Below are positions 1 through 64,000 of a DNA stretch of 64,000 nt, in pieces (positions within the stretch are counted from its first letter, which is position 1; each line of letters begins with the position of its first letter). The stretch comes from Rhynchopus sp. YZ270_cl-10. Lineage: Eukaryota; Euglenozoa; Diplonemea; Diplonemida; Diplonemidae. Position numbers and translations under genes: made by a program. Location: assembly GCA_964035575.1 (NCBI GenBank), contig OZ037843.1:1426001-1490000 (forward strand). Direction: 5' to 3'. The notes below the pieces were generated by a model. The model made no database searches and was not told where the DNA came from. It worked only from the letters and a program-made list of their open reading frames with translations.

Positions 1-351
1 CTTCCTGGTGTCATTGATATTAACGTGTCACGTGAGGCGGAGGGACAGGTGGTGCTCCGTTGTGCAGGTGCTGTGCTGTACGAGAAGTTCAGTGACAAGG
101 TGCAGACTGTATTTGCTGTGAAGGGTCTGTGCAGCAGCGAAAACGAGGAGTGGATGTACCAGCTGGAGTCTGCCTCAAACAACCCGCACGCACTGTGGAA
201 CGAGGTCTTCGAGCACATCATCAAACAGGACTTTGAGAAGGCGTCTTCTCTGCTGGACAGCGTCGCTCAGGACCAACGCACACCTTACGAAGAGCTTGTG
301 GTCTATGTGCGGGAGAAGGCTTATGCACCGTACGTTGTGGATCTGCACTGA
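1..351 (+). CDS. Receptor pseudo-cyclase, family 1, C-terminal end (5' cut by window edge)
   Basis: The frame is open from base 1 and ends at TGA 349-351. The roughly 116 residues match the C-terminus of the complete family 1 receptors at 5488-8097 and 9758-12379. They cover the stretch after the cyclase-like domain, the EEWMYQLES motif and the final tail ending YAPYVVDLH. The other copies end YAPYVARLH or YAPLVVDMH, so this is a distinct paralogue. The stretch should lie in the cytosol. The N-terminal part lies outside the window, so intactness cannot be judged. No ATG in this piece is the real start. Certain as a family member; its function is inferred only from the paralogues. Confidence 0.9.
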   Translation, partial: LPGVIDINVSREAEGQVVLRCAGAVLYEKFSDKVQTVFAVKGLCSSENEEWMYQLESASNNPHALWNEVFEHIIKQDFEKASSLLDSVAQDQRTPYEELVVYVREKAYAPYVVDLH

Positions 352-1120
352 GGCAATTTGTTTTTGTTCTTGATACTGTAATGTTGTATTTTTTTTTTGT
401 GCGAAAATGTGTTTATGTTTGTGTGTATTTGTGATGCAGATATCACCGACATTTTCATTCAACCAATAGTATATTCTTTCTTTAGCTCTCACCTTACAGG
501 GATGTACAGTCCGCGGCTTTACTGGGGTGGGGGCTGAATATGAGATACGATATCTCTTATTCACTTTGCGGACGGAAATTTCATTAAAAGTGCATTAGAA
601 AGACATGTGGTATCTCTTGTTCCGCCCCCCCCCTCCAGTGACGCGAGCTGCAGTCTCAAGGTATCAAAGTCATACTCTTCCATACGGTTTTCGGGAGAGA
701 GTGAAAAAAACCACCATTTTTTGTCAAAAATGAAAAAGGCACCCGCTATTTCATAGGCAGTTGTGGTACATTCACATTCGAACAACCACAGCCACTTGTT
801 TTTTTCTTCTTCTTTCTTGTTTTTTTTGAGCGGTCTAAAGGGCACTTTTCCTGGTCAGAGAGCAGACCGCCGCTACCAGTTTATACTTTTACTTTGAAAA
901 ACACAAAATGATTCCTGATAAGACCACTGAATTGATAAGCTGCATAGCCTATTCATGTTCCGATTGATAGGTTCCGCACGTTGCTTTGGTCTTGGATCCA
1001 AAACACAAAAGCAACAAAAAAGCGAATAGTGCATTTTTTGAGACCACCATAAAAAGAGCATGAAGCAAAAAAAAACAAGTAATTGCTATCGGAAAAAAAA
1101 CGGGGTGTGCTGTGGTTATG

Positions 1121-1810
1121 GGGGGTACCGCAGGGGTCCTAACGCTGTTCTCAAAAAAATTAAAAATGGTAACTTCAAGGTCACTTCTCGTTTTTTGGGG
1201 AGGGAAAAAAAAAACTTTCCCCCTCAGAGGAACAACAAAAGTGAGGTTGAAAAGGTGCAAATTCCTCGGACATACACTGGACGTTGGTTATCGCCGTATC
1301 ATAGGGACAGAGTACTAGATACGATTTTTTTTGTGAGGCAATTTCGCGGTGTCGCAGTCTGATGCCACTGTTATGCTTCTTACCACGAACAACACAACAC
1401 AGCCATAGGCAGATGTTTTGGCAGATGTTTAGTGGGTGTCAGCCTTCTTATCAGTAACCTCAGTACACTTATAAAAGAAACGGCGGTCATGTCACCCAAA
1501 GGTTCCTGGCGAAGCCACGGTACGCAACATTTCAAAAAATTGCGCTTAAAATTGTGGCAACCTGCAGCCCTGCAGACCCCTGATCTTGGCAAAAGAAAAA
1601 AATTCCCGGACCCTCCAACGTGCTCCCAGTGTATGTTAAGCATCCGAGGTCACTTCGCGACACCGGATTTCAAAAAATAAAAATAAAAAGGTCACTTTTT
1701 AGGGCACTTTTCGAAGGTCACTTCGAAGTGACCTTCGGATTTCAAAAAAATAAAAAAGGTCACTTCAGAAGTGGTAAAAGTTACCACTCTTAGGACCCCT
1801 GGGGGTACCC
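1121..1810. mobile_element. TIR element, about 690 bp, non-autonomous
   Basis: The left end (GGGGGTACCGCAGGGGTCCT) is matched inverted by the right end (AGGACCCCTGGGGGTACCC). The inverted match continues inward through GGTAACTT and GGTCACTTC motifs. Several GGTCACTTCG repeats and a GGTCACTTCGAAGTGACC palindrome lie near the right end. Bases 1415-1560 recur inverted at about 28360-28600. There is no ORF for a transposase and no clear target duplication. Confidence 0.5.
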
Positions 1811-2111
1811 ACACTACTGAACACCGCCCTGTAGAAATAATCTATACTCTGCTCTTCTGCAGGTATGCGAAAACGCTGCCACAACCACTGGGACGCCTGC
1901 ACTTGAAACGTTCAAGAACGGGGGCTGTCATCCTCAGACCCGTCTTCGTACACACCATTTGCTCGATGGATGGTCGGCGTGTTCCAGCTCGTTGTAGTCC
2001 ACAGCCTCCCACTCATCGTCGCCGGAGGAGGACTGCGCAAGAAACACAGACGACTAACTGTCGTCGATCACACCATGCGCATCAGCACCACCCAGCAAAG
2101 CGCCAGGCTGC

Positions 2112-2460
2112 TATGTTGGTTTCGAAAATCGCGCGGAGTTTCCCACAGCACACCTCGTTTTTTTCCTTAGCAATTCGTTATTTTGTTGTTGTTTTCCACA
2201 CACCTTCCTTCAGCCCTTGTAGGATCAGTTGTAATTTTTTTCTAGAAAACTTGAAATTACACATTTCAAGAGAACAAATTAAAAAGGGTCCTTATTTGCA
2301 TTTTTGGGCTCCGCCCGTGCAGTGGTGGGGTCAATCTCGAAAATTGGACAATTTTTTGACCACTTAAATTTTGAGAAATATGAGCCCGGTTGCTTATACG
2401 TGGGGCCCATTTTGGCCAAAATTTTCCTCAAAATCCGGCTTTGTAATATTGACCCTTTCC
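2112..2460 (-). repeat. Dispersed repeat D1, inverted relative to 63250-64000
   Basis: Read on the minus strand, this matches 63340-64000: the same order of GTGTGCTGTGG, GGTGTGTGGAAAAC, GATCCTACAAGG and the block around GGGCTCCGCCC and ATGAGCCCGG. The left copy lacks about 85 bp present on the right, between the AAAAAGGGT and TTATTTGCATTT parts. Partial relatives lie near 15040-15110, 15200-15260, 41560-41650 and 51540-51680. Confidence 0.8.
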
Positions 2461-2599
2461 CCCCCCCCCCCTAGGTGGGGGCAAAACCCCTATTTTTTTG
2501 AGGCATTTCGATTTTTTTTGGATTTACGTGTAAAGTACCCGCAAACCACCGAAAATTTCGGGTCAGAGATGGTTTTGGGGTGTGGTTTGGGGGTGTTCT

Positions 2600-3530
2600 A
2601 TAGGTGAGACACCCCAGAGATCCAAAAAAATGGAAAAAAATAGCAAAAATAGACCATTTTGGCCGTTTGGGCCATTTTGGTCAAAATGGCCATTTTTGAC
2701 CAATATTTCAAAAAAAAAAGCAAAAATTTGTCATCATTAGGCCTGTCTGGGCACAAATATGCCCCAAAAATGTCCCGCGAGTCCATTCCGACCTGTTTTG
2801 AACACATTTATCGCCTTTTTTGGTGTTTTTTTGGTGTTTTGAGGTCAAAAAAGATCCCCTGACTATCCCCTGGCAGCCCTGGGCCGCGACTTGCGCCCTG
2901 CTTTTGGACCCCCTCTGGGCCAAAAAATGGGTGAAAACCCTCGAAAAAGCACTCCGGGGACCCAGATAGTTCCATATATCCACCAGAAACCCACCCAAAC
3001 ACCTCAAAAACATGCCAGAAAAATATTTTCAAAAACACACTTTTTTCAAAAAGTTCATCTGGGCAGGTTCCATAATGACTTATTTGAAAAAGTGTGTTTT
3101 TGAAAATGTTTTTCTGACATGTTTTTGAGGTGTTTTTGAGGGTGTGCGGTGGAAATTTGGAACTATCTGGGCTCCCAGAGTGCTTTTTCGGAGGTTTTCG
3201 CCCATTTTTTGGCCCAGAGTGGGTCTAAAAGCAGGGCGCAAGTCGCGGCCCAGGGCTGCCAGGGGATAGTCAGGGGATCTTTTTTGACCTCAAAACACCA
3301 AAAAAACACCAAAACAAGTGCCTAAAGTGTCCAAAACAGGTCGGAATGGACTCACAGGACATTTTTGGGGTAGTTTCGTGCCCAAGCAGCTGTCATGATG
3401 TCGAAATTTTGCTGTTTTTTTGATTTTTTTCTCAAAAAATGGCCATTTTACCCAACATGGCCAAAACCGTCAAAAGCCACTTTTTCACTATTTTTTTTGC
3501 ATTTTTTCATATTCTGAGGTGCCCTAATCA
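2600..3530. mobile_element. Large foldback element, about 0.9 kb
   Basis: The two arms (about 2600-3045 and 3080-3525) are near-complementary over more than 400 bp and differ by scattered substitutions and small gaps. They share, inverted, the blocks around GGTCGGAATGGACTC, CAGGGGATAGTCAGGGGAT and TTTTTGGCCCAGAG. The spacer is about 35 bp. Overlapping ORFs on both strands are by-products of the palindrome. No transposase was seen and target duplications are not evident. Confidence 0.75.
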
Positions 3531-5390
3531 TGGATTTTCGGGTCTCAGGGTGTTTCTGACCCATTTCTGGGGGGTATGAGGGGTGTTGACAGGTTTTTTG
3601 CTCACAAAACCACTTTTTCCAAAAATGCCTCACCCGTCCTGAAGGTTTTGCCCCCCCCTACCCCCCCCCCCCCCACATCGATCCTATTCCAACCATTTTC
3701 TTTTCTTTTTTACTAAAATACCTCAAACAAAACAAAGTTCTTGTACACATCTTTGTATGTGTTCAAGAACTTTGTTGTCAGACCGGCCTTGCCGCCACAT
3801 CCTTGTAGGGAGTTGTGCTGTCTGTATACTACTTTGGGATACTCTTGTTGTGCTTTTTGTTTATTTTGTTATTTTCCTTTTCTTTGTAATTTTATTCTCC
3901 TGGTACGGGTCATCTGGGCAAGCGTCGCTCAACCAATGATACGTGGACGCCGTTTTTTATTACGCCAGATACAAGTTAGAATATCACGTTTTCGTTTTCT
4001 TTTCAGCTGATTTTCCTTTTCTAGTGTTTGTCGACCAGTGGTTGTTTCTCGGTAACTGATCATTATTTGAATTCACCACGACTCTTTGGTCCCTGTTCAT
4101 GTCGGTTCTTGGTCCTTGTACTTTTTAGGGCTACGTGCTTTATATACTACTTATATGTAGTTATGTATTTTCCAAGTGGACCCGACTACCCGATGTTTTA
4201 CATCATTTTCTTTTACTTTTAATCCTACCTTTTAGCGAAAAACACTCCCACCCTCCCCAATACAGAAATCTGTTTTTGTCCCCAGACTGCCCCCCTGTTT
4301 TGGATACGGAGTGCCTTTTGTTTTAAATAAAAAGTAATTTATTGCTTTTATCTATTCAAAAAAAAATATTTATTTATCAAAAACCCCCCCACATCGATTT
4401 CAATACTATACCTTACTTCACCTTCGGTTACCCTTACAGGGGGGTGAAGGAAGGTAAGTTGAAAAACAAAAACTTTCATTCAACCACAGTCAGTTGATAT
4501 TTTTTCTTTTTACGCACACTACTTTGTGAGCGGAAAGTGTCAACGTCGTTCACTCACCCCAACCGTACTCTGCAGCACCACCACCAACAGGTGATAGTGT
4601 GTGGAAGCGTCAACGCATCAAACAACTACATGAAGGGGGGTGAGCAAGGACACGTGACACTTTTCTCTTTATTCACTGTCATCTCCTGAACAGATTTTAT
4701 CTCAGAAATTACTTTTTACTGCAGACTCATCAGCCAATACTCACCCTCACATACGTGTCTGCAACGACCTGTGTGTCTCTCCCTCTGTATTTGCTTTCTC
4801 GTAGTTTAACAGAAGAACGGGGTTGGGAATGCTTCATGAAAAATGTGACGGCACCAGAAAACATTCATTTGTTGCTTCCCCGTTGTGACAGTCTTTTGCA
4901 AATACGTTGCAAAAGAAACACAACTAACGATCATAAAAAGCTCACTGTCTCAACCTTCGTGTTTGTCTTTCATTCTTTTGAAGCTTGAAGGATGTGTGTG
5001 CACGGGAGGCACGTTCATCTGTCAAGGCTTCTTTCTTTCCTTTCCTTTGCTGGTATTCTATAAGTTTGCTTCACTATCGTTGATTCATCTTTAGTTTCTG
5101 TGTTGTTGACTTTTGGCTTTCGTGACGGAAGCACCTGGAACACACTGCTTTCTATGGTTCTTAGCTTGCCTAGAGCAAATACAGTCACGATCATCAGCCA
5201 ACTTGTCTTCAGAACATTGCTCAGGAAACAAAGGCGCAGGCCGTCAGAGTAGTTTATTCAGTTCGCTTCAGTAGTGTTGACACTCAATAGCGTCACTTTC
5301 TGCTATTGACGGTAGTTGTGTGGGCACTCATTTTAAAGTGCCTTCACAAACAGCCACAGGTAGTTACCCAAAACCACACACACAGTATCC

Positions 5391-5487
5391 ACCCCACATA
5401 CTTTTGCCTTGTCTTGCATCCTGTGTGTCCCCACACCACACCACACATCCCCAGACACTCTCTTCCTTTTCTGTACACCTCAAAACA
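5391..5487 (+). promoter_or_regulatory. Conserved 5' leader of family 1 receptor gene
   Basis: The 97 bases before the ATG are nearly identical to those before 9758 and 43711, and partly present before 51736. They hold ACTTTTGCCTTGTCTTGCAT, a C/A/T-rich tract, CCCCAG, a second pyrimidine tract and ACACCTCARAACA next to the ATG. This could be promoter plus 5' UTR, or a pyrimidine tract with an AG trans-splice acceptor. The choice is an inference. Confidence 0.6.
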
Positions 5488-8097
5488 ATGGTGTCATGCG
5501 GGATCCAGTCGCTGACAATACTGCTGTGTGTGGTGCTGATTCTGTCGACAGGTGCGATCATCGGTGGCTTCACTCTGTCAACATGGGACGACCTTCTGGA
5601 GAAGGCACGTGACACAGGTGATGAGGGCTTCGGGATGTGTCTCGACAGTGGTACGGCGGACATCGAAACGGTCTCGGCACGTTACCTGCGCTCCGTTCTT
5701 GGCAGTGTGGATATGGCAGTGAAGGAGTACCTGAAGGTGCCTGAGCAGCTCGTGATATCGCTCGCCACCCTGGCACAGGCGTACCACCCAAACATCAGCA
5801 CGAGCCCCGACTTTGCTAATATAATGCGTCCTTCAGTCTTGTCTGCTTTTAAGGCTGGGATGGCTGCTGGGGTCCTACAGATCAGTCACGAAACGTACCC
5901 GTGGTGTGCGGCACATCCTGTTCCGTGGAAGAGGGGTGACGGGTTTGCAGGGTGGGGATCGCAGTTCTCGCATTTTGCCAATAACCCTGGGAGAAGTGTC
6001 CTTCCGACAAATGGCAGTGCCGTGTTCATGGTGGTCGAGACACGTGACCACATAACGATGTCGCATGGACTGGGTGACTGGGCCCTGTTCACGGAAGTCG
6101 ACGAGCTAGGAAACTACAAGTACGGCTCTGAGCCATGCAACCTGCAGCGTCCTGACTACAACAAAGGCGAAGTGCAGGGTATGTGCATATACCCCCTCGC
6201 GTTGACTGCACTTCCGGGCGACCCGATGGTTGCCCAACGTGGGAGACAGATGTACTACCTGGCTGCCGACGAGCCACCACTCAACCCTGCAGACACGCTT
6301 GTCTACGCACAAATGCAACTTCAGTGGGGACGAATGATATGGGAGCTGAGCTACACCTACACCCACCCAGATATGTACACGATGTACCCCAAACAGGGCA
6401 AGCGTGTAGGCGTTGTCACTACCACCATTACTGGGAATGGGGTAACCGACGTGGTGCGTGCACAGCTGCTCCCGAAGGACACGTCGTTGTACCTGGTGGA
6501 GGAGGACCATGCATCTGGTTCAGTGGGGACAGTTGTCGCGTACAACAGAGGACGGCAGATTAAGATTGTGCGCCTGCTCACCTCACTGAACGTCTGGGTA
6601 AACACTGCGGTTAGCGTCAACATAACGAACCACTCGATGGAAGACGCGACGTCGCACATCCCCTCAGTGATTGCAGAGCACGGACGGTTTGTGTTCACAC
6701 ACCCGCAGAACTACAGAGACCTTGTGGAGAAGACAGAGGACTCCTTCCTGAAGTGGTCTGACTCGAACGGCACGGAGTTCTGGACAATCACGTCGACAAT
6801 TGAACACAGAACGATCCTGTGGTATGCGAACCTTCTTGTGCCTCGGGCGTCTGTGATGGATACGATTGATGCGTCGACGAATGCAATCCGTGCGAAGGTG
6901 GCATCAGATCTGTCCTCTGCAGACGCACAGAAGGAGGATGCGGTGACTGTGATGGTGATTGTGACGGCTGTTGCGGTGATAGGACTTCTTGCCATTGCTG
7001 TTGTGTTCACACGCTACATCACGTCACCTCTGCTGAAGCTTGGGAGTGAGATGGCAAGTGTGGCTGTGATGGACCTGGAGGCTGTGGACACGGGCCGTGC
7101 AGTGTCGCAGCTGAGTGAGGTGGGGGTGATGCAGCGCAGCTTTGTTACCATGGTGGCGAACCTGGTGGAGTACCGGAACTACATGCCGCAGAGTGTGCTT
7201 GTCAACGACAGTGACAAAGAAGGGTCCGTGAAAGAGTCCTCACGGGAGACGATGTCGCAGTCGGGCATGTCACAAACGAAAACCAACGCCACTTCTGCTG
7301 AAACAATGCAGGCACAGAAGGCACTGCTGCGTGTGGAAGGGATGAAGAAGAAGAAGGTGTCTCTGGCACACATGAACGTCGTGTCGTGGCACGCCTTCTG
7401 CAAGAAGCACAAGGACGCAGAGGTGCTCTCCGCACACGCAGGTGTGATTGAGAGGATCCTGACAGCAGTGCAGCACAACAAGGGTGTGTGCGACACGTTT
7501 GCTGGCGACAAGATGCTTGCCACCTTCAACGCCTTTGTTCCGAAGCCGTCGCACAGTGTTTCCTGTGTGAAGGCTGCACACGAAGCAGCAACAGCACTTG
7601 GTGACGTGCACACGATCTCGTATGGATGCACGACAGGCGAGGCACGTGTCGGGAACATGGGTTGCAACGGGATGAAGAAGGTGTCGATTCTTTCGCAGTC
7701 CATGTCGTGGGTGGTTGTGCTTGAGCGTTGGAACAAGAAGCACAACCTTCCTGGTGTCATTGACCGCAATGTGTCACGTGAGACGGAGGGACAGGTGGTG
7801 CTCCGTTGTGCAGGTGCTGTGCTGTACGAGAAGTTCAGTGAGAAGGTGCAGACTGTGTTTGCTGTGAAGGGTCTGTGCAGCAGCGAAAACGAGGAGTGGA
7901 TGTACCAGCTGGAGTCTGCCTCAAACAACCCGCACGCACTGTGGAACGAGGTCTTCGAGCACATCATCAGACAGGACTTTGAGAAGGCGTCTTCTCTGCT
8001 GGACAGCGTCGCTCAGGACCAACGCACACCTTACGAAGAGCTTGTGGGCTATGTGCGGGAGAAGGCTTATGCACCGTACGTTGCACGTTTGCACTGA
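5488..8097 (+). CDS. Family 1 receptor pseudo-cyclase, 869 aa
   Basis: The start ATG at 5488 (context AAAACAATGG) is chosen because all full paralogues align from MVSCGIQ; the upstream in-frame extension is leader sequence. Segments in order: membrane segment or signal anchor (residues about 6-28), a large ectodomain with several N-x-S/T sites (about 30-480), a second membrane segment (about 485-510), a HAMP-like juxtamembrane helix, the YRNYMPQSV motif before a variable linker, and a class III nucleotidyl cyclase-like domain (about 620-750). An EEWMYQ tail follows near residue 803. The layout is that of a plasma-membrane sensor. In the cyclase-like domain the second metal Asp (GDK, about 673) is kept, but the first is Asn (HMNVVSW), and SQSMSWVVVLE replaces the usual GDxVNxAxRLE. 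Activity is therefore doubtful. Ligand unknown. Confidence 0.92.
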   Translation: MVSCGIQSLTILLCVVLILSTGAIIGGFTLSTWDDLLEKARDTGDEGFGMCLDSGTADIETVSARYLRSVLGSVDMAVKEYLKVPEQLVISLATLAQAYHPNISTSPDFANIMRPSVLSAFKAGMAAGVLQISHETYPWCAAHPVPWKRGDGFAGWGSQFSHFANNPGRSVLPTNGSAVFMVVETRDHITMSHGLGDWALFTEVDELGNYKYGSEPCNLQRPDYNKGEVQGMCIYPLALTALPGDPMVAQRGRQMYYLAADEPPLNPADTLVYAQMQLQWGRMIWELSYTYTHPDMYTMYPKQGKRVGVVTTTITGNGVTDVVRAQLLPKDTSLYLVEEDHASGSVGTVVAYNRGRQIKIVRLLTSLNVWVNTAVSVNITNHSMEDATSHIPSVIAEHGRFVFTHPQNYRDLVEKTEDSFLKWSDSNGTEFWTITSTIEHRTILWYANLLVPRASVMDTIDASTNAIRAKVASDLSSADAQKEDAVTVMVIVTAVAVIGLLAIAVVFTRYITSPLLKLGSEMASVAVMDLEAVDTGRAVSQLSEVGVMQRSFVTMVANLVEYRNYMPQSVLVNDSDKEGSVKESSRETMSQSGMSQTKTNATSAETMQAQKALLRVEGMKKKKVSLAHMNVVSWHAFCKKHKDAEVLSAHAGVIERILTAVQHNKGVCDTFAGDKMLATFNAFVPKPSHSVSCVKAAHEAATALGDVHTISYGCTTGEARVGNMGCNGMKKVSILSQSMSWVVVLERWNKKHNLPGVIDRNVSRETEGQVVLRCAGAVLYEKFSEKVQTVFAVKGLCSSENEEWMYQLESASNNPHALWNEVFEHIIRQDFEKASSLLDSVAQDQRTPYEELVGYVREKAYAPYVARLH

Positions 8098-9662
8098 AGT
8101 GCGGAACTGATACATGGTAATATTTTCCTGTGCCTGTGACCTGAGTGCAACCGATATGCACCGAGTTTATGATTGGTTCTAAATTTTTACACAAAAATGC
8201 AGATTGTACTTTCCAGTCACCCTCTTCTGCAGTAAGGCCTCACTGGGGTAGTCCCCTCTACTTAGAAAGGCTAGCATATTTTTTTACACGTGTGTGTGGT
8301 ATCCTTTTCCCCTTCTTTTCAAAACCAGGGCGGTACCGAAGTCCGATAACTTCAAAACCAGTCGATTTTACACATTTCTGATGTTTCTGGGCGCATTTGG
8401 ACCCCTGTGACCACCATGTAAAACACCCTACAGACCCCACGAACAACATTTTATTATTTACACGTTCTTGATCTAGGTGAGGAAGCGTTCCAACTCTTAG
8501 CCCCCTCTTCCCCTATTTTTCCATTCGTGATTTTTCCTCCCATTACCCCCGTTTTTTTACAACAGAGTCTGTTCATTAATATTTTCTGCTCCTTGGCTTT
8601 CTTCGTTGACTTTGCGAAGGTGACTGCATTGACAGCTACAGGTTGTCACCCTGTCGTAGGCGAAATTTTTTTTTTTTTTGGCAACCCTGTATAAAATCCC
8701 AACGCAATTTTTTTTTTTTTTGGCAACTTTCATTTTCCAAAAATCAGGGACAGGGACAGGTTTTTAGAAATGGCCCTGACTGCATGTCCCTAAAAAAAGG
8801 GTAGACTTTGGCTCCGTGCTCTTATTACTTCCCAGCTTGCTTTGGTGGGGTTGTCAGGGTCTTTAGTCACCAAAAACATCCACACTTTCTGTGGGGAACC
8901 ACCGTACGTTTTCCTCATCCAGTATGCTACCTACACCTTCCAATGAAAGGGTACACGACTGTTAAAATGTGGATTACGACAATCCGGATTAATAATCCAC
9001 ATTGTGTTGCATTATCCAGATGGTCCACATTGAAACCACTACCAAGCATTCCTAGCTTTTTCTGTTTGTATTAAATTGTTTGATTGAAATATTTTTTATG
9101 TTTTTTCCCCACCCCCGCAAACAAAAAAAAGACAAACAGGAGAGGTGGTGAAAAGCACCCTAGTTTCGAGTGCGAAACGTTTGTGCACGGGAAACAATAT
9201 GACAAACAGGTGCAGGGTGGTTCCGTGCATATCATAGAACCTGGCACCTTGTGTGTCTCCCAAAAAAACCAAAAGCGTTCTGTGTGTAGTTTTGAAGGAA
9301 GGAAAAATAAAAGCACAATCAAATACTCACACAGAAAAATCAAAAATACCGGTTTCCGCCCTTTTTGATTTGCATCATCTCACACCTGTGCTCTGTAGCA
9401 GATAGCAAGAGTTTTGTTGTGTTCTTCATTAATTGCGTGATTTTTGTGTTATTTCATGCGAAGTGGCTTTACAGTCAAATGACAAATAGATATAGGACTA
9501 CATGGTTGGGGTGCACCGGTACACAGGGAATGTACCAAGGCACACTTTGTTTGCGCCAGAAAGTCCTTTTTGTCCCTAAAAAACAGAAAGTGGAGACAGC
9601 ACAACTGTGGCAACAACCGAGGTAACTACACTAGTCCAATGAAGATGAAATACACCCCCATA
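8098..9662. other. Spacer between two family 1 genes
   Basis: No gene is seen. Bases 8210-8330 match 12500-12640 downstream of the next paralogue (GCAGTAAGGCCTCACTGGGG and beyond), so the 3' flank was duplicated with the gene. A 90-bp repeat starting GGTGAGGAAGCGTT (8472-8570) recurs at about 47175-47265 and 47676-47770. The motif ACCAAGGCACACTTTG near 9536 belongs to a dispersed + strand repeat also seen near 22898, 33104 and 63018. Confidence 0.6.
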
Positions 9663-9757
9663 CCCACATACTTTTGCCTTGTCTTGCATCCTGTCTGTCC
9701 CCTCACCACACCACACATCCCCAGACACTCACTTCCTTTTCTGCACACCTCAGAACA
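9663..9757 (+). promoter_or_regulatory. Conserved 5' leader of family 1 receptor gene
   Basis: Same leader as at 5391-5487, with a few substitutions: CCCACATACTTTTGCC, CTTGTCTTGCATCCTGT, CCCCAGACACTC, then a pyrimidine-rich run and CAGAACAATGG. Conservation stops just upstream, which suggests that the duplicated unit begins here. Confidence 0.6.
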
Positions 9758-12379
9758 ATGGTGTCATGCGGGATCCAGTCGCTGACAATACTGCTGTGTG
9801 TGGTGCTGATTCTGTCGACAGGTGCGATCATCGGTGGCTTCACTCTGTCAACATGGGACGACCTTCTGGAGAAGGCACGTGACACAGGTGATGAGGGCTT
9901 CGGGATGTGTCTCGACAGTGGTACGGCGGACATCGAAACGGTCTCGGCACGCTACCTGCGCTCTGTTCTTGGCAGTGTGGATATGGCAGTGAAGGAGTAC
10001 CTGAAGGTGCCTGAGCAGCTCGTGGTCTCGCTCGCCTCCCTGGCACAGGCGTACCACCCAAACATCAGCACGAGCCCCGACTTTGCTAATATAATGCGTC
10101 CTTCAGTCTTGTCTGCTTACAAGGCTGGGATGGCTGCTGGCCTTCTCCAGATCGGTCATGAAGCGTACCCGTGGTGTGCGGCACATCCTGTTCCGTGGAA
10201 GAAGGGTGACGGGTTTGCAGGGTGGGGCTCGCAGTTCTCCCATTTTGTGGGAAGTAATAGGAGAGCGCTGCAACCGACAAATGGCACGCAACTCTTCATG
10301 GTGCTCGAGACACGTGACCACATAACGATGTCGCATGGACTGGGTGACTGGGCGCTCTACACGGAAGTCGACGCGCTAGGAAACTACAAGTATGGCTCTG
10401 AGCCATGCACACTGCGTCCTGACTACAACAAAGGCGAAGTGCATGGGATGTGCATATTCCCCTTAGAGGTGACTGCACTTCCGGGCGACCCGATGGTTGC
10501 CCAGCGTGGGAGACAGATGTATTACCTGGGTGCCGACGAGCCACCACTCAACCCTGCAGACACGCTTGTCTACTCACGCATGGCACTTCAGTGGGGTGTC
10601 ATGATATGGGAGCTCACGTACACGTACACCCACCCAGATATGTACACGATGCACCCCAAGCAGGGCAAGCGTGTGGGTGTTGTCATAGCCACCGTGACTG
10701 CACGTGGGGTAACCGACGTGGTGCGTGCACAGCTGCTCCCGAAGGACACGTCGCTGTACCTGGTGGAGGACGACCGTGTGTCTGGATCAGTGGGGATAGT
10801 TGTTGCGTACAACAGAGGACGGCACATAAAGACTGTGCCCGTGCTAAGCCAACTGGGTCACTGGGAGTCAGCTGCAGTTAGCGTCAACATAACGAACCAC
10901 TCGATGGAAGACGCGACGTCACACATCCCCTCAGTGATTGCAGAGCACGGACGGTTTGTGTTCACACACCCGCAGAACTACAGAGACCTTGTGGAGAAGA
11001 CAGAGGACTCCTTCCTGAAGTGGTCTGACTCGAACGGCACGGAGTTCTGGACAATCACGTCGACAATTGAACACAGAACGATCCTGTGGTATGCGAACCT
11101 TCTTGTGCCTCGGGCGTCTGTGATGGATACGATTGATGCGTCGACGAATGCAATCCGTGCGAAGGTGGCATCAGATCTGTCCTCTGCAGACGCACAGAAG
11201 GAGGATGCGGTGACTGTGATGGTGATTGTGACGGCTGTTGCGGTGATCGGACTTCTTGCCATTGCTGTTGTGTTCACACGCTACATCACGTCACCTCTGC
11301 TGAAGCTTGGGAGAGAGATGGCAAGTGTGGCTGTGATGGACCTGGAGGCTGTGGACACGGGCCGTGCAGTGTCGCAGCTGAGTGAAGTGGGGATGATGCA
11401 GCGCAGCTTTGTTACCATGGTGGCGAACCTGGTGGAGTACCGGAACTACATGCCGCAGAGTGTGCTTGTCAACGAGAGTGAGGGACCACAAGAAGAGTCA
11501 TCACGATCATGCGGCACGATGTCGCAGTCAGGCAGGTCACGCTTGACACGTGTGACTGCGAAAACTAACGCCACTTCTGCTGCTACGTTGCAGGCACAGA
11601 AGGCACTACTACGTGTGGAAGGGATGAAGAAGAAGAAGGTGTCGCTGGCACACATGAACGTCGTGTCGTGGCACGCCTTCTGCAAGAAGCACAAGGACGC
11701 AGAGGTGCTCTCCGCACACGCAGGTGTGATTGAGAGGATCCTGACAGCAGTGCAGCACAACAAGGGTGTGTGCGACACGTTCTCTGGCGACAAGATGCTT
11801 GCCACCTTCAACGCCTTTGTTCCGAAGTCGTCACACAGTGTTGCCTGTGTGAAGGCTGCACACGAAGTAGCAACAGCACTTGGTGACGTACACAAGATCT
11901 CGTATGGGTGCACGACAGGCGAGGCACGTGTCGGGAACATGGGTTGCAACGGGATGAAGAAGGTGTCGATTCTTTCGCAGTCCATGTCGTGGGTGGTTGT
12001 GCTTGAGCGTTGGAACAAGAAGCACAACCTTCCTGGTGTCGTTGACCGCAACGTATCACGTGAGTTGGAAGGACAGGTGGTGCTCCGTTGTGCAGGTGCT
12101 GTGCTGTACGAGAAGTTCAGTGAGAAGGTGCAGACTGTGTTTGCTGTGAAGGGTCTGTGCAGCAGCGAAAACGAGGAGTGGATGTACCAGCTGGAGTCTG
12201 CCTCAAACAACCCGCACGCACTGTGGAACGAGGTCTTCGAGCACATCATCAAACAGGACTTTGAGAAGGCGTCTTCTCTGCTGGACAGCGTCGCTCAGGA
12301 CCAACGCACACCTTACGAAGAGCTTGTGGGCTATGTGAGGGAGAAGGCTTATGCACCGTACGTTGCACGTTTGCACTGA
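9758..12379 (+). CDS. Family 1 receptor pseudo-cyclase, 873 aa
   Basis: Paralogue of 5488-8097, with the same start (MVSCGIQSLTILLC) and the same order: N-terminal membrane segment, ectodomain, second membrane segment (about residue 484-510), juxtamembrane helix, linker, cyclase-like domain (about 625-755) and EEWMYQ tail (about 807). The first 110 residues and everything from the membrane-proximal ectodomain onward are nearly identical to the neighbour. Differences cluster in the ectodomain core (such as HFVGSNRRALQPTNG) and in the linker after YMPQSVLVNE. GDK keeps the second metal Asp; the first is Asn, and the VNxAxR motif is lost (SMSWVVV). An intact single-exon gene, probably a sensor that signals without making a cyclic nucleotide, though a heteromeric partner could restore activity. 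Confidence 0.92.
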   Translation: MVSCGIQSLTILLCVVLILSTGAIIGGFTLSTWDDLLEKARDTGDEGFGMCLDSGTADIETVSARYLRSVLGSVDMAVKEYLKVPEQLVVSLASLAQAYHPNISTSPDFANIMRPSVLSAYKAGMAAGLLQIGHEAYPWCAAHPVPWKKGDGFAGWGSQFSHFVGSNRRALQPTNGTQLFMVLETRDHITMSHGLGDWALYTEVDALGNYKYGSEPCTLRPDYNKGEVHGMCIFPLEVTALPGDPMVAQRGRQMYYLGADEPPLNPADTLVYSRMALQWGVMIWELTYTYTHPDMYTMHPKQGKRVGVVIATVTARGVTDVVRAQLLPKDTSLYLVEDDRVSGSVGIVVAYNRGRHIKTVPVLSQLGHWESAAVSVNITNHSMEDATSHIPSVIAEHGRFVFTHPQNYRDLVEKTEDSFLKWSDSNGTEFWTITSTIEHRTILWYANLLVPRASVMDTIDASTNAIRAKVASDLSSADAQKEDAVTVMVIVTAVAVIGLLAIAVVFTRYITSPLLKLGREMASVAVMDLEAVDTGRAVSQLSEVGMMQRSFVTMVANLVEYRNYMPQSVLVNESEGPQEESSRSCGTMSQSGRSRLTRVTAKTNATSAATLQAQKALLRVEGMKKKKVSLAHMNVVSWHAFCKKHKDAEVLSAHAGVIERILTAVQHNKGVCDTFSGDKMLATFNAFVPKSSHSVACVKAAHEVATALGDVHKISYGCTTGEARVGNMGCNGMKKVSILSQSMSWVVVLERWNKKHNLPGVVDRNVSRELEGQVVLRCAGAVLYEKFSEKVQTVFAVKGLCSSENEEWMYQLESASNNPHALWNEVFEHIIKQDFEKASSLLDSVAQDQRTPYEELVGYVREKAYAPYVARLH

Positions 12380-13851
12380 AAGTGCCTCACTGATGCAAGA
12401 TCATGTTTGGTCTAGCATCTCTCTTGGTAATGTTTTTTCTTGATACCCCGTACGTTATCACGAGTTTATTGTAAGTTAGTTGTTATTTTTTGCGTTGTTT
12501 GTGAGTGACTTTCCAGTCACTCCTCTTCTGCAGTAAGGCCTCACTGGGGTAGTCCCCTCTACTTAGAAAGGCTAGCACATTTTTACACGTGTGTATTATC
12601 CCCCCACCTCTGCTTTTCCCCTTCTTTTCAAAACCCTGGTGGTGTAAATCAAACCTGCTTCCTGTTGTCAGGTAGCCAATGGTAAACGTTGCAACACCCT
12701 GTGTCTCTCTGTCGAGCAATGTGTCAATAGGTCACCCAAGGGCAATATGGAGCTACTCCACTACTCGGGTCGCAAAAAAAAAATGTGTCGTGTGCTCAGA
12801 GCAGTGTTGTCGTTCTGTGCAAAGCATGCAGCATCTGTTTCCTGTTAAGGCTACTTCCTCATGTGCACATTTTCAAGGCGGTGTTAGTATGGAAGCTGCA
12901 CTTAAATGTTGGGGCACAACCTGCGTCTCCCGGTTTCATAATACGAAGGCTCGATTAATATTTTGTCCGAGTATGCAATCCGTCTGGGAATGAACGACGC
13001 TTTCTTCGGTTGATTCATGGGTCTTCCCGTCCTCCCTTTCCCCCCTTGCTCCACCTCTCCCCCGTAATTTTCTTTTGAGTACTAAATTATCCGCAACAAC
13101 CGTACTTCAATTTAGCACAATTTTTTTCTCCTTTGTTGTTTTCCGGCTTTGAGCGCACAAAACAAAAGACCCGATCTTTTTACGTAGAAGTGCAGTTTGT
13201 ATTTTTTTTTTTAGGCTAGAGTCAGGGCGTTCGCTATCGCCATCGTTTTTTCCTGATCGTGGCGAAATGCCAAAAACCCCGAAATTTTCGTTTTTTTACT
13301 AGTGCTTAAAATAGGTCAAAAAAATTTTCCCGCCGGAGAGAAGTTAGTTCGTGGGTGAATCCCTGGTACTGAATGGTCAAAAAAAATTTGCGATTTGCGC
13401 GTGATCCCTTCCCCAGCACAAGTGATATTACAGCTGAACTTTCCTGATACTAAAACCAGCAAAACGATGAAGAATTTCATCAATCCCCCCTCACTGAGGG
13501 TCTCTTTGTGTTGTTTAATCAAACAGATGTACAAGAGAGAGGCATCCGTCATATGAGACTTCATCCTTATTTTGATTATTTTCAACTCTCTGCCATTGAA
13601 GATAGAGTTGACACGAGCAGTGACACCTTCTATAACAGGGGGTACGGTACACCTTCAGCAGACTGCAGGATTGAGGAGCGAGCGGGAGTGCTGGGGAAAC
13701 TTCCTCTCACGGCAGGCGGGTTTACGGATGATTTTGAGTACAGTGGACACCCCTCTGCGACCCCCGGAGGGGGTCTACAGGGTGGTGGGGAGAAATCTCT
13801 CTCTCTCTCTCTTTTTTTCCCCCCCTTTATTTATTTATTTATTTATTTATA

Positions 13852-13964
13852 CAGGGTTTCGCCCCGGTGGGGCGAAGCCCTGGGGCGAAATAAAACGTCA
13901 TTTTTTCAGGAAAAAATTTTTTTTAACGAAAAAAAATATTTTTCGCCCCGGGGCGAACGCCCTG
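13852..13964. mobile_element. Short TIR element, 113 bp
   Basis: Begins CAGGGTTTCGCCCCGG and ends with the near-complement CGCCCCGGGGCGAACGCCCTG. The ends resemble those of the larger element at 47937-48602 (CAGGGTTTCCGCC), so the two may share a superfamily. It sits directly beside a TTTA microsatellite. Confidence 0.5.
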
Positions 13965-14427
13965 GCTAGAGTAGATCCCCCCTGTGCTGTCTGCCAGGAC
14001 ACGAGGCTTTTTTACTTCTTTTCTGGTAGGGCAATACTTATGTTTCCTGCTTACAACCTCCCTCGTGGTATCCGTGTGCACACCAACGAAGTGCTCTGTG
14101 GGATCGATAACCCGCGGAGAACCCATGCCTTGCGCACGGTTCGTCTGTTGCGATGTTTCCACGTCACAATGAGGACACCCACTGTTTCAACCATTTTGGT
14201 CGACCGGCGAATTCGGTCGTACACAGTGGAGTGGCCACCCTAGCCACGGGGAGGACCTTGAAGGGGGATGTACACAACAGTAGCTCCTGGTGTCTTTGTT
14301 TCGGACACAACGCCCCACCAATTACCCCAGCACCACGCACTACCGGTGCCCCCTTCCCTATGCCTTTTTCGGCAAAAAAAAACAAAGGGAAAGCAATACC
14401 GAGAGAACCAACCATTTTTTTTTTTAT

Positions 14428-14597
14428 AGTAAACACGTAGTATTTGACAAAATGCTCGAGACCCTCGTGAAAAGTCGCGCGTCTGCGTATCCCGCTCCCC
14501 GCTTGTTTCCCCCTCTTTTCCCCCCTGTGCTCCACGACACTTTCTGTACTTCAGGCAAACACAACCATATCGTAAATCAAGTCGAAGAAGAAAAAAA
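14428..14597 (+). repeat. Dispersed repeat, direct copy of 39058-39231
   Basis: About 165 bp is essentially identical to 39058-39231, from TAGTAAACACGTAGTATTTG through CTCGAGACCCTCGTGAAAAG to the A-rich end after AAGTCGAAGAAG. Parts (CTCCACGACACTTTCTGTAC) recur at about 61672 and 61843. It ends in poly-A, as a retroposed sequence might. Confidence 0.85.
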
Positions 14598-15697
14598 AAA
14601 AAAAAAAAAAAAAACCCGTAAAGTGGAAGCGAACAACAAACAACTTTTACTTTTTTCCCCCCCGTTTATAGTCTTTTGAGCAACAAGCAAAGAGGAACGA
14701 GTCTCTCGAGCATTTTTTTTTTTTTTGGTTTTTCAACCAGGGTGTTTCCTAATTTGCTTCCACTTCCGGAGATTTGGAAAAAATTGGCCAGGGAAAAAAT
14801 TTGCGGGAAAAAATTAGGGACGTATTCAAAGTGCTTATTTTTTGGTATTTTCCCGAAAAAAGTATGTTCGCTATTCTGGATCGCTCCAATCATTCAAATA
14901 AAGCAGTTTTCGGGAATTTTTATTTTCACCGATATTGGGTACCGTGCGCCTGCGGCGCTGCCTGTTCCTACCAGTTTCTACAGGCAAACACTTGGCCCCC
15001 TTTACCTTACACTGACGGGTTTTGACCAAAACCAAGAACTTGTCCATTTCGGCAAATTGACCCCACCACAGAACGGGCGGATTTCGAAAATGCAAATGCC
15101 GGTGTTTTCGGGCATTTTCATGTTTTCAGGATCAGGGAGAGAAAATCTGGGTTGTGGGATTTACCTGGTCCCCTTTACCTTACACTCATTTTGACCAACA
15201 CCAAGAACTTGGCCATTTCGGCAAAGTGACCCCACCACAGCGCGGACGGATTCCGAAATGCCAATTGCGGCATGTTTTGGTAGGGGGGTCCTAGCTAGGC
15301 CGGGGCTCTGTCGGAAAAACTATTTTTTTTTAAAAATATGCCTAAGTCCCCGAAAACACACGGAATTGCTCCAGAACACATTTTTTCCAGTGTCCCGCAG
15401 TGTCCCACCACTGTTTTTTGGTTTTTGTGGCATAAAAAATACAAAAAAAAATACATGGTTCTATAGGGGCCGAGTACAATGGCGTTTTTCACGTATTTTT
15501 CATGATTTTTCAAATTTGGCAAAATTCAAGTCAAATACCAGACATTCTCCCCCCCACCTCGTTATGTCACCAACATGTCCAAAAAAAAGATGTTTTTCCA
15601 TTTTGTCTTCTACCCCCAGTGTAACATAAAATTCCACATTTCCACCAAAATCCACAAACCCAGCGTCACACACAGGCTAATATCGCTCCGAAAATGT

Positions 15698-16782
15698 CCG
15701 TCATTGTTTCAGTTATTTGACAACAGTTCTGCAGGCGCACTTTCGTAGGGTACCTAATGTCACTATTTGGGCACATTTGGAGGTGTTACAGCGGTGCGCT
15801 CTTAAATCTGCCGTCATTGTTTCAGTTATTTGACAACAGTTCTTCAGGCGCACTTTCGTAGGGTACCTAATGTCACTATTTGGGTGTATTTGGAGGTGTT
15901 GCAACGGTGCGCTCTTAAAACTGCCGTCATTGTTTCAGTTATTTGACAACAGTTCTTCAGCCGCATTTTCGTAGGGTACCTAATGTCACTATTTGGGTGT
16001 ATTTGGAGGTGTTGCAACGGTGCGCTCTTAAATCTGCCGTCATTGTTTCAGTTATTTGACAACAGTTCTTCAGGCGCACTTTCGTAGGGTATCTAATGTC
16101 ACTATTTGGGCACATTTGGAAGTGTTGCAACGGTGCGCTCTTAAATCTGCCGTCATTGTTTCAGTTATTTGACAACAGTTCTTCAGGCGCACTTTCGTAG
16201 GGTATCTAATGTCACTATTTGGGCACATTTGGAGGTGTTACAGCGGTGCGCTCTTAAATCTGCCGTCATTGTTTCAGTTATTTGACAACAGTTCTTCAGG
16301 CGCACTTTCGTAGGGTACCTAATGTCACTATTTGGGTGTATTTGGAGGTGTTGCAACGGTGCGCTCTTAAAACTGCCGTCATTGTTTCAGTTATTTGACA
16401 ACAGTTCTTCAGCCGCATTTTCGTAGGGTACCTAATGTCACTATTTGGGTGTATTTGGAGGTGTTGCAACGGTGCGCTCTTAAATCTGCCGTCATTGTTA
16501 CAGTTATTTGACAAGAGTTCTTCAGGCGCACTTTCGTAGGGTACCTAATGTCACTATTTGGGTACATCTGGAGGTGTTACAGCGGTGCGCTCTTAAATCT
16601 GCGGTCATTGTTTCGGTTATTTGTCAACAGTTCTTCAGGCGCATTTTCGTAGGGTACCTAATGTCACTATTTGGGCACATTTGGAGGTGTTACAGCGGTG
16701 CGCTCTTCAATCTGCCGTCATTGTTTCAGTTATTTGACAACAGTTCTTTAGGCGCACTTTCGTAGGGTACCTAATGTCACTG
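15698..16782. repeat. Tandem array, 113-bp unit, about 9.6 copies
   Basis: CCGTCATTGTTTCAG recurs with an exact 113-base spacing at 15698, 15811, 15924, 16037 and so on to 16715. Units differ by few substitutions, and two variant types (TTTGGGCACATTTGG and TTTGGGTGTATTTGG) are interspersed in blocks, which suggests that several units were amplified together. The last unit breaks off after CCTAATGTCACT, where the next coding frame begins. Confidence 0.97.
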
Positions 16783-17533
16783 GATCAGCGTGCAATCTGC
16801 AAAGCTGCGGCGGACGTTCTGCATAGTCGTAAGCGAACTCGTAAAGCTCTGGAAGCCGCGCTGCGCGAACCGCTCCACATCTGGGTAGAGGGTGTGAAAA
16901 AGTCCCTGCCATTCCTGCAACAAGATGGCATCAACAGCATACCCGATGTGCGCATTGATTCTGAGCTGGCGGAGTACACGTTTGCTCTGGAGATGAAACA
17001 CCTCCCGCAAGAACATGTCACGGAGGTTGTGGCATGGAAAGGGTGTGACAGCGCAGGTTCTCGCTACGCAGAAAGCAGCGGGCAGCACCGCCGTCACTCA
17101 TGTTCTGGTCTCTGAGTCCATCGAGATTGAGGACTCACAAAGACTCTCTGTGTCAGGGAGTGTCACGCAAGCGGCATTGGAGGATGCGTTGACCCTACCC
17201 CCGGAGCAGAGTCCTGGGTTTGGATCATTCCTTTCCGTTGCTGATCCGGCGGCGACTCTCGCTGACAGTGATGCCCCCATGTGGATGAGCCTCATGCCGA
17301 GGGTCTTTCGTTGTGTCTGTCCCCTTGGCTGGTATATGTGCGAGCGTGCGAGAGACGTTATGTGTTCCGTACCAGATTTTTTGATGGAGGCTGTAACGGC
17401 GGCAGTGAGAGAAATGGAGGGGGGTATAAGCAAGAAAAGACTGGGGGGATTGTCTCAGATAGAGACCCTGCGCGAGGTAGTTGACACTTTTTTAACTGTG
17501 GTGGCGACTTTGCAGTCGTCGGTTACGTCTTAA
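16774..17533 (+). pseudogene. Unrecognised protein gene, two overlapping frames, 5' end fused to array
   Basis: Frame 1 is open 16774-17115 and frame 2 is open 17015-17533 (TAA). Protein-like sequence runs in frame 1 to about VVAWKG and then continues naturally in frame 2 as VTAQVLATQKAAG, so one +1 shift near 17040 (run AAAGGG) divides a single product of about 250 aa. This may be a real indel, a sequencing error or programmed frameshifting. The ATG and the first two codons lie in the last unit of the 113-bp array, so the true N-terminus is probably missing. Composition is ordinary and mostly helical; MCERARDVMCSVPDFLMEAV is distinctive, but I recognise no family. Codon bias and GC match the coding genes here. 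No function is proposed. Confidence 0.55.
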
Positions 17534-19013
17534 GTCCCGTTTGTGTTTCGGATTTTTGCGAACAGGGCCTATTAAAATTAAAGGCCAGTTTGTATTTTTC
17601 TGGTTTGTTTCTCTTCTTGCGCTGGCTTTAGTTTCAAGTTATACCACACCCTCTCATCTGAGTCATCAGCCTGCTGATCAGGGTAACCGTTAAAGTACCA
17701 GCCTTTCTAGGTATTCTTGAGTCAACCTACGCAAGCCTTCTCTCCAAAGCTTTTCTGTTGCGATTCTCTTCTATTTGTTCCGGTTTTAGCCTTTTCAAGT
17801 TGTATAATATTTGCAGGTACTCTCTGTTTTGTTAGTTTCTCTTCCTTCTTCAATCAACAAAGATACCACCACCCCACCCTTTTCAATTTTTTATTTTGTC
17901 ACCTCATGAAATGAAGGAGGAAATAGAAACGAAGCATTTTGAACACACTTTGCGGTTCTAGAGACGAACCGCGCTGCAGAGCCACTCCTCACCAAACAGG
18001 TCGAGGTGTGTGCGTTTCACCACAAATCTTACACAACCTCTACAAAAATAAAATGTCCCGGGCAGACATGCGTCTGGACGATGTCAAGTGGGAGGAGATA
18101 AAGGTGGTGTGTGCGTTTCACCACAACCTCTCCCATGGGTTTTATCGTGTGATGAGTGTTAAGTTTCTATTTCCTCTATTCTTCCCATCCAAGCCCTCGC
18201 CTACCCCACACGAAACACACCAGGTCGCTCAGACTCGCTGCAGGGATGGTTTGTGGCTGAGCCCCAGCGAACATGGTTTCGATCATGCATGATTTCCAGT
18301 GACGTGTTACCTTCTCAAGCTTCTCTGCAACGAACCGGGGTCACGGCATGGGTGCATTGCCGGAGAATTTTCGCATTTTCGAATTTTTTTTTTTTTTTTT
18401 TTTGTGAACCCAAAATTTTGACAACACCTCAAAATAGTTTTTCCGACAGACCCTCCCATAGAAATTTGGTCGGCTAGGACCCCCCTAGTTTTGGGGCTGA
18501 AAACCCACTTTTTTTCCAAGGGAAAAAAATTGCTTCCGGATGTCGGAATTTTCCGGAAAATTTCCAAAATTAGGAAACACCCTGAATTTTCAACACTTTT
18601 TTCATCCTCCCCCCTCCCTATGCCTCCTTGCAATCCACGCAAATAGGGTGACAACATTCATCCCGAACAACCATCTTTTTGTTAAGAGATCTTCAAACAC
18701 AGCTTTGTTCCACCGATAACAGTAATGAACGATGTATGCCTGCACGCGAGGCATCATTCATTCATTGTTCGAAATTTTCCCTTCGATCGATACAACCAGA
18801 GTACCAAGCTTTGGTGGCATCCAGTTCTCGCTTGGGGGGTTTCACGGCCTTCGCGAGGGCTTCGGGGCACTCTTCAGGCTCGAGCTGGCAGTACTTATAT
18901 TCGTGTTACCACGAAATGGTAGAACTGTCAAAAAAACCAATCGGTCTTTTGTATTTCAATGTATTTTTCGACCCCCAATCACCCAAAGGACACAAACACA
19001 CACCTCCTCCACG
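17534..19013. other. Spacer upstream of sulfatase
   Basis: No gene is seen. Bases 17897-18140 hold a repeat that recurs at 23935-24090 (CACCTCATGAA, GCGGTTCT, GACGAACCGCGCTGCAGAG, TGCGTTTCACCACAA). Bases 18400-18600 recur inverted at about 55655-55760 (TTTTCCGGAAAATT, CATCCGGAAGCAA). The last 60 bases before the sulfatase ATG are A/C-rich. Confidence 0.55.
17897..18140 (+). repeat. Dispersed repeat shared with 23935-24090
   Basis: Both copies run CACCTCATGAA, GGAGGAAATAGAAACG, a GCGGTTCT...GACGAACCGC hairpin, CTGCAGAG, CAGGTCGAGGT and TGTGCGTTTCACCACAA. The final motif recurs alone near 62130. The second copy lies directly upstream of the rRNA fragment at 24264. Confidence 0.75.
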
Positions 19014-20543
19014 ATGGCAGCCTCCACGCTGCTTGCATGCGCTGCGCTGGCTGCACCGCAGATGAACCTTCTCTTTATGATGGCCGACCAGCTCCGCTGG
19101 GACGCAATCGGCTCTGGCGGCGCCACAACACCTAACATCGACAGCATCGGGGCAAACGGCCTGACCTTGGCTAAGGCGTACACCACGACACCTACCTGCA
19201 CCCCCGCCCGCGCCGCTTTGCTCACCGGGCAAAAGCCGTGGAATCATGGCATGCTCGGTTACGGCGCGATCGCCAGCAAATACCCTGTTGAAATGGCAGA
19301 CACCCTCGACACTGCAGGGTACCAAACGTATTCCTTTGGAAAAGACCATTTTGGGTGGAATTCTACCGCAAAAGGCGCGATTCCGCATGGTTACGAACAC
19401 CTCGACCTATTTGATGGGCTTGTAGGGGAGATGGACAACTACACCGTATGGTTTGAAAACCTCATGCCAGGGAAGACACCACGCTCTGGCTGGCCTACTC
19501 TTGACTATAACTCTTGGCGTGGTGCACCGTATGTGTACAACGAGTCGCTCCACCCTACTGCGTACGTTGGGCGCCAAGCTGCAGATGGATTAAAACAGAT
19601 TTACGCAAAACAACGTTCCGGAGAAGATACTCGCCCCTTTTTTGTGAAGATCTCCTTCCACAGACCGCACTCCCCATACGACCCTCCTCAGCGCATTCTG
19701 GATAAGGTGACGGAGGCGGATCTCAAGCCACTTCGCATTGCGACAGACAACTGGGATGCGTGGTTCGCAAACACATCGCATGGATGTGGACCCTCAAAGC
19801 CTGATGCATGGTGCGGCCTCATGCCCACAAACGAAACGATTCTAGCAAAACGCGCTTACTACGGCTCCATCCGCTTCGTCGACGAATGGGTCGGCACCAT
19901 CCTCGAAGAGGTCAACTACGACAACACACTGATCCTCTGGACAGCTGACCACGGAGACGGCCAGGGTGATCACTACCACTGGAGGAAAGGGTACCCCTAT
20001 GAGGTCAGCGCGCATATCCCGATGTTGATTCGCTGGCCCGCAAGCGTTGCCTCGCAAATCCCCCGAGGCTCTGTTTCGTATGAGGTAACCGAGCTGCGTG
20101 ACGTCTTCCCCACAATGGCCGATGCTGCAGGCCTCGAAATTCCTGCGACTGTAGACGGTGCGTCGCTCCTCTGTCTGGTCGACCCGACCAGAAAGCAGTG
20201 CAGCCAGTGGCGTGAGTACCTCGACCTGGAGCACTCCACATGCTACAATGCACAAAACCACTGGAATGCATTAACCGATGGAAAGGTAAAGTACATTTTC
20301 AACGCAAATTACGCAGCAAATTCAACGGTTTTCCCTCAAGAGCAGCTCTTCAACCTGACGGCGGACCCATATGAGCTAGTAGACCTGCATGCCAGCGCAG
20401 CATATGCAAGTGAGCTCTCAATGTGGAGAGAGCGCATGGTGAAACAGTTTGAAAACGAAGGTCGTGGTGATGTCTGGGTCAAAGCTGGGGTCCTGCAGCA
20501 GAGAACGGCAGGGCAAACGTACTCACCGAACTACCCAAAGTAG
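19014..20543 (+). CDS. Secreted sulfatase (type I, formylglycine-dependent), 509 aa
   Basis: The start at 19014 gives a short signal-like N-terminus (MAASTLLACAALAAP); the upstream in-frame extension is spacer. Sulfatase marks: D25-Q26 of MMADQLRWDAIG (metal site), the CTPAR motif with Cys62, which the formylglycine-generating enzyme oxidises in this family, Arg66, then GKDHFGW (about 109-115), SFHRPHSPYD (about 213) and TADHGDGQGDH (about 310) with metal-binding Asp-His. All key residues are present and the length is normal. The product should cleave sulfate esters outside the cell or in lysosomes; choline-sulfatase or glycan-sulfatase types both fit and the substrate cannot be read. A single-exon gene standing alone between repeat-rich spacers; stop TAG. 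Confidence 0.93.
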   Translation: MAASTLLACAALAAPQMNLLFMMADQLRWDAIGSGGATTPNIDSIGANGLTLAKAYTTTPTCTPARAALLTGQKPWNHGMLGYGAIASKYPVEMADTLDTAGYQTYSFGKDHFGWNSTAKGAIPHGYEHLDLFDGLVGEMDNYTVWFENLMPGKTPRSGWPTLDYNSWRGAPYVYNESLHPTAYVGRQAADGLKQIYAKQRSGEDTRPFFVKISFHRPHSPYDPPQRILDKVTEADLKPLRIATDNWDAWFANTSHGCGPSKPDAWCGLMPTNETILAKRAYYGSIRFVDEWVGTILEEVNYDNTLILWTADHGDGQGDHYHWRKGYPYEVSAHIPMLIRWPASVASQIPRGSVSYEVTELRDVFPTMADAAGLEIPATVDGASLLCLVDPTRKQCSQWREYLDLEHSTCYNAQNHWNALTDGKVKYIFNANYAANSTVFPQEQLFNLTADPYELVDLHASAAYASELSMWRERMVKQFENEGRGDVWVKAGVLQQRTAGQTYSPNYPK

Positions 20544-20588
20544 TGAGGGAGGGAGAAAAAAAAAAAGGGGGTAAAAAACATAGTGTGA

Positions 20589-20700
20589 GAACGATCGTGA
20601 CGGTTTTTTTCAAGATCTTGAACTTTTTTTCAAGATCTTGACATTTTTTTTTTTTTTTTCACGATCGTTTTTTTTTTTCACGATCGTTTTTTTTTTTTCC
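20589..20700. repeat. Cluster of perfect short palindromes in poly-T
   Basis: AACGATCGTGA, then two TTCAAGATCTTGA palindromes, then two CACGATCGT copies, separated by runs of 7 to 20 T. It begins 46 bases after the sulfatase stop codon. Confidence 0.8.
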
Positions 20701-21689
20701 CCTAGTAGTACAAGGGGCATGGGCGTGAAATGGGTGGCAAGGGAGAGTTTCTGGGTTCTACTTGGACTTTTTTGACCGACTCTTTTCCTTGAAACGATTT
20801 TGTGGCGAATCTTTCAAATAAAGCAAAAATCGAGAACATTCTCACACCAGAATCCCCCCCAACGGATGTCGCCAGCGAGGCACTAAAACCAGAAAACCGT
20901 TTTTACCCATAGCAAGTGCCACTATAGTGGCGCACGAATGCCACACGTTGGTAGGGGTAATGGGGTTCTACTCATTTTCGTAAAGACATTTTTTTTCTGT
21001 GTGACAAGAATAAGGCAAGAATCGACAACTTTCGTGAAAATGTCATATCGTTGGATGCTGGAGGGAGGTGGGTCAACCCTAGGAAAACGACTTTTTTTGG
21101 CGCTCACCCCCAAAATCACCCCCTGCCTCGTGACTTCGCCCTGCAAACAGAATTCTACTCAAAATCGTAAAATAAATTATATTTCGTAAGAATTGATGTC
21201 GATCTTTTAGATAAAGCCAAAATCGAGCAGTTTTGATGATTAGGTTAGTGCAGCCGTAACAAGGAGAACACAGGGTAAAATCCCTTGGTTTTCCCTTGCT
21301 GTACTGTATGTGTTAAAAAGTGTGTATTGGTGTACGGGAGAGATGCGCGTTTAAAGTTGCAACATTTTTAGGCTGATTGACGTGGGCCTGGCATGCCCCA
21401 TTTTTCACTTTTTACCACCGATTTAATTCGATCACCATCGAACACTGGGAAAATTTCTTGGTCAGTTTGGGGTATAACACGTGTATGACCTAATTTTAGG
21501 TGGTCAGAAGTGGAGTCTGACCCCCGTGCCCACATCATTTTTGAGCATGTTTTTTGGTTTTCCTCTGGAGAATATGGTCAGATCACTCTTCAGACCACCA
21601 GCCAACGAAATATACCGTAATTGTACAGAGGTTGGACAGTACAAAAGTTGGGGCTTTTGGCCAACTTGGCCTGGTGTTGAACCGCATCC

Positions 21690-21935
21690 CCCGCCACAAT
21701 GGGCATAAATGTCCTCTTGGTCCGTAAAGGGTTAAAAAGAGTGTCTCACGATACACATACAACCACTCGCGATTGGATAGATATTATAACAAAGGGAATT
21801 CAGAACAAAACAACACCCTGCCCACACACTAAATTGCCATGCTTCAAGAGCATGCCTGCCGGGCCAAAAATTACTGTGGCAAAAAGGCAACAAGACCACC
21901 CACAAAGAGTGTGAATTGTATTGGATGGACAGGGG
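21690..21935 (+). repeat. Dispersed repeat D3, inverted copy at 29615-29860
   Basis: About 240 bp at roughly 85-90% identity by eye to the complement of 29615-29860. Shared blocks include AGAACAAAACAACACCCTGC, CTAAATTG, GCAACAAGACCACCCACAA and AGAGTG. The copy at 29.7 kb lies inside the long-TIR element 28801-31033, so this may be a solo piece of that family or an older element. No convincing ORF. Confidence 0.75.
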
Positions 21936-22237
21936 TTTGCACAGTGATGATGTTACTACGACTAGGTTTTTGGCGATATTACATGTGCATGTTACATGCC
22001 ATGCCGTGACGTGCTGCTTCATGGTATACGCATGTCATAGAATGTCGCGATTTTTTACGATTCGTATTTCGGGTTTTGCGAATTTTGTTCCAGAAAAGTA
22101 CACCCCAAAAATGGCAAAAAAGGTGACATTTTACGTCAAAACACCGCTAAAAGTTACTCTCGGCCGATTTCAGGGGGGTTGTGGGCACCTGTGGGGGCTC
22201 CCTCCCTGGTGTGGGCCAGCGATCAACGACATAATAT

Positions 22238-22440
22238 GGGAAAAAAAAAACGATCGTTTTTTTTTTCCTTCACGATCGTGAAGAAAAAGGTGCTTTTTTT
22301 TCACGATCGTGAAGAAAAAAAAAAAAAAAAACGATCGTTTTTTTTTTCTTCACGATCGTGAAAAAAAAAAAAAAAAAAAAAGACCGATCACTTTTTCCCA
22401 GATTCGTAAAAAAAAAAAAAAAAAAAAACGATCGTTTTCA
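22238..22440. repeat. Cluster of CACGATCGTG palindromes in poly-A/poly-T
   Basis: At least six ACGATCGT cores are separated by A or T runs, some as TTCACGATCGTGAA hairpins. Same theme as 20589-20700. ORFs of lysine and phenylalanine here are low-complexity artefacts. Confidence 0.8.
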
Positions 22441-22778
22441 CCCTATGAAAAAAAAAATAAAAAAAAAATGAAAATTGTGGCACAATACCGATTGTTTGCA
22501 ACCCCCCCCTCTTCCCCACGAGCCTTTCGTCACACATTGTAAAAAGATGTGCGAATTGGGGTTCGTCTTTCCACCTTTTTTTCGAAGCATTACTTTTTAT
22601 GTACAGTGAGATAACCTCGAGGATACGGTACCGGCGCCCACAGTGGCGTTTGGTTTCGCAGTTGCAACGACCATGTTTTGTTTGTCAGTGCCTGCGTCCC
22701 AGAGGCGTTTGCACTATCAACTTCACTTTGTTTGGGATGTGTGTGCACGAGAGGCACATCAAATTTTCTCTTTTGTTG

Positions 22779-22820
22779 ATGTGACTAAAGCACACTAGTG
22801 GCTTGGGTTCATCTTATAAA
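22779..22820 (+). repeat. Hairpin repeat X, degenerate copy
   Basis: GTGACTAAAGCAC...GTGGCTTGGGTTCATC, followed by TTATAAAC: a diverged copy of the element described at 25111, in the same orientation. Confidence 0.45.
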
Positions 22821-23287
22821 CTTTTTTGTTTGTTTGTTTTAGCCTCAAACTGGATAGACCGCATGTTGGGGGTCCACCCAGGTGCACCGGTCATGTACGC
22901 CAAGGTACGCTGTTCAGAGAGGGCTTTTGTATAAAAAAAAATTGATATCGACTGAGATTCCTTTGTTTTCGGTTCCCTTGTTTTTTGGGTTGTTATGGAC
23001 AAATTTGATGTACCAAAGGTACAGTGTCATGAGAGGGCTTTTGTATTGCAAATCAACTTTGATTTTTATCTTGCTGTTGTTGTTTCAGGGAATGCGATGC
23101 TGTCACCCCGGGGGAGCTGGCATTATTAGCCTGTTAAGTCACCATGTTAAAAACTTTTTTTCTGTTGAATTTCACTCATGGCCACAAAAACCGCTTATTT
23201 TTTTGTGGTACATTTTTTGTTGATCTCTATACTTATGCTCTTATTGCATGCATAATTATTATGTTGAAATACTTTGTCATTAGGTCT

Positions 23288-23396
23288 CCTTTATCTACTG
23301 TTGTAGGCCGCAGGGTACTTTTGCTTTCATCAGGGATGGCTTGCATCGCACAGTGGGTCAGTCGGAGGTGCCTGCATCGACAACTACATGTTTGTG
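23288..23396 (+). repeat. Dispersed repeat Y
   Basis: A 100-bp repeat with CTACTGTTGTAGGCCGCAGG, a T-rich middle, GCATCG and GGGTCAGTCGGAGGTGCCTG. Copies lie at 27708-27800, 31892-31995 and 41912-41995, all on the + strand. Confidence 0.75.
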
Positions 23397-23550
23397 TCCC
23401 TGCAGTCGGTCCCATATCCAACAGTGTCCATACACCACCAAGGGTACACAAGAGGAGTGTATTTGATGGCACTCCTCTTTGTTTCCTCCCGTGACTACCT
23501 GATAGTAGTCTAAAAATCAAACAAACATATTTCGCGTTCCCCACACCTAA

Positions 23551-23844
23551 TAGTGGCAGTATTGTGATGGGGGCCCATTGGAAAACGCAAAATACATCAA
23601 AATACATCACCGTGTATTGCGATGTATTTTGATGTATTTTGCGTATTCCAATGGGCTCCCATCACAAATACACGACGTTGAAGTAAATTACTTTATTTGT
23701 GGTTTTGCATGTCATTTTTTTTACTTGTGTTTAAGCTGTACGCTTACGTTTTTATGTGTGCCACAAGTAAACTATTTTCACAAGTAAAATTACATGTAGA
23801 ACCACAAGTAAAGTCATTTACTTCAACGTCGTGTACTGCCACCA
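23551..23844. mobile_element. Two hairpin elements nested inside an outer inverted repeat
   Basis: The outer ends AGTGGCAGTA and TACTGCCAC enclose two separate, nearly perfect hairpins: 23567-23663 (GATGGGGGCCCATTGGA... and complement, arms about 45 bp) and 23671-23833 (CACGACGTTGAAGTAAAT... and complement). This looks like successive insertions of hairpin elements into each other. Confidence 0.7.
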
Positions 23845-23875
23845 TTACCCACACCCCTCGACGTTGCCTTTCTGA

Positions 23876-23910
23876 GGCAACTGAGCACGGAAGGCTTAGG
23901 TCATATGATG
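23876..23910 (+). repeat. Hairpin repeat X copy
   Basis: GGCAACTGAGCACGGAAGGCTTAGGT: the stem CTGAGC/GCTTAG is kept with one G-T pair. Same orientation as the copies at 25111 and 48732. Confidence 0.5.
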
Positions 23911-24263
23911 TCAACTTTGCTTTCTTTACATTTCTTTTGTCACCTCATGAAGGAGGAAATAGAAACGTATTTTGAACACTCCTTTTGCGGTTCTGGGGGA
24001 CGAACCGCGCTGCAGAGAGCCACACCTTACCAAAACAGGTCGAGGTATTGCGGAGGTGTTGTGCGTTTCACCACAACCTTTGTGTGACGTAGTGTTACGT
24101 TTCTATATTTTTGTTGTTTTAAAAGGGTATTTCACTGAGTAGCGTCCACACCAGCTCTTCTCTGGGTGGGGGCTCATTTTACCTCTTCTTTGGTTGTATA
24201 TTTTAGTGGAATAGTGCTTCGCAAAACCCTATTATAGACGTTCCTAATCCAAGCAATATTTTT

Positions 24264-24325
24264 CAGCTAGAGGAAGCAAAAGTCGTAACAAGGTTGCTGT
24301 AGGTGTAACCTGCAGCAAGATCATT
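24264..24325 (+). rRNA. Fragment of small-subunit rRNA 3' end
   Basis: AGAGGAAGCAAAAGTCGTAA, then CAAGGTTGCTGTAGG and AACCTGCAGCAAGATCATT, is the universally conserved 3' terminus of nuclear SSU rRNA. The last helix reads TTGCTGTAGG/CCTGCAGCAA, fully paired, close to the kinetoplastid form GCTGTAGG/CCTGCAGC as I recall it. It differs from the norm by an extra T in the GGTGAACC loop and by AGATC for GGATC. No recognisable SSU core lies upstream, nor 5.8S or LSU downstream, so this is a fragment: a dispersed relic, or one piece of a very divergent gene. Homology upstream of 24264 is uncertain. Confidence 0.85.
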
Positions 24326-24598
24326 GCCCCCTAACGTCATTCACGTAACAGTTGCCAAGGCTGTCGAGACAGTGTTGTGTCAGACCAGAATCCCCGCAGC
24401 GAAAGGGGATGCCTGTCTGCAGCTGTTATTTTTGGTTGTACTAATTTTTCAGTGACTACGAGGGCACAGTTCCCCAAAACAGTTCCCCCATCTCAGTGGG
24501 AGAGTGTCGCATGCACAACGGGGGGTAAGTACAGTGTGGGCTGGTCATATTTTTTTTGGCCACTTATTTTTCTTCACTTTTCAAAAATATGTTGTTTT

Positions 24599-24667
24599 TG
24601 GTGCTCCTGAAAACCCCATTTTGCGTAGTTGTTGCGTACTTGGTATTTTTTTATTTCAGGAGCACCA
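24599..24667. mobile_element. MITE-like hairpin, TGGTGCTCC ends
   Basis: 69 bp beginning TGGTGCTCCTGAAA and ending TTTCAGGAGCACCA. A longer relative lies at 49698-49844 with the same ends and the shared inner sequence GTTGTTGCGTACTTGGTAT. Confidence 0.75.
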
Positions 24668-25110
24668 GTTTTTCTTTTCTTTTCTTTTCGTGTGCAGTTA
24701 CTCGTGTTTCCAAATTGTGATAAGACCCCCTTTTCTTCCTTTACACGACAACGATTTGCACGACATAACAAGTACACACTTGACAAGCAGTTATCGTTAA
24801 CGCTTCCTGTTAATGTGCTTGTAACATGTTTTGTTATGTCATGACAAATATCGTCGTGCACCCTCTCTCCCCTAAAAATTCCAGCACAGTAGGTCGCACG
24901 CTGTGACCACTGTACCCTCCCCCCTCAGGTATGGCAAAAGAAAAGCAGGTTCCTTAGCACTTACCGTTTTTTTAGTTATGTTGCGTTCCGTGCTAACTGG
25001 CATGTTACCCTGTGTTGTTTTTCACATGGTTCGCATTCAAAATGCAGGAGCAAAAAACCTCCCAACAAAACACCCAATTCCCTTTTTACGTAGTGCTCCT
25101 TTTTATCCAC

Positions 25111-25153
25111 AAGGTGACTAAGCACGAGAGGCTTAGGGTCATCTTATAAGCTT
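25111..25153 (+). repeat. Hairpin repeat X
   Basis: AAGGTGACTAAGCACGAGAG, then GCTTAGGGTCATCTTATAAG. The stem CTAAGC/GCTTAG encloses the loop ACGAGAG. Copies lie at about 22779, 23876, 27469, 27936, 48732 and 57926, all on the + strand and most followed by CTTTTCTTTT or similar. Confidence 0.75.
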
Positions 25154-25312
25154 TTCTTTTTTTAATTCTTCGCGTGGATTAGGAGGTGAACAATAAATAC
25201 AAGAGGCACCTTATTTGGGGAAGGAGGCGATGCCCTGGATTAGCACCACACGCAGTGGCTGGGTCTGGTATCGACACTTCCCCTCTATGCCTCTTATTCC
25301 TGATTCATAAAC

Positions 25313-26165
25313 CACGTATGGCAAATGATAATTTATTATGAGATCTCATAATAAATTATGAGATCATTATGCGCTATTATGCGCGCTCATAATAATCGCA
25401 TAATGCATAATAGCGCATAATAGCGCATAATAGCGCATAATAGCACATAATAGCGCATAATGATTATGCGCTATTGTGTGCTCATTATGTGCCCTACCCC
25501 AATGCCCCAAACCAGAAAATACCACCCTCAGATGTCCAAAAATCCATCTGCGCCCGGTTTTGAGCAGTTTTGAGCCTCAAGAAGCCCCGTATCTGCTTTT
25601 TTCAAAAATGTACATACAACTTGTACCTGCCCACCCCTCGTAGATAGAGCAACTCACACATTCATCACGCCTCAGTGTGAGCCAGGGGCCAGAAAAGCCC
25701 CCAAAGCCACATATTTTCACCCCAGAACCTATCCCGAGGGGTACCCAGGCGGTTTCGGGGTGTTTAGAGGGACTTGGTGGAACTTAGAACCATGTTTCAA
25801 AAAGTGTCAAGCACCTGGTACCAAAGGTTTTCCCACCCAAGGTATCTTAAGCCGTCAAAAAACGTGAAGTAGGTAATAAATCAAAGAAACCCCCCTGAAG
25901 TCAATAAAAACCACACCATAGGCCCATTTGTACCCCAAAATCGAATTCCGCCCGGTTTTGGGCACTTTTGACCACTTCTGAGCGACTTTTTTTGGGTGGG
26001 GGGGTGGGGGGTACGGCACATAATGAGCGCATAACGCCGCATAATTGGCGCATAATAGCGCATAATAGCACATAATAGCGCATAATAGCACATAATAGCG
26101 CATAATATCACATGTATTATGAGATCTCATAATAGCGCATAATATATTATCATTTGCCATACGTG
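25313..26165. mobile_element. TIR element of 853 bp with 10-bp subterminal repeats
   Basis: Ends CACGTATGGCAAATGATAAT and its complement, flanked on both sides by ATAAAC (25307-25312 and 26166-26171), a 6-bp target duplication. Subterminal arrays of GCGCATAATA occur in both orientations (25370-25480, 26020-26150), with ATGAGATCTCAT palindromes. The middle is unique sequence with no transposase. Confidence 0.85.
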
Positions 26166-26586
26166 ATAAACGCAAAAAAAAAGGGCAAAAAAAATATCCC
26201 CAAAAAAGCAACCCAAACGTCTTCAAAAAAAAAGTAGCTTTCAGGTGACAATTATTGAAACATCACAAAGCAGCACAAAAAAAAAAGTCTCCCTTTTTTT
26301 TTTAGAACCCACGATTTGATATTTTTCGAACGCCTTTTGTGAATCAAGGCGTTCGAGGTCGACAATGTGGCCAGCATTCTTGGGGTGCTGTATAAATAAT
26401 AGACAAGTGTCCACACTCTACTACCAAAGATTTTCAAAAAAAAAAAAGTAGAAATGTATTTCCAGAAGAACGTCACCGTCACTACTTTTTGCAAACTCTC
26501 GGGACCGCCACTACTTCCTCATCCCCCTCCCACCCCTCACCCTCCACCTCCCCCCCTCCACCACCAGCTCTATAGCACATTACACC

Positions 26587-27057
26587 ATGCCCCTGCTCTT
26601 CCTGCTCCTCGTTCTCCTCCTCTGTACGTCCACCAAGGCTACCTGCAGTGAGGGCTTCACCGACGACCCGCGCTACCTTGGGCAGGAGGTCTGTGGACAG
26701 CATGGGGCGGGTGGTGGGGTCTACCGGTGCAACTGCCCGTGGTCGTCGTGCTCGGAGGGGTCGTTCGCAGACGCTGTGTACGCTGGTGGAGAGAACCTAG
26801 GCAGTTGCGAGGCGACAGGGCTGGCAGCCGCGTTCATTGTGTTCGCGGTGCTCGTGGTGACGGTTGTCATCCTGCTCACATCGTGGCTGTGCTGCTGCAA
26901 AGGCGAAGGCTGTTCTGCAACCCGCCCAGGCCAAGGAGGCACCTACGCGCGGAGGAGCAGGCGCAGTGGGTACAACACAGTCGAGGAAGTGGGGGTCGTG
27001 CACTACGAGGCGGTGCAGAGGCCGGAGGCGAGCGCACCTCCTGCTTGTGCAGTCTGA
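26587..27057 (+). CDS. Small type I membrane protein, 156 aa
   Basis: The ATG at 26587 follows a long C-rich pyrimidine tract ending CCACCAG and then ACATTACACC. The protein has a strong signal peptide (LLFLLLVLLLCTSTKATC), a Cys-containing ectodomain of about 60 residues (EVCGQH, RCNCPWSSC, GSCEATG), one membrane segment (about residues 79-103, AAFIVFAVLVVTVVILL), a juxtamembrane Cys cluster (CCCKGEGC) suited to palmitoylation, and a basic tail with RRSRRSGYNTVEEVG. GC and codon use match the other real genes and contrast with the AT-rich surroundings. Family not recognised. It could be a surface adaptor or co-receptor, which is only a guess from topology. Confidence 0.8.
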   Translation: MPLLFLLLVLLLCTSTKATCSEGFTDDPRYLGQEVCGQHGAGGGVYRCNCPWSSCSEGSFADAVYAGGENLGSCEATGLAAAFIVFAVLVVTVVILLTSWLCCCKGEGCSATRPGQGGTYARRSRRSGYNTVEEVGVVHYEAVQRPEASAPPACAV

Positions 27058-27468
27058 GGAGGAGAAGAAGGGTGCGATGTGATAGCATGTAGTAGGAAAG
27101 AGAGGGTTAAAAGAGTACAATATTGCACAAAACTGGGGCAGGAGGAAAAGGCCCACAAAACCAAGTTTTCAAAAAAAAGGTGGGGGTCTAGTAAAGACCC
27201 CCTGAAGAACGTCCGCGGGGGAGTTTTTTTTTTGGAGGTACACTGTCACAGGGCTTTGTATTATATTTTTTTTCAAGTTGAAACGTAGTTCGATTTTTTT
27301 TTTTTTTTTGTGATGTCTTCGTTTTTTTCTTTCTCGTCACTTCGCTCAATAAAACCTCTTCGCTGTCTTTAAGAAATGTGACTGCTTCTTTCTAGGGAGC
27401 GTTTCCTTTAGACAGTGCAGACAGGCCCAATGCTCTGATCGATTCTGAACCAATCCAATGGCTTCTCT

Positions 27469-27510
27469 AAGGTGGCTAAGCACAGAGAGGCTTAGGTTCA
27501 TCTCATAAAA
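27469..27510 (+). repeat. Hairpin repeat X copy
   Basis: AAGGTGGCTAAGCACAGAGA, then GGCTTAGGTTCATCTCATAA. The CTAAGC/GCTTAG stem is intact; same orientation as the others. Confidence 0.7.
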
Positions 27511-27707
27511 CGTTTCTCTTCTTTTTGCCGCAACCGAGGGCTGTTCATCCCTCCCCAAAATTGCCACAACTTTTGACATAAATACACCATTGTTTGCTTG
27601 TATGCGAGTAGCCAAAATCTCATAACTTCAGCAGCACGTGGTTGTGCGCCGCCGGCTAACGAAGCGGTTCCGTACCGCCCCGTTTACGGTACAAGGGCTT
27701 CCTTATT

Positions 27708-27800
27708 GTTCACATCTGTTGTTGGCCAGCGGTGCTTTGCTTTTCATCTGGGGATGGCATTGTACAGTGGGTCAGTCGGAGGTGTGCCTGCGTCAAAGTA
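27708..27800 (+). repeat. Dispersed repeat Y copy
   Basis: TGTTGTTGGCCAGCGG, TTTTCATCTGGGGATGGC and GTGGGTCAGTCGGAGGTG: the same element as at 23288. It is followed by AACTCGACTGAGATGYGTTT (27838), which also follows copy Y at 41912. Confidence 0.7.
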
Positions 27801-27935
27801 CCATTTTTTTTTTTAAACCCACCCTTTGCAAAATGATGAACTCGACTGAGATGCGTTTTGAGCAGCACGTTTCAACTACTCTAATGTTTGTTTAAAGACA
27901 GAGCATTTTGTGCTCATCATCGTACCACTTTTGTT

Positions 27936-27976
27936 CAGGTAACTAAGCATGAGAGGCTTCGGTTCATCTTATACAT
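27936..27976 (+). repeat. Hairpin repeat X copy
   Basis: CAGGTAACTAAGCATGAGAG, then GCTTCGGTTCATCTTATA. One stem pair is weakened; position and flanks are conserved. Confidence 0.65.
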
Positions 27977-28800
27977 TTTAGACATGCAAATGTGTGGATG
28001 CATCAATGCACACCAGTGCTGTCGTGCCTGATCAGGCTGGTATGGCATTCGCCATACCTTTATTAAATTTGGTTTTTTTTCCTGGTAGGGCAAGGTCCGC
28101 CCTCCTGCCCTACCAGGATTATTTTATTTTATTTTTTTGAGGAGGGGTTCGGCAGGCATTTTGCTAACCATCGTTACGAGTTTTTGGCGTTTTTTTTCTC
28201 ATCGTTTCATCGACCGTGGGAGACCAGAACGCGACTCAATTGGTCAAACGCCGAAGGAAAAGGAAGCATGCAGCATGGCGGAAGAAAAAAAAGTAGCGTA
28301 CCGTGCGCCTGCGGCGCAAGCTTGCAATGCACCCTTCCCATGACACAGTTTGGCTGTAAAAATGGTCAATTTTAAGCGCATTTTTTTTGAAATGTTGCGT
28401 ACCGTGGCTTCGCCAGAAACTTTCGTTTTTAGAAAATACGTAAGTAAACTTTACGGAAACTGACGTTAATTACGAACGACAGCAGCCCCTTTATGGCAAC
28501 ATTTTTTAGAAATACCGTGGCTTCGCCTGGAACCTTTGGTTGCCGTGGTTCTTTTATAGATCTACTGAGGTTACTGATACGACAGCTGACACCCACTACG
28601 GCTTGTGATTCACCCTCCCCACCCGCCTTTCACGATTTTGTGCATCAGAGGGGAGAAAGAGCCTCACCTTTCTGCACTGGCAGGGAGTCGCGCGCGCGAA
28701 GCGCGCGCAGCGACCGCTTTTACGGGGGGAAAGCTCGGGACCTTTTTTTGCGGGTTTTTTTTGGCCTGCCCTACCAGTGCCCTACCTATTAAATTTTTTT

Positions 28801-31033
28801 GAGAAAAGTTCGATTTCGGCCTCGAAAATACCCGTGACACCGATTTGTCACGGTACTTTGTCACGGAATTTTTTTGAAAGATTCGATTTCGTGACAAAAA
28901 AAGTTCGATTTCGTGACAAGCCGATTTTTTCATTGACACACAAAATTCAATTTAGTGACAAATGACTTTTTTCATTGACAAAAAAAAATTCGATTTCGTG
29001 ACAAATCCATTTTTTCATTGACAAAAAAATGTCATTGAAAAATATGGATTTTGTCAAGGAAAAAGTCGTGACAGCCAACCCGCCAGTCACTGAAAAGTGA
29101 CCAGACAGCCACTTGACAAACACAAAAGAGGCCATTCTTGAGCTGTCTAGAAACCTAAGGGCAGAGACTGAAGACACAAGGTATGATAACTTTATGATTA
29201 TGCAAGACTTAGTATATCGCGAACACGGTCAGGCTTGCACGCCTCTGGCCAGAGGCCAGCCCCACTAAATGATATGCAGCAGACACTCATTGCAGATTTC
29301 ATTTTCATTCGGTAAAAAATTAATGGGTGCGCAAGTTTCTATACCTAATACCCCAACCCTCACCCATACATTCCATTACACACACCAAAACAGATCGAAT
29401 CCACCAGCGCATGCGACGGAAGCAGATTCAGATTGTGGTTTGATAAGCAGAGTTCGGTTATTATGGTGGTGGAAAGGGGGGTGGGAACACTTTGTCAGTC
29501 ACTGCTATAGCCATTAACCAGGGAGCATAGCTAGTGCAAGAAATTCGACTTTGGAAACCTTCCGGAAAGTCTGTCCTCTGCTTCCGGAGGACTAGACACA
29601 AGAAAATATTGTTTGTTCCCCCAGAAAACCAGTGCACAATTCACACTCCTTGTGGGTGGTCTTGTTGCCTTTTCGTCATAGTAATTTTGGCCCAGGCATG
29701 CTCTTAAAGCATGACAATTTAGTGTGTATGGGGCAGGGTGTTGTTTTGTTCTGAATTCTCTTTGTTATAACATCTAAGTCAATCGCGGGTGGTGGTTTGT
29801 GTAGCGTGAGGCACTCTTTTTAGCAAACTTCCTGCGGCTGCTAAAGTGTTATTTCTTCGGATTTAACAACGTACAGCGTAACATAGTGGTTTAGCCTGGT
29901 CGACACAACCTTTGATAGATACGGGATAACCAACCCCCTTCGACCCCTCGTGGGTTCACTGAACAAGCCCTCGTGGTAGTTAAACGCGATTGACATTTAC
30001 ATTTCCTAGAGATGAAAGAACAAGATAACACTTCTGTACCCGCGCATCAAAATTGTGGAAAACTTTGCACCCCAAACACCCTCAACAACGCCCGCCAAAA
30101 GGCGCCCCTTGTTGCTGGGAGTTGGTTCTCATGTTTGATACACTGCACAGCGGGCATTCCTCTGAGTCCAACGCATGTTTGGCCTGTCTGCGGCGTTGTA
30201 CTTCAGGTGCACGAAGACAGGGTCTGGTGGTAAATTTTGCGTAGTACTGCGACGTGGTACTACGTGGGTCTGGGAACCTGGTACCTGGGTACAGGATATT
30301 TGTTGTAAAGACATCTTCCACCATGCATTGAGGAGGGTAAGACAGTGTTCGCAGTTTCTACCTGATAGCATTACACATTTAACTTCTCCACGGGAGTCTT
30401 GGGCCGTTCATTCGGTTATACCTTGACTACCGGAAGATATTCTTGAGGCCTTTTTGGTCTCTAGAATATCCGGTCTTCCCGAACGGAGGCACACTTTGTG
30501 TGTTACTACGACCTGGCAATTTCCAGCAGTAGGTTAAGTAATCTTTCTTGTAAATTGTTGGATCATTATCTCCTCAGTGCATGCATGCCCCACGTGACTG
30601 GACACTTTTGTGTTTGTCATGTGGAGCTGTGGTTGCTCTTTCACGACTTTTATCCTTGTATCCAGTGTACCCAGTACCCAGTGCCCTGTCACGACTTTTT
30701 CCGTGACAAAAAGTTTGGTTTCCTTGACAAAATCCATTTCTGTCACGACTTTTTCCGTGACAAAAAGTTCGGTTTCCTTGACAAAATCCATTTTTTCATT
30801 GACATTTTTTTGTCACTGAATTTTTGGATTTGTCACGAAATCGAATTTTTTTTTGTCAATGAAAAAATCGGTTTGTCACGAAATCGAATTTTGTGTGTCA
30901 ATGAAAAAATTGGTTTGTCACGAAATCGATTTTTTTTTGTCACGAAATCGAATCTTTCAAAAAAATTCCGTGACAAAATTCCGTGACAAATCGGTGTCAC
31001 GGTAATTTTCGAGGCCGAAATCGAACTTTTCTC
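28801..31033. mobile_element. Long-TIR DNA transposon remnant, Mutator-like structure
   Basis: Terminal inverted repeats of about 270 bp (28801-29072) and 345 bp (30688-31033) begin GAGAAAAGTTCGATTTCGGC. They are built from repeated CGATTTCGTGACAAA and TTTTTCATTGACA units. AATTTTTTT flanks both ends (28792-28800 and 31034-31042), a possible 9-bp target duplication. Long TIRs with 9-bp duplications are typical of Mutator-like elements, but the duplicated bases are low complexity. The 1.6-kb interior contains repeat D3 and no recognisable transposase, so it is non-autonomous. Confidence 0.75.
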
Positions 31034-31127
31034 AATTTTTTTTCAAAACTCAGCGACAGCACTGATGCACACAACAAGAACTACCAAAGAAAGAGAGACA
31101 TACTTTTCGTTTCTCTCTCTTTTCCCA

Positions 31128-31265
31128 TAGGATCACACCCTTGGCATACAGTGCACACGAGTCGTATAATCGGATACGATATGAAATTATTGCTTCTCTC
31201 TCGGATCCCGAATACGATAATATACTATAATACGACTCGTGTGCACCGTATGTCTAGGGGTGTCC
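31128..31265. mobile_element. Hairpin element
   Basis: ATACAGTGCACACGAGTCGT is matched inverted by ACGACTCGTGTGCACCGTAT; the outer CACACCCTTGGC pairs with the GGGGTGT side. About 135 bp, no ORF. Confidence 0.65.
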
Positions 31266-31891
31266 TGCAGATACAGAAGGGAAAATACAGTCCCTTTTAT
31301 AATTGATACAGCATAGCAAAACAGATACAGTGCCACACACCCCCTCGCTCGTGGGGCTAAATATTGCAGCTACTTTTCTTATGTTTACTTTTTTTTTCCG
31401 GAAGTGCTCTTTGTGTTGCGGAGAAGGGTTGGGGTGAGTGAAACGACGTGACACTTTCCGCTCACAAAGTAGTGTGCGTAAAAAAAAAGCTACTTTTTCC
31501 AAATGTGCGATTTTCAGCAACTGTTTAAACAGTGTGTCTACGGTAATACAAAAAATCGACCAAAAAAAAATTACTGCAAACAAATGCAAATCCCTTCAAA
31601 TCAGTATGCATTAAGACGCCCAAGTGACAACACAATAGAACCTATCCTGATGAGCCCCCCTTTTTTTTTGGTCGCATACTGCGAGTTTTCCTGGATGCGC
31701 AGGAAAAATGACTGGGGAGTGTTGGTGGCTCCGTGACGCCACAGAGCCGGCACACTAGTTGAGTGCCTCACAAAACCTAAAATTACTTCTTTGCTTTTAG
31801 CTATTGTCTTCACGCTTTATCGTTGTTGTTGGGTTGGGAATTAAAAGGGGAGAAATGTTGTGTGCACACGAGGTGCATTCAATCCTTCATT

Positions 31892-31995
31892 TTTTATCTA
31901 CTGTTGTAGGCCGCAGGTACTTATGATTTCATCCGGATGGCGGGCATCGTACAAATGGGTCAGTCGGAGGTGCCTGCATCAAAAACTACAGTTTT
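31892..31995 (+). repeat. Dispersed repeat Y copy
   Basis: CTACTGTTGTAGGCCGCAGG, GGGCATCGTACAA and GGGTCAGTCGGAGGTGCCTG, as at 23288. Confidence 0.75.
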
Positions 31996-32022
31996 TTATT
32001 CAATTTGATAAAGTTTCTATGG

Positions 32023-32172
32023 AAAAAATGGCTGGGCGAGTAATTTCAGGGTTTACTTTATTTCACGGGCGTGAAATAAAGTATTACACGTATTTTAGCC
32101 GTAAAAAGTCTGGCCGTGAAAATAAAGTAACATTATTTCACGCTCACGGCCAAAAGTGGTTTTTCCCATACA
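32023..32172. mobile_element. Hairpin element
   Basis: Inverted ATGGAAAAAATGGC and GCCAAAAGTGGTTTTTCCCAT ends enclose TTATTTCACGGGCGTGAAATAA and related palindromes. Confidence 0.55.
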
Positions 32173-32443
32173 AATTCAAAAATCCACCCCCTTGCAAAAA
32201 AATTTTTTGACCCTATTTTTGGTGCTCTAAAGTGGAGTCTGACCCCCATGTCCAGATCTCAAAAATGCACGATGAGTCAAATAAAGCAACAGATTTCATG
32301 TTTTGAGTAGTTGTGGTAATGTGGTCTAATTTTTGCTTAGGGGGCTACTCTTCAGGGGGGTCTACTATTTGACCCCCCAGTAATAGTATTGGTAGAAAAC
32401 ACGGTGCATACAACTTTTGTGTCCTTGTTTCCTCACAACAACT

Positions 32444-32620
32444 ATGGGGAGGAAGCCGAAGACGTGGGTGATGAGGAACACGGAGGTCAGCATAAAGGAA
32501 GAGGCAGACACTGCAATGGATAACACGCTCGCAACAGCTTCATCAACCGCACACGAGAAGGAGTACATGAAGTGTTGCACCTATGTCCGAGTCAAAGAGA
32601 ACATAAAGAGTGCAGCCTAG
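32444..32620 (+). CDS. Possible small basic protein, 58 aa
   Basis: The ORF from ATG 32444 (ACAACTATGG) to TAG encodes MGRKPKTWVMRNTEVSIKEE onward, ending KENIKSAA. It stands out from its AT-rich flanks by higher GC and gene-like codon choice, and a T/C-rich stretch precedes it. It is hydrophilic with no membrane segment or recognised motif. It could be a short gene or the remains of a longer one. Confidence 0.35.
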   Translation: MGRKPKTWVMRNTEVSIKEEADTAMDNTLATASSTAHEKEYMKCCTYVRVKENIKSAA

Positions 32621-32861
32621 CTCCTCTGCACCAACATGTGAGATGTTCACATCGCACATAGTACTTTAAACACCTACATGATACGGGGTCAGGGAGTATT
32701 TTTAAAATGGGGGTATTTTTCTGTAGTACCTACCCCCCACCCACCCTCTGCCTCGCAAACACCACTCACCACGGGTTTATTATGACACACCACGTTTTCT
32801 CCTTCACACGTTCATCCATTTTTTCCATCTCAACTTTATCAAATTTTGAATAAAATTACGT

Positions 32862-33012
32862 ATTAAATGAAAATCAGGCAGATTTTCACTTGTGGGTGAC
32901 TTTTTCACTCGTTTCTATTACTCCACTCGCTTCGCTCGTGAAGTAAACCTCACTCGTGAAAAAGTCACCCACGCGTGAAAATCAAGCGATCTGATTTTCA
33001 TTTAATAAATAG
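32862..33012. mobile_element. Foldback element with CTCGCTTCGCTCG loop
   Basis: AAATGAAAATCAG, GTGACTTTTTCACTCG and the complementary right arm (CGTGAAAAAGTCACCCAC, CTGATTTTCATTT) flank CACTCGCTTCGCTCGTGAAG. Similar architecture, with the same TCGCTKCGCTCG centre, occurs at about 56905-57095 and 58104-58285. Confidence 0.7.
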
Positions 33013-33712
33013 TCATTTTTTTTGGGGTTCGTTCTTTCCTCTCGAAGCGAGGCCTGAGTGACGGGCTTCAGAGTTCATTCCGAACAGATTTTTTTGAAGT
33101 TAACAAGGTACACTGTTCACGAGAGTGCTTTTTTTTTTTTGTGAAAAAGAAAACCGACGCAGGAGTCTTTTATTGTAAACTGTTTTCTCCGCCAACACAC
33201 AAAAACACTTGGCAGAAAACACTTTGGTGCTGTGCAGTTTTGAAGTAAGGAAAGAAAATCGTATTTCAAAGTCAAACCTTCTTTTCACATAGCTGAGGTG
33301 ACTTGGACGAAAGGGCTTCACCATGTGTGTTTTTTTTTTTTTTTTTTTTTTTTTGCGTTTTAAATTGCACTTCCAACTTCCCTTTTTTTCTCGATTATGA
33401 TACACACATGTGTGCGTATGATGTGGGTACATGGTTGTCCGATAATAATATCAGCATATGCATGTGTTCAACCCTTGCACCCTTAATTTGTTCTTCTTTT
33501 TACCGGTTTCCCCTTGGCGTATCTTTGGATAGTTTCGACTAAACAGACAGAAACAAATTATCGCGTAAAAAAGGTCGAACTTCCATAAAAATCCTGAGGT
33601 CGAACATTGTTACGGCCGACAATTTGTACGAATACTGTAATTGTCGATTTTGCTTGCGCAACAAACAGGCCAGGAGCGTCCCATCCCGCGTTCACTATTA
33701 CCGTTTACAGTA

Positions 33713-34032
33713 GGACAAGAAACTTGGCGACCAAAAAAATTGTCGACCAAAATAATATTGGAGGATTTTGGGGATTTTCTTGCAATTGTGGTGTGGCTGA
33801 AAGGGGGGTGCTATCAAAGTGCTATGAAGGGTGTGGCTTAAGGAGGGGGTGTTATTTTGTGCTATTTTCTGCCATTTTTGGGGTCGGCCACACCAATAAA
33901 GTGCTATTTTGGGGGTCTGAGTTTTTTTTTAACCGCAAAGTGCCATAACCTCCAAATGTGCGATAAAGTGCTATTTTGGGGTCGTCAGCCACACCAAATT
34001 GGCAACTTTTTTGGTCGCCAATTTACTTGTCC
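33713..34032. mobile_element. TA-flanked MITE (E1) carrying a nested MITE (E2)
   Basis: The E1 ends GGACAAGAAACTTGGCGACC and GGTCGCCAATTTACTTGTCC are flanked by TA on both sides, as in Tc1/mariner-type elements. A compact 85-bp copy lies at 46777-46861. The extra length is due to E2 (33789-33996), which has TGGTGTGGCTGA/TCAGCCACACCA ends and a 5-bp AATTG target duplication (33784-33788, 33997-34001). Confidence 0.85.
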
Positions 34033-34576
34033 TATCTGTAAGTCTCCAGGGGGGTGCCTTTGTGATAGAGCTAAAAGCCTACTAATGTGTGGAATGTCTA
34101 TAATATATTATGGAATGCCCCCTACCTTTCTTCATAGTGCCTGATTGATAACAGATTAAAATTTCTCAATTGATTTTATTTTCAAATAACGTCCCCTTGA
34201 GTGAGGCTAGGGCTGGTCCACTGAAGGGGCTTTTTTGTCCAAACCACTTTTTTTTTGTAAAAAAATAAACTGCTAAAAAACACACTTTTTGACCACAACT
34301 TCGCACGGTTTTGCCTTTTTTGGGTGATTTTTTCCATCATTCCGTTAGGACCTGATGCAGGCAACATTTGAGAAGAACCTTGTGAACATTTGAGGGTGCA
34401 GATGGGTACTCTGGCAGACCCAGTCACCACACGCAACGTCTACTTTTACATCGGGTCTCAATCTGTTCACTGCTGCGACCACCGCGTCTGCTTTCTGTGC
34501 AATGTTTCTATCAAAACACCCCAAACCTCCCCACCACAAACGAAGGCAGAAACACACCCTTACACCACAGTGCACA

Positions 34577-36294
34577 ATGGGCTGTCTCGAGCGTGCACTG
34601 TCGCTTGACGGGACACTGGACACGCAAAGCAGCACATACGAAAGCTGTACTTTATGTTCAGCTGCCTATCGTTTGCAGCGTCCTCTCTGTTCTTCTTGGC
34701 TCAGGCGTTGTCATACCGTCAAAGGTACGTCCTCGTGGGGGGTCAAATCATCGGTACTGTCAGCAGCTTGTGTTCTGTCCTGGCCGTTCTGTTCAAGTTC
34801 AAAGTGACGACGTACATGATCATAGCGTACGGCGGACTGTACACTCTGGTGATGCTGGGAAGTGATCTGACTACACGTTCTGAGTACATACACACCTGGC
34901 CAATGATAATACTGATTGTGGACTTTTTTCTTGTAATGCAGGTGCCCCTACGGTACAGCACAGGTGTCGTGGTGTGCACACTGGTGTATTTGGTGGTTGT
35001 TGCTGCAGAAGAAACGTGGAGGTTTGGTCTGTTCGACATGCCCGGGCTTGTGCTTCAAGAGCATCGACGTTCCTACACGGACACCCTGGGTGACTGTGAT
35101 GTGCTGCCCTGCAAGCAGAGCCGGGCTGTGAAGCAACTTCTGGCTGCAGTCGTCGTCTTCGTCCTTGACTTCCTCGCAACGCGTGGCTTTGCACGCGGTC
35201 TCCTGAAGGAGCAGGCATCAATGACGCGCACAATTGCGACAGTGCAGGACATCGCCTCGCTCCTTGCTGGCTATGATGTGGAGAAGGTGGCGGAGCTGCT
35301 GGACGAGTACGGTGGTGAGTTGCCGGAGGGGATGACAGAAGCACTGCGGAAGCTGGAGCAGAACCTGCGTATGTACAAGGCGTACCTCCCGCAGACGTGT
35401 CTGCCGTTTGATAAGGTGACGAAGGAATGTGTGGAACCTGGTGGTGAGCAGGATGGTACTGACAGTGCTGATCTAAGCACAGTCTCAGCATCAGGATCGG
35501 TCACGTCTGCTGGAGTGCGACACACCACCATACGGCTGCAGCCTCTCCTGCTCTCATCCACAAAGGCAACACTGCTGACACTGAACATCAAAGACACCCT
35601 GCACCGCCTGGAGGAGGACAGTGCACGCTTCTCCGACCTCTTCACAACTGTTCTTCTGAAGACCCTGCAGGCAACAGACAGCAGACGTGGGATGGTGGAC
35701 GTCTTTGTTGGTGACAGGATCCACTGCTCGTTCAACACGTCAAGGCAGTGTGCGTCGCACGCAACCTCAGCACTGCACGCAGCAAGCATGCTCATGAGAG
35801 CTGGCCTGGCAGCCTCTGTGAACGTGGGTGTTGCAATGGGGACAGTGCTGCGTGGTGATATGGGTTGTGATGTGATGCGTCGCTTCAGCATGGTGGGGAC
35901 ACTTGTGCGTGACGTGCATGGGATGGAACGTGCAGGACGTATGCTGGGGTGCGACGTTCTCTGCAACCGTCTTTGCTTCAGCGACGCTGAGTGCGAACAC
36001 GACCTGCGTCTGCTTCCGTGCAAGGTGGAGGTTGCTCGAGACTGTGAGGCACAGGTTGTGGCTGAGCTGGTTTCGAAGGAAGAAGAAACCTTAACTGCAG
36101 CAGACGAATGGATGTACCAGATAGGTGGGAAGAAACATTGGGAGGACTACAACATAGTGGTGCGTGGGTACCTGCGTGGTGAGAGCCGTGACACGGACGT
36201 TGCGAAGGCGTGGGTGGAGGCGGGTGGGAGTGGCACACCAGCACACGCAGTTCCTTCTGGGACGTGCAGTGTTGTGTGTTCCTATCTGCGATGA
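34577..36294 (+). CDS. Family 2 six-TM pseudo-cyclase, copy A, N-terminal frameshift
   Basis: Bases 34577-34653 correspond to the N-terminus of copies B and C but lack one A (CAGCACATA versus CAGACACATA), so the frame from ATG 34577 is lost after about 18 codons. Translation could restart at ATG 34654, which keeps all membrane segments and gives 546 aa. From there the protein is about 90% or more identical to its neighbours: about six hydrophobic segments, an intervening loop with CDVLPC, a coiled-coil-like helix (ASMTRTIATVQDIASLLAGY), MYKAYLPQTCL, the cyclase-like domain and the EWMYQI tail. The metal site reads LNIKD (Asn for Asp) and VGDRI. It may be a functional shortened gene or a young pseudogene. 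First of three tandem copies. Confidence 0.8.
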
Positions 36295-36360
36295 TTTTTG
36301 TTGCTATCAGTTCCTCCCCATATCCACAGCACACCGCGTTTTTTTTCCGGATCGGCATTC

Positions 36361-36789
36361 ATTATTTTTCCCCCTACCTCTGAAATTGACACGTGTCGAG
36401 GCAACAAAGTTATAAAAGGTTCCTTTGCCTTATCTTGCATCTGATAAGGTCTGGTCGTTGTCGGTACAGGTAGTGTTTGCTGCAGGTTGGGCAGTTCTGC
36501 ACAATGCTCCGCGAGAACGCAGTCAGCCTTTCCCATACCACACGTCCTCGAAGCATCATGTCAGGAGCTGCTGCAGGCAACATTTGAGAAGAACCTTGTG
36601 AACATTTGAGGGTGCAGATGGGTACTCTGGCAGACCCAGTCACCACACGCAACGTCTACTTTTACATCGGGTCTCAATCTGTTCACTGCTGCGACTGCGT
36701 CTGCCTTCTGTGCAATGTTTCTATCAAAACACCCCAAACCTCCCCACCACAAAGAAAGGCAGAAACACACCCTTACACCACAGTGCACA
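36361..36789 (+). promoter_or_regulatory. Upstream region of family 2 copy B
   Basis: Bases 36569-36789 repeat 34361-34576 of copy A almost exactly (GCAGGCAACATTTGAGAAGA onward). The TTTGCCTTATCTTGCATCTG at 36423 resembles the TTTTGCCTTGTCTTGCATCC of the family 1 leaders. Close to the ATG lie C/A-rich tracts and ACACCACAGTGCACAATGG. Confidence 0.5.
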
Positions 36790-38490
36790 ATGGGCTGTCT
36801 CGAGCGTGCACTGTCGCTTGACGGGACACTGGACACGCAAAGCAGACACATACGAAAGCTGTACTTTATGTTCAGCTGCCTATCGCTTGCAGCGTCCTGC
36901 GTCTTCTTCCTGTCTCAATCGTTGACATACCGTGACAGGTACATCATCGTGGGAGGTCTACTCCTCGCTGCTGTCGGAAGCTTGTCTTCTGTGCTGCTCG
37001 TGCTATTCAAGTTCAAAGTGACGACGTACATGGTCATAGCGTACGGCGGACTGTACACTCTTGTGATGTTGGGAAGCGATCTGACTACACGCGCTGAGTA
37101 CATGCACACCTGGCCAATGATAATACTGATCGTGGACTTTTTTCTTGTAATGCAGGTGCCCACACGGTACAGCACAGGTGTCGTGGTGTGCACACTGGTG
37201 TATTTGGTGGTTGTTGCTGCAGAAGAAACGTGGAGGTTTGGTCTGCTCGACATGCCTGGGCTTGTGCTTCAAGAGCATCGACGTTCCTACACGGACACCC
37301 TGGGTGACTGTGATGTGCTGCCCTGCAAGCAGAGCCGGGCTGTGAAGCAACTTCTGGCTGCAGTCGTCGTCTTCGTCCTTGACTTCCTCGCAACGCGTGG
37401 CTTTGCACGCGGTCTCCTGAAGGAGCAGGCATCAATGACGCGCACAATTGCGACAGTGCAGGACATCGCCTCGCTCCTTGCTGGCTATGATGTGGAGAAG
37501 GTGGCGGAGCTGCTGGACGAGTACGGTGGTGAGTTGCCGGAGGGGATGACAGCGGCACTGCGGAAGTTGGAGCAGAACCTGCGTATGTACAAGGCTTACC
37601 TCCCGCAGACGTGTCTGCCGTTTGGGTGTGCGGAACCTGGTAGTGAGCAGGATGGTACTGACAGTGACGATTTAAGCACAGTCTCAGCATCAGGGTCGGT
37701 CACGTCTGCTGGAGTGCGACGCACTTCCATACGGCTGCAGCCTCTCCTGCTCTCATCCACAAAGACAACACTGCTGACACTGAACATCAAAGACACCCTG
37801 CACCGCCTGGAGGAGGACAGTGCACGCTTCTCCGACCTCTTCACAGCTGTTCTTCTGAAGACCCTGCAGGTAACGGACAGCAGACGTGGGATGGTGGACG
37901 TCTTTGTTGGTGACAGGATCCACTGCTCGTTCAACACGTCAAGGCAGTGTGCGTCGCACGCAACCTCAGCACTGCACGCAGCAAGCATGCTCATGAAAGC
38001 TGGCGTGGCAGCCTCTGTGAACGTGGGTGTTGCGACTGGGAAGGTGCTGCGTGGTGACATGGGTTGTGATGTGATGCGCCGCTTCAGCATGGTGGGGACA
38101 CTTGTGCGTGACGTGCACGGGATGGAACGTGCAGGACGTATGCTGGGGTGCGACGTTCTCTGCAACCGTCTTTGCTTCAGCGATACTGAGTGTGAACACG
38201 ACTTGCGTCTGCTTCCGTGCAAGGTGGAGGTTGCCTCTGGCTGTGAGGCACAACCTGTGGCTGAGCTGGTTTCGAAGGAACCGAACAACTCAACAGCAGA
38301 CGAATGGATGTACCAGATCGGCGGGAAGAAGCATTGGGAGGACTACAACATAGTGGTGCGTGGGTACCTGCGTGGTGAGAGCCGTGACACAGACGTTGCG
38401 AAGGCGTGGGTGGAGGCGGGTGGGAGTGGCACACCAGCACACGCAGTTCCTTCCGGGACGTGCAGTGTTGTGTGTTCCTATCTGCGATGA
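36790..38490 (+). CDS. Family 2 six-TM pseudo-cyclase, copy B, 566 aa
   Basis: Intact reference copy, starting MGCLERALSLDGTLDTQSRH. Hydrophobic segments lie at about residues 25-43, 50-72, 77-95, 107-123, 126-146 and 188-208. A loop of about 40 residues between the fifth and sixth carries DCDVLPC. Then come a helix (about 215-250), RMYKAYLPQTCLPF, an acidic linker, a class III cyclase-like domain (about 320-470) and the tail with DEWMYQIGGKKHWED (about 504). The second metal Asp is present (VGDRIHCSFN, about 374). The first is Asn (TLNIKD), and the transition-state Asn/Arg positions read FSMVGTLVRDVHGMER. The family resembles membrane-bound cyclases in plan, but the sites argue against normal catalysis. 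Probably a membrane regulator or receptor. Confidence 0.92.
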   Translation: MGCLERALSLDGTLDTQSRHIRKLYFMFSCLSLAASCVFFLSQSLTYRDRYIIVGGLLLAAVGSLSSVLLVLFKFKVTTYMVIAYGGLYTLVMLGSDLTTRAEYMHTWPMIILIVDFFLVMQVPTRYSTGVVVCTLVYLVVVAAEETWRFGLLDMPGLVLQEHRRSYTDTLGDCDVLPCKQSRAVKQLLAAVVVFVLDFLATRGFARGLLKEQASMTRTIATVQDIASLLAGYDVEKVAELLDEYGGELPEGMTAALRKLEQNLRMYKAYLPQTCLPFGCAEPGSEQDGTDSDDLSTVSASGSVTSAGVRRTSIRLQPLLLSSTKTTLLTLNIKDTLHRLEEDSARFSDLFTAVLLKTLQVTDSRRGMVDVFVGDRIHCSFNTSRQCASHATSALHAASMLMKAGVAASVNVGVATGKVLRGDMGCDVMRRFSMVGTLVRDVHGMERAGRMLGCDVLCNRLCFSDTECEHDLRLLPCKVEVASGCEAQPVAELVSKEPNNSTADEWMYQIGGKKHWEDYNIVVRGYLRGESRDTDVAKAWVEAGGSGTPAHAVPSGTCSVVCSYLR

Positions 38491-38555
38491 TTTTTGTTGC
38501 TATCAGTTGCTCCCCATATCCACAGCACACCGCGTTTTTCCGATTGCAATTACAC

Positions 38556-38792
38556 ACTTCGTAGTCCACCTGAGTCCACCCTGAATTGAGGACTCTAGCG
38601 GACTTGAGACGGACTTTCAAAGTCTTCCATAGTCCCTCTCAGTCCGCCAAAACTCGGGCGGACTTGAGACGGACTATGGCGGACTCGGTCCGAGTCTGGG
38701 CGGACTCAGTCCAAAGTCCGCCTCAATTGCGTCTCAACTCGGGCGGGTCTTGGTGGTATTTTTTTTTGGCGGACTCAGGCGGACTGCGAAGT
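38556..38792. mobile_element. TIR element of GGCGGACT repeats, 237 bp
   Basis: Begins ACTTCGTAGTCCACCTGAGT and ends ACTCAGGCGGACTGCGAAGT. The inside is repeated GCGGACTTGAGACGGACT and AGTCCGCC in both orientations. It is inserted between copies B and C of family 2. No ORF of interest. Confidence 0.75.
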
Positions 38793-38814
38793 ATGACCGT
38801 TACTTGTTTTTTTT

Positions 38815-38963
38815 TGTACGAGTATGCAATACGTCTGGAAATGAAAGACGCGCTCGTCGATTGTCATGAGTTTTACCGTTTTCCCCTTCCCCCCTTGTGC
38901 TCCACCTCTCCACCGTACTTCAGGACGCGGGTTTTTCGGGGTTTTCGGGACTTTTGGGGTTTG

Positions 38964-38995
<32 letters not shown>

Positions 38996-39058
38996 AGGAT
39001 GGATGCGATCAACAAACAACAAACAACGAATAAACAAAGAAGGGGGGGTATTTCATTT
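38815..39058 (+). repeat. Dispersed repeat, uninterrupted copy of 47790-48680
   Basis: TACGAGTATGCAATACGTCT through TTCGGGACTTTTGGGGTTTG, a long A run, then GGATGCGATCAACAAACAAC and GGGGTATTTCA. The copy at 47790 is the same but is split at GGGGTT by a 666-bp insertion. A diverged third copy starts near 12968. Confidence 0.85.
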
Positions 39059-39231
39059 TTAGTAAACACGTAGTATTTGACAAAATGCTCGAGACCCTCG
39101 TGAAAAGTCGCGCGTCTGCGTATCCCGCTCCCCGCTTGTTTCCCCCTCTTTTCCCCCCTGTGCTCCACGACACTTTCTGTACTTCAGGCAAACACAACCA
39201 TATCGTAAATCAAGTCGAAGAAGGAAAAAAA
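39058..39231 (+). repeat. Dispersed repeat, direct copy of 14428-14597
   Basis: Near-identical to 14428-14597. Here it takes the place of the upstream region that precedes family 2 copies A and B. Confidence 0.85.
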
Positions 39232-39335
39232 AAACCTCTGAAATAAGACTTTTCTGTGCAATGTTTCTATCAAAACACCCTAAACCTCCCCACCACAAAG
39301 AAAGGCAGAAACACACCCTTACACCACAGTGCACA

Positions 39336-41048
39336 ATGGGCTGTCTCGAGCGTGCACTGTCGCTTGACGGGACACTGGACACGCAAAGCAGACACATACG
39401 AAAGCTGTACTTTATGTTCAGCTGCCTATCGTTTGCAGCGTCCTCTCTGTTCTTCTTGTCTCAGGCGTTGACATACCGTGACAGGTACGTCCTCGTGGGA
39501 GGACTAATTGTCGGCGCTGTCGGCAGCTTGTGTTCTGTCCTGGCCGTTCTGTTCAAGTTCAAAGTGACGACGTACATGGTCATAGCGTGCGGCGGACTGT
39601 ACACTCTTGTGATGTTGGGAAGCGATCTGACTACACGCGCTGAGTACATACACACCTGGCCAATGATGGTACTGATCGTGGACTTTCTGCTTGTAATGCA
39701 GGTGCCCACACGGTACAGCACAGGTGTCGTGGTGTGCACACTGGTGTATTTGGTGGTTGTTGCTGCAGAAGAAACGTGGAGGTTTGGTCTGCTCGACATG
39801 CCTGGGCTTGTGCCTCAAGAGCATCGACGTTCCTACACGGACACCCTGGGTGACTGTGATGTGCTGCCCTGCAAGCAGAGCCGGGCTGTGAAGCAACTTC
39901 TGGCTGCAGTCGTCGTCTTCGTTCTTGACTTCCTCACAACGCGTGGCTTTGCACGCGGTCTCCTGAAGGAGCAGGCATCAATGACGCGCACAATTGCGGC
40001 AGTGCAGGACATCGCCTCGCTCCTTGCTGGCTACGATGTGGAGCAGGTGGCGGAGCTGCTGCAGGCTCATGAGAAAGAGCTGCCCGAGGGGATGGCGGCA
40101 GCACTGCGGAAGCTGGAACAGAACCTGCGTATGTACAAGGCGTACCTCCCGCAGACGTGTCTGCCGTTTGCTGTGGTGAAGGAGCAATGTGTGGAACCTG
40201 GTGGTGAGCAGGATGGTACTGACAGTGACGATCCAAGCACAGTCTCAGCATCAGGGTCGGTCACGTCTGCTGCAGTGCGACGCACTTCCATACGGCTGCA
40301 GCCTCTCCTGCTCTCATCCACAAAGGCAACACTGCTGACACTGAACATCAAAGACACCCTGCACCGCCTGGAGGAGGACAGTGCACGCTTCTCCGACCTC
40401 TTCACAGCTGTTCTTCTGAAGACCCTGCAGGTAACAGACAGCAGTGGGATGGTGGACGTCTTTGTTGGGGACAGGATCCACTGCTCGTTCAACACGTCAA
40501 GGCAGTGTGCGTCGCACGCAACCTCAGCACTGCACGCAGCAAGCATGCTCATGAGAGCTGGCGTGGCAGCCTCTGTGAACGTGGGTGTTGCGACTGGGAA
40601 GGTGCTGCGTGGTGACATGGGTTGTGATGTGATGCGCCGCTTCAGCATGGTGGGGACACTTGTGCGTGACGTGCACGGGATGGAACGTGCAGGACGTATG
40701 CTGGGGTGCGACGTTCTCTGCAACCGTCTTTGCTTCAGCGACGCTGAGTGTGAACACGACTTGCGTCTGCTTCCGTGCAAGGTGGAGGTTGCCTCTGGCT
40801 GTGAGGCACAACCTGTGGCTGAGCTGGTTTCGAAGGAACCGAACAACTCAACAGCAGACGAATGGATGTACCAGATCGGCGGGAAGAAGCACTGGGAGGA
40901 CTACAACATAGTGGTGCGTGGGTACCTGCGTGGTGAGTGCCGTGACACAGACGTTGCGAAGGCGTGGGTGGAGGCGGGTGGGAGTGGCACACCAGCACAC
41001 GCAGTTCCTTCCGGGACGTGCAGTGTTGTGTGTTCCTATCTGCGATGA
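39336..41048 (+). CDS. Family 2 six-TM pseudo-cyclase, copy C, 570 aa
   Basis: Intact third tandem copy. The membrane part is almost identical to copy B, with small changes (LIVGAVGSLCSVLAVLF, VLIVDFLLVMQ). It differs most around DVEQVAELLQAHEKELPEGM and in the linker (AVVKEQCVEPGGEQDGTDSD). The cyclase-like domain has TLNIKD, VGDRIHCSFN and SMVGTLVRDVHGMER; the tail has DEWMYQIGGKKHW (about residue 508). Only about 86 bp of 5' flank is shared with copy B, from TCTGTGCAATGTTTC; further upstream lies the unrelated repeat 39058-39231. It may therefore be expressed differently or not at all. Confidence 0.92.
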   Translation: MGCLERALSLDGTLDTQSRHIRKLYFMFSCLSFAASSLFFLSQALTYRDRYVLVGGLIVGAVGSLCSVLAVLFKFKVTTYMVIACGGLYTLVMLGSDLTTRAEYIHTWPMMVLIVDFLLVMQVPTRYSTGVVVCTLVYLVVVAAEETWRFGLLDMPGLVPQEHRRSYTDTLGDCDVLPCKQSRAVKQLLAAVVVFVLDFLTTRGFARGLLKEQASMTRTIAAVQDIASLLAGYDVEQVAELLQAHEKELPEGMAAALRKLEQNLRMYKAYLPQTCLPFAVVKEQCVEPGGEQDGTDSDDPSTVSASGSVTSAAVRRTSIRLQPLLLSSTKATLLTLNIKDTLHRLEEDSARFSDLFTAVLLKTLQVTDSSGMVDVFVGDRIHCSFNTSRQCASHATSALHAASMLMRAGVAASVNVGVATGKVLRGDMGCDVMRRFSMVGTLVRDVHGMERAGRMLGCDVLCNRLCFSDAECEHDLRLLPCKVEVASGCEAQPVAELVSKEPNNSTADEWMYQIGGKKHWEDYNIVVRGYLRGECRDTDVAKAWVEAGGSGTPAHAVPSGTCSVVCSYLR

Positions 41049-41911
41049 TTTTTGTTGCTATCAGTTGCTCCCCATATCCACAGCACACCGCGTTTTTTTT
41101 AACCAAAAGAAAACCGACGAACATATAATTATATGTGATAATGTTGTGTGCAGTACACATGCCGTCCACATGCCAGAGTATGCAGACAACGTACCCTTAG
41201 ATTTACTACCCCTATCCCGTGATTGTCGTCTACGTTTGAACTGGAATCGAAAGAAAAGAACTATTCTCATGAAAATAAAGTGAACATTATTACACGAGGT
41301 GCTGGGCTGCCACAAACCGGAACTCAACTTCACGAACCCAAGCGAGTGGAATTACGTATCCCAGTTTGTGAATCAGCCATCCTCTGAGTTAAATGAAGTT
41401 CGCTTTAGTTTATGCTACCTTGTTTTATCTCGCGGGTAATAGCGTTGTGCTGCATTTTCAAAATTCCTCTGTTTATTTGACATATGATGCCATCCGGACC
41501 AACTGTGTGGCGGTGGTGGGGGGAAAGGGTCAATATTACAAACCCGGGATTTTGGGCCCCACCTAGAAGTGACCGGGCTCATATTTTTCAAAATTTGGGG
41601 GGGTCAATAAATTGTCCAATTTTCGAGATTGCCACCACTGGCGGATTCCAAAAAATGCACCACCGATCACCATGGATTACCACCCGACCCCAGTGTCAAT
41701 CAGGCTGTATGAAAATCGACAACAAAAACTACGAATTGCTTGTGAGAAAATATACTGTTGGAATTTTCGAAAATGCAGCCAAACATGTTTTTTTTTTCAA
41801 AGTGAGATAAATTCCTTTATTTCTGACAACGGAACTACGCTCCCGGCAACAGGAGCGCGAACACCCCCTCCCTCCCTCGCCCCCCTCGATAATCGATTTG
41901 TGGCTAATTTC

Positions 41912-41995
41912 ATCTATTCAACTTTTCTTGTGCTTTTCATGCAGCTAGCATCGTACGTGGGTCAGTCGGAGGTGCCTGCATCAATAACTTCACTT
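41912..41995 (+). repeat. Dispersed repeat Y copy
   Basis: CATCTATTCAACTTTTCTTG, AGCATCGTACG and GGGTCAGTCGGAGGTGCCTG, then W-type sequence GAGCTCGACTGAGATGTG at 42088. Confidence 0.7.
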
Positions 41996-42626
41996 TCTTT
42001 TCTGTTGTCATTATTGGCCGTTAAAAAAAGGCTGGGGTATAACGAGGTCGTGTGATTCGCCGAGCGGCCCACGTACCCACCCTTTGCATGAGCTCGACTG
42101 AGATGTGTTTTTAGCACATTCCAACTCTTTCTGTTCTGGTCTTATTGATCCTTATTGTGTGTCACAGTGAGACCAAGGGAGCACAGTATGTCGCGCACAT
42201 TCAGGGGTGATGAAGTGTGCCTCACGACACCTCCAATTGGCTGACTAATTACAAAGTGAACCAGGTGTGCTGTCTGGTTTCCGCCTTGCCCCGGGAGGGG
42301 TGTACAGGGACTATTCTGTATTGTCCTCGAGGGAGCGCACCAGATGCTATGGGGGGTATTACCCCTCTCTCTCTCTCTCTCTTCTCGGCTTTTTTCTTTT
42401 TTGGTCTCAAAGAGGTTTCCTCTTCACGGCCAGGTAGTCAGTGGGATCGTATTGCATAAAAATATCACCACAGAATATTTATTACACAGTTTACGAACAC
42501 AAACATCCCCCAATTGCAAAGTTTAACCCTGGCTAGGGTATATAAATACCAAGGCCAGTGGATTCCCCCACGTAGGGTATTTGCAGTCTGCAGTCTGGGC
42601 ATGAAGCGAACAATAGTCAGGGTTCG

Positions 42627-42842
42627 CGTTAGTATAGGGTTGATGTGGCTGCGGTCGCGCTCTCGGGTGCAACTGCGGCCTCTGATTCTCAGCTAACACT
42701 GCCCTGGACGCGTCTACAATGAAGTACCAACTTGGAACTGTTAGGGGAGGGTGTAGATTGCTAGAGGGTTTGTCGTTAGTATAGGGTTGATGTGGCTGCG
42801 GTCGCGCTCTCGGGTGCAACTGCGGATCTCTGATTCTCGGCT
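42627..42842 (+). repeat. Direct repeat of about 70 bp, two copies
   Basis: GTTAGTATAGGGTTGATGTG through GCGCTCTCGGGTGCAACTGC and CTCTGATTCTC occurs at about 42627-42692 and again at 42772-42842. I tested it for tRNA-like structure and found none. Confidence 0.8.
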
Positions 42843-43614
42843 GTTTGCTCTGTGTGCCGTGTCAGTCCACTCCAAGCGTGAAGATGGTGAGGCCCCACTG
42901 TCGGTACAGCATGGGATGCCAAGAGAGTGTGTGGCCCCACCCACACTCCGCACCATCCGTCTGGGAGGATTTTTATGTTAATTTTGTGCTTTTTTGTTGA
43001 CACAAATCTTGGTGCGAGAAACTTTCATTTCGTGTTTTTTTTTGTCTTTTCATTTATGCTGTATGCTTCTGGCACATCCTGAAGTCCTTTCTATATTGTT
43101 TTCTCCACAAAGTCAAATGGTCAGTTGACAACGGAACGACGTGCTACGGTTGTTTCTAACTGTTCACCCTCATTTGTGTTCCTCCCTTCTCACACATCAC
43201 CATCTGGCTTTTGTTTCTCTCCCTTTTCTATTTGGCTCTTTCTTGTAAACATATCAGTTTCCAAAGAAAATAAAGAGCAATACAACAGTCCTGAGTGAGG
43301 ATGGAAGCGCACAACTAACAAGCTTTCCTGTTTCGTTTCGCGTTTTCCTGTGTGCGTGAAGATAGCTATTGACACTGTAGTATTTCTAGGTGTTTCGGGC
43401 AAACTTTCATTTGCTCTTCTCTTGAGTGTGCACAAAAAGCACTCTTTATTATTTCCCAGAGCAATTACTAGTTTTTTTCTTCTTCAATTTTTCCGCCTGA
43501 TTTTTACCCCGCGTATAGGCGCGTTAAGGCTGGGAGGCATCACTCCAATGAACGGGTTTGCGGATTTGAACAAAACGCAGACGAAATAGAGTAAAGTGGG
43601 AGAGAGAAAACCTA

Positions 43615-43710
43615 CCCCACATACTTTTGCCTTGTCTTGCATCCTGTCTGTCCCCTCACCCCACCACACATCCCCAGACACTCTCTTCCCTTTCTGTACA
43701 CCTCAGAACA
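43615..43710 (+). promoter_or_regulatory. Conserved 5' leader of family 1 receptor gene
   Basis: Same leader as before 5488 and 9758 (CCCCACATACTTTTGCC, CTTGTCTTGCATCCTGT, CCCCAGACACTCTC, CAGAACAATGG). Confidence 0.6.
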
Positions 43711-46341
43711 ATGGTGTCGTGCGGGATCCAGTCGCTGACAATACTGCTGTGTGTGGTGCTGATTCTGTCGACAGGTGCGATCATCGGTGGCTTCACTCTG
43801 TCAACATGGGACGACCTTCTGGAGAAGGCACGTGACACAGGTGATGAGGGCTTCGGGATGTGTCTCGACAGTGGTACGGCGGACATCGAAACGGTCTCGG
43901 CACGCTACCTGCGCTCCGTCCTTGGCAGTGTGGAAACGGCAGTGAAGGAGTACCTGAAGGTGCCTGAGCAGCTCGTGGTCTCGCTTGCCACCCTGGCGAA
44001 GGCACACCACCCAGACCTCACCACAAACCCCTCCTGGTCGGCTTCACATTTGCGTCCTGCAATCATGTCTGCCTATATCGCCGGGAAGATGGCTGGGGTC
44101 GACTATATCTCGCTAGAAACGTACCCGTGGTGCAATGCACACCCCTTTCATTGGAAGAGGGGTGACGGGTTTGCAGGGTGGGGCTCGCGGACTGGGTTCA
44201 GGGACGTAAACCCTGCGAGCGGTGTCACGCCTGCGAACGGCAGCATGGTGGTGATAGTGTACGAGCAACTTGACCTTGCGACGCTGGCGAGAGGGAGGGG
44301 GGACTGGGCTGCCTACACCGAAAGCGGCAACGTGGGCCAATTCAAGTTCCCGAACGAGCCGTGCAACCACATGCCTGACTACAACAAGGGCGAGGTACGT
44401 GGGCTGTGCGTCTACTCCATGGCGATGATGGAACCGTTGAAGTCGCGAAGTGAGGAGCAACGTGGGAGGGTGCTGTACAACATAGAGGACAGCGCACCAG
44501 ATCTCTACCCGGCGGACACGCTTGTCTACGATTCGCTGGTGGTGATGTGGGACTTCATGTCGTGGGAGCTCACCTACACCTTCACCCACCCGGACATGTA
44601 CACGATGCGCCCCAAGCAGGGCAAGCGTGTGGGTTCTGTCAACGCCATCCTCACTTCGCACGGGATCGTCGATGCAGTGCGTGCACAGCTGCTCCCGAAG
44701 GACGCGTCGCTGTACATGGTGGAGTGGGTGCGTGCAACAGGTGAAGTGGGGGAACTTGTGGCGTACAACAGAGGACGGCAGCTGCAGTACGTGTGGCGCA
44801 TGGGAGGTCTGGGTGTTGAGACTTTCATGGCAGCCAGCTTCAACATAACGAACCACTCGATGGAAGACGCGACGTCGCACATCCCCTCAGTGATTGCAGA
44901 GCACGGGCGGTTTGTGTTCACACACCCGCAGAACTACAGAGACCTTGTGGAGAAGACAGAGGACTCCTTCCTGAAGTGGTCTGACTCGAACGGCACGGAG
45001 TTCTGGACAATCACGTCGCCAATTGAACACAGAACGATTGCGTGGTACGTGAACCTTCTTGTACCAAGGACGTCTGTGATGGAGACGATTGATGCGTCGA
45101 CGAATGCAATCCGTGCGAAGGTGGCATCAGATCTGTCCTCTGCAGACGCACAGAAGGAGGATGCGGTGACTGTGATGGCGATTGTGACGGCTGTTGCAGT
45201 CATCGGACTTCTTGCCATTGCTGTTGTGTTCACACGCTACATCACGTCACCTCTGCTGAAGCTTGGGAGTGAGATGGCAAGTGTGGCTGTGATGGACCTG
45301 GAGGCTGTGGACACGGGCCGTGCAGTGTCGCAGCTGAGTGAGGTGGGGATGATGCAGCGCAGCTTTGTTACCATGGTGGCGAACCTGGTGGAGTACCGGA
45401 ACTACATGCCGCAGAGTGTGCTTGTCAACGAGAGTGAGGAGGAGGAAGAACCCACAGAATCCGAGTCCACGCGGCAGTCGAAAACAAAGGGTGGGTCTGG
45501 TACCTCATCCCGTTCCCGTGCCACGGGCTCGATGGCACAGAGCTCAGAGGTGGTGCAGAACCAGAAGGCACTGCTGCGTGTGGAAGGGATGAAGAAGAAG
45601 AAGGTGTCTCTGGCACACATGAACGTCGTGTCGTGGCACCCCTTCATCAAGAAGCACAAGGACGCAGAGGTGCTCTCCGCACACGCAGGTGTGATTGAGA
45701 GGATCCTGACAGCAGTGCAGCACAACAAGGGTGTGTGCGACACGTTCTCTGGCGACAAGATGCTTGCCACCTTCAACGCCTTTGTTCCCTGCGCCACACA
45801 CCGTGTTGCCTGTGTGAAGGCTGCACACGAAGCAGCAACAGCACTTGGTGATGTGCACAAGATCTCGTATGGGTGCACGACAGGCGAGGCACGTGTCGGG
45901 AACATGGGTTGCAACGGGATGAAGAAGGTGTCGATTCTTTCGCAGTCCATGTCGTGGGTGGTTGTGCTTGAGCGTTGGAACAAGAAGCACAACCTGCAGG
46001 GTGTCATCGACCGCAATGTGTCACGTGAGACGGAGGGACAGGTACTGGCACGTTGTGTCGGTGCTGTGCTGTTCGAGAAGTTCAGTGACAAGGTGCAGCC
46101 TGTGTATGCTGTGAAGGGTCTGTGCAGCAGCGAAAACGAGGAGTGGATGTACCAGCTGGAGTCCGCAAAGAACCCTGATGAACTGTGGAACGAGGTCTTC
46201 GAGCACATCATCAAACAGGACTTTGAGAAGGCGTCTTCTCTGCTTGACGGTGAGCCTGCAGACCAACGTCAGAAGTACGAAGAGCTTGTCGGCTATGTGG
46301 CGGCGAAGGCTTACGCCCCTCTAGTTGTGGACATGCACTGA
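43711..46341 (+). CDS. Family 1 receptor pseudo-cyclase, 876 aa, ectodomain type 2
   Basis: Starts MVSCGIQ like the others. The first 105 or so residues and everything from FNITNHSMEDATSHIPSV onward follow genes 5488 and 9758 closely. The ectodomain core between (about 110-390) is much more divergent (TNPSWSASHLRPAIMSAYIA, VVIVYEQLDLATLARGRGDW), as is the acidic/Ser linker (ESEEEEEPTESESTRQSK). Second membrane segment about 485-510; cyclase-like domain about 630-760 with HMNVVSW and SGDKMLATF; EEWMYQ tail about 811. It presumably recognises a different ligand from the type 1 copies but sends the same signal. The protein is identical to that of 51736-54366. Confidence 0.93.
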   Translation: MVSCGIQSLTILLCVVLILSTGAIIGGFTLSTWDDLLEKARDTGDEGFGMCLDSGTADIETVSARYLRSVLGSVETAVKEYLKVPEQLVVSLATLAKAHHPDLTTNPSWSASHLRPAIMSAYIAGKMAGVDYISLETYPWCNAHPFHWKRGDGFAGWGSRTGFRDVNPASGVTPANGSMVVIVYEQLDLATLARGRGDWAAYTESGNVGQFKFPNEPCNHMPDYNKGEVRGLCVYSMAMMEPLKSRSEEQRGRVLYNIEDSAPDLYPADTLVYDSLVVMWDFMSWELTYTFTHPDMYTMRPKQGKRVGSVNAILTSHGIVDAVRAQLLPKDASLYMVEWVRATGEVGELVAYNRGRQLQYVWRMGGLGVETFMAASFNITNHSMEDATSHIPSVIAEHGRFVFTHPQNYRDLVEKTEDSFLKWSDSNGTEFWTITSPIEHRTIAWYVNLLVPRTSVMETIDASTNAIRAKVASDLSSADAQKEDAVTVMAIVTAVAVIGLLAIAVVFTRYITSPLLKLGSEMASVAVMDLEAVDTGRAVSQLSEVGMMQRSFVTMVANLVEYRNYMPQSVLVNESEEEEEPTESESTRQSKTKGGSGTSSRSRATGSMAQSSEVVQNQKALLRVEGMKKKKVSLAHMNVVSWHPFIKKHKDAEVLSAHAGVIERILTAVQHNKGVCDTFSGDKMLATFNAFVPCATHRVACVKAAHEAATALGDVHKISYGCTTGEARVGNMGCNGMKKVSILSQSMSWVVVLERWNKKHNLQGVIDRNVSRETEGQVLARCVGAVLFEKFSDKVQPVYAVKGLCSSENEEWMYQLESAKNPDELWNEVFEHIIKQDFEKASSLLDGEPADQRQKYEELVGYVAAKAYAPLVVDMH

Positions 46342-46776
46342 GCTACACACACATGGCTCTCGGGTATCCGAGGGCACGTTCTCTTGTTTGCTTCTTTGCT
46401 GTGCGGTCATGAACCCTGGCACACCTTCGATTACACGATCTTAACTTCATGTTGTATTTTTTCCCTTTTTTTTTCCCCCACTCACATTTTCAACTTTTTT
46501 CCACTTAGCTCTTCCCACCTCCGCTCCTCTGTTTATTTTGTGCGAAAATATTTGTTTTGAATAGTGTCTTAGTTTGTGTGCAATGTGTTACACTGTTTTC
46601 TTTATTCTGACCCAAGAATTGGATGTAGTCAAGGAAAGCAGCCTTCGTCTCTATTATTAGCGGAGTGTTGCAGAACGTTCTTGCTATACTCCAAAGGTAT
46701 AATGTTTTGTCTCGGCCCTTTCCCTGCTAAAATAGTACCTCTTTTATGGGGACCCCCAAGTAAATGGTTTACAGTT

Positions 46777-46861
46777 GGACAAGAAACGTGGCGACCCAAT
46801 ATTATTGGCGGATTTTGGGGGTTTTCTTGGCGACTTTTTTGGTCGCCAATATTACTTGTCC
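46777..46861. mobile_element. E1 MITE, compact 85-bp copy
   Basis: GGACAAGAAACGTGGCGACC and GGTCGCCAATATTACTTGTC ends; the right flank is TA and the left is TT. This is the form of E1 without the E2 insertion seen at 33713-34032. Confidence 0.8.
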
Positions 46862-46908
46862 TACGGTATTTGGTGGTTGCTTGACGACTAAAAAAAAGTT
46901 ATTGAAAT

Positions 46909-47126
46909 TGGTGTGGCTGAAGGGGGGTGATTCGCACTTTTTCCGCACTTTTTCGGACTTTTACCATGTTGGCTTGCTGACTGTGTCTGTGTACCAGGCA
47001 CACAGGCACACAGGCAGTACTCAGTTCACAGTGTTCAACTTTTACAAGGCGGGGAAGATTTTTTTGGGGGCTGATTCGCACTTTTTCCGCACTTTTTCCT
47101 CCCCCCCCCCCTTTCAGCCACACCAT
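46909..47126. mobile_element. E2 MITE copy
   Basis: TGGTGTGGCTGAAGGGGGG and CCCCCTTTCAGCCACACCA ends, about 217 bp. The inner direct repeat TTCGCACTTTTTCCGCAC occurs twice. It lies 48 bp beyond the E1 copy. Confidence 0.75.
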
Positions 47127-47423
47127 TATTTGGTATCTTTTTATTTTTTTTGGGGGGAAATTATTTGAGTTGTTCCGCTGAGGAAGCGTTACAACCTTTC
47201 AGACTCTTTCCCATTTTTCCGTTCGCGATTTTTTACCCCCTGATTTCAGAATCGGCAGAGAGTTTCGTTTTCTTGTTTTTGTTACACGGCATGGTATACT
47301 GATGATCTTTACTAAGAGGTGGGGGTTTTCCCAAACCCCCATCGTCTTATCTGTATCCCAAAAACTAGGATCTGAGTGAAAATTACCCCAAACGATTTTT
47401 ACATCAGCTTTGGTGAAGCAAAC

Positions 47424-47546
47424 CACTGAGCTACACACACATGGCTCTCGGGGATCCGAGGGCACGTTCTCTTGTTTGCTTCTTTGCTGTGCGGTAATGA
47501 ACCCTGGCACACCTTCCATTACACGATCTTAACTTCATATTGTATT
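47424..47546 (+). pseudogene. Relic: 3' tail of a family 1 receptor gene
   Basis: CACTGAGCTACACACACATG through CTTGTTTGCTTCTTTGCTGT and TTAACTTCATATTGTAT is about 97% identical to the last few bases and 3' flank of 43711-46341. The coding part is gone apart from CACTGA, so another receptor copy probably once stood here, or the 3' flank was duplicated alone. Confidence 0.85.
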
Positions 47547-47936
47547 TTTTTCTTTTTTTGCAAAAAAAAAGCAAGGGTACATTTTTCGCACCCTCTTTGC
47601 CTTCTTTTCGTTTAGAAAAGAAAGTATATGAAATATATTTTTTTTTCGGTGACATGACAGCTGAGTGTGATCTGGGGTGAGGAAGCGTTCCAACTTTTCA
47701 ACCTCTTCCCCAATTTACCTTTCGCGCTTTTTTACCCTCCCCCGTTTTAGAATCAACAGAGAGTGTACGTTACGATTTCATTTTCATTTGTACGAGTATG
47801 CAATACGTCTGGAAATGAAAGACGCGCTCGTCGGTGGTCATGAGTTTTACCGTTTTCCCCTTCCCCCCCTTGTGCTCCACCTCTCCACCGTACTTCAGGA
47901 CGCGGGTTTTTCGGGGTTTTCGGGACTTTTGGGGTT

Positions 47937-48602
47937 CAGGGTTTCCGCCAAGGGGGACCGGGGGGGACCATGGACCCCCCCAATATTTTTCCCAGAAAAA
48001 TCCGGATTTTTACAGGGGTTTGGGGTTTTGGAGGTTGTAGATGATCCCCCGTGGTAATGCGACCCCACCGTGCAGAGCATTTGGCTCGCTGTGCCAGAAG
48101 AAGTGGAAGAAAAAGGGGGTGGTGCAATCTTTTTAAAAAAGGGTAAAAGTAGCGTACCGTGCGCCTGCGGCGCTGTGTTGCTAGCTATGTGATATTGATA
48201 TACTTCCATCGATACTTCCGTGCATTGCCCCTTTTTCTAAGGAGGCTTCGGTGCAAGGGACGGGTAGTTATTACATGTTCCCACTGCAGCACTGGAATGA
48301 CTGTAGCACCATACAATAGAAAAAGCAAACACCATCACCCTCCACTCTCACAGGACCCCTTACCTTGTTAAGCTTCCACCCCCGACCTCCAAACAAACCA
48401 CCTCTACCAGACACACAGCTGTGAAGCTTGACATGGCTGCTATCAAACCCGGTGCACCCTTCGCCTCTCCACTCTGTGGCCTGCAGGGAGGCGCGCGCGA
48501 AGCGCGCGACGACCGCTTTTGCGGGGAGAAAAAAAAATTTGGGGGGGTCTTTTTGATGGTCCCCCCCAATTCCTGAAACCCCAAATCCTGGCGGAAACCC
48601 TG
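47937..48602. mobile_element. 666-bp TIR element in a dispersed repeat, 5-bp target duplication
   Basis: Ends CAGGGTTTCCGCCAAGG and CCTGGCGGAAACCCTG, flanked by GGGTT on both sides (47932-47936, 48603-48607). The uninterrupted target sequence is present at about 38955-38962. It contains GTACCGTGCGCCTGCGGCGC at about 48154 and a GCGCGCGAAGCGCGCG palindrome at 48488, both also found at 28.3-28.7 kb. No transposase. Confidence 0.9.
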
Positions 48603-48731
48603 GGGTTTGAAAAAAAAATGGATGCGATCAACAAACAACAAACAACGAATAAACAAAGAAGGGGGGGGGTATTTCATTTTTCAACCTTTTTCATTAGCTC
48701 TTTCCCACCTCTGCCTCTCCCCCTTTTGTTT

Positions 48732-48773
48732 AAGGTGACTAAGCACGAGAGGCTTAGGTTCATCTTACAAACT
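48732..48773 (+). repeat. Hairpin repeat X copy
   Basis: AAGGTGACTAAGCACGAGAG, then GCTTAGGTTCATCTTACAAA, with a perfect stem. Same orientation. Confidence 0.75.
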
Positions 48774-49013
48774 TTTCTTTGTTTTGCGCGAACAATATTT
48801 TCAGCGACATGCAAATGTACAAAAAAAAATGTTTCTCTCACGATTGAATGTGAGAATGATATTTGTTTCCTTTTTGTACCCCCTTTTTTCACCTCTCCCC
48901 CACATGGACAGCCCCTCTCCATCCCATGTCTGTGCTCTACACCAGCTTTCATTTTTTTCCACAGAAAACAAGCTTCTGTAAAATTCGGGAAAAATTTTAA
49001 TGGTGTCGTGGTA

Positions 49014-49517
49014 CTGTAAAATCGTTTAATTTGTCGCCTACAATAATGTGACAAAATGACAAAAATGGTGACAAAATGACAAATTCTATAAGTGACACAT
49101 TATTGTGATGATTTAATTATGTTTTGGGACCACAGACGGGGAGCTGGTTCTGATACTGCAGTGGAGAAGGTGTTCAGGTTGTTGGTTTTGAGCAAAGACG
49201 CTGCAGACCAAGGGGGTTCTGCGGAGCACAGGAAGCAACGCTTTCCCGCCGGCACTGGCTGATATCGGGAAGGCTTCGTGTGTGAGCGGCCGCGGCCGCT
49301 TCCGTCCCTACGGGGATCTGCTGTCGACTGAGGATCGGTTGCTAATACAGAAAGTATCACTCAAGGCTGTACTTTAAAAAGTAAACACAAAATAACCGTA
49401 AACATAAATTAAATCATCGTTTATTGTAACACATATTCCTAGGGAGTGACAAAGTTTATTTATGACTGATATTTCAACTCGGTTAATTAGGGTGTGAAAA
49501 ATTAAACGATTTTACAG
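49014..49517. mobile_element. TA-flanked TIR element with a GC-rich captured centre
   Basis: Ends CTGTAAAATCGTTTAATTT and AAATTAAACGATTTTACAG, flanked by TA (49012-49013, 49518-49519). The inverted similarity extends about 110 bp inward (GATGATTTAATTATGTTT and complement). The centre, 49130-49340, is GC-rich and open on the minus strand (TDPQSTADPRRDGSGRGRS...), unlike the AT-rich ends, so it may be a captured gene fragment. Confidence 0.85.
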
Positions 49518-49697
49518 TAGTTCGGTCCATAATGTTTTGTTTCTTTATTTATTCGGCCCATAATAGTTCCAAACGCGGTAATATTATTGGCGTGAATCAA
49601 GATGGCTTTACTTCACTTCCAGGTGGCAACACTCCGAGGGCTGTTTCCACCTGTAAGTGAAATTAAGCCTTTTATTCACCCAAATAATACATATTTT

Positions 49698-49844
49698 TGG
49701 TGCTCCTGAAATAAAAATATACCAAGTACAACAACTACGCACTAATACGCGACAAGTACTCAACAAGTACGCAATGTAGGGTATTCCTGTATTATTTTTT
49801 TTTCGTGCGCAAAATGCGCAACAAGTACGCAAAATGGAGCACCA
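49698..49844. mobile_element. MITE with TGGTGCTCC ends, 147 bp
   Basis: TGGTGCTCCTGAAATAAAAA at the left and GGAGCACCA at the right; inner AACAAGTACGCAA repeats. Related to 24599-24667. Confidence 0.75.
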
Positions 49845-51128
49845 ATTTTCTTGCCACTTTCAACACTTTATTCCACAACCCAGCGGTACCCCTGTACCAA
49901 CTTCACTTTTCTTCTTCAAGACTTACACTCATGTTTAAACATCCTTGTCATTCCTCTTCTTTGACTAGAACGTAAAGAGGGGGTCCCAAATAGCTTTACC
50001 CCCCAAAGGGGAAATATATACGACGCACAGATAGGTCAGAGACCCCGAGTTGCTTTTGCAGCTTTGGTCAAGTTGCATTTTTCGGCTGCAAAATGTAAGG
50101 AGATTCCCGAAGACATTCGGAACTCGGGTTTGAACTGTCTTTATCAAAACAATTTGGGTCGTACTGTCCTTATCCCAAAAGCAAGTGAATACAAATGTTG
50201 GAGAACAAAACACTGTAGTTTTTTCAAACAGAGACTATTAAACGCGATTTTGGCCTTTCAAGGTTACCGAAGAATAAAGTTATTTGGGCACCCCCTTTAT
50301 ATTAATTTTATTTTTTAATAAATTGGTAAATAGACGACGTGCAGTCACCTCGCTGTTTTGTTTCGTGTGCTCTCCACGCCATCACCTTGCTATCTCTCGT
50401 TTCGTGTATACCTCTTTTTGCTCTATTTGGCGATGTTTCCACACCGCCTCTCCCTGCCTGTCTGAACACTTACTGCTTTGCATTAACAGTGACATAAGGG
50501 AAACTGAGGAGCCTTTAGCGTTATCTTAGCGTAGTTTTTATTTTCAATTATTCGCTTGCATAATCAGCTCAACTAAAAGGTCGAGAACCTGACATGACTT
50601 TTAACTCCACATTGGTGCAATGAAGGGCACAAGCCCGAACTTTTAAAAGCTGGGACACTTCATGTGGAGGGACCTGCTGGAGCCCTAGCCAGTGAAGCCA
50701 CGAGGCCCCCTGGGTGCACGGTGCACGCTGCATACGAATATTATTGTGCATTTCGAGCTGACACCCGAATATTGGGAAACAGGTAATTATGCCAATAATT
50801 TCCCAATACCCTCGTTTGGCCACAGGGTTCCACACTGCTACTGGTAGGGGGGGGCAGTTTCCGTTCTCCTCATGTGGACAGCCCGCAAGGTGTGGCAGAG
50901 TCTTTCAGGGGACCCAATTTTGGAAAAAAAGAGGCTCTTCAGCATGACGAGAATTTTACCAAAACCACACCAACTATGACTCTCGCTCACACCTCTAGCG
51001 GGCGTACTTCGGCACATTCCTGTAAGGGCTGCTCTGATTGATCTCCCTAGTAGCTAGCGGATTGTGCCTGAGTAAAAAAGCAAACAAAACAAAAAAAGAA
51101 CCAAAAACCAAAAAAAAAAAAAAAAACA

Positions 51129-51395
51129 TGCAACATCCCCAACATACTTTTGCCTTGTCTGCACCCTTGCCTGTCACACCCCACTTCCCTTTCTGCACAC
51201 ACCTCCAATAAATTCGAACCTCCAGGCTCGCCAGGTCACCAGGCCCGTGGCAGACAGCTCTACTACCTGAGTCCCGACGAGCCACCCCTGAACCCAACGG
51301 ACACGCTGCTTTACTCTGCCCTGCAGGTTCAGTGGGCCAGCTGGGTGCTGGGCACAGTACGTGGGAAAGCGGGATGTACCAGGTTTTTTGCGAAA
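51129..51395 (+). pseudogene. Relic of a family 1 receptor gene
   Basis: A decayed leader (ACATACTTTTGCCTTGTCTG, TTTCTGCACACACCTCCAAT) without its ATG runs into an internal coding piece reading RGRQLYYLSPDEPPLNPTDT and LLYSALQVQWASW. This matches RGRQMYYLGADEPPLNPADT of 9758-12379. Most of the gene between and beyond is missing. The relic matches type 1 ectodomains better than the intact type 2 gene 340 bp downstream. Confidence 0.85.
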
Positions 51396-51686
51396 TAAGG
51401 CTACTAACCATAGGGAAAGCTCGCGAAGTATTCACGTTTTCCTTAAGGAAATGCCCTGAGGGAGAGCCGAGAAAGACCCTTTTTTTCCACCTAATTTGGG
51501 AATATCACACCAAGGACCCTTTTTAAATGTGTTCCCTTGACATGTGTTTTTCCAGGTTTTCAAAAAAGCAACTGATCAGCAAACAGGGGTCGAAGGAAGG
51601 TGTGTCGAATACAGAGAGGTGCTAAGAGGGAAAAACGGGGTGTGCTGTGTGAAACCCCGCGGCAGATTTTCAAACCCACCGTAGCA

Positions 51687-54486
51687 CACCACACATCCCC
51701 AGACACTCTCTTCCCTTTCTGTACACCTCAGAACAATGGTGTCATGCGGGATCCAGTCGCTGACAATACTGCTGTGTGTGGTGCTGATTCTGTCGACAGG
51801 TGCGATCATCGGTGGCTTCACTCTGTCAACATGGGACGACCTTCTGGAGAAGGCACGTGACACAGGTGATGAGGGCTTCGGGATGTGTCTCGACAGTGGT
51901 ACGGCGGACATCGAAACGGTCTCGGCACGCTACCTGCGCTCCGTCCTTGGCAGTGTGGAAACGGCAGTGAAGGAGTACCTGAAGGTGCCTGAGCAGCTCG
52001 TGGTCTCGCTTGCCACCCTGGCGAAGGCACACCACCCAGACCTCACCACAAACCCCTCCTGGTCGGCTTCACATTTGCGTCCTGCAATCATGTCTGCCTA
52101 TATCGCCGGGAAGATGGCTGGGGTCGACTATATCTCGCTAGAAACGTACCCGTGGTGCAATGCACACCCCTTTCATTGGAAGAGGGGTGACGGGTTTGCA
52201 GGGTGGGGCTCGCGGACTGGGTTCAGGGACGTAAACCCTGCGAGCGGTGTCACGCCTGCGAACGGCAGCATGGTGGTGATAGTGTACGAGCAACTTGACC
52301 TTGCGACGCTGGCGAGAGGGAGGGGGGACTGGGCTGCCTACACCGAAAGCGGCAACGTGGGCCAATTCAAGTTCCCGAACGAGCCGTGCAACCACATGCC
52401 TGACTACAACAAGGGCGAGGTACGTGGGCTGTGCGTCTACTCCATGGCGATGATGGAACCGTTGAAGTCGCGAAGTGAGGAGCAACGTGGGAGGGTGCTG
52501 TACAACATAGAGGACAGCGCACCAGATCTCTACCCGGCGGACACGCTTGTCTACGATTCGCTGGTGGTGATGTGGGACTTCATGTCGTGGGAGCTCACCT
52601 ACACCTTCACCCACCCGGACATGTACACGATGCGCCCCAAGCAGGGCAAGCGTGTGGGTTCTGTCAACGCCATCCTCACTTCGCACGGGATCGTCGATGC
52701 AGTGCGTGCACAGCTGCTCCCGAAGGACGCGTCGCTGTACATGGTGGAGTGGGTGCGTGCAACAGGTGAAGTGGGGGAACTTGTGGCGTACAACAGAGGA
52801 CGGCAGCTGCAGTACGTGTGGCGCATGGGAGGTCTGGGTGTTGAGACTTTCATGGCAGCCAGCTTCAACATAACGAACCACTCGATGGAAGACGCGACGT
52901 CGCACATCCCCTCAGTGATTGCAGAGCACGGGCGGTTTGTGTTCACACACCCGCAGAACTACAGAGACCTTGTGGAGAAGACAGAGGACTCCTTCCTGAA
53001 GTGGTCTGACTCGAACGGCACGGAGTTCTGGACAATCACGTCGCCAATTGAACACAGAACGATTGCGTGGTACGTGAACCTTCTTGTACCAAGGACGTCT
53101 GTGATGGAGACGATTGATGCGTCGACGAATGCAATCCGTGCGAAGGTGGCATCAGATCTGTCCTCTGCAGACGCACAGAAGGAGGATGCGGTGACTGTGA
53201 TGGCGATTGTGACGGCTGTTGCAGTCATCGGACTTCTTGCCATTGCTGTTGTGTTCACACGCTACATCACGTCACCTCTGCTGAAGCTTGGGAGTGAGAT
53301 GGCAAGTGTGGCTGTGATGGACCTGGAGGCTGTGGACACGGGCCGTGCAGTGTCGCAGCTGAGTGAGGTGGGGATGATGCAGCGCAGCTTTGTTACCATG
53401 GTGGCGAACCTGGTGGAGTACCGGAACTACATGCCGCAGAGTGTGCTTGTCAACGAGAGTGAGGAGGAGGAAGAACCCACAGAATCCGAGTCCACGCGGC
53501 AGTCGAAAACAAAGGGTGGGTCTGGTACCTCATCCCGTTCCCGTGCCACGGGCTCGATGGCACAGAGCTCAGAGGTGGTGCAGAACCAGAAGGCACTGCT
53601 GCGTGTGGAAGGGATGAAGAAGAAGAAGGTGTCTCTGGCACACATGAACGTCGTGTCGTGGCACCCCTTCATCAAGAAGCACAAGGACGCAGAGGTGCTC
53701 TCCGCACACGCAGGTGTGATTGAGAGGATCCTGACAGCAGTGCAGCACAACAAGGGTGTGTGCGACACGTTCTCTGGCGACAAGATGCTTGCCACCTTCA
53801 ACGCCTTTGTTCCCTGCGCCACACACCGTGTTGCCTGTGTGAAGGCTGCACACGAAGCAGCAACAGCACTTGGTGATGTGCACAAGATCTCGTATGGGTG
53901 CACGACAGGCGAGGCACGTGTCGGGAACATGGGTTGCAACGGGATGAAGAAGGTGTCGATTCTTTCGCAGTCCATGTCGTGGGTGGTTGTGCTTGAGCGT
54001 TGGAACAAGAAGCACAACCTGCAGGGTGTCATCGACCGCAATGTGTCACGTGAGACGGAGGGACAGGTACTGGCACGTTGTGTCGGTGCTGTGCTGTTCG
54101 AGAAGTTCAGTGACAAGGTGCAGCCTGTGTATGCTGTGAAGGGTCTGTGCAGCAGCGAAAACGAGGAGTGGATGTACCAGCTGGAGTCCGCAAAGAACCC
54201 TGATGAACTGTGGAACGAGGTCTTCGAGCACATCATCAAACAGGACTTTGAGAAGGCGTCTTCTCTGCTTGACGGTGAGCCTGCAGACCAACGTCAGAAG
54301 TACGAAGAGCTTGTCGGCTATGTGGCGGCGAAGGCTTACGCCCCTCTAGTTGTGGACATGCACTGAGCTACACACACATGGCTCTCGGGTATCCGAGGGC
54401 ACGTTCTCTTGTTTGCTTCTTTGCTGTGCGGTCATGAACTCTGGCACACCTTCCATTACACGATCTTAACTTCATGTTGTATTTTT
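51687..54486 (+). repeat. 2.8-kb near-identical duplicate of 43662-46461
   Basis: Homology begins at CACCACACATCCCCAG (51687 and 43662, offset 8025) and ends in the TTGTATTTTT run (54486 and 46461). By eye I found one synonymous change (TCG to TCA in codon 3) and two changes in the 3' flank. Sequences outside these limits are unrelated. Confidence 0.95.
51736..54366 (+). CDS. Family 1 receptor pseudo-cyclase, 876 aa, identical to 43711-46341
   Basis: Encodes exactly the same protein as 43711-46341: type 2 ectodomain, second membrane segment, HMNVVSW/SGDK cyclase-like domain and EEWMYQ tail. Only the proximal 49 bases of the 5' leader were copied. The distal TTTTGCCTTGTCTTGCAT block is replaced by a D1-related repeat (51540-51680), so the promoter or splice context differs. 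The copy is intact and recent, or kept uniform by gene conversion. Function as for its twin. Confidence 0.93.
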   Translation: MVSCGIQSLTILLCVVLILSTGAIIGGFTLSTWDDLLEKARDTGDEGFGMCLDSGTADIETVSARYLRSVLGSVETAVKEYLKVPEQLVVSLATLAKAHHPDLTTNPSWSASHLRPAIMSAYIAGKMAGVDYISLETYPWCNAHPFHWKRGDGFAGWGSRTGFRDVNPASGVTPANGSMVVIVYEQLDLATLARGRGDWAAYTESGNVGQFKFPNEPCNHMPDYNKGEVRGLCVYSMAMMEPLKSRSEEQRGRVLYNIEDSAPDLYPADTLVYDSLVVMWDFMSWELTYTFTHPDMYTMRPKQGKRVGSVNAILTSHGIVDAVRAQLLPKDASLYMVEWVRATGEVGELVAYNRGRQLQYVWRMGGLGVETFMAASFNITNHSMEDATSHIPSVIAEHGRFVFTHPQNYRDLVEKTEDSFLKWSDSNGTEFWTITSPIEHRTIAWYVNLLVPRTSVMETIDASTNAIRAKVASDLSSADAQKEDAVTVMAIVTAVAVIGLLAIAVVFTRYITSPLLKLGSEMASVAVMDLEAVDTGRAVSQLSEVGMMQRSFVTMVANLVEYRNYMPQSVLVNESEEEEEPTESESTRQSKTKGGSGTSSRSRATGSMAQSSEVVQNQKALLRVEGMKKKKVSLAHMNVVSWHPFIKKHKDAEVLSAHAGVIERILTAVQHNKGVCDTFSGDKMLATFNAFVPCATHRVACVKAAHEAATALGDVHKISYGCTTGEARVGNMGCNGMKKVSILSQSMSWVVVLERWNKKHNLQGVIDRNVSRETEGQVLARCVGAVLFEKFSDKVQPVYAVKGLCSSENEEWMYQLESAKNPDELWNEVFEHIIKQDFEKASSLLDGEPADQRQKYEELVGYVAAKAYAPLVVDMH

Positions 54487-54584
54487 GTTCTGCGCACTTT
54501 CATTTTCAGCATTTTTCCCCCAGTGGCTGTGTCTGCCGATGCACGGTGGGGAGTTTACACATACTTGTCTTTTTTTTGAAAAAA

Positions 54585-54673
54585 TATGGACCAGAAAAAT
54601 TGGTCCATATGAAAAAAACCCCCCCAAAAGGTCCATGATTATTCGAGTCCATATTTTTTCTGGTCCATATTTT
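54585..54673. mobile_element. Short hairpin element
   Basis: ATATGGACCAGAAAAATTGG and its near-complement TTTTTTCTGGTCCATAT, with further GGTCCAT copies inside; about 89 bp. Confidence 0.6.
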
Positions 54674-57386
54674 TTTTATAGGTCAAACGCAGTTGACAGG
54701 GGATATGCTACGGTCGCTCTAACTGTTTTCACCCTCACTTGTGCTCCTCACACATCACTTTCTGTACTTCAGGACTCTCATTTTCTTACCTTTTCTATTT
54801 GGCTCTGTTTTTGTTAACATATCAGTTTTCAAAACGAGAAAAAAAAAAAAATAGAAAAAATGGTGGAAACTCTCCCCCTATTTCGTTTCCCGTTTTTCCT
54901 GTGTGGGCGAAGATAGTTATTGACACCGTAGTATTTCGAAAGACGGTATTTATTGTTTTTGTTACACGCCATGGCTTGCAGAAGACCTGAACTAAGAGGT
55001 GGGGTTTTTACCAAAACCCCCAATCATCTTATATTAGGCAGTGGTTTCAGACCACCCGAAAAACTAGGTATAATTCACGGTCAAAATAACGTGAAATACT
55101 ATATCACACAAACATCACAGACACCGTATACTTCATCAAATTTTACGCTCCGAACACGAAACGTTGATATTCTTTTTTGTCGTCCGACACCGGAATTGAA
55201 CGTTTCGAAACCGCGCTTTCACCAAGCAAGGCCTCACTGATCCTCCCAACTGTTGTTCTTACTGGGTACCTGAAGGAAAGTAACCAGGTGATGATTATTA
55301 ACAGGAAAAACTGAACGAAAACAAAGGAAGTGGGGCTTGTAGTTTCGTTGCATATGCAGTGTGGGCCACAGGGCGGAGAAGCGAAGGGTACTTTTTAACA
55401 CCAGGTTTGATAGCAGCCATGTTCAGAGATATATTGAACCTAGCATATTGCGTGTCTCCCAAAAACCACAAGTGTTGTGTGTGAAGTTTTGAAGGAAGGA
55501 AAATAAAAGTAAAAATTGACTAAGGGTAGACACAATTTTTCTTGTGTTTAATGCTCGGTCGGGTCCCAAAAAGTTCCGCGCGCGCGCGCAGAAAAAAACA
55601 CACAAAGAAAAAAAAAACACACACAGAGACACAGCAAAAATAAAACATCGAAGCCAGGCTGTCTTCTAATTCTGGAAATTTTCCGGAAAATTCCGACATC
55701 CGGAAGCAATTTTTTTCCTTGAAAAAACAGTGGGTTTTCAGCCCAAACATGCCGCGATAGACATTTCCAGAATCCGCTCGTTCTGTGGTGGGGGACATAC
55801 AGAAAAACCGACAAAATTTTAGTGGCATAAATTTCCACAAAATATGAACCCATCCTCATAAACAAGGGTCATTTTCAGGTCGGAAAATCCACATTCGGAT
55901 AGAATTGTGGCGTTCCTGACTGGGAACAGGTAGCGCCGCAGGCGCACGGTACCCAACTTTTGTCTTTTTATTTTCCCCTTTTCTCTGCTTCTTTTGATGC
56001 GCGAGCCGATTGCTCTCCACGGTGGGGTCACATGATAGAATTATATCATGTGACCCACTCGTATATGGATGATTCTGTGTTCGAAGATATTTGGTTGATT
56101 TTTCCCGTGGAGGAAGACGGGAGGGAAAGTCAAGATAACCTGTTGACGTAAGGCAATGTTTTTTTTTTCTTCCATGTTTTTTTTTGTTGGAATCTCAAAA
56201 TTTTCCGCGCGCGCGAGCATTAAACAAATAAAAAAGTGTGCCTACCCTAACTTTAAATTGGCTACAAAAATAGGCTTTTCTGTACGGTGTGTGTGATGTT
56301 GTGTGATATATTATTAGCGTGAATAAGAATGGGCTTTAGTTCGCACACAGGTGGACACACCCCGAGGGCTGTGTCCACCTGTACAGTGAAATTAAGCCTT
56401 TAATTCACTTGTTAAATAAAGTTCTAGTGGGGCTCCGTTGGAAAAGGGTAATTTTAATTGTCGATAATTTGTCTATGCCGTTTTATCGGAAAATAAAACT
56501 ACTGTGGAGGCACTTTTTTTCACGGTATTTTCACTTTTTATTCCCCTGGGAAATAAAGTATACGAAGGATTTGGCACTTTTAGCGGGATTTTATTTAATG
56601 ATAATTTCACGCTAAATTTTGGTACATGTAGGTAGTAGGGCTGGAGGGACCGTCCAGCCTTTTTTAGCCTCCCTCCAGCCTCCTCAATCCCGCCAGCCCC
56701 TCAGCGGGCCTATCTAGGGGTCCGCGGGACCCGGTAGCGCTGGCGGGAGGGTAATGAGAGCTTTTTTTTTTTTTTTTCACGCTCTTTTTTTTTTTTTTTC
56801 CCTGAGAGCTTCCTGTGAGGACACATACTCGTTAGTTATTGCACAATAAATAAGTCACGCTAAAAGTGCCAAATCCTTTCGTATACTTTATTTCCCGTGA
56901 AATAAAATTACGTATTCACCTCCTTTTAGCGGATTATTTTGCGATACTTCACTTATTTTTTTCCCAGGCTCGTGCACTCAATTTGCCTCGCTTCGCTCGG
57001 CAAATTAAGTAGCCCTCGCCTGGGAAAAAAATGCGTGAAGTTATCGCAAAATAAAACCCCGCTAAAAGGAGGTGAATAAATAGTTATTTTCACTTGTGTT
57101 TTTATTTTTCTGTGGGAAAATACATAGGAGCGTGATTTTTTTTTATTTTGTTCACGCCAGTGGCGTGATTTTTTTTCGGGATAATTTCACTGTATTTTTG
57201 TACAGGAAAAACAGGCATTTCTCACCAGAAACCTCGAGTTTCAAACCAAAAAACGATTTTTTGAGACCACACCCGAGTATGTGGGGTGGGAAACGCGATG
57301 CCGGGGTGTCAGAACCTTGTGTGGGCCACATAGGGTGGTGCACACGTGCCCCCCATTGCAGTGACACGCAACCCACCTTTTTCCAC

Positions 57387-57842
57387 TCAAAACCCCAAGC
57401 AGAGAGGTTTAGCCACACAACTGGCACGAGTCTGCGATTCGTGACCACTCGTTGCGTGTAGCGCACATAGCGAAGACGGTTCGTTACGTTTAGGCATCTT
57501 CCACCGAGGAGTGGTGGTGGTGGTAGCAACGCGTTTGAGAAGCACGGTCAGCTCTCCTTTGCTCTTGCTCCTGGTTGTGGTAGAGGAAATCATCGGTCCG
57601 TATGGCTCAGGGATTGTGTCACGCTGTGGAGCGGCAGGGCCATCAGAAGGCGGGCATGGAGGCTGCGCACCATACAGTGAATTTGCCGGGGGCGGGGGCA
57701 GGAGCGGTCCAGCATCACCACGATGTTGCGAATGCTGTTGAATCTCCTGCGCCTGGATCGCCCACCCTGCAGCAGACCCCGGAAGTGACAACATAGGAGG
57801 CACTGTCTCCGTCCCTTCATACACCAAATGCGGTTTCAACAA
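57387..57842 (-). CDS. Possible proline-rich coding fragment
   Basis: The minus frame is open from about 57893 to 57387 and reads GAAQGYDENLLKPHLVYEGT, then Pro/Gln/Ser-rich sequence and KGELTVLLKRVATTTTT. No convincing ATG starts it. GC is clearly higher than in the flanks. It is the only coding candidate on the minus strand and lies inside a nested inverted-repeat compound, so a captured or decayed gene piece is likelier than an active gene. Family not recognised. Confidence 0.3.
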   Translation of the reverse strand: MLKPHLVYEGTETVPPMLSLPGSAAGWAIQAQEIQQHSQHRGDAGPLLPPPPANSLYGAQPPCPPSDGPAAPQRDTIPEPYGPMISSTTTRSKSKGELTVLLKRVATTTTTPRWKMPKRNEPSSLCALHATSGHESQTRASCVAKPLCLGF

Positions 57843-57925
57843 ATTCTCATCATATCCCTGAGCCGCACCGTAAAAAGTACCTCATAACCACTCGCTTTTA
57901 TCTGTTCACCCCATCCCTCTTTTTT

Positions 57926-57972
57926 AAGGTGACGTGATCCTAAGCACGAGAGGCTGAGGATCATCTTACAAA
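57926..57972 (+). repeat. Hairpin repeat X copy with lengthened stem
   Basis: GATCCTAAGCACGAGAGGCT, then GAGGATCATCTTACAAAC. The stem is extended to GATCCTMAGC/GCTKAGGATC while keeping the loop, consistent with selection on pairing. Confidence 0.7.
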
Positions 57973-59349
57973 CCTTTCTCTTTTAATGTTCCCACGAAAT
58001 TAGCGCGTTGTCACAGTCATCATCATTAATGGATCGCACAACAAATAAGTTACCCTTTTCCAACAGAGCCCCCACTAGAACTTTATTTAACACGCAAATT
58101 AAAATTACCTATTCGAATTTTTATACAGTAGTTATTTTGCGATATTTCACTTATTAATTTTCGATGCTCGTGAGCTCAATTTGCCTCGCTGCGCTCGGCA
58201 AATTAACCACACTCGCATCGAAAATTAATGCGTGAAATTATCGCAAAATAAAACTACTGTATAAAAAGTCGAATAAATAGATATTTTTTCACCCAAGTAC
58301 ATGTATTACCACTTTCGACACTTTAATTCCACAACACCCCTCCGGCAGCTATATAACACATCCTGCATCACCCTGGAGGTGGTTTGAGAGGCAACTTATT
58401 AGTTTACGGGTTTGCGGTTAACGGGTTTGAGGGATATCCGACGTTGAACCCCCACCACTCTTCCTGTTGCTGTACAGCTTTCGAGTCCTCATTTTCCCCA
58501 AAATTTCCTCGATTTGTGTAATATTAGACAGGTGTAAGTGTAAATATGTGTAAAAACCACCCCCCCCAGCACTCCTGTGGTGGAGGATGGGTATCAGATG
58601 GGTGTCAGATGGCCGGAACTGGGTGAAAAACTGAAAAAATGGCTAAATCGCGGGTTTTGGGTGGGGGGTTTATGGACGAACCCATGTCTTTACACTGATG
58701 AGAATTTTACCAAAACCCCACATCCCTGTGACTCTCACTCCCACCTCTGGCGGCACACTTCGCACGTGCCTGCAAGGGCTTGTAATCAGGTGGAATACAC
58801 CATAGTAGAACTGAGGCTAAACCTCACTTTTGAAGGGAAGAAAAGCCCCCCACACAGCAGAGAATAAGCCGGATCCCCGATCCCTAGGCCAGCCACGATC
58901 AAAAAGTCGAAAAAAATTCCCACAAAAAAAAAAAAAAAAAAACAAAAACAAAAACCCGAGTCACTTACTTCGCACAAGGAGTTGCTCCCTTGTGTTCCAA
59001 TTATACCCGTTTCGTTGACTGACGAGCGGTAGCGGGAGTAGGACATCTCAACGTAGAGCGCGAAATGGAAGTAAGCTGGGCGGAGGGTGGGCGTGGCGTG
59101 GATATATTCTGTTGCGACACGTGATTTTTCCAAGTTTTCAAAAACAAAAAAAGAACTTCAAACCAAAAAAACAAGCAATATCCCCAACGTTTTGCTCTTC
59201 GTTCACATTCCTGCCACTTCTCCCCTCCCCTCCCCTCCCTCTGGACACCCTCACACACACACAGGACCCTTCCCTACCCCCCATTCTTGCCTTCCCCCCT
59301 TCCACTGTGCAGGAGTACCTGCTGTCCTGCCTTTTTCCCCCACAACACT

Positions 59350-60288
59350 ATGTACACACTCTCCCTCCTACTGGCACCTCTCCTGCTGCAAGAGACAGAT
59401 GCCGTGCCGCTCAAGCCTATCCGCATCATGGGCGTCTTCACCAGATCACCACCCATAGCACCGCATCAGAACTCGTGGATGCCGTTGGTTCCTTGCCCCT
59501 CTATAGGCGAGTGCTACAAGGGTGGGTATCCCGCAATCGCTGCGTGGATGGAGTACTATTCAAACCCGGCAGAGGTGCGGGGGACAGTCAAGGTGATGAC
59601 GCCAGATTTTAAGTCGCGGATGATCTTTGGACACCCGCTGGGGTTGGATCTGAACCATGAAACGTGGAGGCGGCTGGGTGTGGACTTTGCAACACTTTCC
59701 GACGAGCATTTAATGAGCAACTCCAAAGACGATCTGGCAACAGAGCTGTTCCTCGTGAACAGTCCTGCCCCGATCTGCCTAGCGGGGGTCGTCGTGGACA
59801 ACCACTTTCCGTACCTCTCCGGGGTGTTCGCGTCGTCGCATGTAAAGGTTGTGGACGGTGTGTCCTTAGGTCTGTTCACGTTATGGGCATCGAAATTTGG
59901 TGGCAGATCTGGCGAAGTCATATCATATGATAAAATCATTCCGATTGTAACAAGACGGCTTCGTGCGTTGGGTGTCGACATCATCATCGCCCTGCGTATT
60001 GGCTTCGCAAGCGAAGAAGGCGAAATATTGAACCTGCCCGCATACGACATCGACCTTGCTGTACAGAACACCGATTGGGATGTCGACACCTTCACTGCTA
60101 ATGGCACCACGGTGCTTGCTGCGCATGACTTACAATCCTCTAATGCATACCCTTTGGTTTCCGTCGACCTTGTGCAGGACGGTGCTGCCTGGAGCTACTC
60201 CGTGCACGAGGTGAACCCCTGGAAGAATGATCCCCCAAAGGGCAATGCGGACCCCTTCTACCTGCAGGAGCTGCAGAGGCGCATTTGA
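59350..60288 (+). CDS. Family 3 receptor, N-terminal part: 5'-nucleotidase-like ectodomain
   Basis: The ATG at 59350 follows long pyrimidine tracts and CACAACACT and gives a signal peptide (MYTLSLLLAPLLLQETDA). The 300-residue domain follows the 5'-nucleotidase/metallophosphatase plan: GGYPAIAAWMEYY, LGVDFATLSDEHL (where the family has GNHEFD), LRALGVDIIIALRIGF (family: IIALTHLG) and LPAYDIDLAVQNTD (family: GGHTH). The expected metal ligands are replaced at each of these sites and at the N-terminal NDxH site (GVFTR), so the domain should bind rather than cleave. The frame stops at 60286, and coding sense continues in another frame from about 60315. Either a frameshift or a 104-base intron (60211-60314, GTGAAC...CCACAG, phase 0) would explain this. 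Confidence 0.7.
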   Translation: MYTLSLLLAPLLLQETDAVPLKPIRIMGVFTRSPPIAPHQNSWMPLVPCPSIGECYKGGYPAIAAWMEYYSNPAEVRGTVKVMTPDFKSRMIFGHPLGLDLNHETWRRLGVDFATLSDEHLMSNSKDDLATELFLVNSPAPICLAGVVVDNHFPYLSGVFASSHVKVVDGVSLGLFTLWASKFGGRSGEVISYDKIIPIVTRRLRALGVDIIIALRIGFASEEGEILNLPAYDIDLAVQNTDWDVDTFTANGTTVLAAHDLQSSNAYPLVSVDLVQDGAAWSYSVHEVNPWKNDPPKGNADPFYLQELQRRI

Positions 60289-60314
60289 AGCGGCAGGTAT
60301 CGATTACACCACAG

Positions 60315-61292
60315 AAGTATGGGAGGATTACTTACGACTTCACTGCGACATCGTTGCTGATCGTAAACCAGACGAAGTACGACTGCACAGAGGACCAGAA
60401 GTACGACGCGTATTGGCAGAATTGCGAGAACTGCCCTGAGGGCTTTTGGCACCCAGACATCGACAGCCCTGGGTGTGTGGAGAAGCTGCCTGAGGAGGTG
60501 GACATTGGGATGATCCTTGGCATCGTGTTTGGTGTTCTCTCTGTGTGTGGGGTGCCTGTTGCATGGAAGATATCAGAGAAGCAGCGCCGCATCAACGCGC
60601 TCTTCAACAACAACAAGATTGCAGAGGAATGTGCCATCGCGGTGATGGACCTCCGTCTTGGCGACCTCGATTACCTCCACGAGCTGGAGAAGCCGAACAC
60701 GATTCAGTCTGCGTTCATCGCCATCACGAAGCAGATGAAGGTGTACATGGAGTTTATGCCTAAGAATTTGATTGCAAATTGTCAAGGAAGTGGTTCCGAA
60801 TCAGGCTCGATTGCGCTTTCAGGCTCTGCATCTTCTCGGACGGAGAGTGTGGCCAGTAGGGCGAGCAGGGATGAACGAGCGAGGCGTCGCTCTGTGGTGC
60901 AGGCGAAGGGGAGCCAAAAGCTGACCACGACCTTCCTCAGGAAGAAGCACATCACGGCGCTGGCACTGAACAGCAAGGGGCATCTCAAGAGCATTAGTGG
61001 CGACGTCCTGGCGAAGCATTCGCGGTTTCTCGAGAAGGTAACGACCATCATTACTGCATACAAAGGCATCGCCGAGACACTGAGCGGCGACAGGATGCTC
61101 GCCATGTGGAACACTGTGAACGACACTGCCGGCCAAGCTGCGTACTCCTGCGATGCTGCGCTTGCACTGCAGTTGATACAGGACGGCGTCACAGCGAACG
61201 TCGGCATCGCAAAGGGTTCTGCACAGTTCGGTCTGTTTGGCGGGGAAGGCACAAAACGGTATATTTTCCCACGTGTGCAGTGCACAGTCTAG
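60315..61292 (+). CDS. Family 3 receptor, C-terminal part: membrane segment and cyclase-like domain
   Basis: Continues the gene at 59350 in another frame: KYGRITYDFTATSLLIV, a Cys-rich juxtamembrane stretch (CENCPEGFWHPDIDSPGC), one membrane segment (GMILGIVFGVLSVCGVPVAW), a cytosolic helix, MKVYMEFMPKNLI (equivalent of YRNYMPQSV in family 1), a Ser/Arg linker and a class III cyclase-like domain. ALALNSKGHL has Asn for the first metal Asp; SGDRMLAMWN keeps the second. The frame ends early at TAG 61290, in the middle of the domain, after GTKRYIFPRVQCTV. Homology resumes in yet another frame just downstream, so the gene is probably a pseudogene unless introns are removed. Confidence 0.7.
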   Translation, partial: KYGRITYDFTATSLLIVNQTKYDCTEDQKYDAYWQNCENCPEGFWHPDIDSPGCVEKLPEEVDIGMILGIVFGVLSVCGVPVAWKISEKQRRINALFNNNKIAEECAIAVMDLRLGDLDYLHELEKPNTIQSAFIAITKQMKVYMEFMPKNLIANCQGSGSESGSIALSGSASSRTESVASRASRDERARRRSVVQAKGSQKLTTTFLRKKHITALALNSKGHLKSISGDVLAKHSRFLEKVTTIITAYKGIAETLSGDRMLAMWNTVNDTAGQAAYSCDAALALQLIQDGVTANVGIAKGSAQFGLFGGEGTKRYIFPRVQCTV

Positions 61293-61293
61293 T

Positions 61294-61392
61294 TTTCACC
61301 TTATCAAAACTGGGGCAGCAGCCACAGTCTTGGACAGGTGTGCAGGCGACGCAGTCCCCTTTTGCCAGCGTGAACAAATATCCTCAATATGA
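61294..61392 (+). pseudogene. Out-of-frame continuation of the family 3 cyclase-like domain
   Basis: The frame reading LIKTGAAATVLDRCAGDAVP and FCQREQISSI, to TGA 61392, lines up with SMVGTLVRDVHGMERAGRML and GCDVLCNRLC of family 2. No removal of a plausible GT-AG intron restores it, so a small indel near 61260-61300 is likely. The EWMYQ tail of the other families was not found here. Confidence 0.5.
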
Positions 61393-62334
61393 TGACGTTC
61401 GTGAATGTACCACAACTACGAGATGGCAGGAGGGGATGCCTTTTTTCATTTTTCAAATTCTTTTTATAAGACATGTATGCATTTCTAAGGAAATTTTTCA
61501 GTATCCACGAGTCGTCTTTTTCCCTCCCGTGCTCCCTATCTCACTCACACACACACTACATCTTCATCAGGAAAATTGTCAAAATTCTTTCGTTCAACAT
61601 TGTGAGCAGCGTTTGGTGATTTAAAAAAAAAAATGTGTACACATAGTTTTCCCCCTTCTTTTCCCCCCTGTGCTCCACGACACTTTCTGTACTTAGGGCA
61701 AACACGTTCATACCTGAAATTTGCATATTTACCGTTATCGAGTCAAAACAAAGATACACTGTTACGAGAGGGCGTTGTATCTCAAGTCACATTTCTTCTC
61801 CCCAATCCCCTCAATTCCCACCCTCTCTTTTCCCCCCTGTGTTCCACGACATTTTCTGTACTTCAGGCAAACATTCATACCGGAAATTTGCATATTTGCC
61901 GGTATCAAGTTTGAAGAGAAAAAACCCGTGGAAGCGAAAAACAACCTTTATTTTCCCTCCTCCCCGTTTGTATTCTCTTGAGCAACAAACAAAGAGAAAC
62001 GAGTCGAGCATTTTTTTTTTTGGCAAAAAGTGGTGATTTTTTTTTTCCAGATAATTACCTGCAATGCCAAAAGGAAATTGAACTCCTTTTTTTTCTATTT
62101 TGGGCGGGTTGGCGTTGAGCCATACTTCACCGACAGGTCGAGGTGTGCGTTTCACCACAACATCTCCCTTTTGTCTTTATTGTTTTATTGTTTACGAGGG
62201 GGTGGGGAAACACAACAAATGAAAAGTAGGAGTGCGGTTTCACTTTCCCTATTCAGGAAACCGTGTGGAAATGTCTGATGTTGTAGTGGCTTAAAGTTCG
62301 CTAAAAGAATTTTCCCACCCCAATTTTATTTCTA

Positions 62335-62754
62335 CAGTCATCCAACAAAGGTTGGTGGGGTAAAAACCCACCAATTTTTTTTTGAGCCCCCCAAATCCAC
62401 CAATGTTTTTACCCCACCAACCTTTTTACCCACCAACCTTAGTGGTTTCTAACCTGTGTTTACCATGTACCCGCAAACCCAAAAGTGCAACATTGACGGT
62501 GTAAACCTGCGGCAGGTTTTGTATATGGGGGCATCTTTTTTTACTTTTGCGGTATTATTTTTTCAATCTGGACCGGGTTTGGGTGGAAGTGGGGGAGGGG
62601 AGGAGGGGCATAGGGGCATAGGGGTCCACGTAAAGGAAACCCAAAAATGCAGTTCTAATCCAAAAAAACCCACCAAAATTTTTTCGAGCCCCCAAATCGA
62701 CCAATGTTTTTACCCCACCAACCTTTTTACCCACCAACGTTTGTTGGATGACTG
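62335..62754. mobile_element. TA-flanked TIR element, 420 bp
   Basis: Ends CAGTCATCCAACAAAGGTTG and CAACGTTTGTTGGATGACTG, flanked by TA (62333-62334, 62755-62756), as expected of Tc1/mariner-type elements. Inner GGTTGGTGGGGTAAAAA motifs recur in both orientations. No transposase. Confidence 0.85.
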
Positions 62755-63246
62755 TAAGTAAGAGAAAACCGAATGGAGTGGGAACGCTAGTGAGAGCGCA
62801 GCGGAAACGATAGTGGGAACGCAACGAGAGCTTGTCATAATGTTTTATTCTTCCCCACAAAATATCACGCGCAGAGAAACACTCGTTTTTTCACACAGCG
62901 CGTCCGTTGTTTGTTTTTTCTCAACGACACCTTTTTTCAAAAAATTTAAACCACGAAATGGATTGCAGGACTGCATGGTTGGGTGTCAACCCACCGGTCC
63001 ACCCGGTCATTCTACGACCAAGGTACACTGCTCACGAGAGGGCTTTGTATTTCAACCAGTGCTCTCAAGATCCTCCACGTAGGGGAGGATATTTCCTCCA
63101 GGGGCTTTTTTTTTTTTATTCCCCTGGGAAATAAAGTATACGAAGGATTTGGCACTTTTAGCGGGATTCTTTTTAATGATAATTTCACGCAGTTTTTTTA
63201 TCGCAAATTAAAAACCCGCTCATTGAACTTTATTTCACGCGTTTTT

Positions 63247-63760
63247 CACTTTTCCCAACCTTCCTGTATACACGCGTCAGCAACCAATACAGGTAGTGTA
63301 TTGAAATGATTCTGGGGGGGGGGGGGTAAGGGGTCTAATTTTAATTTCGTCGATTTTGAGAAAAATTTTGGCCAAAAATGGGCCCCACGTATAAGGAACC
63401 GGGCTCATATTTCTCAAAATTTAAGTGGTCAAAAAATTGTCCAATTTTCCGAAATGACCCCACCGCTGCACGGGCGGAGCCCAAAAATGCAAATAAGCCA
63501 CTTTTTCCCAACCTTCCTGTATACACGCGTCAGCAACCAATACAGGTAGTGTATTGAAATGATTCTGGGGGGGGGGTAAGGGGTCTAATTTTAATTTCGT
63601 CGATTTTGAGAAAAATTTTGGCCAAAAATGGGCCCACGTATAAGGAACCGGGCTCATATTTCTCAAAATTTAAGTGGTCAAAAAATTGTCCAATTTTCCG
63701 AAATGACCCCACCGCTGCACGGGCGGAGCCCAAAAATGCAAATAAGCCACTTTTTGGTTT
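63247..63760 (+). repeat. Tandem duplication of D1 part, period about 253 bp
   Basis: CCAACCTTCCTGTATACACG recurs at 63255 and 63508, followed by nearly identical sequence (a G run of different length, GGGCCCACGTATAAGGAACC, ACCGCTGCACGGGCGGAGCC). Confidence 0.95.
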
Positions 63761-64000
63761 CATTGAAATGATGCGGCTGACACTGAGGAATTATGGTTTA
63801 CGACGTCCCATTGAGGGGGCGAACCCTTTTTAATTTTTTGTTCTCTTGAAATGTGTAATTTCATGTTTTCGCGAAAAAAATACGAACTGATCCTACAAGG
63901 GTTGAAGGAAGGTGTGTGGAAAACAATAATAACAAGAACAACTAATTGCTAAGAAAAATAATGGGGTGTGCTGTGGATAACTCCGCGCGATTTTCGGAAC
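63761..64000 (+). repeat. D1 outer part, running off the window
   Basis: Complement of 2112-2290: GATCCTACAAGGGTTGAAGG, GGTGTGTGGAAAACAATAAT and GGGGTGTGCTGTGGATAA. The element continues beyond the window edge. Confidence 0.8.

What the first reader, a model, noticed from the sequence alone, without database searches (positions are those of the whole stretch)
5488..61392. Three receptor families share one degenerate class III cyclase module
Families with different sensor parts (large ectodomain, six membrane segments, 5'-nucleotidase-like ectodomain) all end in the same order: a YxxYMPQ-type motif, a variable linker and a class III cyclase fold; families 1 and 2 add an EEWMYQ/DEWMYQ tail. In every copy the first metal Asp is Asn (HMNVV, TLNIKD, ALNSK), the second Asp is kept (GDK/GDR), and the Asn/Arg transition-state residues are replaced. 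Independent decay would not fix the same D-to-N change in all. This points to an ancestral pseudo-cyclase output domain that has been paired with several sensors, perhaps binding nucleotide or dimerising with active cyclases.
Basis: partly seen in the sequence, partly recalled or inferred. Interest (0 to 1): 0.85.

Follow-up and report, generated by a model that had tools for sequence, protein, structure and literature searches.

The report
Receptor families sharing a dead cyclase
In a flagellate that looks like a diplonemid, many cell-surface receptors of very different kinds end in the same cAMP-making enzyme fold, apparently switched off by one shared amino-acid change, and some of the same sensors also occur with a working-looking version of the enzyme.

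Summary
All eight window copies have Asn at class III metal site A and Asp at site B. In 214 related module rows (one a repeat), Asn is present in 213 and the site-B Asp in 214; four canonical cyclases of the same genome have Asp. Base Lys and transition-state Arg are lost in all 214, Asn in 211.

At least five sensor kinds carry the module: dCACHE, 6TM, 5'-nucleotidase, Bmp, and a PA/LamG protein. Families 1-3 each also have a gene with a canonical cyclase; for families 1 and 2 DNA homology breaks at the YxxY(M/L)P motif. Canonical versions carry a second, degenerate domain that groups with the module (98/94).

Single origin is favoured (80/89), but rivals are not rejected. Function is untested; I favour a sensor-gated regulatory partner of active cyclases. 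A diplonemid host is inferred.

The parts
5488..8097 (+). Family 1 receptor copy a: dCACHE-like ectodomain, TM, HAMP-like, YRNYMPQ, pseudo-cyclase, EEWMYQ tail
   Evidence: ORF and motifs; structure
5632..6897 (+). dCACHE-like ectodomain of copy a (model residues 49-470)
7180..7191 (+). YMPQ of copy a: the motif at which sensor homology stops in the gene with a canonical output
   Evidence: junction
7339..7884 (+). Class III cyclase fold of copy a (model residues 618-799)
7375..7377 (+). Asn codon at metal site A (HMNVV), copy a
7507..7509 (+). Asp codon at metal site B (GDK), copy a
7891..7908 (+). EEWMYQ tail motif, copy a
   Evidence: 378 genome-wide exact matches to the (D/E)EWMY(Q/E) codon pattern, control 1
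9758..12379 (+). Family 1 receptor copy b (HMNVV 11651, GDK 11786, EEWMYQ 12173)
34654..36294 (+). Family 2 receptor copy a (6TM; TLNIKD 35578, GDR 35710, DEWMYQ 36103); N-terminal part appears in another frame
36790..38490 (+). Family 2 receptor copy b (TLNIKD 37777, GDR 37909, DEWMYQ 38299); an earlier in-frame ATG lies at 36715
36829..37440 (+). Six-TM domain of family 2 copy b (residues 39-242 of the 591-aa model, placed from the ATG at 36715)
39336..41048 (+). Family 2 receptor copy c (TLNIKD 40338, GDR 40467, DEWMYQ 40857)
43711..46341 (+). Family 1 receptor copy c (HMNVV 45616, GDK 45751, EEWMYQ 46138)
51736..54366 (+). Family 1 receptor copy d, near-identical duplicate of copy c (2,800 bp at 99.9%)
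59350..60288 (+). Family 3, N-terminal piece (5'-nucleotidase-like ectodomain, no 5_nucleotid_C match)
   Evidence: relatives
60231..61292 (+). Family 3, second piece in another frame: TM, FMPK 60753, ALNSK 60963, GDR 61086, then cut off before the rest of the domain and tail

Best explanation
The shared C-terminus is a non-catalytic class III cyclase-fold output module: YxxY(M/L)P motif, variable linker, cyclase fold with an Asn/Asp pair at the two metal sites, and an EWMY tail. It most likely arose once and was joined to several unrelated sensors by exchange at the YxxY(M/L)P junction.

Shown here: the fold (family 1), the lost catalytic residues, the conserved residue set, the spread over sensors, sensors shared with a canonical cyclase, the break at the junction (two cases), and purifying selection among close copies.

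Inferred: catalysis is absent; the single origin; and the way it works. I think ligand binding moves the pseudo-domain, which pairs through the cyclase dimer face with another pseudo-domain or with an active cyclase domain. In a mixed dimer the first site would lack the partner's Asn/Arg and the second would lack metal site A, so the receptor would act as a ligand-controlled brake or tuner on cAMP synthesis.

Rough weights: fold 0.95, no cyclase activity 0.9, single origin 0.7 (lowered from 0.75 on re-reading), heterodimer regulation 0.4.

For: Of 197 columns in the domain and tail start, nine are fixed or nearly so (99.8% or more) across all four groups, among them both ex-metal positions and a further Asn. 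Five further modules (L072, L075-L078) share them.

L074 has the family 1 sensor, L073 the family 2 sensor and L070 the family 3 ectodomain, each with a canonical PF00211 domain. L074 is 87.7% identical to a pseudo-module gene over 1,489 bp, ending at the junction motif.

Of 89 family 1 sensor hits, 88 lead into the pseudo module; the other is L074. Of 67 family 2 sensor hits on contigs C1-C11, 34 lead into the pseudo module, 17 into a canonical domain, and 16 were not assigned from partial lists.

Median dN/dS in the pseudo-domain is 0.36 (family 1, 27 of 30 loci) and 0.40 (family 2, 18 of 30). The four canonical tandem receptors read carry a second, degenerate domain on the module's side of the 98/94 branch, so an active and a dead domain already sit in one chain.
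Against: No binding, activity or interaction data exist. The branch uniting the modules has 80/89 support, the tree program warns that long branches meet between canonical tandem domains and the rest, and rival placements of family 2 or 3 are not rejected. Family 3 matches a broader canonical set at 95.1%, and family 1 and the other modules match it at 77-79%. Family 2's cyclase part is modelled with low confidence, and its profile reaches cyclases only at E 0.12. That the second domain of the canonical proteins is a cyclase relative rests on its match to family 2 (92.8%); it matches the canonical set at only 2.4% and Pfam sees nothing there. On contig C11, canonical genes are not closer to pseudo-module genes than circular shifts give (7 of 23 within 5 kb, shift mean 6.4), so there is no sign of gene pairing. 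Only four canonical tandem genes were read.
Confidence: 0.5

Rival explanations
1. Repurposed binding domain: the dead cyclase pocket still binds a nucleotide, cAMP or a metal and passes the receptor signal to an unknown effector through the EWMY tail, without touching active cyclases.
For: The Asn/Asp pair at the former metal sites and Asn681 are among nine fixed positions of 197, while most of the domain is free to vary. WMY is fixed in 214 rows, and the (D/E)EWMY codon pattern has 579 genome-wide matches, control 6.
Against: No ligand known; the base-specificity Lys is gone in all rows, and the base Asp in all but family 3.
Confidence: 0.3
2. Still an enzyme: the Asn at site A is tolerated, or the module makes a different product.
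For: Site B Asp is kept in all 214 rows, and family 3 also keeps the base Asp in 13 of 13 rows; purifying selection.
Against: Transition-state Arg and base Lys are missing in all 214 rows and the Asn in 211. No Pfam cyclase match up to E 1 in the seven family 1 and 2 window proteins as scanned.
Confidence: 0.07
3. Independent decay: each sensor family once had its own active cyclase and lost it separately.
For: Each of families 1-3 has at least one relative with a canonical domain; AU tests do not reject family 2 or 3 grouping with canonical cyclases (p 0.31, 0.22); family 3 matches the broader canonical profile at 95.1% and keeps the base Asp.
Against: Asn at site A, Asn681, Gly725, Met805 and Tyr806 are shared by all groups and by none of the four canonical rows. 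The groups match each other at 94-100% probability, against 0.2-10% for the tandem canonical domain that shares their sensors.
Confidence: 0.13

Closest known systems
Trypanosoma brucei RDK1 (Tb927.11.14070)
   Same: Reported order of a TlpQ-like bacterial sensor region, a TM, and a segment predicted to fold like class III cyclases; conserved in trypanosomatids and Bodo (PMC8519429, passages read)
   Different: RDK1 continues into a protein kinase domain; the pseudo-module proteins scanned end in the EWMY tail with no kinase match and form large families. Whether RDK1 has the same Asn was not stated in the passages and not tested.
Trypanosomatid receptor-type adenylate cyclases (ESAG4/GRESAG4)
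   Same: Surface receptors with an intracellular cyclase homology domain that dimerises (PMC6027212, passages read); a large multigene family (recalled)
   Different: Those have two Venus-flytrap domains, one TM and an active domain; here dCACHE, 6TM or nucleotidase sensors and a dead domain.
Mammalian transmembrane adenylyl cyclases (AC9) and Rv1625c
   Same: Family 2's membrane part resembles their six-helix domain, and the canonical receptors read here carry an active plus a degenerate domain, like C1/C2
   Different: Mammalian C2 supplies the Asn/Arg (recalled); the pseudo-modules have lost them.
Bacterial dCACHE chemoreceptors (PctD)
   Same: Family 1 ectodomain fold
   Different: Output is a cyclase fold, not a methyl-accepting domain.

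Membership tests
Class III nucleotide cyclase fold | Cyclase homology fold | tested here: met
Class III nucleotide cyclase (active enzyme) | Asp at metal site A | tested here: not met
   Asn in 213 of 214 rows, Ser in 1; Asp in 4 of 4 canonical
Class III nucleotide cyclase (active enzyme) | Asp at metal site B | tested here: met
   214 of 214
Class III nucleotide cyclase (active enzyme) | Transition-state Asn and Arg | tested here: not met
   Asn kept in 3 of 214, Arg in 0 of 214
Class III nucleotide cyclase (active enzyme) | Measured activity | not testable with these tools
   needs biochemistry
Trypanosomatid receptor-type adenylate cyclase | Venus-flytrap ectodomain, one TM, active catalytic domain | tested here: not met
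   Family 1 ectodomain is dCACHE-like, family 2 is a multi-helix membrane domain, catalytic residues lost
RDK1-type receptor | C-terminal protein kinase domain after the cyclase fold | tested here: not met
   No kinase family in Pfam scans of the window proteins or of L075-L077
RDK1-type receptor | Same Asn at site A in RDK1 | not tested
   RDK1 sequence was not obtained
tmAC C2-type domain | Supplies Asn/Arg and base residues to a C1 partner | tested here: not met
   Arg and base Lys 0 of 214, Asn 3 of 214

The most novel reading that the evidence does not exclude
A eukaryotic lineage has built a receptor system of hundreds of genes around a pseudoenzyme: a class III cyclase domain that lost catalysis once, kept a rebuilt Asn/Asp pocket, and became a standard plug-in output swapped with the active cyclase at a fixed junction. 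One sensor repertoire can thus be wired either to make cAMP or to send a different, perhaps opposing, signal.
Probability: 0.35. Interest if true: 0.85.

Novelty: new variant of a known kind. Interest (0 to 1): 0.72.

Why it matters
Pseudokinases are known regulators, but I found little in print on pseudo-cyclases as the main output of a large receptor family. A full-text search for 'pseudocyclase' found no paper; six related phrases found 13 papers, of which I saw the listing and passages of two. The D. papillatum genome paper does not contain 'cyclase' or 'receptor' in its main text. Most subscription papers are outside this library. If right, this gives natural active/dead pairs with the same sensor, in a group that includes a genetically tractable species (P. 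papillatum, PMC12621601 passage), to test what a dead cyclase does.

Tried and rejected
Gene pairing: canonical and pseudo genes on contig C11 are not closer than circular shifts give (3 of 23 within 3 kb, mean 4.7; 7 within 5 kb, mean 6.4; 11 within 10 kb, mean 9.0; the 70 pseudo places come from the capped lists). Single origin by AU test: not decisive. Family 2 full-length model: good membrane part, poor cyclase part; Foldseek gave nothing below E 0.68.

A lower dS in the output half than in the ectodomain (0.088 against 0.51; 229 of 231 pairs) suggests homogenisation, but the 30 loci had been chosen by similarity of the module and 8 of 30 were dropped for missing anchor motifs, so I do not lean on it. 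A less biased hint: the ectodomain of window copy a is 82% identical to one on C3 whose module is 73% identical, while a C11 gene has 74% and 91%. One search used 27, 28, 26, 18 and 11 of 30 loci in its five lines; an earlier version of that script failed part-way. The tree used 32 of 214 module rows.

The species name was not established. The diplonemid reading rests on a spliced-leader 3' end recalled from memory and on a source prefix 'Sspe' that I read as Sulcionema specki.
Full report
WHERE. The window lies at C11:1426001-1490000 of a 152.4 Mb eukaryotic genome in 126 contigs. The source is not named. Two matches to an 18-base spliced-leader end of Diplonema type (recalled), control 0, are each followed by an ATG within about 60 bases. 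Related proteins come from EukProt transcriptomes, one with the prefix 'Sspe', which I read as Sulcionema specki, a diplonemid named in PMC12621601 (passages). A diplonemid is therefore likely, not shown.

WHAT IS THERE. The window holds four family 1 genes, three family 2 genes and one broken family 3 gene, all on the + strand. Copies c and d of family 1 share 2,800 bp at 99.9%. Pfam gives HAMP below its cut-off in family 1 and nothing in family 2, so the cyclase claim needed other evidence.

ACTIVE SITE. Module rows: 76 family 1 (all), 120 family 2 (of 286 found), 13 family 3 (12 plus L069, a repeat of P0197) and 5 others (L072, L075-L078). Site A: Asn in 213, Ser in 1. Site B: Asp in 214. 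Base Lys: 0. Base Asp: only family 3, 13 of 13. Transition-state Asn: 3. Arg: 0. The four canonical rows have all six residues. Eight of the module rows come from EukProt transcriptomes and show the same Asn/Asp. With equal weight to four groups, the positions at 99.8% or more among 197 columns are N630, G666, G673, D674, N681, G725, W804, M805 and Y806; of these N630, N681, G725, M805 and Y806 occur in none of the four canonical rows. So the two former metal positions are among the most conserved residues of a domain that otherwise varies widely.

HOW MANY. Codon patterns for (D/E)EWMY(Q/E) and (D/E)EWMY match 378 (control 1) and 579 (control 6) places in the genome. The canonical K-T-I-G-D-(A/S)-F-M pattern matches 378 (control 0). 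Not each place was read as a gene. One of 125 matches scored with the family 1 module and none of 122 with the family 2 module has a stop inside.

SENSORS. Besides dCACHE, 6TM and 5'-nucleotidase (PF02872 in 12 of 12 family 3 members), the module follows a Bmp/PnrA-like domain with an ephrin-receptor-like repeat (L077) and a PA plus laminin-G-like protein (L075). The same sensors occur with a canonical cyclase: L074 (family 1), L073 (family 2), L070 (family 3, PF02872 plus PF00211); L071 has a solute-binding protein sensor with a canonical domain. L074 and a pseudo gene are 87.7% identical over 1,489 bp, and all 14 alignments shown stop at nt 1480, in the first codon of YKKFLP; the 14 shown for L073 (68-70% identical) stop at nt 1297, within YRPYLPAALF. 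L070 was not tested this way. Sensor searches: 88 of 89 family 1 hits lead into the module, the other is L074. Family 2 on C1-C11: 34 module, 17 canonical, 16 unassigned of 67.

HISTORY. The four canonical tandem proteins read carry a second, degenerate domain without the site-B Asp. It matches family 2 at 92.8%, the canonical set at 2.4%. In the tree of 48 domains (32 modules, 4 first and 4 second tandem domains, 8 other canonical) the second domain and the modules lie on one side of a branch, canonical domains on the other (98/94); the modules are one side of a branch with 80/89. Long branches are flagged, AU tests leave rival placements open (p 0.21-0.33), and family 3 matches the broader canonical set at 95.1%. 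The shared fixed residues are the better argument for one origin. Median dN/dS of 0.36-0.40 between close copies shows that the dead domain is kept by selection. In 35 close family 1 paralogues, identity to copy a is lowest at residues 151-210 of the ectodomain (41-44%) and highest at 511-570 around HAMP and YMPQ (96-98%); the linker after it is also variable (46%). This is as expected for receptors diversifying their ligands.

MECHANISM. Shown: a maintained, catalytically stripped cyclase fold behind several sensors, interchangeable with a canonical cyclase at one junction. Inferred: it works by pairing. Class III sites form between two domains; metal Asps come from one, Asn/Arg and base residues from the other (textbook, recalled; PMC6027212 passages describe activation by dimerisation). 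A module paired with a canonical domain would leave both sites incomplete, so a ligand-controlled brake is the simplest reading. The invariance of the Asn/Asp pair is better explained by a remaining binding role, which is the main rival.

KNOWN. The nearest published design I found is T. brucei RDK1: bacterial-type sensor, TM, cyclase-like segment, kinase (PMC8519429, passages). Here the kinase is absent and the family is large. The D. papillatum genome paper's main text does not contain 'cyclase' or 'receptor', nor does that of the subcellular proteome paper. I rate this a new variant of a known kind.

Noticed in passing
L079, L080 (C45:541761, C14:1213001): Spliced-leader-like 3' ends sit in genomic DNA shortly before an ATG, as if trans-spliced mRNAs had been copied back into the genome.
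   Followed up: partly
contigs C3, C5, C8, C10, C11, C14, C17: Receptor gene hits are mostly on the - strand in the left part of a contig and + in the right, as if each contig had one divergent strand switch; C11:868-875 kb is an exception.
   Followed up: no
window 18729-20543: Sulfatase gene (PF00884 E 1.9e-38, SGSH_C) amid the receptor arrays.
   Followed up: no
window 15684-16781: Tandem repeat array of units of about 113 bp, 92-97% alike.
   Followed up: no
window 59350-61292: The family 3 copy shows no 5_nucleotid_C segment, lacks its C-terminal end and lies in two frames: a decayed gene next to intact receptors.
   Followed up: yes
C8:1290993, 1307445, 1323714, 1340220, 1355563 and C90:1059857-1076248: Regularly spaced, identically scoring family 3 copies about 16 kb and 5 kb apart, suggesting recent segmental amplification.
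   Followed up: no
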